NCBI GenBank assembly: GCA_022414725.1
Contig: CM039462.1
Coordinates: forward strand, 52,878,601-52,942,600
DNA from: Microglena sp. YARC
Lineage: Eukaryota; Chlorophyta; Chlorophyceae; Chlamydomonadales; Chlamydomonadaceae
Direction: 5' to 3'
Length of the DNA stretch: 64,000 bases
The notes beneath the pieces are model-generated. The model worked only from the letters and a program-made list of their open reading frames with translations, searched no databases and was not told the origin of the DNA. The position numbers and the translations under genes were made by a program. The first letter of the stretch is position 1. Each line of letters starts with the position of its first letter. Below are positions 1 to 64,000 of the stretch, piece by piece.

Positions 1-16
1 GCGCGTGTACTACTGT

Positions 17-17
<1 letters not shown>

Positions 18-92
<75 letters not shown>
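18..92. repeat. Homopolymer run of about 75 G
   Basis: An uninterrupted G run. Long G or C runs recur through the window (about 8401-8447, 9298-9335, 12669-12695, 36474-36494, 58357-58392), often beside exons. Such tracts can form G-quadruplexes, and their exact length in an assembly is unreliable. Confidence 0.9.
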
Positions 93-93
<1 letters not shown>

Positions 94-164
94 ACTAGGG
101 CCGGATCTACTCTGGACTTTTTTATACATCTTCAGTGGGTGCCCTGTCGGGGAAGTATCGCAAA

Positions 165-425
165 CAGGTCATAGGCAGCGTCGCAAGCGACGCAGAACAT
201 TTGTGGAGAGCTCTGGCAACGGAACGACAGGAGGCAACAGATTGCAGCGAACCGAAGCCAGTTAGTTACGAGACAGTTGGCTTACATGTCAGGCTTCGTG
301 TCGGTCGCATGGTCGTCGGTCGCGGTCGTCGGTCGCACAAGCAAACAAACGGACAACGGGGTGGCCCCGGGTGGCCCTGCGGGATCCCGCTCCTCAGATG
401 GGGGGGCTCCGCTAAAACATATCCC
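165..425 (+). repeat. Dispersed repeat A with GCGTCGC/GCGACGC palindrome
   Basis: Contains GCGTCGCAAGCGACGC followed by a GTGGAGAG block, a GTTAGTTACGAGACAGTTGGC-like block, TGTCAGGCTTCG and TGTCGGTCG, then a 'gggctcc' tail. The same order of blocks occurs twice in tandem at 41465-41870, in reverse complement at 53480-53690, and as a tail fragment at about 10320-10372. It has no coding capacity; short open frames here are incidental. It is probably a non-autonomous element, class unknown. Confidence 0.7.
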
Positions 426-429
426 AGGT

Positions 430-1255
430 ACGGCTGAAACAGCAGCACCAAATATTGGCCCCAACATGGCTTAAAAGGCCGACATCGGGCGAGATCATGT
501 TTTTTTACTTCATCGAGCCAACGATTGCATTTTCGATTTTGAAACACATACCGCCACAATGCTCAGATTAGAGCTGGTAAGAATTTTGAAAGGCCCGTAT
601 TCGGAATACAGACTACAAAGAGCAAATATCGTATATTTTGCCCCCCGACAGCCCCCAATGTGCACAATTATCATGCTTCAGGAGTCTTACTCAAGTCAGA
701 TACACAATCCCTGTTGCAGGTCACTACTTTGAACCCTCCCAGCATATTATACCCCAGTGGATTTGGTTAAGAAGTTCAGGAGGTAAAACCAAATGGGAGA
801 TTTGACCTGCACAAGTACCATAGCAGGCCATTTCCAGGCCTTGCAGGCTGGCATACCGACCCGCAGCAGTCGGGACGAGGGGTAGAATCGCGCAGTTTTA
901 GATAATTGAACTTGACACAATGTGATGGATGGTACAATTTTATGGCGATTGGTCGATTCCCTGGCTCGATCTGTGCTCTGTGGAGCTCGCGGCAGTTACT
1001 TACGCATGTACCCTCGGCACTTTCGGGCAGCTTTCGCCAGAAAGCGTGGCAGGACGTGAAACGACAATGTCAACGCCGGAATCGCTTCGTATTTGCTTTT
1101 CACAGAGACATAAGAAAAGAAAGAATCAAACTTTGGTCCGGGCCCCCCGAAGCTACCCGCCCCCGGGCCCGCCCCCGCACTCACACACACGGTTCGACCT
1201 GCCATTCGGTCAACCGCCAACCGGCAACCGTCGCCCCCACTCTCCCAACCGTTTC
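430..1255. other. No gene recognised
   Basis: Between dispersed repeat A and the minus-strand exon I see no convincing exon, RNA gene or array. This stretch would be intron or downstream sequence of the minus-strand gene that starts at 1555. A GC-rich pyrimidine-like stretch at 1140-1180 lies just inside that intron. Confidence 0.4.
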
Positions 1256-1261
1256 CCGCAC

Positions 1262-1555
1262 CTGCGCCCAAGGCCGGTCCAGCGAGCCGTGCGACAGCGA
1301 GCGCGCTTCATCCCACCAGACGTTGTTGTCCTCCACGAATTCCTCCATGTCGCAGGGGTGGTGGGGTGGGGAACCGCAGTCAGGGTGGGGCAAGTCCAGG
1401 AGTGCCTGGGTACCGTGGCTGGGGAAAGCGTGAGGATCGGGGGACAGAGGTTGTGAAGGGGAATGCGTCATCGACACAGCGTCGGTGTGGGGTAGCGTCA
1501 GTGGGGTGTAATATTCAACGTGTTCAGCGTCCGAATCCCAGAAGTCGAGATCCAT
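1262..1555 (-). CDS. First coding exon of an unidentified gene (98 codons)
   Basis: The open frame starts with ATG at 1555-1553 and encodes an acidic, Pro/His/Ser-rich N-terminus beginning MDLDFWDSDAEHVEYY. It continues through a second acidic patch (MEEFVEDNNVWWDEA) and ends in DRPWAQ, followed directly by GTGCGG, a donor of the same kind as the ubiquilin exon C donor (GTGCGA). A TATA box lies 32 nt upstream of the ATG. Acidic tryptophan/phenylalanine patches occur in activation domains, but no DNA-binding domain is visible, so no function is proposed. Downstream exons would lie leftwards, at or beyond the window edge; I could not find them. Confidence 0.5.
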
Positions 1556-1586
1556 TCGGAATGTTTGGGGAGAGAACTACGAGCGG

Positions 1587-1592
1587 TTTATA
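1587..1592 (-). promoter_or_regulatory. TATA box for the minus-strand gene at 1555
   Basis: TATAAA reads on the minus strand 32 nt upstream of the ATG. At normal TATA-to-start spacing the 5' UTR would be only a few bases long, so either the UTR is very short or this is a chance AT match. Confidence 0.4.
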
Positions 1593-1889
1593 TTAAGGTA
1601 TCTTGGCAGTACAGCGTACCACACGCCAGCTGAGTGGTGAAAACACGGTTTTGTGACAGCTCGCCCCCCGCCCGGTGGACCGGATGGGCCGGCTGAACCG
1701 CGTGAGATACCACGTGCATGTAGAGGTTCAGTGCGTTTCTTACACACGTCCTTTACCCTGGGCTGATACTGGGCAGTGTGGGGGGTGTGTTGCAGGTGTT
1801 TTTGGCTGTACCCACGCAACTGCTCAACCACCCCCTATTTTTTTACCTATGCCGTGGTTTCTTTTAAAACGTTCATTTTGAATAACTTA

Positions 1890-1998
1890 TTGAAGAAGCT
1901 GCTTTCAATTGCAGAAGTTTGTGAGCACAGTGCAGCAGGGTTGTTCAGGACGCTACGTCCTGCGTAGCAAACGCAACATCGGAGAGTCCGTTGCATCC
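1890..1998 (+). repeat. Left 109-bp direct repeat flanking the LINE
   Basis: Matches 3168-3276 over 109 positions with four substitutions counted by eye. The two copies bracket the truncated LINE exactly, so they look like an unusually long target-site duplication. Insertion into a pre-existing tandem repeat is the alternative. Confidence 0.75.
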
Positions 1999-3165
1999 CC
2001 ATATCTCACTCAGGAATCGTAGGGAATGACAAGGCAGGCGCGCTCGCGAAAGAAGCGACGGCAGGATACAATGTAATTGGACCAGTGAGAACAGGGGGAA
2101 ATGCGCACCTCAACATGAATTGGCCGTCTGTCCAGCCCGCCAAATCTATTAATGGGGACCAGCCCCCCGGCACCCGGCCAACAATCTCACCAAGGGTATC
2201 AAGGCTAACCTCCCCACCCTCCTGCACACTGGGCATGCCAACACCACGGGCATATACTCCTCCATGTGGGAGCAATCCAACCTCTTCCTCCTCCCTCAGG
2301 CTAGTAATCGTTTCTGGCAATACACCGACATCAAATGGTGGCAAAAAATACAAATCCACAAGGCTAGGTGGGGACGCTTATGGACTAGGAAACTGGCGTA
2401 CAGATACAAACGCCCCTATGGTACCAGCACTAGCCCCCCCTCTGATGATAACTGCCCTCTTTGTCGCAAAGCACAGGACGGAGCTGGCCATATTCTTGCT
2501 GGCTGCAGCCACCCTGTCTTCAAAGAAATGTATATTAACAGACATAATAAGGCAGTCCAACTCATCCAAAAGGCAGTAGCCAAAGGAGCTCTGGGGGCTC
2601 TCCCCATGTACGGTACATGGATGCAGGCACTTGTGAAGCGACCTCCGACATTCCCACAAGACCCCCAACCACCCTCAAACCCCCTGATCTTCCCCAAGCC
2701 ATATGGGATAAATACAGGCCTGATCTCCTCCTCATTGACGACGAATCCAAACCAAGAAAAGCCTACCTAGTTGAACTGGGCTACTGCTCAGACACTAACC
2801 ACCACATCAAATTCCAGGAAAAGAGCATTCAGCATAAGGAGCTCCAACGTATACTTCAACAACAAGGATTCCTTGTCCACTACTTAATCTTCACCATAGG
2901 TACCACTGGTACCATACCAATAACAACTATTACCAATCTCTCCACCTTAGGGATCAGTCGCGAACACGTAGACAAACTCATCTCTAAGCTACACAGAGAA
3001 TCTATCGCCTCCTGTACCAGCATTCTTGCCCCACGTTGCATGAAGGAGTTCCTCCCGCCCGGAGGGTGACACTTACTATGTCTGCCATGGTGACTTTCCC
3101 CAGCTGCGGCGTATGGGAGGGTCCCCTTAACACCACGCCCCTCCAGGCGTTATCTTTTTTTTTAT
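1999..3165 (+). mobile_element. 5'-truncated, frameshifted non-LTR retrotransposon (LINE) 3' end
   Basis: The left end reads as the tail of an RNase H domain (GND-KA-ALAKEAT from 2022). Further on, in another frame, is the zinc knuckle CPLCRKAQDGAGHILAGC from about 2453, typical of the region after LINE reverse transcriptase. A third frame from about 2635 encodes RPDLLLIDDE...AYLVELGYCSD...KF.EKS..QH, which resembles the C-terminal nuclease-like segment of some LINEs, and stops near 3068. At least two frameshifts separate the pieces, and the RT core is missing, so it is dead. It ends in a short 3' UTR whose last ~40 bp match the SINE tails in this window, followed by a T run. It lies between 109-bp direct repeats. 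Confidence 0.75.
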
Positions 3166-3167
3166 AA

Positions 3168-3276
3168 TTGAAGAAGCTGCTTTCAATTACAGAAGTTTGT
3201 GAGCACAGTGCAGCAGGGTTGTTCAGGACGCTGCGTCCTGCGTAGCAGACGCAACGTCGGAGAGTCCGTTGCATCC
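3168..3276 (+). repeat. Right 109-bp direct repeat flanking the LINE
   Basis: Partner of 1890-1998. It continues without a break into the left arm of a larger fold-back repeat, so the LINE apparently landed inside that repeat. Confidence 0.75.
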
Positions 3277-3440
3277 TGAGACGCAACATGGGGAGGGTCC
3301 GCTGCGTCGCAGGACACCAGCTATGGGTCAGTTATGGGTTGGTTATGGGTCGGTTGCGTCTCAGGACGCAGGCTGTAAAATTGGTTGCATCTCAGGCAGC
3401 AGAGCTAGGGGTCCTCCTGAAGTTCCCTGCTGTGCAGCCT
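3216..3440 (+). repeat. Left arm of a large inverted repeat
   Basis: The block GGTTGTTCAGGACGCTGCGT... through TTGGTTGCATCTCAGGCAGC and AGAGCTAGGGGTCCTCCTGA reappears in reverse complement at 4147-4318, with gaps. Arms of roughly 170-220 bp around a ~700-bp centre that holds a SINE suggest a fold-back element. Confidence 0.65.
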
Positions 3441-3509
3441 TGAAGGCTGCTTTGATTTGAATTGATTCTGTTCCTACCGAAGTCGGCTAGCGGACTTCAA
3501 GGCTGGAGC

Positions 3510-3712
3510 CATGCAACCAAATTCAAGGTATTGAAGGCTCGTTGAACCGATTCGAACCCCTACGGGTGCGCTTTACTGTCCGCAGTCGCTGTCAACCGCC
3601 ATGTTAACTTTGTCAAGGTAAAGTAGCAGCCCCGTTATCTGCCCTCGTAAGACGGAGCTCTCTTAATACAGGTACCACGCCCCACCAGACGTCCTCATTA
3701 CTTTTTTCTTGA
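3510..3712 (+). mobile_element. SINE copy, tRNA-derived type, 3' part well preserved
   Basis: Carries a degenerate B box (GATTCGAACCCC at 3550-3561), then GTCGCTGTCAACCGCCATG, GCAGCCCCGTTATCTGCCC, and the tail CTTAATAC...CCACGCCCCACCAGACGTC before a T-rich end. The same module order occurs at 46150-46355, 53780-53975 and in reverse at 40385-40650. The A box is not clear here. Confidence 0.65.
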
Positions 3713-4146
3713 AGTTTAGAGCCATACCGCCATACGACCAAGTGAACCCACTCTGTTCTGCTACCTCCTGGCTTGAGAGTTCAGGAATTGTGTAGTAGTG
3801 TTTCTACAACCCACGTCCGCTCCACCTGCAGACGGTTTGCGGGCTGAAGGCTAATAGACCACACAATCAATAAAAAATCCTGACATGGGAGTTCAGGAGT
3901 ATTGCGGCGTGCAGCAAAAAATCTGGCTGGAGCCATGTAACCAAGTTCTAGTTTGAGTGTTGCAGATATTTCGTGTTTTTACAACCCATATTTACACAAT
4001 TCTTCTGCCTGCTAACGGTGAGCAGCCTGAAGGCTGGCGGACATTGTAATCGATGCAAATCCTGGCATGGGTATACCCGTAGCAAGTATGGAGCCTACAG
4101 AATCGTTTTAGAAACATGCTGAGGACAGTCTCTACGGCTGGAGGTG

Positions 4147-4318
4147 TGGACACAGGGCACTTCAGGAGGCCCCCCAGCTCTGCTGCCTGAGACACAACCA
4201 ATTGTATAGCCTGCGTCCTGCGTCGCAACGGATCCCTCCCCACTGTGCGTCCTGCGACGCAACAGACCCTTCCATGTTGCGCATGGGTCGCAGGACGCAG
4301 CGTCCTGAACAACCCTGG
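4147..4318 (-). repeat. Right arm of the large inverted repeat
   Basis: Reverse complement of much of 3216-3440, including the CTCAGGCAGCAGAGCT and GGACGCAGCGTCC blocks. The arms have diverged by indels. Confidence 0.65.
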
Positions 4319-4384
4319 CGTGGGACCATTAATGTGCAGCCCCACAAAATGTGATGCCCGTTCCATACTACCCCTATAGACTGT

Positions 4385-4935
4385 GTTACTGGAGGGTAGT
4401 GTTCGTACTTCCCATGTTAACTCTACCAGCAGACAGTGAGCAGCACGAAGGCTGATAATACAAGTAATGAAACGAACAGGCCTCGGCTTCATCCATTTCT
4501 GGATAACGAGTTCTCAAGCTGGCACACGTGAATGCTGCTACTACCGGTACTACATACTTGCAGAAATTATGACAGTATGACACCTTCATCCCCAACTGGC
4601 TCAATCCCGTGCCATTACAATTTGTACCCCGCAGTGTGGTGTATTAGCGTTTGAACTGCCCATGTTTACTCTGCCCACAGACGGTGAGCAGCCCGGAGGC
4701 TGATGATTCAAGTCATGAAACAAATAGGCCTCAGCTTAAGCCATTTCTGGACAACGAGTTCTCAAGCAGGCACACGTGAACGCTACTTCTCCTACAGACT
4801 TATCGAGTTCATGTCACCTTCATCCCCAATTGGCTAACCCCCATGCCATTACATTACGAACCCTGCAGTGTGGTGTATAAGCGTTTGAACTGCTCGTGTT
4901 TACTGCGCCCACAGACCGTGAGCAGCCCAAAGGCT
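4385..4935 (+). repeat. Tandem satellite, unit about 240 bp, 2.3 copies
   Basis: Two full units begin near 4390 and 4632 and a partial one at 4868. Shared blocks are TTTACTCTGCCCACAGAC, GGTGAGCAGCCCGGAGGCTGA, ATAGGCCTCAGCTTAAGCC and ACGAGTTCTCAAGC. The GTGAGCAGCC-GAAGGCTGA core is also the core of the 6.1-6.8 kb satellite and appears in reverse near 59805-59860. Confidence 0.7.
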
Positions 4936-5560
4936 GATTTACCATGCAACCTAACCAAAGCCAAGCCTCGACTGTAACAGACATATGTCCATCAAATTGG
5001 TCTTGAGGTTACAGTACCTTTAGTTCACTGTTTCTTTTGGGGTCTACGGGTACCAGCTTCCAGGCAGCTCCCTTTCACTGCCCTTTGGCCAAACCTAAGG
5101 CTAGCTGGTGCGTCTGAAAGCTGACGTGACATGCATTCCAATGCAGCTGCAAGCTTTGGGTTTGACCCAGTGGCTAGCTATTGGAGCTAGCAGTCATAAG
5201 TAGCCCCAAAAAGAATCAGTGCTCTAGTCTATTTGGCTACCCCTGGACCAGTGTTTCTCTTCTCAGCTAAAACAGCAGCTTCTAGGCAGATACCCTGACT
5301 GGCTATTCAGCCAAAGCTAATGCAACCTAGTGTGTCTGGAAGCTGGCAGAATCTGCTGGCCAGAACTGCTGACATCTTGGGGCTTGTGCCAGTGGCTGCC
5401 TAGAGGCTGCTGCTCGTAGCTGAAAATGAAAACTATGCCCTGGACCTTGGGCTTCAGTTCAGCTTTTTATTTGTAGGCCTTGCTGTCACAGTTGGGCAAG
5501 TCCCTTTAACCTATTTGGCCTACCTCTGGACTGGAACATACATTTGAGTAGGCAGAACAA
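4936..5560. other. Degenerate repetitive spacer, no gene
   Basis: Loose repeats of CTGGAAGCTG / TAGAAGCTGCTGC type, also seen at 20.1-20.9 kb and 54.4 kb. A block resembling CAGTCCAGGGGTAGCCAAATAGG appears at 5228-5255 and 5510-5535 and recurs at 13480-13520, 36350-36390, 53975-54025 and 61020-61055. No exon is recognised. Confidence 0.45.
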
Positions 5561-5564
5561 AACA

Positions 5565-5800
5565 TTCATACATGCCAAGTAAATCATACTTGCCTACCTG
5601 GAAACGTTGCCTACCTGGAAATCATACTTGCCTACCTGGAAATCATACTTGCATACCTGGAAACGTTGCCTACCTGGAAATCATACTTGCCTACCTGGAA
5701 GCATTGCCTACCTGGAAACCATACTTGCCTACCTGGAAACGTCCAGGTAGGCAAGTAAATCATACTTGCCTACCTGGAAACGTCCAGCATACACCTGCTC
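5565..5800 (+). repeat. Minisatellite of CTTGCCTACCTGGAAA units
   Basis: About ten units of roughly 20-24 bp built on CATACTTGCCTACCTGG. One unit is inverted, giving a perfect stem CTTGCCTACCTGG / CCAGGTAGGCAAG with a 6-base loop at about 5726-5757. Open frames across it are repeat translation. Confidence 0.85.
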
Positions 5801-6089
5801 CTCCTGGACTTATTTGACTACCCCTGAACATGGACAAGTCTTTCAACTGTCTAATCCGCTCGGTTTGCTCCATGGTTTCTCAGGGTATCGCACGGAGGAC
5901 GAATTGCACTCAGCAGACAGTTAAACTGGCGTATAGAACCAACTACTATGTCGTGGCTCACTTTTACTACGTTCTTAGTACGGGAGCGACATTCGGTATT
6001 TTTGCTGGGATGTCTGATTTGGTTTAATGACTGTTACACTTATAATTAAAACTCAATGCCTGTTGACCTACTGGGGTTGCACTGCGTCC

Positions 6090-6765
6090 TCAAGAGTGTG
6101 TTGAAGGAGTGTTTATGCCACCCATGTTGACTCCGCCCGAAGAGGATGAGCAGCCTGAAGGCTGAAGACCAAGGGTCCACTTGGTGTCACCATGGTATTG
6201 TATATAACCACCACTTTGTACTCAACTTTGGACACAAGGAGTGTTTATACCACCCATGTTGACTCTGCCCGCGGAGGATGAGCAGCCCGAAGGCTGAAGA
6301 CCAAGGGTCCACTTGGTGCCACCATGGTATTGTATATAACCACCACTTTGTACTCAACTTTTGACACAGGGAGTGTTTTTACCACCCATGTTGACTCAGC
6401 CCAAGGACGATGAGCAGCCCGAAGGCTGGAGACCAAGGATCCACTTAGTGCCACCATGGTATTGTGCATAACCACCACTTTGTACTCAACTTTTTACACA
6501 GGGAGTGTTTTTACCACCCATGTTGACTCTGCAAACGGACAATGAGCAGCCCGAAGGCTGAAGACCAAGGATCCACTTAGTGCCACCATGGTATTGTGCA
6601 TAAACACTAATGTGTACTCAACTTTGTACACAGGGAGTGTTTATACCACCAATGTTGACTCCGCCCAAGGACGATGAGCAGCATGAAGGCTGATATAATC
6701 CGACCAAGGGTCCACTTGGTGCAACCACGGTATTGTACATAACCACCACTTCGTACTCAACTTCG
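6090..6765 (+). repeat. Tandem satellite, unit about 131 bp, five copies
   Basis: Landmarks GTTGACTC(C/T)GCCC occur near 6128, 6258, 6390, 6522 and 6654, each followed by GATGAGCAGCCCGAAGGCTG, CCAAGGGTCCACTTGGTG (itself palindromic) and a TTGTACTCAAC block. It lies directly downstream of the ubiquilin 3'-end copies. No coding signal is seen. Confidence 0.85.
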
Positions 6766-6774
6766 TATACAGCA

Positions 6775-7127
6775 ATGTTGGCTGCCTCTGTTGGACTGCC
6801 TCCACCGCAGCTTAAGGGCCAGAAAGGAGGCGCTCAACTACAGCGTTCACTTTCCTGCAGGTGGCCGTCAAGGCAGCGATGTTGGACTGCCTCCTCTGCA
6901 GCTTTAGGGCCAGATAGAAGGCGCTCAACTGCAGCATTCACGTTCCCTCCGGTGGCCGCCAAGGCGGCAATGTTGGACACCTATCTTGGACTGCCTCCGC
7001 CACAGCTCAGCGCCAGACAAGAGGCGCTCAACTGCAGCGTTCACATTTCCGCCGGTGGCGGTCAAGGCGGCGATGTTGGTTTGCTATGTTGGATTGACCC
7101 CACCCGTGGGACTGCCTCCACTGCAGC
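6775..7127 (-). repeat. Three tandem copies of the ubiquilin 3' end
   Basis: Three decayed copies of the last coding part of ubiquilin ([15 protein letters not shown] plus stop) lie just beyond the true stop, spaced roughly 90-120 bp apart. The position equivalent to the stop is at about 6812, 6902 and 7006. The nearest copies keep the AACGCTGCAGTTGAGCGCC core, while the stop is altered in two. They cannot be translated from the normal message except as 3' UTR. This is the terminal-exon form of the border-copy arrays in this window. Confidence 0.8.
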
Positions 7128-7679
7128 TTAAGGGCCAGAAAGGAGGCGCTCAACTGCAGCGTTCACATTCCCGCCGGTGGCTGTCAAGGCGGCGATGTTG
7201 GTTGGCTTGTCATAGAAGCCCATGTCTTGCAATTGCTGCAGCTGAGTGGCGAACGTTGTTTCGGGGTCGGTAGGGGGAACAAGTACATCTGCACCGCCGC
7301 CCATACCCATACCGCCCATACCCCCCATTTGTTGCATCATAGCCATCATATCTGCAAGGCCGCCCCCCCCTGCAGCGTTCACATTCAACCCGCCAGCTGG
7401 GGACGCGCCTCCCGGCACTGCAGGATGAAGGCCGGGGATGCTCATCCCACCCATGCCGCCGCCACCTCCCATGGCTTGCTGCATGCGCATCATGGCTTGC
7501 ATGTTTTGGGGCTGCATCATCTGACGCATCAACTCCGGGTTGCTCATCATGGCACGTGCTGCGGGGTTGGCATCCATGACGCCCCGGACCTGTGGGTTGC
7601 TGTTGATTATGTTCTCCATGAAACCGGGCTGGGAGGCCATCGAGCTCAGCATTTGCTGCACCATGGGGTTCTCCATCAT
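7128..7679 (-). CDS. Ubiquilin exon F: second STI1 region and UBA domain, stop
   Basis: 183 codons plus TAA, after a CATGCAG acceptor. It opens [20 protein letters not shown] (STI1), runs through [18 protein letters not shown] and a Gly/Met-rich stretch ([11 protein letters not shown]), and ends in a UBA domain: [20 protein letters not shown] with [10 protein letters not shown] as the third helix. The MGF loop motif and terminal Leu-Leu are intact, so ubiquitin binding is expected. Both ends of this exon have nearby decayed copies. Confidence 0.92.
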   Translation of the reverse strand: MMENPMVQQMLSSMASQPGFMENIINSNPQVRGVMDANPAARAMMSNPELMRQMMQPQNMQAMMRMQQAMGGGGGMGGMSIPGLHPAVPGGASPAGGLNVNAAGGGGLADMMAMMQQMGGMGGMGMGGGADVLVPPTDPETTFATQLQQLQDMGFYDKPTNIAALTATGGNVNAAVERLLSGP

Positions 7680-8398
7680 CTGCATGGGACAAACAGCAAT
7701 TTAGAATACAAGCTAATTCATTGGTACCCACCATGGCTCGTGACAAGGGGTCAGCATCCATGACGCCTCTGTGTGGGTGGCTTGGTGTGTGGGGGTGGGG
7801 TGGGGGTGTGGGGGGGGGCAACCCAGGGAGGGGGCAACCCATGTATCAGTATATACAGACTGGGAGGCCATCGAGCTTAGCATTTGCTGCACCATGGGGT
7901 TCTCCATCATCTGCAGGAGACAAACAGCAATATATAATGCAAGCTTATTCAATACAAAACATTACATGCAATACATACATACAATACAAATACAATTTAA
8001 TACAGCACAATAAAAATACAATACAATTACAGGAATACAAGCTAATTCGTTGGCAACCATCATAGCTCATGACAAGGGGTTGGCATCCATGACGCCTGTG
8101 TGTGGGTGGCTTGGTGTGTGTGTGGGGTGGGGTGGCGGTGGGCAACCCAGGGAAGGGACAACCCATGTTACAGTATATACAGGCTGGGAGGCCACCTACT
8201 TCATCATTTGAGACAAACAGCAATTTAGAATACAAGCTTATTCGTTGGCAACCATCAGGCTGCCCCCCCCCTCCACCACCGAACATCCCACCCATACCCC
8301 AGATATTGGCCTAGGAAGCTGCCCAGAAGCTGCTGCTAGTGGCCCAAATAAAACACAACCGGTGTATGGCTTACCTGCACCATTGATGCCATATCAGG

Positions 8399-8448
<50 letters not shown>

Positions 8449-9294
8449 CCTCCCCTCCACCACCGAACATCCCACCCATACCCCAGATATTGGCCTAGGA
8501 AGCTGCCCAGAAGCTACTGCTAGTGGCCCAAATAAAACACAACAGGTGTAAGGCTTACCTGCACCATTAATGCCATATCAGGCTGCCCCCCCCCCCCCCC
8601 CCCCCCCTCCACCACCGAACATCCCACCCATTCCCCAGATATTGGCCCAGGAAGCTGCCCAGAAGCTGCTGCTAGTGGCCCAAATAAAACACAACCGGTG
8701 TACCTGCACCATTAATGCCATATCAGGCTGCCCCCCCCCCCCCCCCCCCCCCCGCCTCCCCTCCACCACCAAACATCCCACCCATACCCCTGATGTTGGC
8801 TCAGGAAGCTGCCCAGAAGCTGCTGCTGGGGGCCCGAATAAAACACAACCGGTGTATGGCTTACCTGCACCATTGATGCCATATCAGGCTGCCCCCCCTC
8901 CCCCACCCATCATCCCACCCTGAACCCCTAATTCTTGCTCAGAAAGCTGCCCGGAAGCTGCTGCTAGTGGCCGAAATAAAACACAACCAGTGCATGGCTT
9001 ACCTGCATCATTGATGCCATAGCAGGCTGCCCCCCCGCCCCCACCACCCCATACACCCAAAGTTGGCTCAGGAAGCTGCCCGGAAGCTGCTGCTAGTGGC
9101 CCAAATAAAACACAACGGGGTGGATGGCCTACCTGCACCATTGAGGCTATGTTAAGCTGCCCCCCCCTCCCCCCCCCACACACACCACCCATACCCCTGA
9201 AGTTTGGCTCAGAAAGCTGCCCGGAAGCTGCTGCCAGTTGCCGAAATAGAACACAACGGTTTCATGGCCTACCTGCATCATTGATGCCATATCA

Positions 9295-9337
<43 letters not shown>

Positions 9338-12300
9338 GTTTGCTCAGAAAGCTGCCCGGAAGCTGCTGCTAGTGGCCAAATAAAGCAAAACGGGGTGGAT
9401 GGCCTACCTGCATCATTGACGCCATATCAGGCTGCCCCCCTGCCCCGCCCATCATTCCACCCAACCCCCCAAAGCCCCCCATATCCATGCCCGGTGGCAT
9501 GCCTGTGGGCGCAGCCCCACCTCCTGCCGGGGTGGCTGGGGCCCAGGGGTTAGGCAGGGGCTCGGCATTGGGGGTCTGTTGGGGGGAGGTGGAGGTGGGG
9601 TTGGCAGTGGCACCAGTGGAGGCATCTCCTGGGGCACCCGTGTTGCCAAACAGTGCAGCCATGGGGTTTGCGTTGGCGCCTGTGCTAGGGTTAGTGGCGG
9701 CATTCATCAGGGGCTCCTGCAGCACAGTTAGCAAGTAAATTAGTCAGTCAGCAATGGGGTTTGTGTGGCGCCTGTGCTAGGGTAAGTGGCGGCGTTCATC
9801 AGGGGCTCCTGCAGCACACTTAGCAAGTACATCAGTCAGTCAGTCGGTCGGTTGGTCTGTCTGTCAGTCATTCAGACAGTCGGTCGGTCAGTCGGTCGGT
9901 TGGTCAGTCTGTCAGTCAATCAGACAATCCGTTGGTCAGTCTGTCTCTGTCAGTCTCATCCAGTCAGTCGGTCGGTCAGTCAGTCAGTCGGTCAGTCGGT
10001 GGGTCGGTCAGTCAGTCAGTCAGTAAATCAGCCAGTCAGTCTGTAAATCAGTCAGTCAGTCAGTCAGTCAGTCAGTCAGTCAGTCAGTCAGTCAGTCAGT
10101 CTGTCGGTCATTCAGACAGTCATTCAGACGGTCTGCCTGTCTGTCAGTCAGCGTCTCCAGCAGTGCAGCAAGCCAGCAAGCCAGCAAGCCAGCAAGCCAG
10201 CCAGCCAGCAAGCAAGCAAGCATATCAGTCGGCTACTTGCAGCGGACTGAAGACAGGGTTTACGACAGAGCCAGGGGCCAGTAAGGGCAAGGGTAATGTG
10301 CCAACAGACGAACAGACAACGAGGTGACTCTGATGGCTCCCGCTCTCCAGAAGGGGTGGCTCTGCCACAAATACCATAAGTTTCACAGGCGCAGTTAGTT
10401 AGTTAGTTACCACTGTAATAAATTAGTGTAAAACCTCAAAAGTCACTAACCACAACTGCATACCGTACTGACAGCAAAATTTACCGTTTTTCTTCGGGGG
10501 AAACGCGATGGGGCCGAAATGGGGATCCGCGGGATTGAACCAGGGTCGCACGGTACGCAAGGCCCAGCGAAACCATTCCGCTGATTCGTCAGTCCTGGGT
10601 TCAACGGATGCTCAGTTTGCCACCGAATTAAACCGTCAAAATTTTAAACCGTCAAATTTTTACAACGTCCAATTTTGCTGTCAGTACGGTATTCAACTAG
10701 TTGCATTGCTCATAGCTTGCACCTATACAGACTCAGAGCTCAAGTATCGCACCTGAATAGTTTCATAGCTCATGGGATGGCTTATTGCATAGCACCAGCT
10801 GTTACTCAGGTGCTCATTACTTGCATCAAATTGGTCACAGTGCTCAAGTATCGCACCTGAAGAGTTTCATAGCTCATGGGATGGCTTATAGCATAGCACC
10901 ATCTGTTACTCAGGTGCTCATTACTTGCATCAAATTGGTCACAGTGCTCAAGTATCGCACCTGAATAGTTTCATAGATACGGCGGAGGGCATTGAAGCCC
11001 TCAGGCATGCCTTCGATGTTGGACAAGGCACGGTCTGCGTTGCGCATTTGTTCTCGCATCAGGCTCTGCAAAGATAGGAGGAGTGCGTGGTTGCAGGTGG
11101 TGGTGGCAGTGGTGATGGTGGGTGGTGGTGGCGGGTGATGGCGATGGTGGGTGATGATGTTGAGTGATGGTGATGGTGGGTGATTGTGGTGGTGGTGGTG
11201 GGTGATGATGATGGTGGTGGTGGGTGGGTGCTTTTTTTTGTGTGCGCGAGTGTGTGTGTGTGATGGGGTGAGTGTGAGTGTAATAAGCCCTCAGGCATGT
11301 CTTCGTTGTTGAACAAGGCGCAGTCTGCGTTGCGCATTTGTGCCCGCATCAGGCTACGCACAAACAGGAGGAGTGCGTGGTTACAGGTGGTGGTGGTGGT
11401 GATGATGGTGGATGCTGATGGTGGGTGATGGTGGTGGGTGATGGTGATGGTGGGTGATGGTGATGGTGGGTGATGGTGGGTGATGGTGAGTGGTGGCAGT
11501 GGTGTGTGTGTGTGTGTCATGGGCTGCGTGGTTTTAGGTGGTGATGGTGGGTGGTGGTGGGTTACATTGTTATTTTACTCCACCCCATCACACTCCTGTC
11601 TACCCCACCCACCCCACCCACCCTACTAACAAGTCTCGCCCCCTCCTCCATACGCTGCAAACTTACCGGGATGGTTGCAACTTGCATTGTTATCCCACTC
11701 CACCCCTCATCACTCCTGTCTTCCCCAGTCCACCCACCCCACTCCACCCACCCACCCTACCACTACCAACCAGTCTAGCCCCCTTCTCCATGCACCACGC
11801 TCTCAGCAGGTTGGTTGCAACTTGCATTGTTATCCCACTCCACCCATCCCACTCCTGTCTACCCAACCTGCCAACTCAACCAATACTACCAACCAGTCTC
11901 ACTCCCATCTCCACACCGCAAACTCAGCGGGTTGGTTGCAACTTGCATTGTTATCCCACTCCACCCCGCCCCACTCCTGTCTACCCCACCCACCCCACCC
12001 CACCAACCCTACCAACCAGTCTCACCCCCTTCTCCATGCACCGCAAACTCAGCAGGTTGGTTGCAACTTGCATTGTTATCCCACTCCACCCCGCCCCACT
12101 CCTGTCTACCCCAGCCAACCCACCCCACCCACCCTACCAACCAGTCTTGCCCCATATTCCAAAAACACCGCAAACTCAGCGGGTTGGTTGCAACTTCCAT
12201 CGTTATCCCACTCCACCCGCCCCACTCCTGTCTACCCCACCCACCCCACCCACCCTACCAACCAGTCTTGCCCCCTCCTCCATGCACCGCAAACTCAGCG

Positions 12301-13854
12301 GGTTGGTTGCAACTTGCATTGTTATTCCAATCAACCCCGCCCCACTCCTGTCAACCCTACCCACCCCACCCACCCTACCCACCAGTCTTGCCCCCTTCTC
12401 CATACACCGCAACCTTGCCAGGTTGGTTGCAACTTGCATCGTTATCCCACTCCACCCCACCCCACTCCTGTCTACCCCACCCACCCCCAACCATCACACC
12501 CCACCCACCCTACCAACCAGTCTCGCCCCCTTCTCCATACACCGCAACCTTACCGGGTTGGTTGCAACTTGCATCGTTTGCCGGAGAGTAGCTGGATCAT
12601 TCAAGATTTGGCCTAGCTCTGGGTTTCTCTCAATCAGCTGAATTAAGGGAAGGGGGGAGGGAGGGAGGGGAGGGGGGGGGGGGGGGGGGGGGGGGATGAT
12701 GGCAGTGGTTGGTGGTGAGGTCAGCCATGGTGGTGAACGGTGGAGTGGTGGTGGTGGTGGTGGTGGGGAGGGGGGAGGGGAGGAGGCTAGTTATTAATAA
12801 ATAAATAAACAAATTAATACATAAATTCAGGCTAATCGCATAAATTAATTAGTATGCCCTATTAAGGCGTGAGGTTAAGGGGGCCATCCTGTTTGCTTGC
12901 ACTGAGGCCAACCACCAAAGGTCGTCAATTATGATCATTCGTTCATCAATTATCAGGGGTGGGGAGGGGAGGGGTGAGGTTGATTGTGATGCTGATCAAT
13001 CATTCGCTCATCAATTATCAGGGGGTGGGGTGAGGTTAGGTTGATCGTGATGGTGATCAATCATTCGTTCATCAATTCAGTAGAGAAGGGCGGGGGGTTG
13101 GGAGCCTTACGAGGTTAATTGTGATATGATTGCATTTCATTCTTGCATTCATTCATTCAGTAGAGAAGGGCGGGGGGGGGTTGGGGGCTTAAGAGGTTAA
13201 TTGTGACATAAATTGTAATTCATTCATGCGTTCATCAATTCAGTAGAGAAGGGCAGGGGGGATGGGGGTGTGGTAAATTGTGATATTGATCGAAATTCAT
13301 ACATGAATGAATCAGCTAATACTCATACCCCAGGCCCGCCCCACCCCACCCATGCACCCCCTCCCTACCATCCAGACCTAGGCCATCCCATCTGCCAACC
13401 ATGGATAACCTGCTACAAAATTGGTTTGCTCCCCCCCCCCCCCCCCCCACACACACACACATATGTATGTACGTATGTTACAGCCCAGGAGTAGGCCCAA
13501 TAGGCTAAAGGGACTTAGCATAACTTATGTCATCCAATACCCTGCACACTTGCTTACACTTCCACCTGCACACTGTCAGCGTTAGCTGTTCTGTGGTTCG
13601 GATTGATGAATTCTCGTGTCTGTCAACTCCCGTTTTCCCTAACTCTTCGACGAGGTCATCATCAGGAAGTTGCTCCCGTGTCACCCACCACCCCGCCCCT
13701 TGTAGACAACCTGCTGCAGCACAGGGTTGCTCTGCAACATGCCCCCCCCACCCCCCCCACCACCACCATTCAACCCACCCAGGGCACCCACCTGCCAACA
13801 TAATCTAAATTCTCAAATATCCTGCACACTTGCTAACACCTGCCCCCCCCCCCC

Positions 13855-13898
<44 letters not shown>

Positions 13899-15724
13899 AC
13901 ACAAAACACACACTGGTTCATCTGCTGCAACACAGGGTTGCTCTGCAACCCCCCATCCAACCCACCCAGGCACCCACCCACCAACGTAATCTATGTCTCC
14001 CAATATCCTGCACACTTGCGTACACCTCCCCCCCCCCCCCCCATCCAACCCACCCAGGCGCCCACACACCAAAATAATCTATGTCTTCCAATATCCTGCA
14101 CACTGGCTTACCCCTGCCCCCCCCCCATCTTACACACCCAGGCACCCACCTGCCGACATAATCTCTGTTTTCCAATATCCTGCACACCTGCCCCCCCACT
14201 CCCCACCCACCCACCCACACATACACACTGGCTCACCTGCTGCAGCACAGGGTTGCTCTGCAACATGCTCCTCATAAACTCAGGGTTATTCAGAAACTGC
14301 TGGAAGGCAGGGTCGTTCATCATGTTCATAGTTGAGCCCTGGAAATGGTGGCAGTGGTAGGTGGTGGTGGTGATGGCAGTGGTAGGTGGTGATGGGTGGC
14401 AGTGGTGGTGGTGATGGCAGTGGCAGGTGATGAGGTCAGCTATGGTGGTGATGGGTGGCAGTGGTAGGTGGTGATGGTGGTGGTGGTGATGGCAGTGACA
14501 GGTGATGAGGTCAGCTATGGTAGTGATGGGTGGCAGTGGTGGTGGTGGTGGTGGTGATGGCAGTGGCAGGTGATGAGGTCAGCGATGGTAGTGATGGGTG
14601 GCAGTGGTGGTGGTGGTGTGATGGCAGTGGCAGGTGATGAGGTCAGCTATGGTGGTGATGGTGGCAGTGGGTGGTGGTGGTGGTGGTGTGTGATGGCAGT
14701 GGCAGGTGATGAGGTCAGCTATGGTGGTGATGGGTGGCAGTGGTGGTGGTGGTGGTGGTGATGGCAGTGGCAAGTGATGAGGTCAGCTATGGTGGTGATG
14801 GGTGGCAGTGGTGGTGGTGGTGGTGATGGCAGTGGCAGGTGATGAGGTCAGCTATGGTGGTGGTGGTGGTGGTGGTGATGGCAGTGGCAGGTGATGAGGT
14901 CAGCTATGGTGGTGGTGGATGGTGCAGTGGTGGGTGGTGGTGGTGGTGATGGCAGTGGCAGGTGATGAGGTCAGCTATGGTAGTGATGGGTGGCAGCGGT
15001 GGTGGTGATGGCAGTGGCAGGTGATGAGGTCAGCTATGGTGGTGATGGGTGGCAGTGGTGGTGGTGGTGGTGGTGGTGATGGCAGTGGCAGGTGATGAGG
15101 TCAGCTATGGTGGTGGTGATGGGTGGCAGTGGTGGTGGTGGTGGTGGTGATGGCAGTGGCAGGTGATGAGGGGCAGCTATGGTGGTGATGGGTGGCAGTG
15201 GTGGTGGTGGTGGTGGTGGTGATGGCAGTGACAGGTGATGAGGTCAGCTATGGTGGTGATGGGTGGCAGTGGTGGTGGTGGTGGTGGTGGTGATGGCAGT
15301 GGCAGGTGATGAGGTCAGCTATGGTGGTGATGGACGGCAGTGGTGGTGGTGGTGGTGGTGATGGCAGTGGCAGGTGATGAGGTCAGCTATGGTGGTGATG
15401 GGTGGCAGTGGTAGGTGGTGATGGTGATGGCAGAGGTAGGTGGTGATGTCAGCCATGGTGGTGGTGGTGGTGGCAGTGGTGGTGGTGAGGTCAGTCATGG
15501 TGGTGATGGGTGGCTGTGGTGGTAATGAGGTCAGCCATGGTGGTTGCGTGGTCTGTCATGGTAGTGGTGTGTAAAGGAAACAGTGGTTGGGGGTAATGTC
15601 AGATATGGTGGTGGTGTGACAAGATCAGCCTTGGTGGTGGAACGGTTAAAGCAAAGGTGGGTTTGGGTCGGGTAAGCATTGTCATTATCATTATTATTGT
15701 TATTATTATAGTTATTGTCATTAA

Positions 15725-15758
<34 letters not shown>

Positions 15759-15824
15759 GCTGAAAGCCATGGTTGAGTAGTCTTACACAACCTAGCAGAG
15801 AGGGAGAGGGAGAGAGAGAGGGGG

Positions 15825-15920
<96 letters not shown>

Positions 15921-16049
15921 GCTGGACTGCAACTTAGCTGTGTAACACCTTGAACTAGAGAAAATGATCCAACACTTACAAATGGGTCGTTAGCACTGGC
16001 AACTGAGGGGGTGGCAGCAGAGGGGGCGGCAGTGCTTGGGCTTGATTGA
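7128..16049 (-). CDS. Ubiquilin-type UBA/STI1 protein, six exons (about 406 codons seen)
   Basis: Ubiquilins shuttle ubiquitinated clients to the proteasome; STI1 repeats hold clients and the C-terminal UBA binds ubiquitin. Exons, in gene order: 15980-16049, 14237-14338, 12554-12637, 10961-11065, 9408-9716, 7128-7679. Every junction is phase 0, and the joined reading matches the family: an N-terminal STI1 segment ([19 protein letters not shown]), [32 protein letters not shown], a Pro/Ala/Gly-rich linker, a second STI1-like segment, then UBA with the QDMGF motif. The expected N-terminal UBL domain was not found between 16050 and 18.6 kb, so the protein may be UBL-less or its first exons may be missing or too diverged. 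About 5.5 kb of the intron sequence consists of tandem arrays, many of them copies of the exons' own edges. Confidence 0.88.
7740..8245 (-). repeat. Two decayed copies of the 5' part of ubiquilin exon F
   Basis: At 7861-7925 a block reproduces the exon's first ~50 bp with its CTGCAG acceptor and the adjacent AATTGCTGTTTGTC intron sequence. A more decayed copy is at 8180-8240. At 7735-7785 and 8055-8095 pieces of the internal GGCATCCATGACGCC segment are copied too. The duplicated unit therefore skipped part of the exon or has since lost it. Confidence 0.75.
8245..9407 (-). repeat. Seven to eight tandem copies of the 3' edge of ubiquilin exon E with donor
   Basis: Each ~135-180 bp unit holds a C tract (G on the coding strand), the coding GCAGCCTGATATGGCATCAA(T), then the donor CAG|GTAAGCC or CAG|GTAGGCC, and a conserved intron stretch with AGAAGCTGCTGCTAGTGGC. 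Unit landmarks lie near 8250, 8389, 8570, 8714, 8875, 9012, 9146 and 9281; the true edge is at 9408. Several copies keep the PDMASMVQ reading and a good donor, so mis-splicing is possible. The C tracts vary from about 7 to 47. Confidence 0.88.
9408..9716 (-). CDS. Ubiquilin exon E: Pro/Ala/Gly-rich linker
   Basis: 103 codons between acceptor CTGCAG and donor GTAGGCC, phase 0 at both ends. It begins [20 protein letters not shown], matching the family's EPMLNA motif after the first STI1 block, and continues as a low-complexity Thr/Pro/Gly linker ending [11 protein letters not shown]. The start methionine available at 9734 lies upstream of the acceptor and is not needed. Confidence 0.88.
9751..9825 (-). 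repeat. Copy of the 5' edge of ubiquilin exon E with acceptor
   Basis: Repeats GGCGCCTGTGCTAGGGT, GGCG(T)TCATCAGGGGCTCC and the TGCAGCACA acceptor found at 9675-9730, about 75 bp upstream of the true acceptor in gene direction. A single copy. Confidence 0.85.
9826..10232 (+). repeat. Tetranucleotide array (CAGT/CGGT)n passing into (CAAG/CCAG)n
   Basis: Near-continuous CAGT and CGGT repeats to about 10160, then GCCAGCAAG-type repeats to 10232. The '[10 protein letters not shown]' open frames are repeat translation. It fills most of the ubiquilin C/D-E intron. Confidence 0.95.
10233..10740. other. Intron remainder with a dispersed-repeat tail and possible tRNA-derived fragment
   Basis: 10320-10372 matches the end of dispersed repeat A. 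At 10525-10600, on the minus strand, a B-box-like GGTTCAATCCC follows a CGCTGGG...GCGACC stretch, suggesting an old tRNA-derived head, but no convincing A box is seen. Otherwise nothing is recognised. Confidence 0.3.
10741..10960 (-). repeat. Two tandem copies of the 3' edge of ubiquilin exon D with donor
   Basis: Units of about 104 bp beginning near 10741 and 10845, and the true edge at 10949-10965. Each contains TATGAAAC(T)ATTCAG|GTGCGATACTTG read on the minus strand. The intron part (CATCAAATTGGTCACAGTGC) is nearly identical between copies, so this duplication is recent. Confidence 0.88.
10961..11065 (-). CDS. Ubiquilin exon D (35 codons)
   Basis: Reads [20 protein letters not shown] then [15 protein letters not shown]. 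This is the highly conserved ubiquilin block (family form MMRNQDRALSN-E--PGG-NALRRMY---Q). Phase 0 at both ends; acceptor TGCAG, donor GTGCGA. Confidence 0.92.
11070..11280 (-). repeat. GGTGAT/GGTGGT-rich microsatellite
   Basis: A simple repeat of GGTGATGGT type on the plus strand, giving His/Pro/Thr-rich frames on the minus strand. It separates exon D from its own copy at 11281-11375. Confidence 0.85.
11281..11375 (-). repeat. Nearly full-length decayed copy of ubiquilin exon D
   Basis: On the minus strand the copy reads ATGCGGGCACAAATGCGCAA... and keeps the blocks for [20 protein letters not shown], but the last part ([11 protein letters not shown]) is replaced by intron sequence. It lies upstream of the true exon. 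If spliced in, it would add a partial duplicate of this domain; its acceptor is altered (CGTAG). Confidence 0.8.
11376..11544. repeat. GGTGATGGTGGG microsatellite
   Basis: Simple repeat continuing the array type of 11070-11280. Confidence 0.85.
11545..12553 (-). repeat. About eight tandem copies of the 3' edge of ubiquilin exon C with donor
   Basis: Units of 115-143 bp contain GTTGCAACCAACCCG (coding VATNP), a donor region and a GGGTGGGGTAGACAGGAGTGGG intron block. Landmark positions: 11672, 11815, 11934, 12060, 12188, 12304, 12423, true edge at 12557. Most copies read CCCGCTGAGTT instead of CCCG|GTAAGG, so the donor is destroyed in nearly all; those nearest the exon are closest to the original. 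The long plus-strand open frame here (Thr/Pro/His-rich) is repeat translation. Confidence 0.88.
12554..12637 (-). CDS. Ubiquilin exon C (28 codons)
   Basis: [20 protein letters not shown] then TMQVATNP, matching the ubiquilin block LI-RNPEI-H-LN-P--MRQT-E-ARNP. Phase 0 at both ends; acceptor AATTCAG, donor GTAAGG. Confidence 0.92.
12641..13504. repeat. Intron of G tracts and 75-bp repeats
   Basis: A G tract at 12650-12695, a GGTGGT run to 12780, and from about 12930 to 13300 four units with TCATCAATT(C)AGTAGAGAAGGGCGGGGG and ATTGTGATnnTGAT. The AATTCAG..AGAGAA..GGG core may be a very decayed copy of the exon C acceptor region (TCAGCTGATTGAGAG), but this is weak. A (CA)n run lies at 13449-13461. 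Confidence 0.5.
13505..14236 (-). repeat. Tandem copies of the 3' edge of ubiquilin exon B
   Basis: Copies of TTGCAGAGCAACCCTGTGCTGCAGCAG (coding LQSNPVLQQ) at 13708-13737 and 13921-13950, with the true edge at 14237-14263. An accompanying intron block GTGTGCAGGATATTGG recurs near 13540, 13816, 14002, 14090 and 14176, so five units are visible, only two still carrying the exon piece. C tracts and a (CA)n run (13856-13897) sit inside units. Confidence 0.82.
14237..14338 (-). CDS. Ubiquilin exon B: first STI1 segment (34 codons)
   Basis: [20 protein letters not shown] followed by [14 protein letters not shown]. The NP-x-M/F-x-M spacing is that of STI1 repeats. Acceptor TTTCCAG, donor GTGAGC, phase 0 at both ends. 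The frame then enters exon C directly (LQQ/LIERNP). Confidence 0.9.
14342..15560 (-). repeat. Minisatellite, unit about 65-80 bp, 15 or so copies
   Basis: Unit GGTGATGGCAGTGGCAGG, TGATGAGGTCAGCTATGGT, GGTGATGGGTGGCAGTGG plus variable (GGT)n. It begins immediately at the acceptor of exon B: the intron's first bases beside the exon (AAATGGTGGCAGTGG) are of the same type, so the array may have grown from that border. No exon piece is visible within it. Confidence 0.9.
15690..15920. repeat. (ATT)n followed by (GA)n
   Basis: ATT/ATTATT repeats at about 15683-15762 and a long GA run at 15795-15918. They lie between the exon B minisatellite and exon A. Confidence 0.95.
15980..16049 (-). CDS. Ubiquilin exon A (first exon found; linker before STI1)
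   Basis: One base plus 23 codons: [20 protein letters not shown] then DPF, donor GTAAGT. Ubiquilins have a Pro/Ala/Ser/Thr-rich linker ending in NPF or similar between UBL and the first STI1 region, which this resembles. It enters in phase 2, so at least one upstream exon must exist; none was found. Confidence 0.72.
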
Positions 16050-17032
16050 CTGCACACATAGGGTGGGGGTGTCGTGACGTTGGTAGTTGGGTGTATGGTG
16101 GTGGTGGTGGTAATGGTAGTGTGCCGTGGAAGTACAGGTGAGAGTGGAAGTGCTTGGGCTTGATTGACTGCATACATAGGGTGGGGCTGTCGCGACGTTG
16201 GTAGTTGGGTGTATGGTGGTGGTGGCGGTGGTGGTGGTGGTGGTAATGGTAGTGTGCCGTGGAAGTACAGGTGAGTGTGTAAGTGCTTGGGCTTGATTGA
16301 CTGCATACATAGGGTGGGGCTGTCGCGACGTTGGTAGTTGGGTGTATGGTGGTGGTGGCGGTGGTGGTGGTGGTAATGGTAGTGTGCCGTGGAAGTACAG
16401 GTGAGTGTGTAAGTGCTTGGGCTTGATTGACTGCATACATAGGGTGGGGGTGTGAGGTCGTTGGCAGTTGGGTGTGTGTTGTGGTTATAATGTGTGTGGT
16501 TGTGTGCTGGTGGTGTGCCTTGGGAGTACAGGTGGGTGTGTAAGTGCTTGATTGACTGCACACATAGGGTGGGGTGACGATGGTAGTTGGGTGTGTTGTG
16601 TTGTGGTGTGTTTGTGTGCTGGTGGTGTGCTGTGGTAGTTGAGGTGGGTGTGTAAGTGCTTAGGCTTGATTGACTGCACACATAGGGTGGGGGGGTGTAA
16701 GTGCCTGATTGCCACACTAGAGGTTGGGCCGTGAGGACGTTGGTAGTTGGGTGTGAGTGTTTGTGTGCTGGTGGTGTGCTGTGGTAGTTGAGGTGGGTGC
16801 GTCAAGTGCTTGATTGAATGAATGCACACATAGGGTGGGGGGGGTGTAAGTGCTTGATTGACAAACATAAGGTGGGGCTGTGAGGACGTTGGTAGTTATG
16901 TGTGTGTGGTCGTGGTGGTGGTGTATGTGTGTGTGCTGGTGGTGCGCTGTGGTAGTAGAGGTGGGTGCGTAATTGCTTGAGTGACTGCACACTTAGGGTG
17001 GGGGTGGGGCGACATTGGTAGTTGTGTGCGGT

Positions 17033-17069
<37 letters not shown>

Positions 17070-17215
17070 TGATGGGTGTGCAAGTGCTTGGGCTTGATGG
17101 ACAGCACACAGAGGTTGGGGGTGTGGCAACGTGGGTAGTTGTGTGTGGTGGTGTGTGTGTGTGATGTGGTGTGTAAAGTGCTTGGCTTGATCGACAGCAC
17201 GCAAGGGTGCGAGTG
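16050..17215 (-). repeat. About nine tandem copies of the 5' edge of ubiquilin exon A with acceptor
   Basis: Unit about 105-130 bp: CACCCTATG(T/C)ATGCAG acceptor, then TCAATCAAGCCCAAGCACTT (coding QSSPST or its decayed form), then CACC-rich intron and GTTGGTAGTTG in the plus orientation. Copies lie near 16170, 16292, 16420, 16545, 16665, 16815, 16975, 17085 and 17185. Copies near the exon retain perfect acceptors. The His/Pro/Thr-rich minus-strand open frames (up to 372 codons) are translations of this array. Confidence 0.88.
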
Positions 17216-18618
17216 TGGCGACGTTGGTAGTTGTTTGTGTGGTGTGGTGGTGTGTGGTGGTGGTGGTGTGATGGTGTGCGAGTGAGTGTTTGTGGTGGTG
17301 GTGTTTTGAGGGGTGGTGTGTGTGTGTGATGGTGATATACGGTGTGGTGGTGGTGACATATGTGTTTATCACTATACAGTACTATAACACTCCAAAAAAA
17401 GACGCTTGACGTCAACGAGTTTACGTTTTCCCGATTTTTTCAAGAAAAAGAAGGTAATCCTCTCCCACATCCCATCTCACAAAATCTCCCAGATGAAGAC
17501 GCATAACGACGGAAAGGCGCAAATGGTGGGGGGGTTGGGGCTCGATTTCAACCTGGGCAGTTAATTAAAATCTTCAGCTCATTAAATTATACATATTACC
17601 CGTATTTAGTAGCACTATCAGCAGGCTTAAAGCCTTAAACCCAAAGAAATTAAATGTTGGCAAAAAAGCCCGGCAAAAAGGTACAGCAAAAGAGAAATAT
17701 TTTGACGGCCTCGAAGGGGTGGGTGGGGGGACTCAAATCCGTCCTATTCCAATTTGTCGTGACTGGAAGAATTCGACATGAAATGGGCTCCCCTTTCACA
17801 TTCGAGCTTTGTTATCACGAGCCCTGAGTGCCGGAAAGGGTTGGGGTTGGGACAGCGTAGCTGTCACTAACCCTTTTTAAAATTGTACTATTTCTGAGAC
17901 TCGACTATTTCCCCCCATTTCCCCTCGACTCGGCCCTTTTTGTTGCCGTAGCTGCGCTTAGTCTCACAGCGCTTCAGTAACGTACATGCTGACTTTGCTT
18001 GTCGCTAGCCTTCGATTTCGAGAAGCTCGTGTTCAAGATTAGATCCAAGGTCCAGTGTTTAAGATCCAGAGGTCCAAGGTCCCAAGTCGTAAATTTCCAC
18101 GTGACAAAGTGTAGAAGACGCATTCATTCCGTGCAGCAGTTTTGCCTGAACTACTACTACCTGACGGGAAGATAACCATTGATCACGTGCATTCTACAGT
18201 TTTGCAGTTTTGCAATAGCAATCACAGCCCAATGAGACTGAGCTAGAAACGCGCCCCGTTAAATTCAAAGCAACGCTCTGCAAGTCTGAAGTCCACAAAC
18301 ACGTATTGATCTTCCTTTTTTTTTCATTTTCCGTTCAGCAGTGCGTACGGTACCGGCTCGCTGATGTGATAGCACACCCGGGTTGGTGAAAATAAGGGCA
18401 TTTTGCACCTGCTATCAACGACTAAATGGTAATTATCCAGGAGGTTTTAAGTGGATTCTTAAAGAATCCTGCGAACGACTCTTATAGCACAGTGGACTAA
18501 CTTAATTGGAACGGGCCAATCGGATCGGCCAATCGGTCGTTGACACGACTAGTCTGTGACAGACTAGCCTGGGAGAAGACAATGAATTCTAGGGTTCTTC
18601 AATGGGGTTCGAGACAGG
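17216..18618. other. No exon recognised; expected place of the ubiquilin UBL
   Basis: After the array, 17360-18600 is ordinary mixed-composition sequence. I searched both strands for a ubiquitin-like pattern and saw none. Some may be the promoter region of the plus-strand gene at 18672. Two GGCCAATCGG elements with CCAAT cores lie at about 18515-18535. Confidence 0.4.
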
Positions 18619-18625
18619 TATAAAG
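18619..18625 (+). promoter_or_regulatory. TATA box (TATAAAG)
   Basis: TATAAAGG lies 47 nt before the ATG at 18672. Two CCAAT-containing blocks (GGCCAATCGG) lie about 85-105 nt upstream. Together they make a plausible core promoter with transcription starting near 18650. Confidence 0.6.
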
Positions 18626-18671
18626 GCTGAGAGGCGCACAACTGACGACTAGTTCCAATCCATTATATCTT

Positions 18672-18841
18672 ATGTTATCGGTCGAACCCACGTCTTCTGA
18701 CCGTAGTGACAGTTGCGACAACGAGAGCGAGACAGAGACACGGAGTGAGAGCGAGGTAGAACCCCAGCCGAGGGCGTCAGCTGCACTTCGAGCAAGATCC
18801 CGGGAGCGACAGCGAGACCGAGATGACTCGAATCCACGCCG
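18672..18841 (+). CDS. First exon of an unidentified plus-strand gene
   Basis: ATG at 18672, 56 codons plus two bases, ending CGC CG|GTAGGG. The protein begins MLSVEPTSSDRSDSCDNESE and becomes Arg/Glu-rich (ALRARSRERQRDRDDSNPRR), a charged, probably disordered N-terminus. TATA box and CCAAT elements lie at suitable distances upstream. Joins in phase to 19285. The same CGCCG|GTAGG donor context is seen at 29567 and 56640. No family is recognised. Confidence 0.55.
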
Positions 18842-19284
18842 GTAGGGTACCAGGATAAGGTTGCAGCCACAAACATTTTTTGGTTTCGCTGCCCATACTC
18901 AAACAGAAGAAAAAAGCTCCAACTCCAACTTTGCATGTCCCAATGAATATACACAGGTCCAGCCCAATTGTGACGCATCGCCATACTAAAAGCCCAGAAT
19001 AGGCCCCTCTCAATGGCAACAGGTGTGTTATGTTATGCATTATCTTCTGTTTTTTTGGGGGGGGTGGGGGGGGGGAGGTTACAATGCTGCACATGAATCG
19101 TTATACAACTGCCGTCCTTAGTGAACATTACTTATTAAAGGACACATACACAAGGGAGGTGTGCGTGGGTGAGTGGAACCAAGACTAGGGTCCCAGCCTC
19201 GAAATTCTGTACATCAGCCTCCCCATAGTAAGGCAGAAGACAAATTAATTTCAACCAGTTATATTTTTGCCCCTCCTCTCGCAG

Positions 19285-19486
19285 GTTCATGCATTATCCC
19301 CGCTACCTGCGTGATGCATTTCTCACGGGCTACACCTTCTCGGATCGAGTGAAACGAATTCGACTTAGGAATCCATGGACCGATGACCATGGAACTGTAG
19401 GGGCAATTCCTCCTCTGGACATGCCTTCCCTTTTTCACAACAGCCTGTCACAAATCTTGTACTCGTTAATGATATATTATGCGCTA
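19285..19486 (+). CDS. Second exon of the unidentified plus-strand gene
   Basis: Acceptor CTCTCGCAG, first base completes an Arg codon from exon 1, then FMHYPRYLRDAFLTGYTFSD, VKRIRLRNPWTDDHG and a hydrophobic end (SQILYSLMIYYAL) before a perfect donor GTAAGTAAG. If the donor is not used, translation ends at TAG 19520-19522. Further exons are not found downstream. Codon use and the two in-phase boundaries support a real gene, function unknown. Confidence 0.55.
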
Positions 19487-19522
19487 GTAAGTAAGGAATG
19501 CTGCAGAACAACTGCCGATTAG

Positions 19523-21640
19523 AAGAATGTACTGCTGAATTAACAAGACATACTGGTTAACACTGTAAATGTTACCTATGCAAATTGTTAGCGGAATGTT
19601 ACCAGAATAATAGCGGAGGCGATGGAATTTTTTAGCCTTAAGGGTCCATGGGCATCCTGTTTTTACATAGCATTTAAAATCACAGTTTGCTTGGGATACT
19701 TACTGAAAACCCTTGTTTGGCAACCACATGCTGCATTGGTCAAAACGGTACGGGGATGATGTTAACTAACAGTCAGAAGCGACTTCCTTAGGTAAGCTGC
19801 GAATATACTAATGGACTTGCTACATTTCTGCGTAAGCAGCAAACGTTTCTAGGCGCCTTCCCAATTGTTATACGTACGTCACACACCGATATAAGTAACC
19901 GTCCTTCCACACCTGTAGCCAGCTTCCAATATAGTACTCAACACCTCGATCGATCATGCATTTTGTTTAACCCCCTCCAAGACCGAGCACGGAAACACCA
20001 CCGCTTATGACACATGACATGTTTACAAACCAGGCATCTTCTTGACGCATTCGAGAGTACACTATCTAAGGTGCAGAAACCACTAAAGCAAAAAGAAAAT
20101 TATTCGGACCCTACAAGCACTCTGGACAGCTTTGCCATATTTTGGTAATTCCCCAGCCAAAAATATTCCGCCCTGGTTTGCTAAAACCAGTCAAGAGGAG
20201 CTGCCTAAGAAAGCCTCCCCGGAGGCCATTGAAAGAATGCTCCAGATTCAGCCTCGATTGACTAAAAGCCAGTCCTAGGGATCTGCCTAGAAGCTGCTAC
20301 CCCTTGAAGCTAGAATCATACAACATGTACTGTTTGCCCATGTTTCTCAACTGCCGTGTATTGTGACCAGAGTGGTACCCGCGGCAATATCCATTTTAGA
20401 CAATTCGCCAACCACAATATCTTTTGCATGTTTGGCTGAAAAGCCAGTTAGGGAAGCGGCCTAGAGAGGCCTCCCCTAGAGCATTGGGAAAATCTTCAAA
20501 AGCAGCCTTATTTGGTGGCTTTGGAAAGTGCTCCAAATTGAGGCCTCCATATTTGCCATTAAAAGCCAAGCAGTCTGGGACTGGCCTAGAAATTTGCTGC
20601 CCAACCCCAAAACATGTACTTTTTGCCAGCCCCAAATCTGAACTGCTGTATATGATTTTTCACTAGGCTATCCCGGGAATTTCATTCTCGGTTAATTCCG
20701 CCAGCTAGAACTTCTTCCCTGCCTGGGTTTGCCTGTAAAAGCCAGTCAGAGACCTGCATATAAGCTGATGCTGAATAACACACATGTACTTTTTCCCCCA
20801 TGTTTATGAGACCATCTCTATATGCAATGTACATAGGTCCAGGATATAATTTCTCCATACTTTTAGGACTGCCTGTATAGAAACCAGGCAGGTGGTACCG
20901 TGTTTGGCAGGAATATCATTTTTTTGGTAATACTGTAAGCCACAAAATTCTTCCTACCTTAATAAAGACGTGTAGTGTGTGCTATAAGCGAGCAGAATAA
21001 TATAGGTTTTGATCCCCTGTTGATTGAGTTGATTTGAGATTGTAGAATATGGAGAAGTTGATCCATGAATCCAATAGCTACATAAAAAACGTTAAAAAAG
21101 TCAAGAACGGAGGTGTCTAATAAAGCATGAATAATATAAGGTGTTATAATGTGCACTATACAGTCGTACTATTAGTATCGTTGTACATCACTAATAGTGA
21201 GTATTAATAATGTTGTACATCACATATATCTTATGATTGTTATTGCTGTGCATACTATATATTATTATTATTGCATACCACTATTTATTATTCATGCTGT
21301 ATATCACTACATATTATTATTGACGTATATCACTCTATTATTTATTGTGTGTCTGTGTACCACTATTTTGATTATTATTGCATATATTCACTATATATTT
21401 GTATTCGTTATTATATATTATGGTTGTCTGGTCCTTGGGGTTACAATTTTGGTATGAGCCTCACCTTTTGCCCCCCCACCCTGTGACTTGCCAGCCACCA
21501 TGTGGACCACATGCTCTGACTTTATCCCTGCAACAGTAAGTGAATGAATAGGGTGGTGGTTGGCCACAGTGCAAGCTAACGGTCTGCCCCCCGAAACCTT
21601 GCGCCTCGTAATACTTATTGTATTTAGGAATAGGTGTGGA
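19523..21640. other. Intergenic or intronic; degenerate repeats, AT-rich stretch
   Basis: 20100-20900 holds about four loose units with AAAGCCAGTC, GGGACCTGCCTAGAAGCTGC and ACATGTACTTTTTGCC, related to spacer at 5 kb and 54.4 kb. 20990-21440 is AT-rich with TATTATTATTG runs. No exon is recognised. Confidence 0.45.
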
Positions 21641-22665
21641 CGGGTTGGGGTTTGGGGGGGATGGGGCCGGATGAATAGGTGTGGGCAGGTTGGTGAGTGG
21701 AGATGGGTGAAGGGGGCGGTGGCGGCGTGATGTGTGGTGTGGGGTGTGGTTATGTAGTGGTGTGGTGTGGTGAGCGTGGTTGAGTTGCGTTGTGGTGTGG
21801 TGTGTGTGGGTGGGGGGCGGGTGGGGGGGAGGATGGGTGGCATGTGTTGGTGGGGGGAGGGGATGAGTGGGCGGTGAGGGTTGGGAGGGGAGGGAGGAGG
21901 TGGGTGGGATGGCCGGTGGATGCGGGTGGGTGGGTGGGAATGAATGGGGCCATGCATGCTGCTATATGTGCTGTGGCAGGGGAGGGGGAGGGGGGAGAAT
22001 GAATGGGTGTAAGTGCTTTAATGGGGCTCGGCGTGAGAGACAGGTGGTGTGGTGGCGTGTGGGGGGGGAGGGGGGGAGGGGGGAGATTGAATGGTCATGT
22101 TTTGGTGGTGGGTGGTGGGCGGTGGGCCGGTGGCTGCCGGTAGTGGTGGTGAAGTTGTGGTGGTAGCGTGTCTCTGTGTGTGGGGGGGGGTGGGGGGGGG
22201 GGGGGGGGGGCTAGTGAATGGGTGCATGTGATGGTGGGCGGTGGATGAGTGCGGTGGGGCGTGGCGGGCGTGGTGGGGATGGGATGGATGGGAATGGGAT
22301 GGGCGGTGGGATGGGCGGTGGGGCGGATGAATGGTGCTATGTTTTTGGGGGGGGGTGGATATTGAGTGGGGGCGGGGGGCAGGGTGCATGTCTTGGTGGG
22401 CGGTGGGTGGGTGAGGCGGTGGTGGTGGTTGTGGTTTGTGTGTGTGTGTTGTGGATGTTGTGGTGGTGGTGGTGGTGTGGGTGGGCTGGTGGTGCGTGGT
22501 GGTGGGGTGGAGGGGTGAATGAGGTGCATGTGTTGGTGGGTGTGTGGGCGGTATTGGGGCGGGATGAATGAAACGGGTTGCATGTGTCATTGGGCAGGTG
22601 GGTGGTGTGGCCGTGCATGGAGGATTGGGTGGGTGGTGCAGGTGCCGATGGGTGCACGGGTAGCC
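21640..22665 (+). repeat. G/GT-rich tandem array with recurring GAATGGGTGCATGTG blocks
   Basis: Irregular units of roughly 80-160 bp: GGATGAATGG(G)TGCATGTGnTGGTGGGCGGTGGG. It ends near 22665 beside non-repetitive DNA. The long minus-strand His/Pro-rich frames are repeat translation. By analogy with the other arrays it may border an exon near 22670-22740, but I could not identify one. Confidence 0.75.
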
Positions 22666-22739
22666 CGCTAATGGGTTGGTGGAGTGGCGGTTGGACTGGC
22701 AGAAAGGCGGGGAATGGGAGAGTCTAAAAATTGGGGGAA

Positions 22740-23200
22740 GTATATGGCGCACACACTTGTTAGTAGGAGATAACCCCTTCTGTTCTAGTAGGGGAGGCTT
22801 ACATATCCATCTTGCGCCAGCCCAGTTCAGTTCAGTTCCACTTGTAGTTAACCCATGTGGTGGGATTGCGCGTGGTATATTTCACATTCGAACCGCCATA
22901 GACAGGCCAATCGGATGACAATCCCGCTCCACAACATCCAGGAGATTCTTCACATATATAAATGTCTCCCACATCCCAGTCATAGGTTCGAATCTGTTCG
23001 GTATGAACCCTGGTTTCCGTGAATATAACACAGGGTGGGAAATGGCATCGCGAACGACTGTGAGCGGCAGCCAGAATTGGTTGAAATCCTATGTGATTAC
23101 TTTTCCACTCACCATACTCGCTAATCTTCTTTTTTTCAGTCTTTCAAGATCTGTCCCTTGTAAGATCAGGGGCGCTGTTACACTAGCCGGTGGCATATGG
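22740..23200. other. Single-copy stretch, nothing firmly recognised
   Basis: Contains GGTTCGAATCT at about 22987-22997, a possible B box of an old tRNA-derived element, followed by ACCCTGGTTTCCGTG, a block also seen near 24640, 53730 and 63660. At 23124-23140 a TTCTTTTTTTCAG acceptor-like sequence precedes the satellite. Confidence 0.3.
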
Positions 23201-23204
23201 CCAC

Positions 23205-24090
23205 TGGTCTTTGAGCAACCTTGGAACACTAGGGGGGTGGGCAGGGGAGGTTGAGAGTAACAGATTGAGGGGAGCATGGATTGTGAACACAGGAGAGCAA
23301 CGTTAGGGGTATTGGCAGCAACTGAGGCACACGGCGCAATGGTCGCCACAAGTAAAGGTACAGGGGCATACCACTAGTCTTAGCAACCTTGGAACACAGG
23401 GGGTAGGCAGGGCGGCCAGGTTGACTAGCAACAGATTGAGGGGCAATGATTGTGAACTACAGGAGCATGCGTACGGTTAGGGGGATATTGGCAATTCAGA
23501 GAGGCGCACAGTGTCACAAGGTAAAGGTACAAGGGGCATACCACACTAGTCTTAGCAACCTTGGGAACACGTCAGGGGTGGTGGCAGGGGAGTTGAAGGC
23601 GACAGATTGAGGGGGGATGCGATTGTGAACTCGGAGCAACGTTAGGGGGGTATTGGCAATGAGGCGCACAAGGCACAAGTTAAAAGTACAGGGGGCATAC
23701 CACTTTAGTCTTAGCAACCTTGGAACAAGGGGAGGTGGACAGGGGAGTTGTAAAGCATACAGATTGGGGGGCATGGATTGTGAACACAGGAGCAACGTTA
23801 GGGGGGTATTGGCAATGAGGCGCACAGGCACAAGTAAAGGTACAGGGGCATACCACTAGTCTTAGCAACCTTGGAACACAGGGGGGTGGGCAGGAAAGGT
23901 TGAAGCAACAGATTGAGGGGGCATGGATTGTGAACACAGGAGCAAGGTGATGGAGGCATTGGCAATGAGGCGCACAGGCACAAGTAAAGGTACAGGGGTA
24001 TGCCACTTGTCTTAGCAACCTTGGGACACAGGGGGGTAGGTGGTGCAGGGGAGGTTTGAAGCGACAGATATGAGGGGGCATGGATTAGTG
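23205..24090 (+). repeat. Tandem satellite, unit about 150-165 bp, six to seven copies
   Basis: Units share CTTAGCAACCTTGGAACACA, GGGGGGTGGGCAGGGGAGGTTGA, CAGATTGAGGGG-CATGGATTGTGAAC, GGAGCAACGTTAGGGG(G)TATTGGCA, GAGGCGCACAG and GTAAAGGTACAGGGGCATACCAC. Landmarks near 23214, 23379, 23549, 23711, 23861 and 24012. The unit contains a donor-like GTAAAG and AGGTT, but no exon can be assigned. Confidence 0.9.
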
Positions 24091-24099
24091 GTTAACACA

Positions 24100-25500
24100 G
24101 GAGCAAAGGTGGAGCAATCTTGCAGTTGCAAGAGGCAGATGCACTTTTGGGATTGCAGGTGCAACTGGCTTCGTAGAGGTGGGGCCGTGCAAGGGCAGGT
24201 GAATTCTGAGAAGATGCACTTTTGCAGGTGCCAGTTGCAGAGTGGAATGCTGCAATGTACACATAAGGTCTAGCAGTAACGGATTAAGAAGTGAGCACTA
24301 GGTTGGTGGGGAATAGTGTTTAATAGGGAGATGCGAGCCTGAGTGCTACACAGAACTGACTTCAGAGTTGATTGTGAATCGGCATTCTACGGCGACACCA
24401 CAAAAACACTTTTTAAGGACAAAGTGGTTTCCGTGCGGTAAGTAGGAACGTATCGGAAAACAAGGGGGGGTGACTTGGGCCGATGTTATGATCCGACAAG
24501 GCTGAGAGGCTCGAGGAGTGAGCAGATCTCATATCGGCTGCCGCCCTCTGAGCGAATCTGCTGCCTTCGCCTTCGCCACCCTATCAACTGCGAGGAGACC
24601 TAGGACGTCTTGGGTACACAGTTCTGGTGGGTATTGTCCCTGGTTTCCGTGGGTTATCGCACTGCAAGGGGACAAAATGTGCGCTTTCAGACGCTTTGAA
24701 GGACTCCTGTAAGACTTACCAGGAGGCACGAGGCAATATTCTTCTAGGAGACTTAGCCAACCCAAACTGCCAGGGGTCTGATACAGTCAGGGCATTGCCG
24801 CTTCCTGCGCTCGGTTTCTTGCATCCCCTTTCGCTGCCTGTAAGCTAAATAGGTTCCCGGATGGAAGGACCCTTCCTTCCCCCGCAACCCCTATGTGAGG
24901 GAGCTCTCCCGCTTGTCTAGGTTCAACAATTGCCCGTCAGACTGTGAAGACATGTGTAATGCAATGCAATTGACCGAGTCAGCCCTTTTCGCTTGACCTT
25001 GGGCTCAACACGGCTCGTCGGTAAGACATCTGCTACACATCTGTCCGGCAAGGTTGCGAAAAACTCGGAGCTGAGAAGGTCGTTGGAACCTATGGCATCC
25101 AGTGACGAGAAGGTTCTTCTGCTGGTTAGATGGATTCGCCCAAGCTGCTTTACGCGCAGCAATAGTGGATTATCCATCCGGCATTTCACTACAATGGGAA
25201 TTGACTCTGGCCGAGGATGCGCAATTTTCCGCCAAATAACATGGCAGGCAGGTCCAGGGAGATCCCCTGAGTCCCAAGCTTTCGTGCAAGGATCCAGTGC
25301 CACATGCCACAAATTAAGCGCTCACTAGCTTGCCACTATGCGCACCTCAGCCTTCATATCCAAAAACCGAAATTTCGGGCCCGATCCACCTCGATCTGGA
25401 ACTTCCCTCCAGAGGCTGTGGGCTTCACCATTTACTACTATTTTAGCAGCAGAAGCCATCTTTCCGCCCATGTTATTACTTGCTGAAGCACTAGATGCTA
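24100..25500. other. Unassigned sequence with short open frames
   Basis: Open frames on both strands (plus 24993-25328, minus 24923-25312) overlap each other and show no recognisable domain. 24636-24660 carries the CCCTGGTTTCCGTGGGTTAT block that occurs inverted at 53727-53745 and 63660-63680. I find no support for a gene here, but a diverged retroelement fragment is possible. Confidence 0.3.
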
Positions 25501-25829
25501 GTTATTCAAGATCGCCGAGAACTTGGACGAGAGCTACCCAATGACGTTGAACAACTTAAGGCGTCAGATAAGCTTACACAGTTGAAAATATTTACAGTGA
25601 GATACGAGATTGAGACAGAAAAATAAAGGAAACTGAGGACAAGGAGCTGGAAGGCGCGGTACAGGGAACCGACCCCTAGGACCCGACTGCAGTTACCCAG
25701 CGAATAGTCCGAGTAAGCCGTGGGCCTGCATCGGAGGCGAGGTGTGCCCGTTGGTGACCTGCACAGCAACTTTCGGGGCGGGGTACCGGTTTCAAGGCAA
25801 ATCCAGGGGGGGGCGCGTTGGCTCTTCAG

Positions 25830-26066
25830 ATTGGCTGCCTCCAAGAAGAAGCCTTTGAACATGCAGCATCAGCGTCCGCATTCAAGAATTATTATTCACG
25901 CGTTTTGTCAACAGATGCTCCTGGCGTGTGGGTAGTCAGAAAAATTTTGACCATTCGAATCCAGGAGCATCTGTGTGACCAAACCGCGGCGACGGATAAT
26001 AAATAATAATTGAAATTCGGACGCTGATGCTGCATGTTCAAAGGCTTCTCTTGGAGGCAGCCAATT
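25830..26066. repeat. Hairpin: inverted repeat with arms of about 95-105 bp
   Basis: The left arm (25830-25924: TTGGCTGCCTCCAAGAAG, AACATGCAGCATCAGCGTCC, AGATGCTCCTGG) is mirrored by the right arm (25961-26066: CCAGGAGCATCTG, GGACGCTGATGCTGCATGTT, GGAGGCAGCCAA). The loop is about 36 bp. Internal parts of the arms have diverged more. It looks like a fold-back/MITE-type element or a small-RNA hairpin source. Confidence 0.85.
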
Positions 26067-26079
26067 CGGAGAAACTGGC

Positions 26080-26880
26080 GCCCCACGTGCGCTGCCTTGT
26101 TGCAAACTTTGTATCAGGTCAGGGTAGGTTCCGAGAGTGTCGAAATGCTCGGTTTCAGTACTCTGAAATTTCCTGTGTGACTGCCAAGGTGACTGCCTTT
26201 GCTAGTTGAGTGAGCTGCCTGCCATATCCAAACGTCAGCTGGTGCGAGGCGCAGGTTATTTTGCAGGCCGACCTGAACATGGTTCTCTCCATACTTCTGG
26301 TACAAGCATTCCAACCAGGCTCCAATTAGTCAAGAATTAATCACAGGGAACAAGCATTCCAATCAGACTCCAACAACCAATCACAGGGTACAAGCAAAAA
26401 TAAGTTAAGTTATAGAAAAAAAGAACCCGGCAAGAGTAAATCAATGTGTCCTCAACATTTCCTCAAGATAAGTCTATCCAACAGGTTACAAACATTTCCA
26501 CAAAATAAGGTCTATCCAACTTCTCCTCAAAAAAAAAAGGGTACTAAGTTACTACCGGTATAGGGTCACAATGTTATTATGTTACTTACATACATTACAT
26601 GTTAAAGTCTACTTGACCACCGCGAGGGTGTAAGATGAGACTCTGTGCTTTAAACAAAAAGAAAAAAAGCACCCACAAAGCAAAAAAACCCATTACATCA
26701 GGGGTGTGTCGGAGGACAAACAAAACCAAGCTCCCAACCACCGTTTTGGTGGCGTAGGTATTAAACCCCCTAGAGCCGGACCCAGATCTCAACCACTTAC
26801 AGTGGCGGAGGTAAGAAGCTAACAAATGAGAAGTCACAAGAAGAAAAGAAAAAAAAAAGGGATAATAAATTACGGGTGCC
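26080..26880. other. Spacer with short direct repeats, LINE 3' flank
   Basis: ACAAGCATTCCAA(C/T)CAG repeats at 26303-26395 and an A-rich tract at 26450-26540 and 26640-26690. 26580-26880 may be 3' UTR of the minus-strand LINE. No exon is seen. Confidence 0.4.
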
Positions 26881-28640
26881 ACTAAAGCAGTCCAGGGGCT
26901 TCCTGTCTTGCTCTTCTAACAAGTAGAAAGATAGTCGGCTAGGTTTGCTCCAGAAAGTCTTAGTGCCATTTCCAATTCATAAAGGTTCTGAATGTGGGAA
27001 TCGCAGAATTCCACATTTCCATACGGTTAAGTCGGTATCCTCATGGACATGCCTATAAATATCTGTAAACAGCTTCTGGTAGCGGAGGCGAATATCATTA
27101 TAAAAAGGGCACTCAAACATATGCATTTCTTCCTCAGTTTTTTGGAACCCACACATTTGACAGTGTCTCATCGAACGAGGGATGTGTGCTCTATCCACCA
27201 CCCTCATTCTTTCTGTGTTCAGCCAATGGGAACCCATTCTAAACTCGTGCTATAGAACGAATCTGATCCTGCTTATGTAAGGCAGATTGTAAATGGAATC
27301 AAAGCCATTCTCATCATTACTGTTGGCTGCGAACCATTTCTGGTATCGGAGGCGTTTAAAGCCAACCCTTCTCTCTCATCAGGGATGTCTCTGACTGCAT
27401 TGGTGTCACTTGGGTACTTGAACCTCCATGACTCAAAAACTTCAGACAAAAATACCTTCGACATCGACAGCCCTCCAAAATGTTGAGGTTTTTACTGGAT
27501 CCTAGTTTGTGGAGAGCACAACGTAAGTCATGAACCCAGCCAGTGTTGGAATCAAAAGAATTCCTCAAGAGCCATTCTAATGAGATCCTCAAGGTTCTTT
27601 ATCTAGTCTTGTTTCCAGAAAGCGCAAAGCTTGTTTAAGCCAAGCAAAACACAACGGGGTTCTACCCCAGCCTCTTCCATGATAATATTAGATGTAGTAG
27701 ATTGGCAAAACACCCAACATTTGTTTTAAACTATACCTCTATGCCATTTCTCACAAGCATGGTCATTTGAGATAAGTGTGTTGTTCAGAAATAGAGGAGC
27801 CCACACCTCACATCCAAAATTCAGGATAGGTTGTACCAAGAGAATCAAACAGGTGGGTGAGAATATCAGATATTGTATTATCTCCATAGTATGGCATCGC
27901 CTACGAGCATGTGGTGAGCCTTTTGGGCCTTAGCGAGCATCCTAGAAAAAGCAGCTTTTGCACCGATTGCTTGAGTCACCATCCACAAAGAGGATCCCAG
28001 GTAGATAAAAAGATAACTTTGTAGAAAGCTGTGCTCCATCATTGACAAATTTTGTAAATCAGGATCCATACGGGGCCTCATCACAGAATTGCTTGTTTGA
28101 AAACGACAATCTCAGTTTTCTTTATATTCACAGCCATCTTAGTAGTCCTCGCAGAAATCTCTCAGGCAGTCAAGCATCGCTTGCATATCTGCCGGGGATT
28201 CCTGCCATTATAGCTAGGTCATCAGCATAAAGTAACAATGGCAGAATCTTCCCCTAAGCTCAGCCCCTACATTGGGAGCTTGGGATTGGAGGAACGATTC
28301 AATTCTATCAATGAACAGACCGAATAGAGTGGGGATAGGGGGTCTCCTTGTTTAACTCCTACAAGGGATGGAAAGGAGGATCCAATGTCCCCAAGTAGGC
28401 GAACTTGGAAAACGACATGATTATACATGGACTTCAGAATACTAAGATAGGGGTCTTTTACTCCTAGCCTTGCTAAGCAATCCCATAGCAAGTCTCTGTT
28501 GACCCCAATCATAAGCCTTCTTAAAAAATCGATAAAAGACACCAAAGAGTGGTTTTTCTCTCTCTCTATATTTATCTACAATATGGTTTAAGAATGAATG
28601 ATGCATCCGCAGTACCCCTACCACTTCTAAATCCATTTTC
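26880..28640 (-). mobile_element. Decayed non-LTR retrotransposon with reverse transcriptase remnants
   Basis: In gene direction: FKKAYDW (RT motif A region) near 28520, then VNRDLLWDCLARLGVKDPYL, SLVGVKQGDPLSPLYS at about 28331-28364 (RT motif B), LLYADDLAIM with the catalytic YADD at 28218-28229, a thumb-like region, and after 27240 a C-terminal block RSMRHCQMCGFQKTEEEMHM-FECPFY, the CCHC-type knuckle of LINEs. The pieces lie in different frames with stops between them, so the copy is inactive. The N-terminal endonuclease is absent. It is a different family from the plus-strand LINE at 1999: the knuckles differ (CQMC..H..C versus CPLC..H..C) and no shared tail is seen. Confidence 0.8.
28218..28229 (-). 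other. Reverse transcriptase YADD box
   Basis: TAT GCT GAT GAC on the minus strand, within LLYADDLAIM. Two adjacent aspartates coordinate metal in the polymerase site. This is the strongest single signature in the element. Confidence 0.85.
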
Positions 28641-29478
28641 CAAATCCAGTTACTATGTGTACTATAGGTGACTATGTTGCAGCAATAGAGTCAACATTAA
28701 TTCCATTTCTCCATGTCATTAAACCTGCCAAATTTCGTGTTGCCGGTCTTCACCGCGTCATCTTTCAACAAAGTATGGGCATAGGGCTGTTCCTTAACTA
28801 CTTATGCATGGAGTGAATTGTCAAGAGTAATCAGCAATATTAAGCAATAATAAGCAGTCATAAGCAATCATAAGACGTGCCAAAGGTACTCGCTTATAGT
28901 TTTTTTAGTGCCCCCTGATAGTTGCTTGCTAATGATTGCTTGACTGCTGCTGAGTTCATTGCTCATTGATTGCTCATTGATTGCTTATTGATTTGCTTAT
29001 TTGATTGCTCATTCTTCGGTGTCTTCTCTTGAATTAGTTGTCAAAAGTAAAAAATTCGTATGATTCCAAGGCAAACTTATATATGATCCAAGGCAAATTT
29101 TATAAATGAGCCAAAGGCAAACATAACTAAATTCACCTCCGTGGGCCCTCCCCTCCCCTAGGTCCAGGGAATAAAGCTGGCCGTTATAATCCAATAAAAT
29201 GACGAGCGACGAGGCAAAAATTTGCCATACGATTTTTCCTTTATATCTATGGTTTGGACCCGCATTTTTTTCTGTGCGACCGGGGGCGCGTACGCACATT
29301 GTGCAACGCGGTTTTGACCCCCTTCACTTGCGACCGTCGATGTGTCGAGTTTAGATAAATAAAAACTGACCACTCCCTGGGCTATCCATGCAGCCCTCGT
29401 CCTTTCCGTATTTTTTCGCCAGATCCTTGCGTTCGAAACGCCTCAACAACTCCGGAGCCGCTGTCCCAAGCTCTCGCT
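28641..29478. other. Spacer with ATTGCTTATTGATT and AAGCAATCATAAGC repeats
   Basis: 28820-28885 holds TAAGCAATnATAAGC units and 28920-29015 holds TGATTGCTCAT units, which are inverted relative to each other and could pair. The rest shows no exon. 29380-29478 would be the 5' flank of the candidate exon at 29479. Confidence 0.45.
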
Positions 29479-29567
29479 ATGTCTTCGAAGCACACGGATA
29501 ATCAGAGAAAACTCACCAGAACGCCCCACCTCATGTGTTTGGAAAGAAAAGATCAGAAAAAACGCCG
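29479..29567 (+). CDS. Candidate first exon of the 29-53 kb plus-strand locus
   Basis: ATG at 29479, 29 codons plus two bases, beginning MSSKHTDNQRKLTRTPHLMC and ending AAA CGC CG|GTAGGC. The donor context CGCCG|GTAGG is identical to that of the exon ending at 18841. It is a basic, probably disordered N-terminus. I could not find a next exon with matching phase, so the link to the exons downstream is not shown. Confidence 0.3.
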
Positions 29568-30375
29568 GTAGGCGCAGATAGGCGGACGAATATTTGAATG
29601 GGATAATGGCGAATGGGGGGTCTGTACTGCTGTATCTTTCTAGGTATCGCACAGGGTCTCGAGTGGTCAGGATCTAAGAGCCGCAGCCTTGATTTCACCG
29701 AATTTCTGAAAAACTGCGATTTGTGTCTGCCGATTGCCCACCGATTTTCTGTCGCTTCTCCAACCATCAAGCTCTGGCGACCCACGCAACCAGTACCTTG
29801 CACCGCACCCCAAGTCTCTGTGCATTCGAACAAACTTCGCATTTAGATCCTCAGTCTCTCCCTTCCTTCCCCACCCTCCTAATTAGTCGTGCCACAAGCG
29901 CGGCAGCTGCGAGCTCAAATTAAGAAGCAAACAGATTTCGCCCTAGTGAGAAAAGCCAGCCGCATATCGGGTGGTTGGCTGTTCCATCGTGACAGATGTC
30001 GAGCGGCGCCAAAACAAATTGAATCCAACACCCTCAAGTCAGTCCCCCATCCCGACCCAACCCAACCCCAACACAAAGAAAGACACGAATATGCTAAGAA
30101 ATTCCGGTAGGCATTGCTCATTGGCCGCCAAGCAGAAAAACAATGCAGAAATTTGAAATCCCTATCATCTTCCCTCCCTCCCCCCACCCAATAAAAGGTG
30201 TATGGAAAATGAGCCCCAGAAAAGGATGCAGATTTGAAATGCCCCCCTAATCTTCCTCCCCCTCCTCCCCCACCACCCCCTTAACTCCGGCGCCCCACAA
30301 ATCCCCGTACTAGCCTACTCCACCTCCCACCCATATCAGGAGAAAAATGAAGGGGCACAGGGCGGGAAGGTGCAG

Positions 30376-30820
30376 CATTTGAAATCCTCATGTTTCCAAC
30401 CTCTCCCTCCCCTCACCCCTTCCCCCTCCCCCTCCCCATCCCCCGCCCTCCCCTCCCCCTCCCCCTCCCCCTCCCCTCCCTACCTCCCCCTCCCATCGTT
30501 CCCTCTCCCCCTCCCCCCCTCCCCTCCCCCTCCCCCTCCCCCTCCCCCTGCCCCCTCCTCCCCCTCCCTCCCCCCCTCTCCTCCCCTCCCTTCCCCTCCC
30601 CTCCCCTCCTCCTCCATTCCTCTCCCTTCCTCACCCCACCCACCCCCACCCCACCCCAACTCAACCCAGCCCAACGCCCCAACCCAACCCAACCCAACCC
30701 AAACCCAACCCAAACCCAACCCAACAACCCAACCTCAACCCAACCCAACCCAACCCAACCCAACCCAACCCAACCCAACCCAACCACCCGACCCAACCCA
30801 AACCCAACCACCTTTGCTCG
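30376..30820 (+). repeat. (CCCCT)n pyrimidine array then (CCCAA)n array
   Basis: CCCTCCCC-type repeats from about 30400 to 30650, then CCCAA/CCCAAA pentamers from 30655 to 30805. The second part ends just before an acceptor at 30827. It is not the plant/algal TTTAGGG or TTTTAGGG telomere type. Confidence 0.92.
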
Positions 30821-30827
30821 TACCCAG

Positions 30828-30914
30828 TCCAATCAATGTCTGAGGCAGAGCTGAGGTCATACAAGGGGGCAAAGGTGGAAAGAAGAATTTCGCCACGCCA
30901 CGGAACATTTAAAG
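30828..30914 (+). CDS. Exon with possible Tudor-like N-terminal strand
   Basis: After acceptor TACCCAG; only a phase-1 entry is open: QSMSEAELRSYKGAKVERRI then SPRHGTFKG with donor GTAGGG (phase 1). The pattern 'Y-G-KV-R-I-P--G-FKG' resembles the first strands of Tudor/chromo-like domains (family form 'GxRVxxxxxxxxWYxGxV'). The second half of such a domain is in the exon at 36635. The phases of the two do not match directly, so a small exon must lie between (one candidate is 31564-31590). Confidence 0.45.
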
Positions 30915-31690
30915 GTAGGGCGTGGACATACAATATATGTATTGTGTTTATGTGTATTGGTGGGAGACTTTGTGTTTGTGTACTGTGTACCGTGTGTGTG
31001 CTGTGTCTCCTGTGAGAGTTTATTGTGTTGTGTTCCGTGTGAGAGTTATACTGTATTGTGTAACCCATGTGTGTTATCCCGTGTACGCGTGTGTGTGCCG
31101 TGTGGGAGTTTATTGTTTTTGTGAACTGTGTGTTGTTTACCGTGTACCTAAGTGTGAGAGTTATATCGTGTGTGTGGGCTGTACCATGTGTCACATGTTG
31201 ATATAATACCGTGCATCCGTGTGTGTACCGTGTGTGTGATAGTTTTTAGTGTTTTGTGTACCGGGTGTGTTGTGACTGTGTGAGAGTTATTGAGTTGTGT
31301 ACCATGTGTGATATACCGTGATACCGTGTGTGTAGGCCGCTCCTTGTGATAGTTTTGTTTTGTGTACCGTGTACCGTGTGAGAGTTATTGTGTTGTGTAC
31401 CATGTGTGATATACCGTGTACCGTGTGTGTACCGTGTGGGAGTTATTGTGTTGTGAACTGTGTGTTGTGTACCGTATCTGTACCCATGACCAAAGCACGT
31501 GTCACTGATGAGTTTATTGTGTTAATGTATCGTGTGTGTGTCTACTGTGTAGGGGAATTGCAGCATTGAAAAGGATCGCAGGCATGCATAGTAATTATGT
31601 GTGTGTGTACTGTGCAACTGGACTGCAACTTTGTCGTGTACCAACGGTTAGAGCCAGGCACGACGGACAGGACAATACTATGAATTGTGT
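30915..31690 (+). repeat. GTGTACCGTGTG / GTGAGAGTTATTGTGTTGTG repeats
   Basis: Irregular units of about 35-50 bp. At 31555-31600 a TTGCAG acceptor, a 27-nt open stretch (ALKRIAGMH reading) and GTAATT could be a micro-exon; this is only a candidate. Confidence 0.6.
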
Positions 31691-33245
31691 TACTTGCGAG
31701 AGAATCGCAACTTCATTTTTGACAAACATTCACCCAGACCAATCAGGCAGACAGACAGTTATTGTGTACATTGTGTCCTGTGTGAGAGAATCATGCAACT
31801 TCGTGGCTTGTGACAAACATTCACGCAGACAAATAGATAGACAAACAGACAAACAGGTGAACGGGTAGACAGGCAAACAGATAGAGTGGTAGAGGAGGAA
31901 AAACAGAACAGAAAGGCAGACAGAGAGTCAAACAAACAAACAAACAGGGAAGATGACGGACAATCATATGTATTGTGTGTAGTGTCCCTGTGTAGAGAAT
32001 CGCAACTTCGTTGTGTGGACAAACATTCACGCAGACAAAATAGATAGACAAACAGACAAACAGGCTCATCGGTGAAAAAACGGGGGTAGACAGGCAAACA
32101 GATAGGTACAGAGAAAAACAGACAGAAAGGCAGACAGAAAGTCAAACAAACAAACAAACAGGAAGACGGACAATCATATGTATTGTGTGTATGTGTCCTG
32201 TGTGAGAGAATCGAAACTTCGTTGTGTGACAAACAATCATCCAGACAAACAGATAGGCAGACAGACAGACAAACAGACAAACAGGTAGACAGACAAACAG
32301 GTAGACAGACAAACAGATAGACAGACAGACAGGCAAACAGGTACACAGACAAACAGGTAGACAGACAAACACAGATAGAACAGACCAGACAGGGTCAAAC
32401 AGGTACAGCAGACAAGGTAACAGGAAGAACAACAAAAGGTAGACAGACAGACAGACAGGCAAACAGGTACACAGACAAACATGTAGACAGACAAACAGAT
32501 AGACAGACAGATAGGCAAACACAGGTACACAGACCCAGAAACAGGTAGACAGACAAACAGATAGACAGACAGACAGGCAAACAGATACACAGACAAACAG
32601 GTAGACAGACAAACAGATAGACATGACACACAAGGCAAACAAGGTACACAGACAAACAGGTAGACAGACAAACAGACAGACAGGCAAAACAGGTACACAG
32701 ACCAAACAGGTAGAACAGACAAACAGGTAGACCATGACAGGACCGGCAAACAGGTACACAGACAGACAGACAAAACAGACAAACAAGATAGGCACAGACA
32801 GACCAGGCAAACAGTACACCAGACAAAAGATAGACAAGACAAACAGATTAGACAGGTAGACAGATAGACAGGACAGGACAGGCAAACAAGGTGAGGGACC
32901 AAACAGTATACAACAGACAGACAGGCAAACATGTAGGACAGACAAACAGATACACAGACCAGACCAGGGCAAACATGTAGACAGAACCAAACAGATACAC
33001 AGACAGACAGGCAAACATGTTAGGCAGACCAATACCAGATACACTAGACAGACAGGCAAACATTGTAGACAGACAAAACAGATACACAGACAGACAGGCC
33101 AAACATGTAGACCAGACAAAACAGATACCACAGACAGAACAGGCAAACCATGTAGACAGGACCAAAACAGGTAGACAGATAGACAAGAAATTAATTGTGT
33201 GTTATTTACTGGTGCGACTGAGCCGTAACTTCGACGCAGGCAGAT
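31690..33245 (+). repeat. ACAGACAAACAGGTAG array with embedded exon-like blocks
   Basis: Tetranucleotide-based (ACAG/ACAA/GTAG) repeats. The block TGTGAGAGAATCGCAACTTCG..GTGTGACAAACATTCACGCAGACA recurs near 31690, 31780, 31995 and 32205, and a decayed form lies near 33210. It alternates with 100-900 bp of array. It may be the border of an exon I cannot assign. Minus-strand Cys/Leu/Ser/Val frames of up to 334 codons are repeat translation. Confidence 0.8.
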
Positions 33246-36102
33246 AGATCGACTAGAAAGTTACACAAACTCACAGCAGGCAGACAGATAGATTGACGGA
33301 AGACACACAAAAAAACAGGCAGATACATTGACAGAATGATATCAAACACCAGGCAGGCCAGACCCAAGATTGACAGAAAGAATCGCCATAAAAGGACCAC
33401 ACGGCAGATAGATAGACCAGAAAGTTACACAAACAACACAGGCAGGCACACAGATTGAACAGAAAGACACACAAAAAAACGCACAGCAGGCAGGCAGCAT
33501 TTGACAAAAAAAGATACACAAACACTCAGGCAGACAGATAGATTGACAGAAAGACTAAAAATGCAGACACAACCAGACAGACAGGTCGACAGAAAGATAC
33601 ACAAACACACAGGCAGGCACACAGCATTGACAGGAAAGGACACACTAAAACGCAAGCAGCAGACAGATGACAGAAAGATGCACAAACCACTTCAGGCAGG
33701 ACTGAATAGATGACAGAAAGACTAAAAAACGGCTCACACAACAGACAGGCAGAGTCGACAGAAAGATACGCAAACACACAGGCAGACACATAATTGACAG
33801 AAGACACCACAAAACACAGGCAGGCAGATAGATTGACAGAAAGACACACCAAAAAGACACAGGCAGACAGATAGATTGACAAAAAGACACACAAACACAG
33901 GCAGGCAGACAGATTGGCAGAAAGACACACAAAAACACAGACAGGCAGATAATGACAGAAAGAAAAAAACAAACGCAGACGGATAGATTGAATATAAAGA
34001 CACACAAAAGCAAGGCAGGGCAGATAAGATTGACCCAGAAAGACACACAAAAACGTAGGCAGGCAGATAGATTGACAGAAACATGTAGGCAGGCAGATAG
34101 ATTGACAGAAAGACACACACACAGGCAAGCTGACAGGCAGATTGGCAGAAGGACACACAGGCACGCACTCACAGCTAGACAGATTGACTGAATGACACAC
34201 TAATACACAGGCAGGCAGACAGACAGACGGTGTATGACACACGTTGCACACTTACACAAAGGCCGGCAGATTGGCAGCAAAGGACAGAACAGGCACACAC
34301 AGAAAGACAGATCCGATGAAAGATACACAGGCCAGATTGGCAGAAGGACAGACAGGCACACACAGACAGACAGATCGACTGAAAGACACACAGGCCTGCA
34401 GATTGGCAGAAGGACAGACAGACACACACAGACAGGGAGATTGATAGAAGGACACACTTAAACCCAGACACACAGACACACACAGGCAGCCAGATTGGCA
34501 GAAGGACACACAGACACAGATAGGCACACCCAGACAGATCGACTGAAAGACGCGCAGACATACAGATTGGCAGAAGGACCGCGCAGACATCAGACAAACA
34601 CGGACAACCACAGCACCCAGACAGATCGAACGTGAAAGACACACAAGACATATCAGATTGACTGAATGACATGACACAGGCACAGATTCACTGAATGACA
34701 CACTATGCACATAGACAGGGTATACAGGCATACGCGAGACAGACAGGATTGCAGAAGGAACACACAGACACAGACATACAGATTGACTGAATGGCACACT
34801 TGCACACACAGGCAGCCAAATTGACAGAATGACACACTTGAACACAGACAGACAGCAATTGACAGGGGCACACTTACACACAGACACAGACACACAAAGC
34901 CAGATTGGGACAGAGGGACACACAGGCAGACAGATCTAGAAGACACACAGACATACAGTGACAGACACACAGACAGGTGCACGCATGCAGACAGATCAAC
35001 TAAAAGACACACAGGCATACAGATTGACAGAAGGGCACACAGACTCACAGACACACGTAGACAGCCAGATTGAAGGAATGACACGTACACACAGACAGTT
35101 AGGCAGCCAGATTGACAGAAGGGACACACGACCACAGACACAGACAGACAGATTGATAGAAGGGATACAGCAGGCACACAGACACAAGGAAACACGACAC
35201 CGCTCTGATTGACAGAATGACGCACTTGCACACAGACAGACAGATTGACAGAAAGAAACACTTACACACAGACAGGCATGCAGGCAGACAGCTAGATTGA
35301 CAAGCACAACACACAGGCATACAGATTGGCAGAAGTACAAATAGACACACTTGACAGGACAGATTGACCAGAAGACACACAGACACACACAGATTGACAG
35401 AATGGCACACTTGCACACAGACAGGCATACAGACAGATTGGCAGAAGGACACAGACACACATAGACAGACAGATTGGCAGAAGGACAAACTCACGCAAAC
35501 ACACAGGCAGCCAGATTGACAGAAGGACACACAGACAGGCAGATAAACACACAGACAGATTGGCAGACGGACACACAGGCATACAGATTGGCAGAAGGAC
35601 ACAAAGAGACACACACAGATTGACAGAATGGCACACTTGCACACAGACAGGCTTACAGACGGACAGCCAGATTGACAGGAGGACACACAGACAGACAGAT
35701 TGACAGAAGGACACACAGACACACACACAGATTGACAGATTGGTACACTTGCACACAGACAGGCATACAGACAGGCAGCCAGATTGACAGACCGACACAC
35801 AGGCATACTGATTGGCAGGACACACAGACACACACAGACAGATTGACAGAAGGACACACAGACACACGCACATATTGACAGAATGGCACACTTGCACACA
35901 GGCAGGCATACCGACAGACAGACAGATTGACAGAAGGACACACAGACACGGGATCTTTGGTCGACACGAAAATTGACAGAAATGGGCATACTTGCACACA
36001 GGCATACCAGACCGAGCCAGAGTGACAAAAGAGGACATACAGGCACACGCACAGAGATTGACAGAAGGGCACACTTGATCACTAGGCAGGCATAACAGAC
36101 AG

Positions 36103-36142
<40 letters not shown>

Positions 36143-36285
36143 CAGTGACTGAAGGACACACAGACACACCAGACAACAGGATTGACAGAAGGATCACAGA
36201 CGCACACAAAACTACAGATTGACAGAATGGCTCACACTTGCAACACAGGCAGACAGATTGGCAGAAGGACACACAGACACCGACA
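33245..36285 (+). repeat. Long GACAGA/ACACAG array, about 3 kb
   Basis: First part (to about 34150) has ~38-bp units GCAGGCAGATAGATTGACAGAAAGACACACAAA. The second has ~50-60-bp units GACAGAATGGCACACTTGCACACAGACAGGCATACAG alternating with GACAGAAGGACACACAGACACAC. One strand lacks G-rich and the other A-rich runs almost entirely, giving stop-free minus-strand frames up to 356 codons with CLSVCLSV-type sequence. These are not genes. Confidence 0.9.
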
Positions 36286-36473
36286 CAGCTACTATTTATC
36301 ACCCGACCAAACCCATTTCTCCTCGGATGCAGGTACTGTGCCATGAACGTTACAGCCAGGGGTAGGCAGATAGGCTTTTTAGGGTCTGGCCCCCAACCGT
36401 GTAGAAAAAGGGCTTACAAACATAAAAGCTGTAAAGATGAACTGAAAGCCCCTCAAACAATCGTTTTCTGACG

Positions 36474-36560
36474 GGGGGGGGGGGGGGGGGGGGGAGAGGG
36501 AGGAGAGAGAGAGAGTGGAGAGAGGGCCGGGGGGGGGGGGGGGGGGGGGCGGGGGGAGGC
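36474..36560. repeat. G tracts interrupted by GAGAGA
   Basis: Two G runs (about 36474-36494 and 36528-36556) around a GA-rich spacer, 75 bp before the acceptor of the next exon. Confidence 0.85.
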
Positions 36561-36634
36561 GGGGAGATGGAGAAGTTTCGTTGCTACAGAGATCATTTAA
36601 TTCTACAATATAATTGAATATCAATCCCATGCAG

Positions 36635-36732
36635 TACTGTGACAACGGTGAAGAAGATTTACTACAAATTCCCATTCTTAATAAAGTATGAGGACGGGGA
36701 CAAGGAGTGGTCTGACCTGAAGGAGTTTGAAG
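36635..36732 (+). CDS. Exon with Tudor-like DGD-EW core
   Basis: Acceptor CCCATGCAG; enters in phase 2 and leaves in phase 1 (donor GTGAGT). Translation TVTTVKKIYYKFPFLIKYED then GDKEWSDLKEFE. The 'YEDGDKEW-DL' core is typical of Tudor-like chromatin readers (for instance 'YDDGD-E-L-L' in PDS5-type proteins), where aromatic residues form a methyl-lysine/arginine pocket. One exon is too little to name the protein. It joins in phase to 39582. About ten decayed copies of its 3' half follow it. Confidence 0.55.
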
Positions 36733-38385
36733 GTGAGTCAGGCTTTGTGTGTGTGGATGTGTATGCGTGTGGGTGGGTGGGTGGGGGGGGGTCCTACACA
36801 TGTGACAACAGTGGAGCCCAGGACCCTTATCCCCTTCTTAATTAAGTATTGAGGACCGGGACCAAGGAGTGGTCTGACCTGAAGGAGTTGAAGGTGAGTC
36901 AGGCTTTGTGTGTGTGGATGTGTCATGCGTAAATTAGGGTGTGTGTGAGGGGGTGGGGTGGGATAAGTGGGGTGGGGGGGGGGGGGGGGGGGGGTGGGGG
37001 GGGCTCCAACTGTGAACACAGTGAGAGCCTAATGATGAATTCCCATTCTTAATAAAGTATGAGGACGGGGACAAGGAGTGGTCTGACCTGAAGGAGTTGA
37101 AGGGTGAGTCAGGCCTTTGTGTGTGTGTGTGTGTGTGGCGGAAGGGTTGGGGGGTTGGTGGGTGGGGTGGGGCTGGGGGGGCGGTCCTACAACTGTTGAC
37201 AGCATTGGAGCCCAAGGACCCTTTCCCCTTCTTAAATTAAGTATGAGGATGGGGACAAGGAGTTGGTCTGACCTGAAGGAGTTTGAAACGTGAGTCAGGC
37301 TATTGTGGTGTGGGATGTGTTAATGGGGTGTGGCTGTGTGTGTGTGTTGTCGTGTGTGTGTGTGTGTGGGGGGGGGGGGGGGAGGGGGAGGGCTCCACAC
37401 TGGGTGAAAACAGTGGAGCCCACAGACGAATACCCTGTCTTAATTAAGTATGAGGAACGGGGACAAGGAGTGGTCTGATCTTATGGAGTTTTGAAGGTTA
37501 GTTGGCTTTGCGTGCATGTGTGTGTGTGTGTGTGTGTGTGTGGGGGGCGACACACGATGAGGGGGGGGGGCTCCAACACTGTGACAACAGTGGAGCAAGG
37601 ACCCCTTTTCCCTTCTTAAAATTAAGTATGAGGACAGGGACAAAGAGTGGTCTGATGTTATGGAGTTGAAGGTAAGTTAGGGCTTTGCGTGTGTGGCCTG
37701 TGTATGTGGGTGGGGGGGCATGGGGGGGGCGCTTCTAAACTGTGACACAGTCAAGCTCCAATGACCAATCCCCTGTGTTATAAGATAAATCAATGAGGAA
37801 CGGGGTGGTGCAGTGTATGTGTGTTTGGGGGGTGGACGGTGTATGCGTGTTGGGGGGGTGAGGGTGGGGTGGACAGTTTCGGCGGGGGTGGGGGGAGGGG
37901 GGTGGACAGTGTACTGTGGGGAGGTGTTGGGGGGTGACAGTGTATGTGTGTCGGGGGGTCGTGAGGGTGTTAGACAAGGCGCAGTGGATCTGATCTTACG
38001 GAGTTGAAGGTCAGTTAGGCTGCGTGTCGCGTGTTTGGCTGTGGCTGCAGATTTGTGTGTGTGACTGGGGGGTGTTGGTGGGCTCCGTACACTGGGGGAC
38101 AACAGTGGAGCCACTGACCAATTCCCTGCCTTAATTAAGTATGAGGACCCGGAGGACAAAGGCAGTGGTCTGATGTTATGGAGTTGAAGTAAGGTAGGCT
38201 GCTTGCGTGTTTGGCTGTGTGTGTGTGTGTGTGTGTGGTGGTGGTGGTGTATACACACATAAGTGTTGGGCTCCTACACTGTGAATGCGTCAGGAGCCCA
38301 AGCGGGAACCCTTTTCCCCTTCTTAATTAAGTATGAGGAGGACAAGGAGTGGTCTGATCTTATGGAGTGTTAAGGTGTGTTTAGG
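36733..38385 (+). repeat. About nine tandem copies of the 3' edge of the Tudor-like exon with donor
   Basis: Units of 160-210 bp carry AATTAAGTATGAGGACGGGG, ACAAGGAGTGGTCTGACCTG and GGAGTTnGAAGGTGAGTCAG, then GTGTGTGTG and G-rich intron and CACTGTGACAACAGTGGAGCC. Copies near 36838-36905, 37040-37115, 37232-37295, 37437-37500, 37612-37680, 37785-37810, 37985-38015, 38130-38195 and 38320-38375. The first copies keep a perfect donor; later ones read GTAAGTTAG or GTGTGTT. ACA-block similarity shows the unit includes the exon's first bases in some copies. Confidence 0.9.
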
Positions 38386-39070
38386 CTTTGCGAGTGTGCG
38401 CGATGTGGCTGTGTGTGTGATGTGGATGTGTGTGTGGATGTGTTGTGTGGGCTGTGGATGTGTGTGTGGATGTGGCTGTGTGTGTGGCTGTGTGTGTGTG
38501 GGATGAGGCTGTGTGGTGGTGGCTGGTTGTGGTGGATGTGGCTGTGTTTGGAGTGTGTGTGATGTGGCTTGTGTGTTATGGATGTGTGTGTGGATGTGGG
38601 TGGTGTGTCGATAATGGGATGTATGTGGATTGGATGTGTGTGTGGATATGGCCTCGTTGTGTGGCGACTGCTAGGATATACGCTAGGATGGTGGATGTGT
38701 ATGTGTGGGATGTGGCTGTGGTTGTGGATGTGTGTGTGTGGGCACTGTGGCTGTGTGTGTGGATTTGGCTGTGATGTCGTGGATGTGGCTGTGTGTGTGG
38801 AATGTGCTGTGTGTTGTTATTTAGGTGAGATTATTGGTGGGTAGATGTGTGTAGATGACTATGTGGCTGTGTGGTTGTCGGCATGTGTGTTGTGTGGTTG
38901 GGCTGTTGTGTGTGTAGAGTGTTGAAGGTCGTGTTTAGGACTTTAGCGAGTGGGGACTGTGGCTGTGTGTGTTTGATGTGGCTGTGTCGCGTTGTGGATG
39001 TGGTTGTAGTGTGATTGATGCTGGGCTCCTACAGACAGTGATCGGCGGCTTAATCTTAAGGAGTGTGAAG
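38386..39070 (+). repeat. GTGTGGATGTGGCTGT array ending in a last decayed exon-edge copy
   Basis: Irregular GTGTGTGGATGTGGCTG repeats. At 39030-39080 the string CTCCTACAGACAGTGATCGG, CTTAAGGAGTGTGAAGGTGTG is a tenth, badly decayed copy of the Tudor-exon border. Confidence 0.8.
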
Positions 39071-39094
39071 GTGTGTTAAGCGCTTTTAAGTGTC

Positions 39095-39570
39095 TATCTA
39101 TCAAACCATCCACCTACCTACGGCAACCACCAGCATTAATCGTCAAACCATCACGCACCAGCAACCAACCAACCAACCAAGCAGCCCCACTGTCAAACAA
39201 CCAACGTCCAACCAACGTAGCGACCGAGTCCACTGTCAAACCAACCAACCGTAAAGCAACCAAATCGCGCCAATGTCAAACCAACCAACGTACAACCAAC
39301 AAACCAACAGCCCACTGGTCAAACCAACCATTCGTACATACAACCAAAAGGACAGCCGGTGTCAAGACCCAACCACCGTACAACCAACCAAGCAGCCCAT
39401 TTGTCAATTACCAACCAACCGGCAGCCACTGTCAATTTAACCGCCGTACAACCAACACAACACCCCACTTTAAAACAACAACCAGCCCACTGTCAAACCA
39501 ACCAACGTGTAAGACAACCAACCAGCCACTGTCAAACCAACCAACTGTGCAACAACCTAACCTACCAACA
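39095..39570 (+). repeat. (AACC)n-based array with CACTGTCAAACCAACCAACGT units
   Basis: Units of 50-60 bp: CCACTGTCAAACCAACCAACGTACAACCAACCAAGCAG. It leads directly to the acceptor at 39581, and AGCAGCCCA/TAGCAGAGTA similarity hints that units include a decayed acceptor. Confidence 0.8.
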
Positions 39571-39581
39571 CGCAATAGCAG

Positions 39582-39643
39582 AGTATCTGCCTAACAGAAG
39601 CACCACCATCGAGGAGAAGAAAGGAAAGAAGGCGACCTCACAG
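39582..39643 (+). CDS. Short Lys-rich exon following the Tudor-like exon
   Basis: Acceptor CAATAGCAG; with one base from 36732 it reads EYLPNRSTTIEEKKGKKATS Q, then GTTGGT. The phase-1 join to the Tudor-like exon works exactly. For a phase-1 exit into the exon at 42393 the donor would have to be four bases downstream (GTTG|GTTG); otherwise an exon is missing between them. Confidence 0.5.
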
Positions 39644-39864
39644 GTTGGTTGTTGTTGGTTGTTGATCGCCGTCAAGTATAGGGTCACCAGGATCAGTTGG
39701 GTTACATATTGGCGTTACTGGTTGGTTTGATTGCAGGGCGTTTTTTTCTGCTTCATTAAGGATCGTAGTTTTTACACCTGCTTTGTGGCGTAAATTATCG
39801 TATACAAAATAATAAGATACAGGTGGTTTTATGTTATTCGCCCCCTCATGGCCCTAAATCACAA

Positions 39865-40310
39865 ACAGGATGGCCCTAAAAGGCTATAAAAGCTATGTAA
39901 ACGCACTAAAAGCTATGTAATGCACTACAAAGCTATGTGAAGCACTAACAAAGCTTGTAAGCACTACAACAACTATGTAAAGCACTACCAACGCTTATGT
40001 AAAGCACTACAGACGCTATGTGAAGAACTACAAGCTATATAAAGCACTACGCAAAGCTAAACTACAAGACACTACAACCAAACGCTGTGTAAAGCACTAC
40101 AACGCTATGTAAAGCACTACAACGCTATGTAAGGCACGAAACGCTATGTAAGCAGCTACAAAGTCTCATGTAAAGCACTAATGACACGCTATGTAAATCA
40201 CTACAATTCGCTATGTAAAGGCACTAACAACCGTAATGTTAGGTCAAGCACTACACGCTGTGTAAAGCAGCTACAATGCTATGTAAAGCACTACAACGCT
40301 GTGTTCTGGA
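39865..40310 (+). repeat. Tandem AAAGCACTACAACGCTATGT repeats
   Basis: About 20 units of roughly 20-22 bp. The same motif begins the element at 59470-59515 in one copy, so the array seems to have grown from the end of that dispersed repeat. Confidence 0.9.
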
Positions 40311-40378
40311 GAAGGCCATTAAAACCATCAAGCTAGAAAAAAAACCCACTTTCAGATTTGAAAAAGCCCTGCCGGATC
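40305..40378 (+). repeat. Dispersed repeat B (CTGGAGGAGGCC...TTTGAAAAA)
   Basis: CTGGAGAAGGCCATTAAAACCAT, AAGCTAG, AAACCCACTTTCAGATTTGAAAAA. Related copies are at 41300-41385 (reverse) and 59515-59590. Abuts the tail of the SINE that follows. Confidence 0.7.
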
Positions 40379-40384
40379 CAGTCA

Positions 40385-40650
40385 AGTGAATGATACGCCT
40401 GGTCGGGTGCATGGTATTCAAGGGAACCCGTCGTACGACGCGGGCAGAGAAATGTCCACTAACACGCAATCCACAAACTACGATAGGACAAGATACACAA
40501 TCCACTCAGTTGACAACGACCTGGAAAAACGCTCGGGGTGACCGTAGGGGGAATCGAACCCCCGACAACCAACCAAGAAAGATTCAGTTTAAAACGATTG
40601 GATTGTACCATTAGACCAATAGTATCACTTAAATGGGCTATCCCAGTCAA
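40385..40650 (-). mobile_element. tRNA-derived SINE, minus strand, A and B boxes intact
   Basis: On the minus strand: A box TGGTCTAATGG (40608-40618) and B box GGTTCGATTCC (40550-40560), then a body with CGAGCGTTTTTCCAGGTCG and the tail TCTCTGCCCGCGT, GGGTTCCCTTGAATACCA, CCAGGCGTATCATT. A ~65-bp interval between the boxes is longer than in a tRNA and is partly filled by an insertion relative to the copy at 46150. Confidence 0.8.
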
Positions 40651-41299
40651 GTGTTGGGTCATATAGATTTGTTACTGGTTGGTTGAGTAAACAAAACTTA
40701 TCACTATACACATACTACTAAAGAAAACACACACTGATTATTATTCACACAATGCAGTAAAAAACAAACACTGATTATTATGCACACAAACACACTGGAC
40801 CGTTCAGACAGCAGCACTTCCAATTGTGTTATAGCATTCAGTCGGATGATTTGGGTTCAGATTTCTGAAAGAACGGCGGACTTCGTACACGAAATCGAGA
40901 ATTTGGCCTGGAAATCTAAGAAATTTCACAAGATATTCCCTGATAATTGGCCTGAAGATTCTGAGAAACCAAGTCCAAGTACTAAGTATGCTTCCAATCA
41001 TCCCGGGGGGAATTGCTAGAACCGTTTCTTGGGAAAATGTGAGATGTGACGATTTGATCGATTTGCTCAAGTATGCTTAGGTCTGTCCCCATAAGGGGCC
41101 GACAACCACGAGACCGTTGTCCGACGGTGTCAGGTGGCCGGTCGCCACGGTCGTTGGTCAGCTTGTCGGCCAAATTCCCCATTACCCCTATAATTAAGAC
41201 CACCAGTAAAATAACAAGCAAGAGAGAATTCAATGCGGACAAACTGATACACTTTTGAGCCTATCTCAGTCCACGTTTTGGTGGGGAGGGGTGACCAGG

Positions 41300-41385
41300 G
41301 ATTGTTTTTTTCAAATCTGCAAGTGGGTTTTACTAGCTTTTTGGTTATAGGCCTCCTCCAAGAACAGCTTCCATATAGCTTTTTC
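41300..41385 (-). repeat. Dispersed repeat B, reverse copy
   Basis: Reverse complement carries GGAGGAGGCCTATAACCAAA, AAGCTAGTAAAACCCACTTG and CAGATTTGAAAAAAACAAT, matching 40305-40378 and 59515-59590. Confidence 0.7.
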
Positions 41386-41464
41386 TGGGCGGCTAGAAAA
41401 CACAAACCATGCCCAAAGTGAATTGGTATCATGACCCAAAACACAGCAAAACGTATCTCAGAAG

Positions 41465-41870
41465 TCCTAGGCAGCGTCGCAAGCGACGCAGAAAATTGGT
41501 GGAGAGTGTTGGAAAAGGAGCAGACCGACGCCACTTAGTTAGAGATGGTTAGCTTGACGTGTCAGGGCTTCGCTCAGTGTCGGTCGTTTACGGATGGATT
41601 TGCAACGGGGTGAATCTGGGGCTCTGCCCCCAGAATGGTGGGGGGCTCTACAACAAGTTTGATGCAGCGTCGCCTGCGACGCTAAAAGATGGGGAAGTGA
41701 TGCGACGGAGCACAGGTGGCAAGGGAAGCGAGTTAGTTCCGAGACGTTGGCTGGCGTGTCGGGCTTATTATGGTCAGACTGTCGGTAGTTATCGGTCGAT
41801 GCCGGACAAATGGGTACAAACTGGGGGCTCCCGCCTCCCAGAATGGGGGGGAGGGCTCCACAAAAAACAG
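41465..41870 (+). repeat. Two tandem copies of dispersed repeat A
   Basis: Units of about 195-200 bp at 41465-41660 and 41664-41868, each with GCGTCGC--GCGACGC, a GTTAGTT..GAGA block, CGTGTCGGGCTT-like, TGTCGGT and CCCAGAATGG-GGGG-GGCTC ends. Open frames are incidental. Confidence 0.8.
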
Positions 41871-41879
41871 CTAACACAC

Positions 41880-42390
41880 TCACTCCCACAGATTCCAAAG
41901 GCACAAGGAGGACAACACACTAAGGCACTCATTATTACGGAACGGCAGTATGATATCATATGATATCATATGATGCTGGCAGTCTGACTAGGCTAAGGTT
42001 ACCATTTATATACAAAATCATATGATATCATACTCGCTTTGTGTCAGCACCACAATGATATGCCGGTCCTCATATGCACACAAGCACACTCACTGTACAA
42101 CAAGCAGCACCTCCTGGGTGGATCATTTTGGCGCACACACTCACTGACACAGATTCCAAAGGACTCAAAGAGGACTATGCACACACACAAACACACTCAC
42201 TGTACACACAAGCACATTCATGGTTGAATCATTTTGGCACACACACACAATGCCACAGATTCCAAAGGGCCCAAAGAGGACTTGATGCACCACACACAAC
42301 ACACTCACTGCACACACAAGCACACTCATTATACACACAAGCGCACTCACTGTACACACAAGCACACTCAGTATACACACTCACTGGCGC
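41880..42390 (+). repeat. Three to four copies of the 5' edge of the next exon with acceptor
   Basis: CACACTCACTCCCACAG|ATTCCAAAGGCACAAGGAGG (AG at 41890-41891), then AG at 42151-42152 and 42257-42258, each followed by ATTCCAAAGGnnnnAAnGAGGA; the true acceptor is at 42391-42392 (ATTCAGATGGGCCCAAGGAG). ACACAC-rich intron separates them. 41945-42050 between copies 1 and 2 is a palindromic TATGATATCATA element inserted later. Confidence 0.85.
41945..42050 (+). repeat. AT-palindromic dispersed repeat C
   Basis: TATGATATCATATGATATC, GATGCTGGCAGTCTGACTAG, GCTAAGGTTACCATTTATAT and ATCATACTC. The reverse complement of the same order is at 46605-46710. Probably a MITE. Confidence 0.8.
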
Positions 42391-42392
42391 AG

Positions 42393-42598
42393 ATTCAGAT
42401 GGGCCCAAGGAGAACCAAAAGGGCCCCAAAGTGGCTAAGGTTGCAGAGGGAAGCAAAGGGGAGAAAGCGGTGCCTAAGTCGGGATCGCTGGCGCCGCTAT
42501 CACTCTCTGCAAAGAAGACAGCCACCAAGGACTCTAGTGAGGCTGCCAAGGGTGGCTCTAGCAAGAAGGTGGCCCTGAAGGAAGTTGGTGGCAGTCGG
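42393..42598 (+). CDS. Lys/Ser/Gly-rich exon
   Basis: Phase-1 entry, phase-0 exit (donor GTAAGC). Reads DSDGPKENQKGPKVAKVAEG, SKGEKAVPKSGS, LAPLSLSAKKTATKDSSEAA, KGGSSKKVALKEVGGSR. Basic, disordered and AKK-rich, like tails of chromatin proteins. Context with the Tudor-like exon supports a nuclear protein, but no family is named. Confidence 0.55.
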
Positions 42599-42599
42599 G

Positions 42600-43110
42600 T
42601 AAGCAATGTTGAGTAAGGAGGGAGCTGAGAAGAATCAAGGTGGGCAAGGACGAGGTGGCCAAGGAGGGAGAAGCTGAGAAGAAGGTGGGCAAAGAGGAGG
42701 TGGCCAAGGAGGGAGTAGCTGATAAGAATGTGGGCAAGGAGGAGGGTGGCCAAGGAGGGAGGAGCTGAGAAGAAAGGTGGCAAGGAGGGGGTAGCTGAGA
42801 AGAAGGTGGGCAAGGAGGAAGTGGCCAAGGAGGGAGGAGGGAAGGGGTAAGCTGAGCACAGGCTGAAGGAAGGGGTGAGCTGAAGAAGAGTAGGTGGCCC
42901 AACAGCGAAGGAGGGCCAGGAAGCTGACGAAAGGTGGGAAGAGGAGGACTGGGAAGAGGTGAACAAGGAGGGCCTGGAGCTGAAGTGTCGGCTGGCAAGG
43001 TGGTGAACAGAGGTGGCAGAAGGGGAGGAGCTGAAAAGAAGGTGACCAAGGAGGTAGCGGAAGCTGAGGAGAAGGGCAGAGGATGAGGCGGAGGCGTCGG
43101 CTGGCAAGGT
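42600..43110 (+). repeat. Decayed AAGGAGGGAG/AAGGTGGGCAAGGAGGAGGTGGCC repeats
   Basis: About ten units of 40-50 bp. In one frame they would read KEGEAEKKVGKEEVA, but frameshifts break the frame. Either a coding Lys/Glu repeat that has decayed, or copies of an exon border spread into the intron. Confidence 0.65.
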
Positions 43111-45885
43111 GGTAGCGGAAGTGTTTGGCGAAAGGAGGTGTTTGGGGGTTTGGCTGCAGAAGGCTGGGAAGAGAAGGTGGCAGGCGTCGGAGGGACTCCA
43201 AGGGGTGAGGTATCAATATGTGGTGTTTGGGGGTTGCTGGGAGGTTGGTTGGTTGGTATTGGCTGAGGAAGAAGGTGAGGCGGGCGTCGAGGGGTGTGAG
43301 TGTAGGGTAAGTATGTGGCGAACTATTGCCAGGGTAGGGTTTGGTTTGGTTGGTTTGTATTGGCTTGGAGAGGGGGGGGAAGCGGGGAGGATGAGGCGGA
43401 GGCGTCGGAGGGACCTTTGTGTCCGCCAATGAGTAGTGGTGAGTTTGCTGGCAGCTGACACGTGTTGGGGGTTGGCTGGGCATGGGTTGGTTTGTTGGTA
43501 GTTGGCTGTGGGGCTAAGGCAGGGGGGGGAAGCGGCAGAGATGCAGGTGGAGGCGTCGAGGGACCTTTGTCCACGCAAAGTGTTGTGGTGAGTATTTGCT
43601 GCATCATCAATATTGCTGACACTCTGTGTTGGGGGTTGGCTGGGATTTGGTATTGTCGTGAGTTTGAGCTTTGTGTCCCGCCATGTAGTGGTAAGGTTAT
43701 TGGCTCGCATCAATATTGCTGAACGTGTTATGGGGGTTTTGGCTTGGGATTGGCGGGATGAGGCGGCGGCGTGAGTTTGGTCGCCAATGTAGTGCTGGAT
43801 CCAATATTTGTTGAGGGATTGATTGGCTGTGGAAAGGGGGGGGAAGGGCAGAAGATGAGGCGGAGGCGTCGGAGGGAACCTTGTGTCCCGCCAATGTAGT
43901 GGTGAGTTTTGCTGCATAATATTGCTGACACTTTTTTTTTGTGGAAGGGGGGGAACGCGTCAAGAGGATAGGGGGTTGTGGCTGGATGGATTGTTCACAG
44001 CGTGCTATACGTTGGTTGGCTATTCGGTATGTTTGGTTGTGCTGTGGGGCTTGTGGAGAGGGGGGGGAAGAGGCAGAGGATGAGGCGGAGGCCGTCGGAG
44101 GGGAACCTTTGTGCCCGCCAAGCTGTAGTGGTGACTTATTTCGTTTTTGCTGGACCCCGCTAATATTGTGACATATTATTGCTGACGGGGTTGAGGGGGG
44201 GGGGACAGCGTGCAGAGGGATGGCGGGGATTGGTTGGTATGGGGGTGCTTTGGGGTTGGCTGGTAGTGAAGGGGGGGGGGGGGAAGCGGCAGAGGATGAG
44301 GGGACCTTTGAGGGCGTCGGAGGGACTTTCAATACTTCGTGTCGCCGGGGGAATGTAGTGGTGAGTTTTGCCTTTGCATTTTGGTCAAATATTGCTGACA
44401 CGTGTTAGGGGTTGTTGGCTGGGATTGGTTGTTTGGTTGGTTGGGTTATTGGCTGTGGAAGGGGGGGAAGCGGCAGAGGATGAGGCGGAGGCGTCGGAGG
44501 GACCTTTGTGTTCACGCAATGTAGTGGTGAGTTTTTGCTGCATCAATATTGCTGACACGTGTTAGGGGGTTGGCGGGATTGGTTGGTTGGTTGGTATTGG
44601 CTGTGGAAGGGGGGGGAAGCTTTCGGCAAGGATGAGGCGGAGGCGTCGGAGGGACCTTTGTGTCCCGCGAATGTTGTGGTGAGCATTGCTGCATCAATAT
44701 TGCTGACACGTGTTTGAGGGTTGGCGGGGATTGGTTGGTTGGTTGGTATTGGCTGTGGAAGGGGGGGGAAGCGGCAGAGGATGAGGCGGAGGCGTCGGAG
44801 GGACCTTGGTGTCCCGCCAATGTAGTGGTGAGTTTTGCTGCATCAATATTGCTGACACGTGTTAGGGGGTTGGCTGGGATTGGTTGTTTGGTTGGTTGGT
44901 ATTGGCTGTGGAAGGGGGGGGAAGCGGCAGAGGATGAGGCGGAGGCGTCGGAGGGACCTTTGTGTCCCGCCAATGTAGTGGTGAGTTTTGCTGCATCAAT
45001 ATTGCTGACACGTGTTTGGGGGTTGGCGGGGATTGGTTGTTTGGTTGGTTTGTATTGGCTGTGGAAGGGGGGGGAAGCGGCAGAGGATGAGGCGGAGGCG
45101 TCGGAGGGACCTTTGTGTCCCGCCAATGTAGTGGTGAGTTTTTGCTGCATCAATATTGCGACACGTGTTTGGGTTGGCGGGGATTGGTTGTTGGTTGGTT
45201 TGGATTATGGGATTGGCTAAGGGGGGGGTGAAAGCGGCAGAGGATGATGTGGAGGCGTCGGAGGGACTTTGTTTCCCGCTTAGTAGTGGTGAGCGTTGAT
45301 GCGTTCATACTGCATGACATTTTGTGTTGGACGGGATTGGCTGGGGTTGTTTGGTTGGTTGGGAGTTGGCTGGGATTGGCACTAAGGCAGGGGGGGAAGA
45401 CGGCAGAGGACTGAGGTGGAGGCGTCGGAGGCCGTTCCTATGCTGCTAATGTTGTTGGTGGGTCTTGCTGCATCAATATTGCTTGGACACGTGTTTGGGG
45501 GTTGGCTGGGTTCGTTTGTGGTGTTGGCTGGGATTGTTTGTTTGGTTGGCTGGGATTGGCTGAGGCAGGGGGGGAAAGCAGCAGAGGATGAGGCGGAGGC
45601 GTCGGAGGGACCTTTGTGTCTGCTAATGTAGTCGTGAGTTTTGCTGCATCAATATTTCTGACACGTGTTTGGGGGTTGGCGGGGATTGGTTGGTTGGGAT
45701 TGGCTAAGGCAGGGGGGGGAAGCGGCAGAGGATGAGGTGGAGGCGTCGGAGGGATCTTCGTATTCTGCTAATGTAGTGGTGAGTTTTGCTGCAGCAATAT
45801 TGCTGACACGTGTTTGGGGGTTGGCTGGGATTGTTTGTTTGGGAGTTGGCTGGGATTGGCTGAGGAGGGGCAGAGGAGGAGGCGG
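43085..45885 (+). repeat. About 16 tandem copies of an exon edge encoding EDEAEASEGP with donor
   Basis: Unit about 150-170 bp: GGGGGGGAAGCGGCAGAGGA, TGAGGCGGAGGCGTCGGAGG, GACCTTTGTGTCCCGCCAATGTAGTG|GTGAGTTTTGCTGCATCAATATTGCTGACACGTGTT. Donors near 43440, 43577, 43690, 43900, 44128, 44361, 44527, 44680, 44828, 44982, 45135, 45288, 45635, 45779 and others. Units around 44660-45160 are nearly identical, so this part expanded recently. Copies keep an open AEDEAEASEGPLCPANVV reading and a consensus donor. I cannot tell which copy is the functional exon. Confidence 0.85.
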
Positions 45886-46149
45886 AAGCGTGTGTGTGTG
45901 GGGGGGGGACAGGGTTTCTCTATTGAGCGGTACATCACTATAAGTGATCAAACGCATCGCTTTCGAGTTGACATTGCGATATAAGCGAACGCAGCGTGAA
46001 GCTAGATCAGGCCTAGAGTCCGCAACTGGCTTGGCCAGGCCGCTTATGAACTGACCTGGCCTGAAACTCCCCGAATCGTCCGGCAAGGCTTACCCCCGCC
46101 CCCGCTGCAGTGGCGCCCACGCGTGGTAACTGTCCCCAGGTTATAGCCC

Positions 46150-46355
46150 GTTTCAGTGATACGATTGGTCTAGTGGTACACCAAATTGCTGAAACGAAGC
46201 AGGGTCCGGGGTTCGATCCCCCCAACGGTCGCCCTGAGCGTTGCAGGTCGCTGTCAACCGCGATGGTAGCTTGTCCAGCCGAGGTGGTAGACCGCTCTCT
46301 GCCCGTGTACAACGGGTTCCCTTAATACCACGTCCCACCAGGCGTTATCATTACC
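46150..46355 (+). mobile_element. tRNA-derived SINE, plus strand, best-preserved copy
   Basis: A box TGGTCTAGTGG (46166-46176) and B box GGTTCGATCC (46210-46219) form an internal RNA polymerase III promoter. Body: GCCCTGAGCGTTGCAGGTCG, CTGTCAACCGCGATGGTAGC, GGTAGACCGCTCTCTGCCCG. Tail: GGTTCCCTTAATACCACGTC, CCACCAGGCGTTATCATTACC. The tail matches the 3' end of the LINE at 3118-3155. Confidence 0.85.
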
Positions 46356-46604
46356 ATTTACATCGGATGACAGGATATCGGTTGGTTTCACTGACTATAG
46401 CTAGCGGACACTAGTATATCACAGCAGTACATGAGTACAGTACAGCAGTACATAACTCACTTTAGTAATCACAAAAGAAGACAATTTTTCTCCCCCGGTT
46501 ATAGTAGAACCTCGACCCTGTCAGGCAGATACACAGAAGAGGGGTCAAGCACGCACTGCAGCGTAGTCGGCTGTCCCATTATATATAAGGACCCGGGCAT
46601 ATCA

Positions 46605-46710
46605 ATATGATGCTGACCAAAGTTGAGTATGATATCATATCAACTGCAGCATATGATATGGTATATAAATGGTACCTTAAGCCTAGTCAGACTGCCGGCA
46701 TCATAAGGTA
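46605..46710 (-). repeat. AT-palindromic dispersed repeat C, reverse copy
   Basis: Reverse complement of 41945-42050, with GCCGGCAGTCTGACTAGGCT shared almost exactly. 46740-47040 beyond it is AT-rich with no exon. Confidence 0.8.
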
Positions 46711-46739
46711 TCATATTTTCGTTCCAAAATTTTATATAA

Positions 46740-47480
46740 TATCACATTTTCATCTGTCGAATATGCCAAGGATGCTCCCTGATAAGAGAAAGACTGCCCC
46801 TCCTAAGGGTCACGGCTAGGGGTCGGCTATGTTATATTAATATTAGTGAATAAATCATATTATTATAATATCATCTAAATAATAACTAATAAATCATATT
46901 AATATAATACTAAATAATAATAGTCGGATGAGTCGTCTCACGCCAGATATTTAAAATTTATTTGAAAAACTAAACTTGTTGTGACCGGATTGTGACCCTG
47001 TAATAATATTTCTATATAAGTTAATATTAGTTTTTCAAACACTAATATTAGTTGCCGCTCCCTAGTCATGGCCAAACAGATGTATAGAAGAGCATGCATG
47101 GAGTTGACTCAGTGCATTGGCTATTCGAGTCGATTGGAAAGCTTGAAAGCCCAGCTGAGTGGGTAATTGCGCGCAGAGCAGAAGCTCTAGGCGTTTAGCT
47201 TGGTGATTGCGCAGTTCCGGTACACTACGTGGAGTTAGAATCATAAGTTTGTAACTTGGCTCTATCGTAGAGCGATCACCGGGTTGTTGATTAATTTTGA
47301 CTTCATTATTCGGTATAAATGTTATTACAGGTGGGCACTGCTGTTTTCTGTGAGTCAATGCTGCATGCCACGCTACCAGCCTAAGTAGCATATGTATTTG
47401 ATTTTTAATTTAATGCCGCTCTGCCTGACGAGCTACATAATTTATATGTTTGATTGATTTGACTTAAATTTCGAATTACT
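46740..47480. other. AT-rich and mixed spacer without recognised gene
   Basis: 46840-46930 and 46990-47050 contain ATATTA/TAATAT runs. 47060-47400 has a minus-strand open frame without recognisable features. Nothing is supported. Confidence 0.35.
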
Positions 47481-47483
47481 GTT

Positions 47484-48041
47484 TTGCAGGGGGGCACGCT
47501 CTTTTTCTAGGAATCACATGCTGCAACACCAAGGCGAGCTACATAATTTGAACGTTTACCTGACTTATTTGACTTAATATTTAAATTCATGTTGTGCAGG
47601 TGGACGCGCTGTTTCTTCAAGTCGATGCTGCACATCCTGGCTAACCAGCCATAGAAGCAAATCAATTCAGTTGCCAATTAAGCAAATTAATTCATGTTTT
47701 GCAGGTGGACGCGCTGTTTCCTCAAGTCAATGCTAAACATCCAGGCTAACCAGCCATAAAAGCAAATTAATTCATTTGCAAATTAAGCAAATTAATTCAT
47801 GTTTTGCAGGTGGACGCGCTGTTTCCTTAAGTCAATGCTAAACATCCTGGCTAACTAGCCATGAAAGCAAATTAATTCAATTGCAAATTAAGCAAATTAA
47901 TTCATGTTTTGCAGGTGGACGCGCTGTTTTCTTAAGTCAATGCTAAACATCCTGGCTAACTAGCCATGAAAGCAAATTAATTCATTTGCAAATTTAGCAA
48001 ATTAATTAAGCAAATGTATTAAATTGATTCATGTTTTGCAG
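47484..48041 (+). repeat. Five tandem copies of the 5' edge of the exon at 48042 with acceptor
   Basis: Units of about 105 bp: AATTCATGTTTTGCAG|GTGGACGCGCTGTTTCCTCA, AGTCAATGCTAAACATCCTGG, CTAACTAGCCAT, AAGCAAATTAATTCA. Acceptors near 47489, 47599, 47704, 47809 and 47915; true acceptor 48040-48041. All have a full TTTTGCAG. After about 35 bp of exon match each changes into intron. Confidence 0.92.
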
Positions 48042-48164
48042 GTGGACACGCTGTTTCTTCGAGTCAATGCTGCACAGCCTTGCGAGACAGCTGATGGCCA
48101 AGAATCAGCTGAAAGCAAGGGGCAATGCCCCCTCCTTACAACAGATGCAGTATGCTATGACAAG
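48042..48164 (+). CDS. Internal exon of unidentified gene (41 codons)
   Basis: Acceptor TTTTGCAG, donor GTAAGA. Phase 0 (VDTLFLRVNAAQPCETADGQ...) joins in phase to 50281. A phase-2 reading, WTRCFFESMLHSLARQLMAK then NQLKARGNAPSLQQMQYAMT, looks more protein-like but would need an alternative acceptor before 50281 (for example at 50261). The boundaries are firm because copies of both edges surround it; the frame is not settled. Confidence 0.55.
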
Positions 48165-48300
48165 GTAAGACTGAACCCCTCCTCCCCCCCCCTCCTACAA
48201 CAGATGCAGTATGCTATGACAAGGTGCGTCTGACCCCCCCCCCCCCCCCCCCCCCCTCCTAACAACAGATGCAGTGTGCTATGACAAGGTGCGTCTGAAC
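48165..48300 (+). repeat. Two copies of the 3' edge of the exon at 48042 with donor
   Basis: CAACAGATGCAGTATGCTATGACAAGGTGCGTCTG at 48195-48230 and again (AGTGTGC variant) at 48262-48298, each separated by a C tract. The donor changed from GTAAGA to GTGCGT, which is also usable. Confidence 0.9.
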
Positions 48301-48316
48301 CCCTCCTCCCTCCCTC

Positions 48317-48351
<35 letters not shown>

Positions 48352-48620
48352 TTCCCCTCCTCCTCTGCCCCCTCCCCCCCCCTCTTCCCTCCCCTCCTGC
48401 CCCTCCCCCCCCTCCCTCCCCCTCCCCTCCCCTCCTGCCCCTCCCCCCTCCTCCCTCCCTCCTGCCCCCCCCCCCCTCCCCCCCTCCTCCCTCCCTCCTC
48501 CCCCCCCCTCCCTCCCCTCCCTCCCCCTCCCTCCCCCCTCGCCCTCCCTCCCCTACCCCCCTCCCTCCCTCCCCCTCCCCCCCCCTCCTGCCCCCCCCTC
48601 CTCCCTCCCCTCCTCCATCA
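48300..48620 (+). repeat. Polypyrimidine C/CT tract
   Basis: C runs with CCTCC interruptions for about 300 bp, continuing the C tracts of the preceding donor copies. Confidence 0.92.
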
Positions 48621-48659
48621 GTTGTCATGTTGCCCTATGCGTAGCGCTTCTATATAGCT

Positions 48660-50280
48660 CCTGGTAAGCCTCACCCCCTCACCCCCTCAAAGGCTCTCCT
48701 CCCCTCACCTCAAGAAATTGCCCCCCTCCAACCCCACTCAACTCCTCCCGCCACCCCCCTAATCCCACGTCCCTTATCACAACCCTTCCCCAGCACCTCT
48801 CGACCCCCTCTTCCTCCTCCCACCCCAGACCTTCCTCCTTTCCAGAAAATCCCCTTTCCACCCTCACCCCCAACACCCCCCAGCACCCTCCCAGCCCCAG
48901 CTCACACACTACCCAACACCCTCCCAACCTTCTCCCCCCAGCACCCTCCCAGCCCGAGCTCACACACTACCCAACACCTCCCAACCTTCTCCCCCCCAGC
49001 ACCCTCCCAGCCCGATCTCACACACTACCCAACACCCTCCCAACCTCCTCCCCACAGCACCTTCCCAGCCCGTGCTCACACACACTTTCCCAGCACCCTC
49101 CCAACCTTCTCACCCCAGCATCCTCCCCACCCTCCCATCCCCAGCATCACCCCCCAGAACCCTCCCAGCCCAGCACCCCCCCAGCCCCAGCACACACACC
49201 CCAGCACCCTCCTCACCCCCTCCCAGCCCCAGCACACACACCCCAGCACCCTCCTCGCCCCCCTCCCCTTCCAGCCCCAGCACACACACCCCAGCACCCT
49301 CCCCTCCCAGCCCCAGCACACACACCCCAGCACCCTCCTCGCCCCCCTCCCCCTTCCAGCCCCAGCACACACACCCCAGCACCCTCCTCACCCCCTCCCC
49401 CTCACAGCCCCAGCACACACACCCCAGCACCCTCCTCACCCCCTCCCCCTCACAGCCCCAGCACACACACCCAGCACCCTCCTCGCCCCTCCCCCTCACA
49501 GCCCCAGCACACACACCCCAGCACCCTCCCAGCCCCAGCACCCCCTCACAGCCCAGCACACACACCCCAGCACCCTCCTCCCCCTCCCCCTCCCAGCCCA
49601 GCACACACACCCCAGCACCCTCCCAGCCCCCAGCACCCCCTCCCAGCCCCAGCACACACCCCAGCACCCTCCTCACCCCCTCCCCCTCACAGCCCCAGCA
49701 CACACACCCCAGCAACCTCCTCACCCCCTCCCCCTCCCAGCCCCAGCACACACACCCCAGCACCCTCCCAGCCCCAGCACCCCCTCCCAGCCCCAGCACA
49801 AACACCCCAGCAACCTCCTCACCCCCTCCTCCTCCCAGCCCCAGCACACACACCCCGGAACCCTCCCAGCCCAGCACCCCTCCCAGCCCCAGCCACACAC
49901 ACCCCAGCACCCTCCTCACCCCCTCCTCCTCCCAGCCCCAGCACACACCACCCCAGCACCCTCCTTACCCCTCCCCCTCACAGCCCCAGCACACACACCC
50001 CAGCACCCTCCCAGCCCAGCACCCCCTCCCAGCCCCAGCACACACACCCCAGCACCCTCCTCACCCCCTCCTCCTCCAGCCCAGCACACGCACCCCGGAA
50101 CCCTCCCAGCCCCAGCACCCCCTCCCAGCCCCAGCACACCACACCCCAGCACCCTCCTCACCCCTCCTCCTCCCAGCCCCAGCACACACACCCCAGCACC
50201 CTCCTCACTCCCTCCCCCTCACACCCCAGCACACACACCCCAGCACCCTCCTCACCCCCAGCACCCTCCCCACCCAACAG
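48660..50280 (+). repeat. CCCAGCACACACACCCCAGCACCCTCC array
   Basis: About 1.6 kb of units of roughly 30-60 bp. The 500-codon Thr/Pro/Ser/His frame at 49072 is repeat translation. The unit's CCCCAG|CACCCTCC is acceptor-like and resembles the sequence just before the exon at 50281, so the array may derive from that border. Confidence 0.9.
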
Positions 50281-50382
50281 AAAATGATGATGTCGAGAAT
50301 CCTCATGCCATCTATCTTGCCAAGTCGCATTCCCAAGGGGATTTCGGAGATAACGGAGCTGTACGAAAGCCAGGCTCATCAG
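50281..50382 (+). CDS. Internal exon of unidentified gene (34 codons)
   Basis: Acceptor CACCCAACAG, donor GTGGGT, phase 0 at both ends: KMMMSRILMPSILPSRIPKG then ISEITELYESQAHQ. It joins in phase to the terminal exon at 52444. Five copies of its 3' edge follow. No family is recognised. Confidence 0.6.
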
Positions 50383-51000
50383 GTGGGTGGGTGTCATGAG
50401 GGGGGGGGGCAAGGGGATTTCAGAGATAACGGAGCTGAACGAAAGCCAGGCTCAACATTTGGGTGGGCGTGTATGGTGTGTGTGTGTGTGTGTGTGGGGG
50501 GGGGGGGGGCTAGCTCGGGTTTAGGGTTTAGGGGCAACCGGTTAACCCCCCCTGGCTGGCAAACCCCTGGCTAGCGTCCTCCCTCCGGGGGTGGGAGGTG
50601 ATATCCAAGGGGATTTCAGAGATGACGGAGCTGCAGGAAAACGAGGCATATCAGATGGGGGGGGGGGGGGGGGGGGGGAACCCAAGGGGATTTTAGAGAT
50701 AACGGAGCTGTACGAAAGCTAAGCTCATCAGGTGCGTGGGTGTGTATGATGGGGGGCGGGGGGGGGGGGCAAGGGGATTTCAGACATGACAGCTGCACAA
50801 AAAACAGGCACCAGGTGTGGGGGGAGTGGGGGGGAGATATTTGTGAGATTATGGTGGTGGGGGGATGGGGGTGGGGGGAGATATTTGTGAGATTATGGTG
50901 GTGGGGGGGGTGGGGGTGGGGGGAGATATTTGTGAGATCCAAAGGGATTTCAAAGATGACGGTGAGCTGCACTGAAACAGGCTCATCAGGTGGGTGTGTA
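50383..51000 (+). repeat. Five tandem copies of the 3' edge of the exon at 50281 with donor
   Basis: CCAAGGGGATTTCAGAGATAACGGAGCTG, then AAAGCCAGGCTCATCAGGTGGGTG, in copies near 50408, 50605, 50682, 50770 and 50938, spaced 80-200 bp by G tracts and GTGTGT. The copy at 50682 is nearly unchanged. Confidence 0.92.
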
Positions 51001-51074
51001 TGGAAGGGGGGGATATTAATGAGACTTAGGTGGTGGGGTGGGGGTGGTGCATTCATCCTGCCAATTCTCCTTCT

Positions 51075-51265
51075 AAAGGGAGTTCAGAGCTGTTGCAGCG
51101 TGCAAAGTGCAGCGTGCAAGAGCAAGAGCAAGTTTGCTGTTGCAGCGTGCGAACAGAGGCCACGGGGAGGTCGTGTTGGTCCATATGTTTGTGCACATCC
51201 CGGTGATTACGAGCGCTGCTGGCGTCGTAGTGCTCGGAAGTACAATTCAATAGCCGGCTGAATTC
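51075..51265 (+). pseudogene. Long decayed copy of the terminal exon's first half
   Basis: GTTGCAGCGTGCGAACAG, TCGTGTTGGTCCATATGTTTGTGCACATCCCGGTG correspond to the true exon's CTGCAGCATGCCAAG, TTATGTTGGTCAAGATGTTTGTGCATGACATAG. This copy extends further into the exon than the array units do (about 130 bp) and has lost the frame. Confidence 0.65.
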
Positions 51266-51344
51266 CTGTCAGCAGGCTGGTTTTATTCTCATGTCAGATA
51301 GATATCGCATGCCCCACCCTCCTCACCCTGCCTCCTTAAGTGTC

Positions 51345-52443
51345 GTCGTTGTTTGCAGGTGTTTGCCATTGCTGGCATTCTGTTGCAGCGAGCATAGTCA
51401 TGAAAATCAAAATTTAAATTTAATTTAAATTCCCTTCATAATGTGACGTGCAGGTGTTAGCCATTGCTGGCATTCTGTTGCAGCGTGCATAGTCATGAAA
51501 ATCCATACTTAATTTAAATTGAATTAAATCGTCCTTCAAATTGTGACGTGCAGGTGTTTGCCATTGCTGGCATTCTGTTGCAGCGTGCAAAGTAATGGAA
51601 ATCCAAATTTAAATTAAATTTAAATTCCCTTCATAATGTGACGAGCAGGTGTTAGCCATTGCTGGCATTCTGTTGCAGCGTGCATAGTCATGAAAATCCA
51701 CATTTAAATTAAATGTTAATCTCCCTAAATTAGACATTGCTGGCATTCTGTTGCAGCGTGCATAGTCATGAAAATCCATACTTAATTTAAATTGAATTAA
51801 AACGTCCTTCAAATTGTGACGTGCAGGTGTTTGCCATTGCTGGCACTCCGTTGCAGCGTGCATACTAGTGAAAATCCACATTTAAATTAAATGTAAATCT
51901 CTTTAAATTGTGATGTGCAGGTGTTTGCCATTGCTGGCATTCTGTTGCAGCGTGTGAAGTAATGAAATTCCAAATTACATTTTCCTTCAAATTGTGACGT
52001 GCAGGTGTTTTCCTTTGCTGGCATTCTGTCGCAGCGAGCATAGTCATGAAAATCCACGATTAAATATTAAATTAAAATCCCCTTCGAATTGTGACGTGCA
52101 GGTGTTTACCATTGCTGGCACTCCGTTGCAGCATGCAAATTAATGACAATCCACATTTAAATTAAATTTAAATCTCCTTCAAATGGTGGCCTGCAGGTGT
52201 TTTCCATTGCTGGCACTCCGTTGCAGCGAGCATATTCATGAAAATCCACATTTAAATATTAAATTAAAATCCCCTTCGAATTGTGACGTGCAGGTGTTTG
52301 CCATTGCTGGCACTCCGTTGCAGCATGCAAATTAATGACAATCCACATTTAAATTAAATTTAAATCCTTTAAATTAACTTGACACTTCAAATTAAATTAA
52401 CTTAACACTTTAAATTAAATTAAAATCAAATGGTGGCCTGCAG
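51345..52443 (+). repeat. Eleven tandem copies of the 5' edge of the terminal exon with acceptor
   Basis: Unit about 85-105 bp: TTGTGACGTGCAG|GTGTTTGCCATTGCTGGCAT, TCTGTTGCAGCGTGCATAGT, CATGAAAATCCA, AATTTAAATT. Acceptors near 51359, 51453, 51555, 51650, (51735 partial), 51828, 51922, 52007, 52102, 52197 and 52293; true acceptor 52442-52443. Copies share substitutions absent from the real exon (GCTGG for TCCGA), so they multiplied from one already mutated copy. Confidence 0.95.
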
Positions 52444-52692
52444 GTGTTTGCCATTTCCGACATTTTGCTGCAGCATGCCAAGTCGTGTAAGGAGAAGATT
52501 ATGTTGGTCAAGATGTTTGTGCATGACATAGATATCGCCTACAACATTGTAGTGCCGATGTACAACAAGTGGGCTTCGGATGATGACCCAGAGGCATCCT
52601 CTGGTGACGTGGCAGTCCCTGCTGCTAGTGTGGTTGAAATGAAGTTGGTCAAAGGAGCGCTATTTGGAATGGAGTTCTCTGCCTCTTTGTAG
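52444..52692 (+). CDS. Terminal exon of unidentified gene (82 codons and stop)
   Basis: Acceptor GCCTGCAG, stop TAG 52690-52692. Reads VFAISDILLQHAKSCKEKIM, LVKMFVHDIDIAYNIVVPMY, NKWASDDDPEASSG..., ending FGMEFSASL. The first half is likely helical, the second an acidic loop and a hydrophobic end. It connects in phase 0 with 50281-50382. I do not recognise the family. Whether it belongs with the Tudor-like exons at 30-42 kb is unknown. Confidence 0.65.
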   Translation: MFAISDILLQHAKSCKEKIMLVKMFVHDIDIAYNIVVPMYNKWASDDDPEASSGDVAVPAASVVEMKLVKGALFGMEFSASL

Positions 52693-52904
52693 CTACTTGT
52701 AGCTAGCAGCTGATCAAGAAGCAGCCTCCTCCAAAGGCTAGCTACTAGAACCCTCCGTTGCGTTCTCGCGATTGTTCAGGGGCCGAGTTATATGTTTTGT
52801 TTAGTGTTTTTTGTAGTCCCTCCATAGCAGTCTAAAATTATCTTGATTATTTAAGGCTGGGCAAATCCCTTCGGCCTAATAGAAGAAGAAGAGGAGGAGG
52901 AGGA

Positions 52905-53112
52905 AGAATTGATACAAGTTCTATAGGCCGGCAATCCGGCGTCTAACTGGCTACCCGGTAATCCGGCGTCTAACTGGCTACCCGGTTGATACAACTTCTA
53001 TAGGCCGGCAATCCGGCGTCTAACTGGCTACCCGGTAATCCGGCGTCTAACTGGCTACCCGGTTGATACAAGTTCTATAGGCCGGCAATCCGGCGTCTAA
53101 CTGGCTACCCCC
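52905..53112 (+). repeat. Tandem repeat, unit about 77 bp, nearly three copies
   Basis: TTGATACAAGTTCTATAGGC, CGGCAATCCGGCGTCTAACTGGCTACCCGG, with the ATCCGGCGTCTAACTGGCTACCCGGT segment itself doubled. Units start near 52909, 52986 and 53063. Confidence 0.92.
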
Positions 53113-53319
53113 TGGACTGTATCATACAGACAGACAGGCCAAAGTGAACTTTAACTTGGTCCAATATACTTAAACCAATCTCAAAGTTACCCTGGGACAA
53201 TTCCGATCCACAGCACCCGGGGGGGTTCTTCCAACCATCACCGCACCACCCTCTCGACTATAGCATGCTAATGTGTTATCACGTGTTCGTGTATTTTTAC
53301 AATCCTTGGATTGGATTGT

Positions 53320-53760
53320 TACATGTTTTTCAGCCAACTCCGGGCTGCTCACTGTCCTCCAATGCTAAGTCCCCCTGTTCACGATTATATTTGAATTTGA
53401 ATTTTAAGACAACTCTGGGCTGCTCCCTGTCTTCCAATTCCAAGCCCTCCCGTGCAATATTGGATTTGAATTTGAATTCGGATTTTTGGCGGAGCCACCC
53501 CTTCTGGGGGGCGGGAGCCCCCAGTGTTACCCATTGTCCGTTCATCCATCCATCCATCCATCCGTCTGACACGTCAGCCAACGATCTCGTAACTAACTCA
53601 CTTCCGTTGCCACCTGTCGCTCCCTCGCGATCACTCTCCGCCATTTTTAGCGTCGCAGGCGACGCTGCATATAACTTGTCAGCCAACTCCGGGCTGCTCA
53701 CCGTCTTCCAATGCCAAGCCCCCCAGTGTGATACCCACGGAAACCAGGGAGCCAACTATT
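53320..53760 (+). repeat. Dispersed repeat D around a reverse copy of repeat A
   Basis: CAGCCAACTCCGGGCTGCTCAC(T/C)GTC-TCCAATGC at 53332-53370, a shorter version at 53408-53450 and again at 53680-53720; also twice at 63450-63490 and 63610-63650. 53480-53680 is repeat A in reverse, with GCGTCGCAGGCGACGC. The block CCCACGGAAACCAGGGA follows at 53730. Confidence 0.75.
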
Positions 53761-53779
53761 CAGATGAAGTCCTTGTCCA

Positions 53780-53975
53780 GGCACCCATGGTCAAGTTCTT
53801 GAAAGCTCGTTGAACGGATGAAGGTGCGGGGTTTGAATCCCTTTGGGTACTCTATAGTGTTCGCGGTCGCTGCCAACCGCCATGGTAGCTTTGTTCAGGT
53901 AAATTAGCAGCCCGTTTTATATCGAAAGACAGTGATCCCTGAATACCACGCCCCACCAAGCGTACTCTTTACTTT
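53780..53975 (+). mobile_element. SINE copy, 3' part preserved
   Basis: CTTGAAAGCTCGTTGAACGG, B-box-like GGTTTGAATCCC (53830-53841), GGTCGCTGCCAACCGCCATG, AATTAGCAGCCCG, TGATCCCTGAATACCACGCCCCACCAAGCG and a T-rich end. Closest to the copy at 3510-3712. Confidence 0.7.
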
Positions 53976-54029
53976 TTTGCAGTCCAGGGTAGCCAAATAG
54001 GCTAGAAGGACTTGCCCAACCTTAAAAAA

Positions 54030-55290
54030 ACCCCAGAAGAGGTAAAAAACAGGGGGGGGGGGGGGGGGGGGGTAAGAAAGAACATAGCCCATATTGTGGA
54101 AAATGATTAAATGATCTCCTGTAGTACCCTGCATTTTTTAAACCCAGGGAATGCTGTGGATTGTTTTATAAAACGAGTGCATATTAATAAAATATGCACC
54201 TAAGATAACTCAATGTTTCAGCTTCCCGGAGCCTCCTTATAGTTCCTTGCCTTCCTTCAAAATCCTTTATAAGTTTATAACTAACTTGCCTAGTATCGGC
54301 CTGGAAACTGCATGTGCTTCCTACACAAAGCCCACGAAAAGGTCTGAACGTAGCGCCCACCAGAATTGTGACAGCTGCAAGGTGCACTAGCTTGCTTTAG
54401 TTTGGGCTGAATAGCCAGCCACTGGAGCCACTGGAGCTGACTAGAAGCTGCTGCTTGTAGCCTAAAAGAACAGCTACCGTATGTCTCGAATCATTATATG
54501 GGTCCATCAGTGCATGGGTCCATAAATTGCTCTGCTGTGAATACCGCACACAACAAGAAGCCATTGTTAGGTTGGTTAGGCCCCTGTCAGGCTATCGAGG
54601 CCTCAACTTCCTCGTCACAACTGCCATGTGTGCCACCTCGTAAGCCCCAATTGGGGGTTCTTGGGCCATACTACTGTGCTTTTCCTTGGTGGGACTCCAT
54701 TCCGTACTAACACATGGTGGCAGGCCAGTGAGGGCATACAAGCGGGGTGTTGGTGGCTTAGTGCATGACGCCTTATCATCCAAGTTGGACTTCTGGCTGT
54801 ACTTCTTGAAGTGCTCAGCCTAGCAGATTATGCTTCCTTGGTGTACCACCCGTACCCTACACCCAGGCCCAACACCCAGGCCCTACACCCAGGCCCTACA
54901 CCTGTTGTAGACCGGATTATATACCGGCTACTGAGTTGCTCAGAGAAGCCAGTGTGTAGTCACTGACTGGCTCTGCACTGTGCACGTGTCCCTGTGATAC
55001 CGTGCACCGCCGTGCAGTACGACTGTACTGCCACCGGCTAGTATAACATGCTCGCTCATGCGACATGCTAGTTATCAATTCATATACTGTAAATACATTC
55101 AGTAGCTACATCTCTCCGTGCCACGCAGTCTCACTCGCTACGAGTTTTCATAACACCCAGGCCCTACGCCCAGGCCCTACACCTGCTTTCCCCTTGCTCC
55201 CAATCCTGCTCCATCTCAGACCCACCCCTCCCTTAGTCCAACATTCCCCATTCACCTTGTCTGTATCTGTTAGCGTGAACTACTAGGACT
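54030..55290. other. Spacer; short CCCAGGCCCTACA repeats
   Basis: A G tract at 54052-54072; 54380-54460 carries the CTAGAAGCTGCTGCTTGTAGCC spacer motif. 54865-54905 and 55160-55185 hold ACACCCAGGCCCTAC repeats. No exon is recognised. Confidence 0.4.
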
Positions 55291-55387
55291 ACTCCACGTT
55301 TGGCAGCCCCCCCTTCTCCCCCCTCCACTCTCTATCTCTCCTTCCCCCCTCCCTTCCCACACGCCCTTTCTCATCCACCACATTCCC

Positions 55388-55625
55388 GACATGGGGCCCT
55401 CCCTCGTCATTCGCCCGCCTCCCATGGCCCGGTGTCCTTGTATGCAAGAGGCCCGGCCAGGTCCGTGACATGGGGCCCTCCCTCGTCATTCGCCCGCCTC
55501 CCATGGCCCGGTGTCCTTGTATGCAAGAGGCCCGGGCCAGGTCCTGACATGGGGCCCTCCCTCGTCATTCGCCCGCCTCCCATGGCCCGGTGTCCTTGTA
55601 TGCAAGAGGCCCGGCCAGGTCTGTG
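55388..55625 (+). repeat. Tandem repeat, unit 79 bp, three copies
   Basis: GACATGGGGCCCTCCCTCGT, CATTCGCCCGCCTCCCATGG, CCCGGTGTCCTTGTATGCAA, GAGGCCCGGCCAGGTC; units begin at 55388, 55467 and 55546. Copies are almost identical. 79 bp is not a multiple of three, so frames differ between copies. Confidence 0.95.
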
Positions 55626-55819
55626 ACTCAGGACCGCAGGCCAGCTAGTGGCTGATACCTTCACCCAGATATGGCCCTGATATAGTAGCACAGGCAGGCC
55701 CTATGGCCGCCTCCTCTAGTGTCTACTTAGTGATGACAAGCTCAGCTTGCATCTATCTTATCACAACGTCGTAACGACTTTGTAGCATCTATCGTGTCCC
55801 TGCCCCATCGAGAAGTAGT

Positions 55820-56070
55820 AACAACAAAAAGGGGGTGGGGGGGGGTGGGGGGGGGCCTGACAACTGACTGTGTGTGCGTGTATGTGTGTGTGGTGGGGGA
55901 CAAAAAGGGGGGGGGGGGGGGGGGGGGGGGGCGACAACCGACTGTGTGTGCGTGTATGTGTGTGTGGTGGGGGACAAAAAGGGTGGTGGTGGTGGTGGTG
56001 GTGGGCTGACAACCGACTGTGTGGGCGTGTATGTGTGTGTGGTGGGGGACAAAAAGGATTCTTGCCTCAT
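55820..56070 (+). repeat. Tandem repeat, unit about 74 bp, three copies
   Basis: CTGACAACCGACTGTGTGTG, CGTGTATGTGTGTGTGGTGG, GGGACAAAAAGGGGG, with a variable G or GGT run. Units begin near 55857, 55932 and 56006. Confidence 0.92.
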
Positions 56071-56324
56071 GGGGTGGGTCTCCCTGCACTAGTCCTAGAC
56101 TGGAAGGATTATATATGATTAATACCATGATGCCCCGTGATGATGTGATGCCCCATGATGCCCCATGATGATTTAAGTCTTCGGGGTGCTACTCGGCGCT
56201 GATAGTCAAAGAATTGTTACAATGAGAAGAACCATGAGAAGAGCCTGTACACAGCAGCAGTACACAGCACTACACAAGCGTGCTTCCCACCTACAGGTAC
56301 ACTAGTGGTGTGAATAAACAAGAG

Positions 56325-56575
56325 ACGGTACTTAGCGATACATCGGCGAAACTGCCCGATAGAGCAGTGGAGTCGAGGGCCGCCCTGGGCTGGTACCAAA
56401 AAACAGACTCAGAGGAGGTATCCTGGCAGTACATCGGCGAGCTGCCCGATATAGCAGTGGGGTCGAGGGCTGCCTAGATACCCCCCAAAACAGGACTCTG
56501 AGATGGTACTTGGCCGTATATCGGCGAGCTACCCGATAGAGCAGTGAAGCCAACGGCCACTAAGATACCAATAGA
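56325..56575 (+). repeat. Tandem repeat, unit about 92-95 bp, three copies
   Basis: ATCGGCGAGCTGCCCGATA, AGCAGTGGGGTCGAGGGC, GCC, ACCAAAAAACAGACTCAGAG, GGTACTTGGC. Units near 56338, 56430 and 56518. Lies upstream of the globin gene. Confidence 0.85.
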
Positions 56576-56969
56576 GGAACAAGAGGTTGTTACTCGACGC
56601 TGCTAGTATAATCTTCGCATAGAATTGAAAAGAAGGAACGCCGGTAGGATGGTGCTCCTAGCCAGAGAGTCTCTGCTCCTAGCAGCTTTGGGGTTGGTAC
56701 TAGACCCGGTCGGAAGATATCGGTACGTTCATCGAGTACTGCTGTACATCACGCCACTCACATCAAATGCCCAAATTTGTACCACCATTTGTCTCTCATT
56801 TCAGCAAAAAAGCTCACCAGATCAGTGCTAAGCGTGCCTTTCAGCTTTGTCTTGTGCAGCCAGTTAACTGAGATTCCCTGTTCTATCTTACGAGCCGAGG
56901 TGATACTCATAATAATATCCGGAGGCAGTTGCTCTCGGCCTTCGAAGACTTGCGAGAAACTCTAGCACC

Positions 56970-56984
56970 ATGGCGCACTATAAG
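56970..56984 (+). CDS. Possible first mini-exon of the globin gene (MAHYK)
   Basis: CACCATGGCG is a strong initiation context. ATG GCG CAC TAT AAG is followed by GTCGGT, and the frame continues exactly (phase 0) across a 90-bp intron into CAT GCA ATG at 57075. The alternative start is the ATG pair at 57081-57086 inside the next exon. Confidence 0.35.
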
Positions 56985-58350
56985 GTCGGTTAGCTGAAAT
57001 ACGCAGCAGAGGCAGCGAGTAAAACCACTTATCTGAATCAAGTGCAAACTATCCCCTTTATCTTTCCCGCGCAGCATGCAATGATGGCAGGGGGTGCGTC
57101 GGATCATACAGGGAAGACATTCGTCAAGGAAATCGCGTCGAAGAAGGTCATCGACATGCTGTTTGATAAAGTAAGTTCACTGGTGCCCCCAGCAGTGCCT
57201 CGGACGACGTTTTTCTCTCTCCTTGTTTTTCGCCCTTCACCAACTCACTCACCAATCCTTGACCATTGCCAGCTTCCCTTGAAAACCAATCACTGCTTGC
57301 ATTCAGCTAACCGCTCCCCAGTCCCCCGGCCACCCCAGGAGCCAACTCCCCTGCACCCTATGCCAGCATTCGGAAATCTGTCCGTCCCCATCCTATGTCT
57401 GCGCTTTCGATTCTCATTGATGCATCATCCCTTTTTCTTCTTGTGGCCATCTCAGCTTCTTTGGGCCTTCTCCCATCTTACTCCTGCGCATCACCCCCCT
57501 CTCCCACGAACCCCGACAGTTGATTCCAACAAATACGGTCCCAGCTACCGAACTCTTTCCCACCTCTTGGACTTTTGACTCCCTACACAACCCTTTCTCG
57601 GTAGCGCGTTCAGAAAGGCACTTTTGCATAACCCGCTTAAATTGCCCACAATATACGCTGCCCCTAGTCCTCGTCATCGACATGGATGAAGCAGAAGGAG
57701 AAGCATTGTTGCATCACTGCATCGTTTGGTATCTAACCCTCTGCATAAGACAATTCTTCCCCCATGCGATACCGCGGGGGATTACCACCACCAGGGATCG
57801 CCCCCCCGCCTCCTTCGCCATTCTAGTGAATTGTGTGTTCGTCTTCTGTGTCAACGGCGCCCTTTACGCCACCCTCCCTCCGGACTGTCTACACAATTCA
57901 GGAGATTCCTATTCAATGCGAATAACTTCCTGTACGTGCGAATCGCAAAAGGACACGGCACACACACCGTGGCCCCGGGTGGTTGGCCGATTTCCGGCAT
58001 GACGAGGCAAGGCTGTGGCTCGTAGCCATGCACGTATCGAAGCAAATGCATTTGCCTTACATGCACTGCACCATAAGTTCATACAGTGGACGGTGTTCGG
58101 AAGCACTGAACCTCATCGGGATCTCACGGGGTGCTTGTTGGGGTGTTACTTCTGATGAATGTCGTTACCTTGTCCTGGTGCCACACTGGATGCCTTCCAT
58201 GCACTGCACCATTGCTGTAATTGCCTATAACCATGTTCAAAAGCCCCCCTGTGGTTCTTATTAAGATTATTAAGATGAAGGTGGTGGTTACATTATTCTG
58301 GTGCCCTTTTCGACGCATATGGCTTGACGGTGTCAAAGGGGTCTTAAAGG

Positions 58351-58423
<73 letters not shown>

Positions 58424-61400
58424 ACACACACACACCCCCCCCCCACACACACACACACCACACACACACCACACACCAACAACAACATTGTACGTATGAT
58501 GACGGTGGCTGTTGCACTATCCGGTGCCCCACTGGGCTCAAAAGGCATCCTCATATGACCCTAGCAAGACATCAACCTCTGCAGCTAGCCAGCCATTGAA
58601 CTAGTGAACTACCTACCTTTCTATCCGACTGACCTCCGCATACCCACCTAGAAACAACCATGCAACGAACAAACATACATGCACAAATTCAGCTAGCTAG
58701 CCAGCAAACTAGCAAACAACCTAGCTATCTATTAAGATAGCATACTCACCCCCAGGTACCCACCCATGCAACTAACTAGCAGACTAGTTGACTAAGTTTC
58801 TATCCAACTAATCCACAAACCCCCAGCTGCCCATCAAGAAATCAAACCATGCAACTAACTAGCAGACTAACTGACTAAGGATCTATCCAACTAACCCCCA
58901 CACCCCCAGCTGCCCATCAAGACATCGAACCATGCAACTAACTAACAGACTAACTGACTAAGTATCTATCTACCTAACCCACAAACCCCTAGCTACCCTG
59001 CAAGAAATCAAGCCATGCAAATAACTAACAGGCTGACTGACTAACTAACTAACTGACTAACTGACTAACTGACTAAGTATCTATTCAACTATCTCACAAC
59101 CTCCCAGCTACCCACCAAGACATCAAACCTTGTAAGTGACTAACGTACATACTAAGTAACTAATTAGCTGATTGACCAACCAACTAACCGACCAACCAAC
59201 AAACTAGCCAACTAAATGAACAAATTCTATCCTGAATGCAGATCCTCGCAGACGTCGAGCTAGCATACTTTTTTGAAGGGGTAGACATGGAGTATTTGAA
59301 AAAGAAGCAGGAGGTGATGATGGACGTCATGTTTGGAGGTCTCCAGGTAAACTCAGGGATTTGTTTCCCCGCGACACAAAGCGATCGCTAGTTTTACCCC
59401 GTTTTAGAAAAAATGTCGATGTATAGAACTATTTAAGAGAATATTAGTTTTGTTTTTGCCCCAAATGCACTGTGAAAGCTATATATACCTAGAAAAGGCT
59501 ATAAAAACACTGAAACGCTGTCCCTGGAGGAGGCCTATTACCATGAAGCTAGTAAAAACCCACCTCCGGATTTGAAAAAAATCACTGGGTAAACCCAGAA
59601 AGAAGCTGAATCACTGGGTAAACCCAGAAAATCACTGGGTAAACCCAGAAAGAAGACCTGGTTAGCTGCAATGTAAGGATGTACGCACAGGGTTTGGTAG
59701 TCATTGTTAGACATGGAGTATTTAAAAATGAAGGAGGAGGTGATGAATTACATCATGTTTGGAGGTCTCCTGATCAACCCAGAAAGCTTGTTTGTTATTA
59801 TTACATGGTCTGTCAGCCTTCAGGCTGCTCACCGTCTGCTGTCAGAGTAAAATTTGTGTAGCATAAACACTACTGCACCACACTCCAGAGTACAGAATGT
59901 AAGCACATGGCTGCAGACAGTTTTAAGACATGTCAAAGTCAGAAAGAAGCTGTAGCAGCCTTAAGGATTGCAGCCTTGTTTTGCTTGCAAGCAGCCTTGT
60001 TTTGTAGCAGCCTTGTTTTGTTTACAAGGAAGACTTTTGAGAACAGCGTTTTTATTTGTAATTTATTTATTTATTTTTATAAATTTATTCATTTATAAAT
60101 TTATTCATTTATTTATTTATTTATATTTATCTCAGTTACTGTAGCAGCCTAAAGGATGGATGCACAGGGTTTGGTAGTCATTTGTAGACATAGAATATTT
60201 GAAACAGAAGCAGGGGTTGTTAATGGATGTCATGTTTTGATGCCCCCAGTGGGCGAACGCGGTGGGCAGCGCGTTGCACTGGGGTCGCACGGAGTTGTGA
60301 GGTGCTCAATTTGCGACGCGTCGCACGAAGACTAACACAGTGTGAAAAGGCTGCTAAAGTAACTGTCCTCCGAATAGTAAACAAAGATCCTACAAATGTA
60401 AGGCTCGTAATATCTACGGCAAAATGATTTGTGTCTCTGAGCATTTGTCAGTGCACACGAGTTTTTCACCCCTGACCCCCCCCCCCCCCCCCCCCCCCCC
60501 ATATTGAAAAACTCTTATGGGCTTTGCCCATACAAAGAGAAAAATACAGAAGTACACCCGAGGACACTCCGGGTGGGTGGGTGGGGGTACTGCACGTTTT
60601 TCTTCTTCGTGCGTTGGCTGCAAATTGAGCAACTCAGTGCAACGCGCTGCCCCCCTGAGCACTGCGAAGCACAAAGCACGGAGCCCAGGTTGGTTCAAGG
60701 GGGCATTTCTGACTATTTCAGCCTGAACCATTCGACGCCATGCAGCGACGGAATGGCGACGCGTCGCACACAACAGAAACAGTGGGGGTGCTGGCGTAGT
60801 CCATCGATCTGTTGTTGTTTGCGCAGATGAAAATGTAGAGGACCAGGGAAGATGTTGGAGAACAAAGGAGCAGCACAACAATGCAATTGGTACCGGAGGA
60901 TACGGATGAATAGCACCCCTAGCTGCACTTCTGTCCACACATGAGAAACAGTTGGGGTAGTCCACGGGTCAGGTTCCGATATAGAAAACACTATTCAACC
61001 GTATGCGTTTTGGCCTATGTTAATAGTTAGCCTAGTTGGCTACTCCTGGACTGTAACATATACCGACCTCCCCACACACAAGGTCAACCCAGCAAACCCC
61101 CCACCCCCTACACTGACCCCTAACCCCACCGTGCTCAGACTCCGTCCAGAAGTTTCTCCTTCACAGCCAGCCTGATGATATCGCCATCCTCCACAAGGTT
61201 GACCCCGCAAAACCCCTCACCCCTCACCCCACCGTGATCAGACTCCGCCCAGAAGCTTCTCCTTCACAGCCAGCCTTTTGCATTAGGCTAACTATAGTTT
61301 CGACGATAACCATGGTTTTCATATTCTTCGTCATCGCCAGCATCACTGTCATCACCACCGCCACCATCACCATCATTGTCGCCAGCAGCAGCGCCACCCC

Positions 61401-62943
61401 CACCCCCACGAGTGCAATCAGTTATTCACAAACATCACCATCCTCAACCCCACCATGAGCAGCAGCACTTCCACCTCCACCATCACCACCTTCCTACGCA
61501 CACCCTACAGCAGCCTGCAACCTGTTCAGGTTGCCAAACAGGTGTACATGGTGTTAAGCACCTGCTCAACAACTATATGCCTAGCCCCTGGTTTAACCAA
61601 TGATGAACATAAACTGGTTTTAAACACCCTGAGCACCTCTTTAACAACCTGAGTAGGGTGCAGGCTACTGTAGGGTGTGCCTGGGAAGGTGCTGATGGTG
61701 GTGCTGCTGCAGCTGCTACTTATGTTGGCGGTGAGGATGGTGATGTTCATGAATAACCTCTTGCACCTGGACAGGGTGCAGGTCACCATAAGGACACACA
61801 CACTGTCTGTCCGTCACACCCACTCACCTTCCCACTCATGCACTCACCCACGCACCCATCCACCTTCCCATTCACCTGCTTACCTACTCCCCTTCAACTC
61901 AACACACCTTCCAGATACCCAACCCACCCTCTCTCTACCAGGCTCTGTAAACTGTGTACTTGTGGGAGGCCTGTCTGGAGGCAATTAATCACACGCCCTT
62001 TCATATGCCACTCACTCACTCATCCACTCACCCACCCTCCTTCCCACCCACCCACCCTCTCACCCACCCTCTCTCTACCAGGCTCTGTAAACTGTGTACT
62101 TGTGGGAGGCCTGTCTGGAGGCAATTAATCACACGCCCTTTCATATGCCACTCACTCACTCATCCACTCACCCACCCTCCTTCCCACCCACCCACCCTCT
62201 CACCCACCCTCTCTCTACCAGGCTCTGTAAACTGTGTACTTGTGGGAGGCCTGTCTGGAGGCAATTAATCACACGCCCTTTCATATGCCAATTACTCACT
62301 CATCCACTCACCCACCCTCCTTCCCACCCACCCACCCTCTCACCCACCCTCTCTCTACCAGGCTCTGTAAACTGTGTACTTGTGGGAGGCCTGTCTGGAG
62401 GCAATTAATCACACGCCCTTTCATATGCCACTCACTCACTCACCCACTCACCCACCCTCCTTCCCACCCACCCACCCTCTCTCTACCAGGCTCTGTAAAC
62501 TGTGTACTTGTGGGAGGCCTGTCTGGAGGCAATTAATCACACGCCCTTTCATATGCCACTCACTCACTCACCCACTCATCCTCTCACCCACCCTCCTTCC
62601 CACCCACCCACCCTCTCACCCACTCATTCTCTCACCCACCCTCCTTCCCACCCACCCACCCACTCACCCACTCATCCACTCACCCACCCTCCTTCCCACC
62701 CACCCACCCTCTCACCCACCCTCCCTCTACCAGGCTTTGGAGACTGTGTACTTGCGGGAGGCCCATCTGGAGGCAATCAAGCACCGTGGGCTAACAGAGC
62801 GTCACTGGGAGCGCTTTGTGAAACACTTCGAAGTTACCCTTCGTGAACTGTCACAACAGATCCCAGAAGAGAAGCGAAAGTCAGCTGTGGCCAACATCCG
62901 TGCTACCCGAATGTACTTCGCCCCAGCACGGCCTGGGGAATAA
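56970..62943 (+). CDS. Truncated hemoglobin, group I-like, three main exons (134 codons from the Met pair at 57081)
   Basis: Truncated hemoglobins carry heme in a shortened 2-on-2 helical fold and bind O2 or NO. Exons 57075-57170, 59242-59346 and 62734-62943 are all phase 0. Reading from MMAGG at 57081 gives 30+35+69 residues, the usual family size. Family features: KKVIDMLFDKILADVELAYF (helices A-C, C-D phenylalanines), FEGVDMEYLKKKQEVM (helix E, the K-Q at the end as in the family's E11 Gln), VMFGG, YLREAHLEAIKHRGLTERHW with the proximal heme-ligand His in REAH, and HFEVTLREL. The residue aligned to the usual distal TyrB10 ('FY') is Phe here ('LF'). The Gly-Gly turn before helix A is not obvious. 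An extra 5' mini-exon (56970-56984) is possible. Confidence 0.85.
57075..57170 (+). CDS. Globin exon 1 (helices A-B)
   Basis: Acceptor TTCCCGCGCAG, donor GTAAGT. Encodes HAMMAGGASDHTGKTFVKEI then ASKKVIDMLFDK. KKVIDMLFDK matches helix B of truncated globins. If no mini-exon is used, translation starts at 57081. Confidence 0.8.
57171..58340. other. Globin intron 1, first part: no supported gene
   Basis: Plus open frames at 57042-57578 and 57520-58002 run through this stretch but show no domain. 58030-58230 has loose repeats of CCATGCACTGCACCAT. At 57665-57690 GTCATCGACATG repeats 12 bases from exon 1 and could be a last trace of a border copy. Confidence 0.4.
58350..58480 (+). repeat. C tract and (CA)n
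   Basis: A C run (58357-58392) followed by CA repeats interrupted by CCCCCC, to 58480. Confidence 0.95.
58600..59225 (+). repeat. Tandem repeat, unit about 115 bp, five units, rich in CTAACTGACTAA
   Basis: Units share CCCCCAGCTGCCCATCAAGA, AATCAAACCATGCAACTAAC, TAGCAGACTAACTGACTAAG, TATCTATCCAACTAACCC. They end about 15 bp before the exon 2 acceptor. The CTAAC/CTGAC motifs resemble branch points, so the array multiplies branch-point-like sites. Confidence 0.88.
59242..59346 (+). CDS. Globin exon 2 (helices C-E, 35 codons)
   Basis: Acceptor TGAATGCAG, donor GTAAAC. ILADVELAYFFEGVDMEYLK then KKQEVMMDVMFGGLQ. ADVELAYFFEGVDM is the family's 'L-D--L--FF-G-DM' signature. Both junctions are phase 0. 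Confidence 0.92.
59500..59592 (+). repeat. Dispersed repeat B
   Basis: AAACGCTGTCCCTGGAGGAG, GCCTATTACCATGAAGCTAG, TAAAAACCCACCTCCGGATTTGAAAAAA, matching 40305-40378 and, in reverse, 41300-41385. Followed by AATCACTGGGTAAACCCAGAA repeated three times (59578-59652). Confidence 0.75.
59705..59785 (+). repeat. Copy of the 3' half of globin exon 2
   Basis: TAGACATGGAGTATTTAAAA, ATGAAGGAGGAGGTGATGAA, CATCATGTTTGGAGGTCTCC against the exon's TAGACATGGAGTATTTGAAA, AAGAAGCAGGAGGTGATGAT. The donor is lost (CTGATCAACCCAG). Confidence 0.9.
59800..59870 (-). repeat. Reverse fragment of the GAGCAGCC-GAAGGCTG satellite
   Basis: CAGCCTTCAGGCTGCTCACCGTCTGCTG is the reverse complement of the 4.4-4.9 and 6.1-6.8 kb satellite core. 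A single copy inside the globin intron. Confidence 0.7.
60175..60242 (+). repeat. Second copy of the 3' half of globin exon 2
   Basis: GTAGACATAGAATATTTGAA, ACAGAAGCAGGGGTTGTTAATGGATGTCATGTTTTGATG. Preceded, like the copy at 59705, by GGTTTGGTAGTCATTnGTAGACAT and CAGCCTAAAGGATGGATGCACAG, so the duplicated unit is about 480 bp. Confidence 0.85.
60240..60670. repeat. Inverted GGGCAGCGCGTTGCACT blocks
   Basis: GGTGGGCAGCGCGTTGCACTGGG..GTTGTGAGGTGCTCAATTTGC at 60262-60325 is mirrored by GCAAATTGAGCAACTCAGTGCAACGCGCTGCCCCC at 60620-60655. GCGACGCGTCGCAC occurs in both 60322-60335 and 60757-60771. Origin unknown. Confidence 0.7.
61130..61290 (-). repeat. Two copies of a minus-strand block reading ...RLAVKEKLL-GV and stop
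   Basis: On the minus strand 61200-61136 reads VEDGDIIRLAVKEKLLDGV then TGA; a shorter copy at 61280-61236 reads KRLAVKEKLLGGV then TGA. It looks like the duplicated 3' end of a coding exon, by analogy with the globin and ubiquilin ends, but no rest of a gene is visible upstream in minus direction. Confidence 0.4.
61493..61682. repeat. Hairpin: inverted repeat with arms of about 85 bp
   Basis: CACACCCTACAGCAGCCTGCAACCTGTTCAGGTTGcc... is mirrored by GGGTGCAGGCTACTGTAGGGTGTG; further in, GTGTTAAGCACCTGCTCAACAAC pairs with GAGCACCTCTTTAACAAC-type sequence less well. Part of globin intron 2. Confidence 0.75.
61830..62733 (+). repeat. Five tandem copies of the 5' edge of globin exon 3 with acceptor
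   Basis: 140-bp units: CTCTCTCTACCAG|GCTCTGTAAACTGTGTACTT, GTGGGAGGCCTGTCTGGAGG, CAATTAATCACACGCC, then CACTCACCCACC-rich intron. Exon-copy starts are 61942, 62082, 62222, 62362 and 62490; the true exon starts at 62734. Each has a full acceptor, but the third codon is TAA, so inclusion of any copy would terminate translation. The copies are almost identical to each other and differ from the real exon at the same sites. Confidence 0.97.
62734..62943 (+). CDS. Globin exon 3 (helices F-H and stop)
   Basis: 69 codons and TAA. ALETVYLREAHLEAIKHRGL, TERHWERFVKHFEVTLRELS, QQIPEEKRKSAVANIRATRM, YFAPARPGE. The His in REAH is the proximal heme ligand; H-W and HF--TLREL are the family's G helix. The last ~25 residues correspond to helix H and a short tail. 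Confidence 0.92.
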   Translation, partial: ALETVYLREAHLEAIKHRGLTERHWERFVKHFEVTLRELSQQIPEEKRKSAVANIRATRMYFAPARPGE

Positions 62944-63180
62944 GCCAGCTGCCGCCCACACAGATCCCAGAAGAGATGAGGAATTCAGCCGTGGCCAACA
63001 TCCATGCTACCCTAATGTACTTTGGGGCAGCACAACCAGAGAAATAAGCCAGCTGCTGCCCGCTCGGCCGTACAGATCCCTGGGGAGAAGCAATAGCCAA
63101 CCGTGGCCAACATCTGAGCCACCTGTATGGACTTTGCAGCAGCATGACTGGGGGAATTAGCCAGCTGAGGCCAACACACA
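62944..63180 (+). repeat. Two further copies of the globin 3' end including stop
   Basis: Units starting CAGATCCC at 62857 (real), 62961 and 63073, length 104-112 bp. Copy 2 keeps the reading through AATGTACTT and ends GAGAAATAAGCCAGCTGC; copy 3 is more decayed (GGGGGAATTAGCCAGCTG). This mirrors the ubiquilin 3' end at 6775-7127. Confidence 0.93.
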
Positions 63181-63424
63181 CACCCAACCAACGCATACGG
63201 AGTACATCAAATGCGCTGGTGACAGTTTCTGTACCGTTGTAGCAGTTGATGGTGTACCGCACATCTGTCTGGCATCCGCACAAATCATGTTTCCTGTTTA
63301 GCACGTGTGCGAGGATACAGCAGGATCTGTACAACAGCCAGATCTGATCTGGCATGGCCTGGACAGGACAGGACGAGCAGGGCCAGAATAACTACTGAAA
63401 TGCGGTGTGTAAGATTAATTGGAT

Positions 63425-63740
63425 TGGATTGGATTGTTATATGGTTTCTCAGCCAACTCTGGGCTGCTCACCGTCTTCCAATTCCAAGACCCCCCGTGCG
63501 AGTCCCGAGGAAAACAGGGAGCGTACAAAGCGGATTTTGTGCAAGGCTAATAGGATGTGTTGGGCGCAACTCAAATATGGGATGGCTTGGCATGGCTTAC
63601 ACGTTTTTTTAGCCAACTCTGGGCTGCTTACTGTCTTCCAATTTCCCAAGACCCCCTGTGCGAGACCCATGGAAACCAGGGAACATCCTAAGCAGATTAT
63701 GTGCAAGGCTTAAAGGATGTGTTGGGCGGAATATGGTCCT
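63425..63740 (+). repeat. Dispersed repeat D in two tandem units of about 170 bp
   Basis: CAGCCAACTCTGGGCTGCTCACCGTCTTCCAATTCCAAGACCCCC, GTGCGAG, GGAAAACAGGGAnC, GTGCAAGGCTAATAGGATGTGTTGGGCG, repeated from about 63605. Related to 53320-53760. Confidence 0.85.
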
Positions 63741-63774
63741 GAGATGGCTTAACCGACGAACTGATGACACAAGC

Positions 63775-63930
63775 TGCTCTGCTCATATCTGATCTGGCCT
63801 GATCTGATCAGAATCTGGACAGAAGTACAAGAACGATCTGGTCTGATCTGATCAGAATCTGGACAGAAATACAAGATCGATCTGGTCTGATCTGATCAGA
63901 ATCTGGACAGAAGTACAAGAACAGCACGCA
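63775..63930 (+). repeat. Tandem repeat, unit about 58 bp, nearly three copies
   Basis: GATCTGGTCTGATCTGATCAGAATCTGGACAGAAGTACAAGAACG. TCTGATCTGATCAGA is palindromic at its centre (TGATCA). Confidence 0.92.
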
Positions 63931-64000
63931 CACAAGGCTAGCAAGCTTTGTCCGACCTAGCAGGTTGTCTTTAATTCAAAATATCTTTCATTCTTATTAT

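Follow-up and report, generated by a model that had tools for sequence, protein, structure and literature searches.

Does a process anchored at exon borders lengthen the introns of the green alga Microglena sp. YARC, or does selection simply leave behind those duplications that fall within introns or span exon edges? The question is raised by a window of 64,000 nucleotides (C1:52878601-52942600, in an assembly of 568 Mb and 2390 contigs), in which exons are flanked by tandem, decayed copies of their own edges and splice sites. We followed these copies from the genes of the window, which was picked for its striking look, to other genes of the same genome. An edge was scored as duplicated when the 30-mer centred on it matched another 30-mer on the same strand, at most 3 kb away, in at least 24 of 30 positions; edge scores below are given in this form.

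Exon-edge copies in the window

The best-supported gene of the window encodes, on the minus strand, a ubiquilin (Pfam UBQLN1 and UBA), whose nearest homologue found is 69% identical across the entire query; the matches listed next come from green algae and land plants, among others. Spliced alignment to this protein, which is independent of the first inspection of the DNA, places borders at 14338/14237, 12637/12554, 11065/10961, 9716/9408 and 7679, in agreement with those drawn by eye in the sequence-only reading. Sequence reading and tblastn identify decayed repeats of exon edge and splice site adjoining these borders, and copies of the last codons past the stop.

Donor-side copies of the exon end (13505..14236; edge 26/30 at 315 bp) follow the exon at 14237..14338, which is supported by Pfam UBQLN1 and spliced alignment (its 11 final residues are not shown here). 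The exon at 12554..12637 (LIERNPEL...VATNP; spliced alignment) is followed by a donor-side array of seven copies (11605..12553; edge 28/30), from most of which the GT is gone. Two copies of a 104-bp unit (10734..10960; edge 30/30) lie on the donor side of the exon at 10961..11065 (SLMREQ...YETIQ; spliced alignment); a decayed acceptor with the first 24 codons of the same exon is found at 11284..11380 (tblastn, 70.8%), the acceptor edge itself scoring only 23/30. The exon at 9408..9716 (EPLMNAA...MASMMQ; spliced alignment) carries copies on both sides, with seven copies of the exon end and donor site in units of about 140 bp at 8245..9407 (edge 28/30), and an acceptor-side copy of the exon start at 9717..9843 (edge 28/30 at 92 bp; TRF 9651-9843). 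The last coding exon (7131..7679; Pfam UBQLN1 and UBA, spliced alignment; stop codon 7128-7130) has an acceptor edge of 28/30 with its copy 231 bp away. Copies of its last codons and of the bases after the stop occupy 6789..7127 (stop edge 29/30; TRF 6789-7079), where tblastn finds the end of UBA repeated at 7077-7009, 6977-6906 and around 6892-6815. All of these features are on the minus strand, as is an acceptor-like array of units of about 92-149 bp at 16052..17271 (edge 29/30; TRF), although the adjoining exon is a candidate, the homologue alignment being ambiguous for the central part of the gene, to which the exon near 16052 belongs. The earlier description of ubiquilin arrays beside confident exons thus holds for the aligned borders, but the exon at 16052 is not fixed by the alignment.

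Sequence reading reveals the same pattern in two further genes, both on the plus strand. The gene at 36-53 kb contains donor-side arrays at 36733..38385 (seven copies by BLAST, with many single-base indels; edge 25/30) and 50383..51000 (four copies, two of them lacking GT; edge 24/30), donor-side copies at 48165..48300 (edge 26/30), and acceptor-side arrays at 41880..42391 (units of about 106 bp; sequence reading, TRF 42077-42380; edge 23/30), 47484..48041 (six copies of a 105-bp unit; edge 29/30) and 51354..52443 (nine copies of a unit of about 95 bp; edge 27/30). The array at 43085-45885, which had also been described as exon-flanking, is present, but no independently supported exon adjoins it. 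The joined exons of this gene (48041-52692) match Ribonuc_L-PSP below threshold (PF01042, E 0.00035), and for the exon that ends at 36732 the match is weak and Tudor-like (E 0.019). A possibly coding 45-bp tandem repeat, in which lysine and glutamate codons abound, lies at 42637-42839, after a probable donor near 42600. The last gene of the window is globin-like and carries an acceptor-side array of five copies of a 140-bp unit (61922..62733; edge 26/30) and a stop-side copy of the end of its last exon (62944..63061; TRF 62856-63061; edge 23/30). Pfam gives no globin match for this last exon, and its best solved-structure matches, which are weak, are truncated globins (E 0.007 and above).

To set these copies against chance, the edges of the first reading and the other edges of the same exons were combined in a list of 21, of which 14 are duplicated compared with a mean of 6.9 in circular shifts of the edge set (p=0.016); with a threshold of 22/30 the figures are 17 of 21 and 8.8 (p=0.0035). 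The tandem copies of exon edges are therefore real and exceed the chance given by shifted edges, but the statement that nearly every exon has them is too strong, because only 14 of the 21 listed edges pass the strict test. Those that fail are the acceptors at 11065 (23), 12637 (16), 14338 (17), 42391 (23) and 50280 (17), and the stop sites at 52692 (17) and 62943 (23). The upstream ubiquilin intron (window 23113 to 21527), which is outside the list, has no duplicated edge. Merged TRF arrays with a period of at least 40 give a lower overlap, 8 of 40 touching a listed edge within 15 bp, since the TRF ends stop short of several edge arrays.

Edges and intron interiors across the genome

Other genes were located with conserved proteins as queries, and their borders taken from spliced alignment, such that these borders rest on protein homology; sampling stopped at 36 loci, a small sample. 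Seventy-one introns (35 + 36) passed an automatic score, of which 45 were kept and 26 dropped for very short or odd exons, low complexity, or possible jumps between copies. These 45, six introns that narrowly missed the score and one whose donor was set by hand (FTSH_L026) make up a curated set of 52 introns in 20 genes, chosen by hand after the duplication counts were visible. By manual count, 10 of the 52 edges of the dropped introns are duplicated. In the automatic set before curation, which has 68 edges, 33.8% of the edges are duplicated; the share is 37.5% for interior positions and 14.9% for exon-interior ones.

In the curated set, 31 of 104 edges have same-strand partners within 3 kb, whereas in an inverted-strand control none of these edges passes and, among 780 interior positions, 6 do. 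The 19 genes outside the window account for 25 duplicated edges of 94 (27%; 13 donors and 12 acceptors), and in their intron interiors 36% of positions are duplicated in the raw count, or 15% with copy-number weighting. Genes differ widely. Eight of the 19 have no duplicated edge, five of which (EF2, KIF_L030, FTSHi_L018, NSF and FTSH_L023) are also nearly devoid of interior duplication; EF2 has 0 of 16 edges duplicated and an interior value of 0. At six kinesin loci, as well as at L021 and L022, half or more of the edges are duplicated. Across loci L009-L036, some genes are nearly free of local duplication in their introns, and others have more than half of their intron positions in local copies.

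In a matched simulation, random tandem duplication beside frozen exons was fitted for each real intron to its length and interior coverage. For the genes outside the window it yields 16.8-18.6 duplicated edges (sd 3.0-3.5), compared with the 25 observed; at 27/30, 17 are observed and 11.3-12.9 expected, and the ubiquilin gene has six where 3.2-3.5 are expected. When introns are not matched, edges and collapsed interior stand in a ratio of 1.75 (cluster bootstrap 1.10-2.31), which rises to 2.08 (1.56-2.60) if only the 14 active genes are counted, compared with 0.80-0.94 simulated, and the observed unmatched ratio is reached in simulation only with 60% of events aimed at borders; simpler simulations give edge-to-interior ratios of 0.96-1.41. 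As these results hinge on the assumed block lengths, copy numbers and deletions, we do not regard the edge excess as absent, but as small or uncertain, and any border preference in duplication as weak or uncertain.

The excess over the matched simulation, the roughly two-fold excess of edges without intron matching, and the enrichment over shifted edges in the window would each be expected if exon borders were true hot spots, at which breaks or stalled forks linked to transcription or splicing (e.g. through R-loops close to splice sites) cause introns to grow mainly from their ends. We nevertheless consider this explanation unlikely. In raw counts the interior is duplicated at least as often as the edges, and edge copies can be recognised for longer, since half of their reference, the exon, is frozen.

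Block shape, decay and origin of the copies

The shape of the duplicated blocks bears more directly on anchoring. For the 31 duplicated edges of the curated set, the best partner lies on the intron side in all 17 donors and in 13 of 14 acceptors, and every block holds both exon and intron sequence, with an exon part of 16-130 bp (median 61 bp) and an intron part of at least 18 bp (median 47); the exon part is the shorter in 17 of the 31. No set breakpoint relative to the splice site was found among these 31 edges, the 16-130 bp of exon being scattered, and a mechanism with set breakpoints was rejected on this ground. Stop-codon edges, at which no splicing is needed, bear copies too and in this respect behave like splice edges, a further point against border hot spots.

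The divergence of the copies points the same way. In the 21 arrays with at least three copies, the ratio of copy-to-copy to edge-to-copy divergence, for which a value of 2 is expected if every copy came directly from the frozen edge, has a median of 1.20 and is at most 1 in five arrays; it is at least 1.7 in two, and these two arrays with ratios near 2 speak against random placement. The clearest case of internal growth is the globin-like array at 61922..62733, whose copies differ by 2% from each other and by about 10% from the functional edge. Rank correlations of divergence with distance from the exon show no consistent gradient, rising in nine and falling in seven of 16 arrays. With ratios mostly well below 2, it is unlikely that tandem duplication truly concentrates at edges because of transcription- or splicing-linked breaks, with the introns of active genes growing largely from their ends and each gene retaining a decaying record of its own former edges. 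The proposal that the duplication process is anchored at exon borders is thus mostly unsupported, given the scattered breakpoints, the interior and edge frequencies of 36% and 27%, and the copied stop edges, yet a residual edge excess persists.

The extra edges might instead be kept for a function, whether as reserve or decoy splice sites or as stages of recursive splicing. GT is retained in 46 of 59 donor copies (manual count) and AG in 59 of 64 acceptor copies, and, measured against the functional edge, the acceptor AG appears better preserved than its neighbours; this comparison is biased, however, as the functional AG is not free to vary. When copies alone are compared, the dinucleotides change as often as their neighbours, both at donors (7 of 88 changed, compared with 79 of 948 neighbours) and at acceptors (5 of 112, compared with 80 of 1196), with intervals that cross zero in both cases. 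Some arrays, such as that at 11605-12553 in ubiquilin, have moreover lost most of their donors. Retention as kept or decoy splice sites, which we consider very unlikely, was rejected once the apparent acceptor conservation had disappeared in the comparison restricted to copies; on their sequence, the edge copies look neutral.

An origin from mobile or introner-like elements inserted beside exons would predict related units at many loci, and a piece of about 50 bp from the intronic half of the donor unit in ubiquilin does occur at many other places. The exon-bearing parts of the two units searched against the genome, however, match only their own locus among the matches scored or listed. For the ubiquilin donor unit, eight long or full-unit matches, all in its own array, were found among the 40 of 252 candidates scored, the other listed matches being short pieces of the intron half or its G run. 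For the globin-like unit, the exon-bearing start matches only its own locus among the matches listed (40 of 203 candidates scored), and its CACCC-rich tail is widespread in the genome. Of 37 edge units compared across 37 records, 35 are similarly confined to their own locus, and the other two match elsewhere through simple-repeat stretches. A mobile-element origin was rejected since, among these records and matches, the exon-bearing units are local to their own locus, and we regard it as the least probable of the origins considered. The recurring piece of 35-55 bp (window 8641-8696) is a short dispersed repeat, present in both orientations at ten or more of the other sampled loci and in many parts of the genome.

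An artefact of assembly or sequencing in repeats could be suspected from the arrays at 36.7-38.4 and 43.1-45.9 kb, which appear rich in single-base indels, and from the run of 75 G bases with which the window starts. Mean copy-to-copy differences of 2-21% across arrays, and the recurrence of the pattern in independent genes on several contigs, make this exceedingly unlikely. The copies in the two arrays at 36733-38385 and 43085-45885 differ in their indels from those of the ubiquilin arrays, which may reflect unpolished reads or faster decay; the G run lies at window 18-92, and several runs of C or of G, 22-46 bases long, occur within arrays.

The copies are tandem, lie on the intron side, have scattered breakpoints, occur in many genes, and carry splice dinucleotides that decay like their neighbours. 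We consider it probable that the arrays arise mostly by local tandem duplication that is not anchored at borders, together with selection that protects the exons. According to this proposal, the genome would produce local tandem duplications, tens to a few hundred bases long and placed without regard to splice sites, by slippage, unequal exchange or microhomology repair; genes would differ in their rate, from high to almost zero. A block internal to an intron would be harmless, and so would one that crosses an edge, since exon and splice site stay intact in the exon-joined copy and the extra copy lands on the intron side; wholly exonic blocks would mostly be purged. The arrays might then expand and contract like ordinary tandem arrays, with introns lengthening and the surplus splice sites and exon fragments decaying, while the exon-joined splice site would be the only one used. 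An uneven, locally high duplication rate under exon selection, the latter of which we infer, would explain the arrays, their sidedness, the scattered breakpoints and the neutral decay. Selection that leaves edge-spanning and intronic duplications, which the sequence-only reading had offered as an alternative to anchoring, thus fits and accounts for most of the pattern, although the edge excess is left over.

Relation to known routes of intron growth

Ordinary intronic minisatellites likewise expand and decay as tandem arrays, their units measuring tens to hundreds of bases, and many such arrays are present in the intron interiors studied here. The alga differs in that, at many borders, coding sequence and a splice site form part of its unit.

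Duplication across borders has been described in a potato RNA-dependent RNA polymerase gene, which gained a new spliced intron when a block spanning an intron-exon boundary was duplicated in tandem (PMC4974935). There the tandem block crosses the border and the splice signals are copied along with it, as in the alga; the potato case, however, is one event with a new spliced intron, whereas the alga has multi-copy arrays, seen in the DNA, at many edges. Tandem duplication within genes has also been reviewed as a route of intron gain (PMC3443670), with the AGGT model of Rogers (1989) and the work of Gao and Lynch (2009) cited for within-gene duplication as a source of introns (PMC3443670; PMC4974935). 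Short intragenic tandem duplications like those seen here are called common there (PMC3443670; PMC4974935). In the classic model, however, an exonic AGGT stretch is duplicated to yield an intron, whereas in the alga existing introns are lengthened and their edges multiplied at unusual density. Introner elements share with these arrays the presence of repeated sequence tied to introns, but are dispersed among genes (PMC9860276), whereas the algal units are local; a near-identical exon-bearing unit in many genes, as would characterise introners, was not found, only the own locus appearing among the matches scored or listed. No described system of this form stood out among the titles and abstract openings searched in the open-licence literature, nor did passages of PMC11228838 bear on it. 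Cross-border duplication as such is already described, and the distinctive feature here is its density.

With about a quarter of the sampled splice borders lying beside their own copies, this genome offers a natural experiment on how the spliceosome chooses its sites. The same experiment bears on intron lengthening and on how frequently a duplicated edge becomes a new intron or isoform, and gene prediction may mistake decayed edge copies for exons. The residual edge excess, if upheld in a full count, would link transcription or splicing to duplication.

A separate observation arose from the choice of queries. RPB2 was a poor probe, its list being filled by many intronless virus-like copies: a human RPB2 query gave 39 matches on C1-C6 and small contigs, with open frames of at least 972 codons, in two identity classes of about 49% and 34%. 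Judged from their places and scores, many of these matches look like intronless RNA polymerase genes of giant-virus type, and some may be cellular; the former, if true, would mean many viral insertions in this genome.
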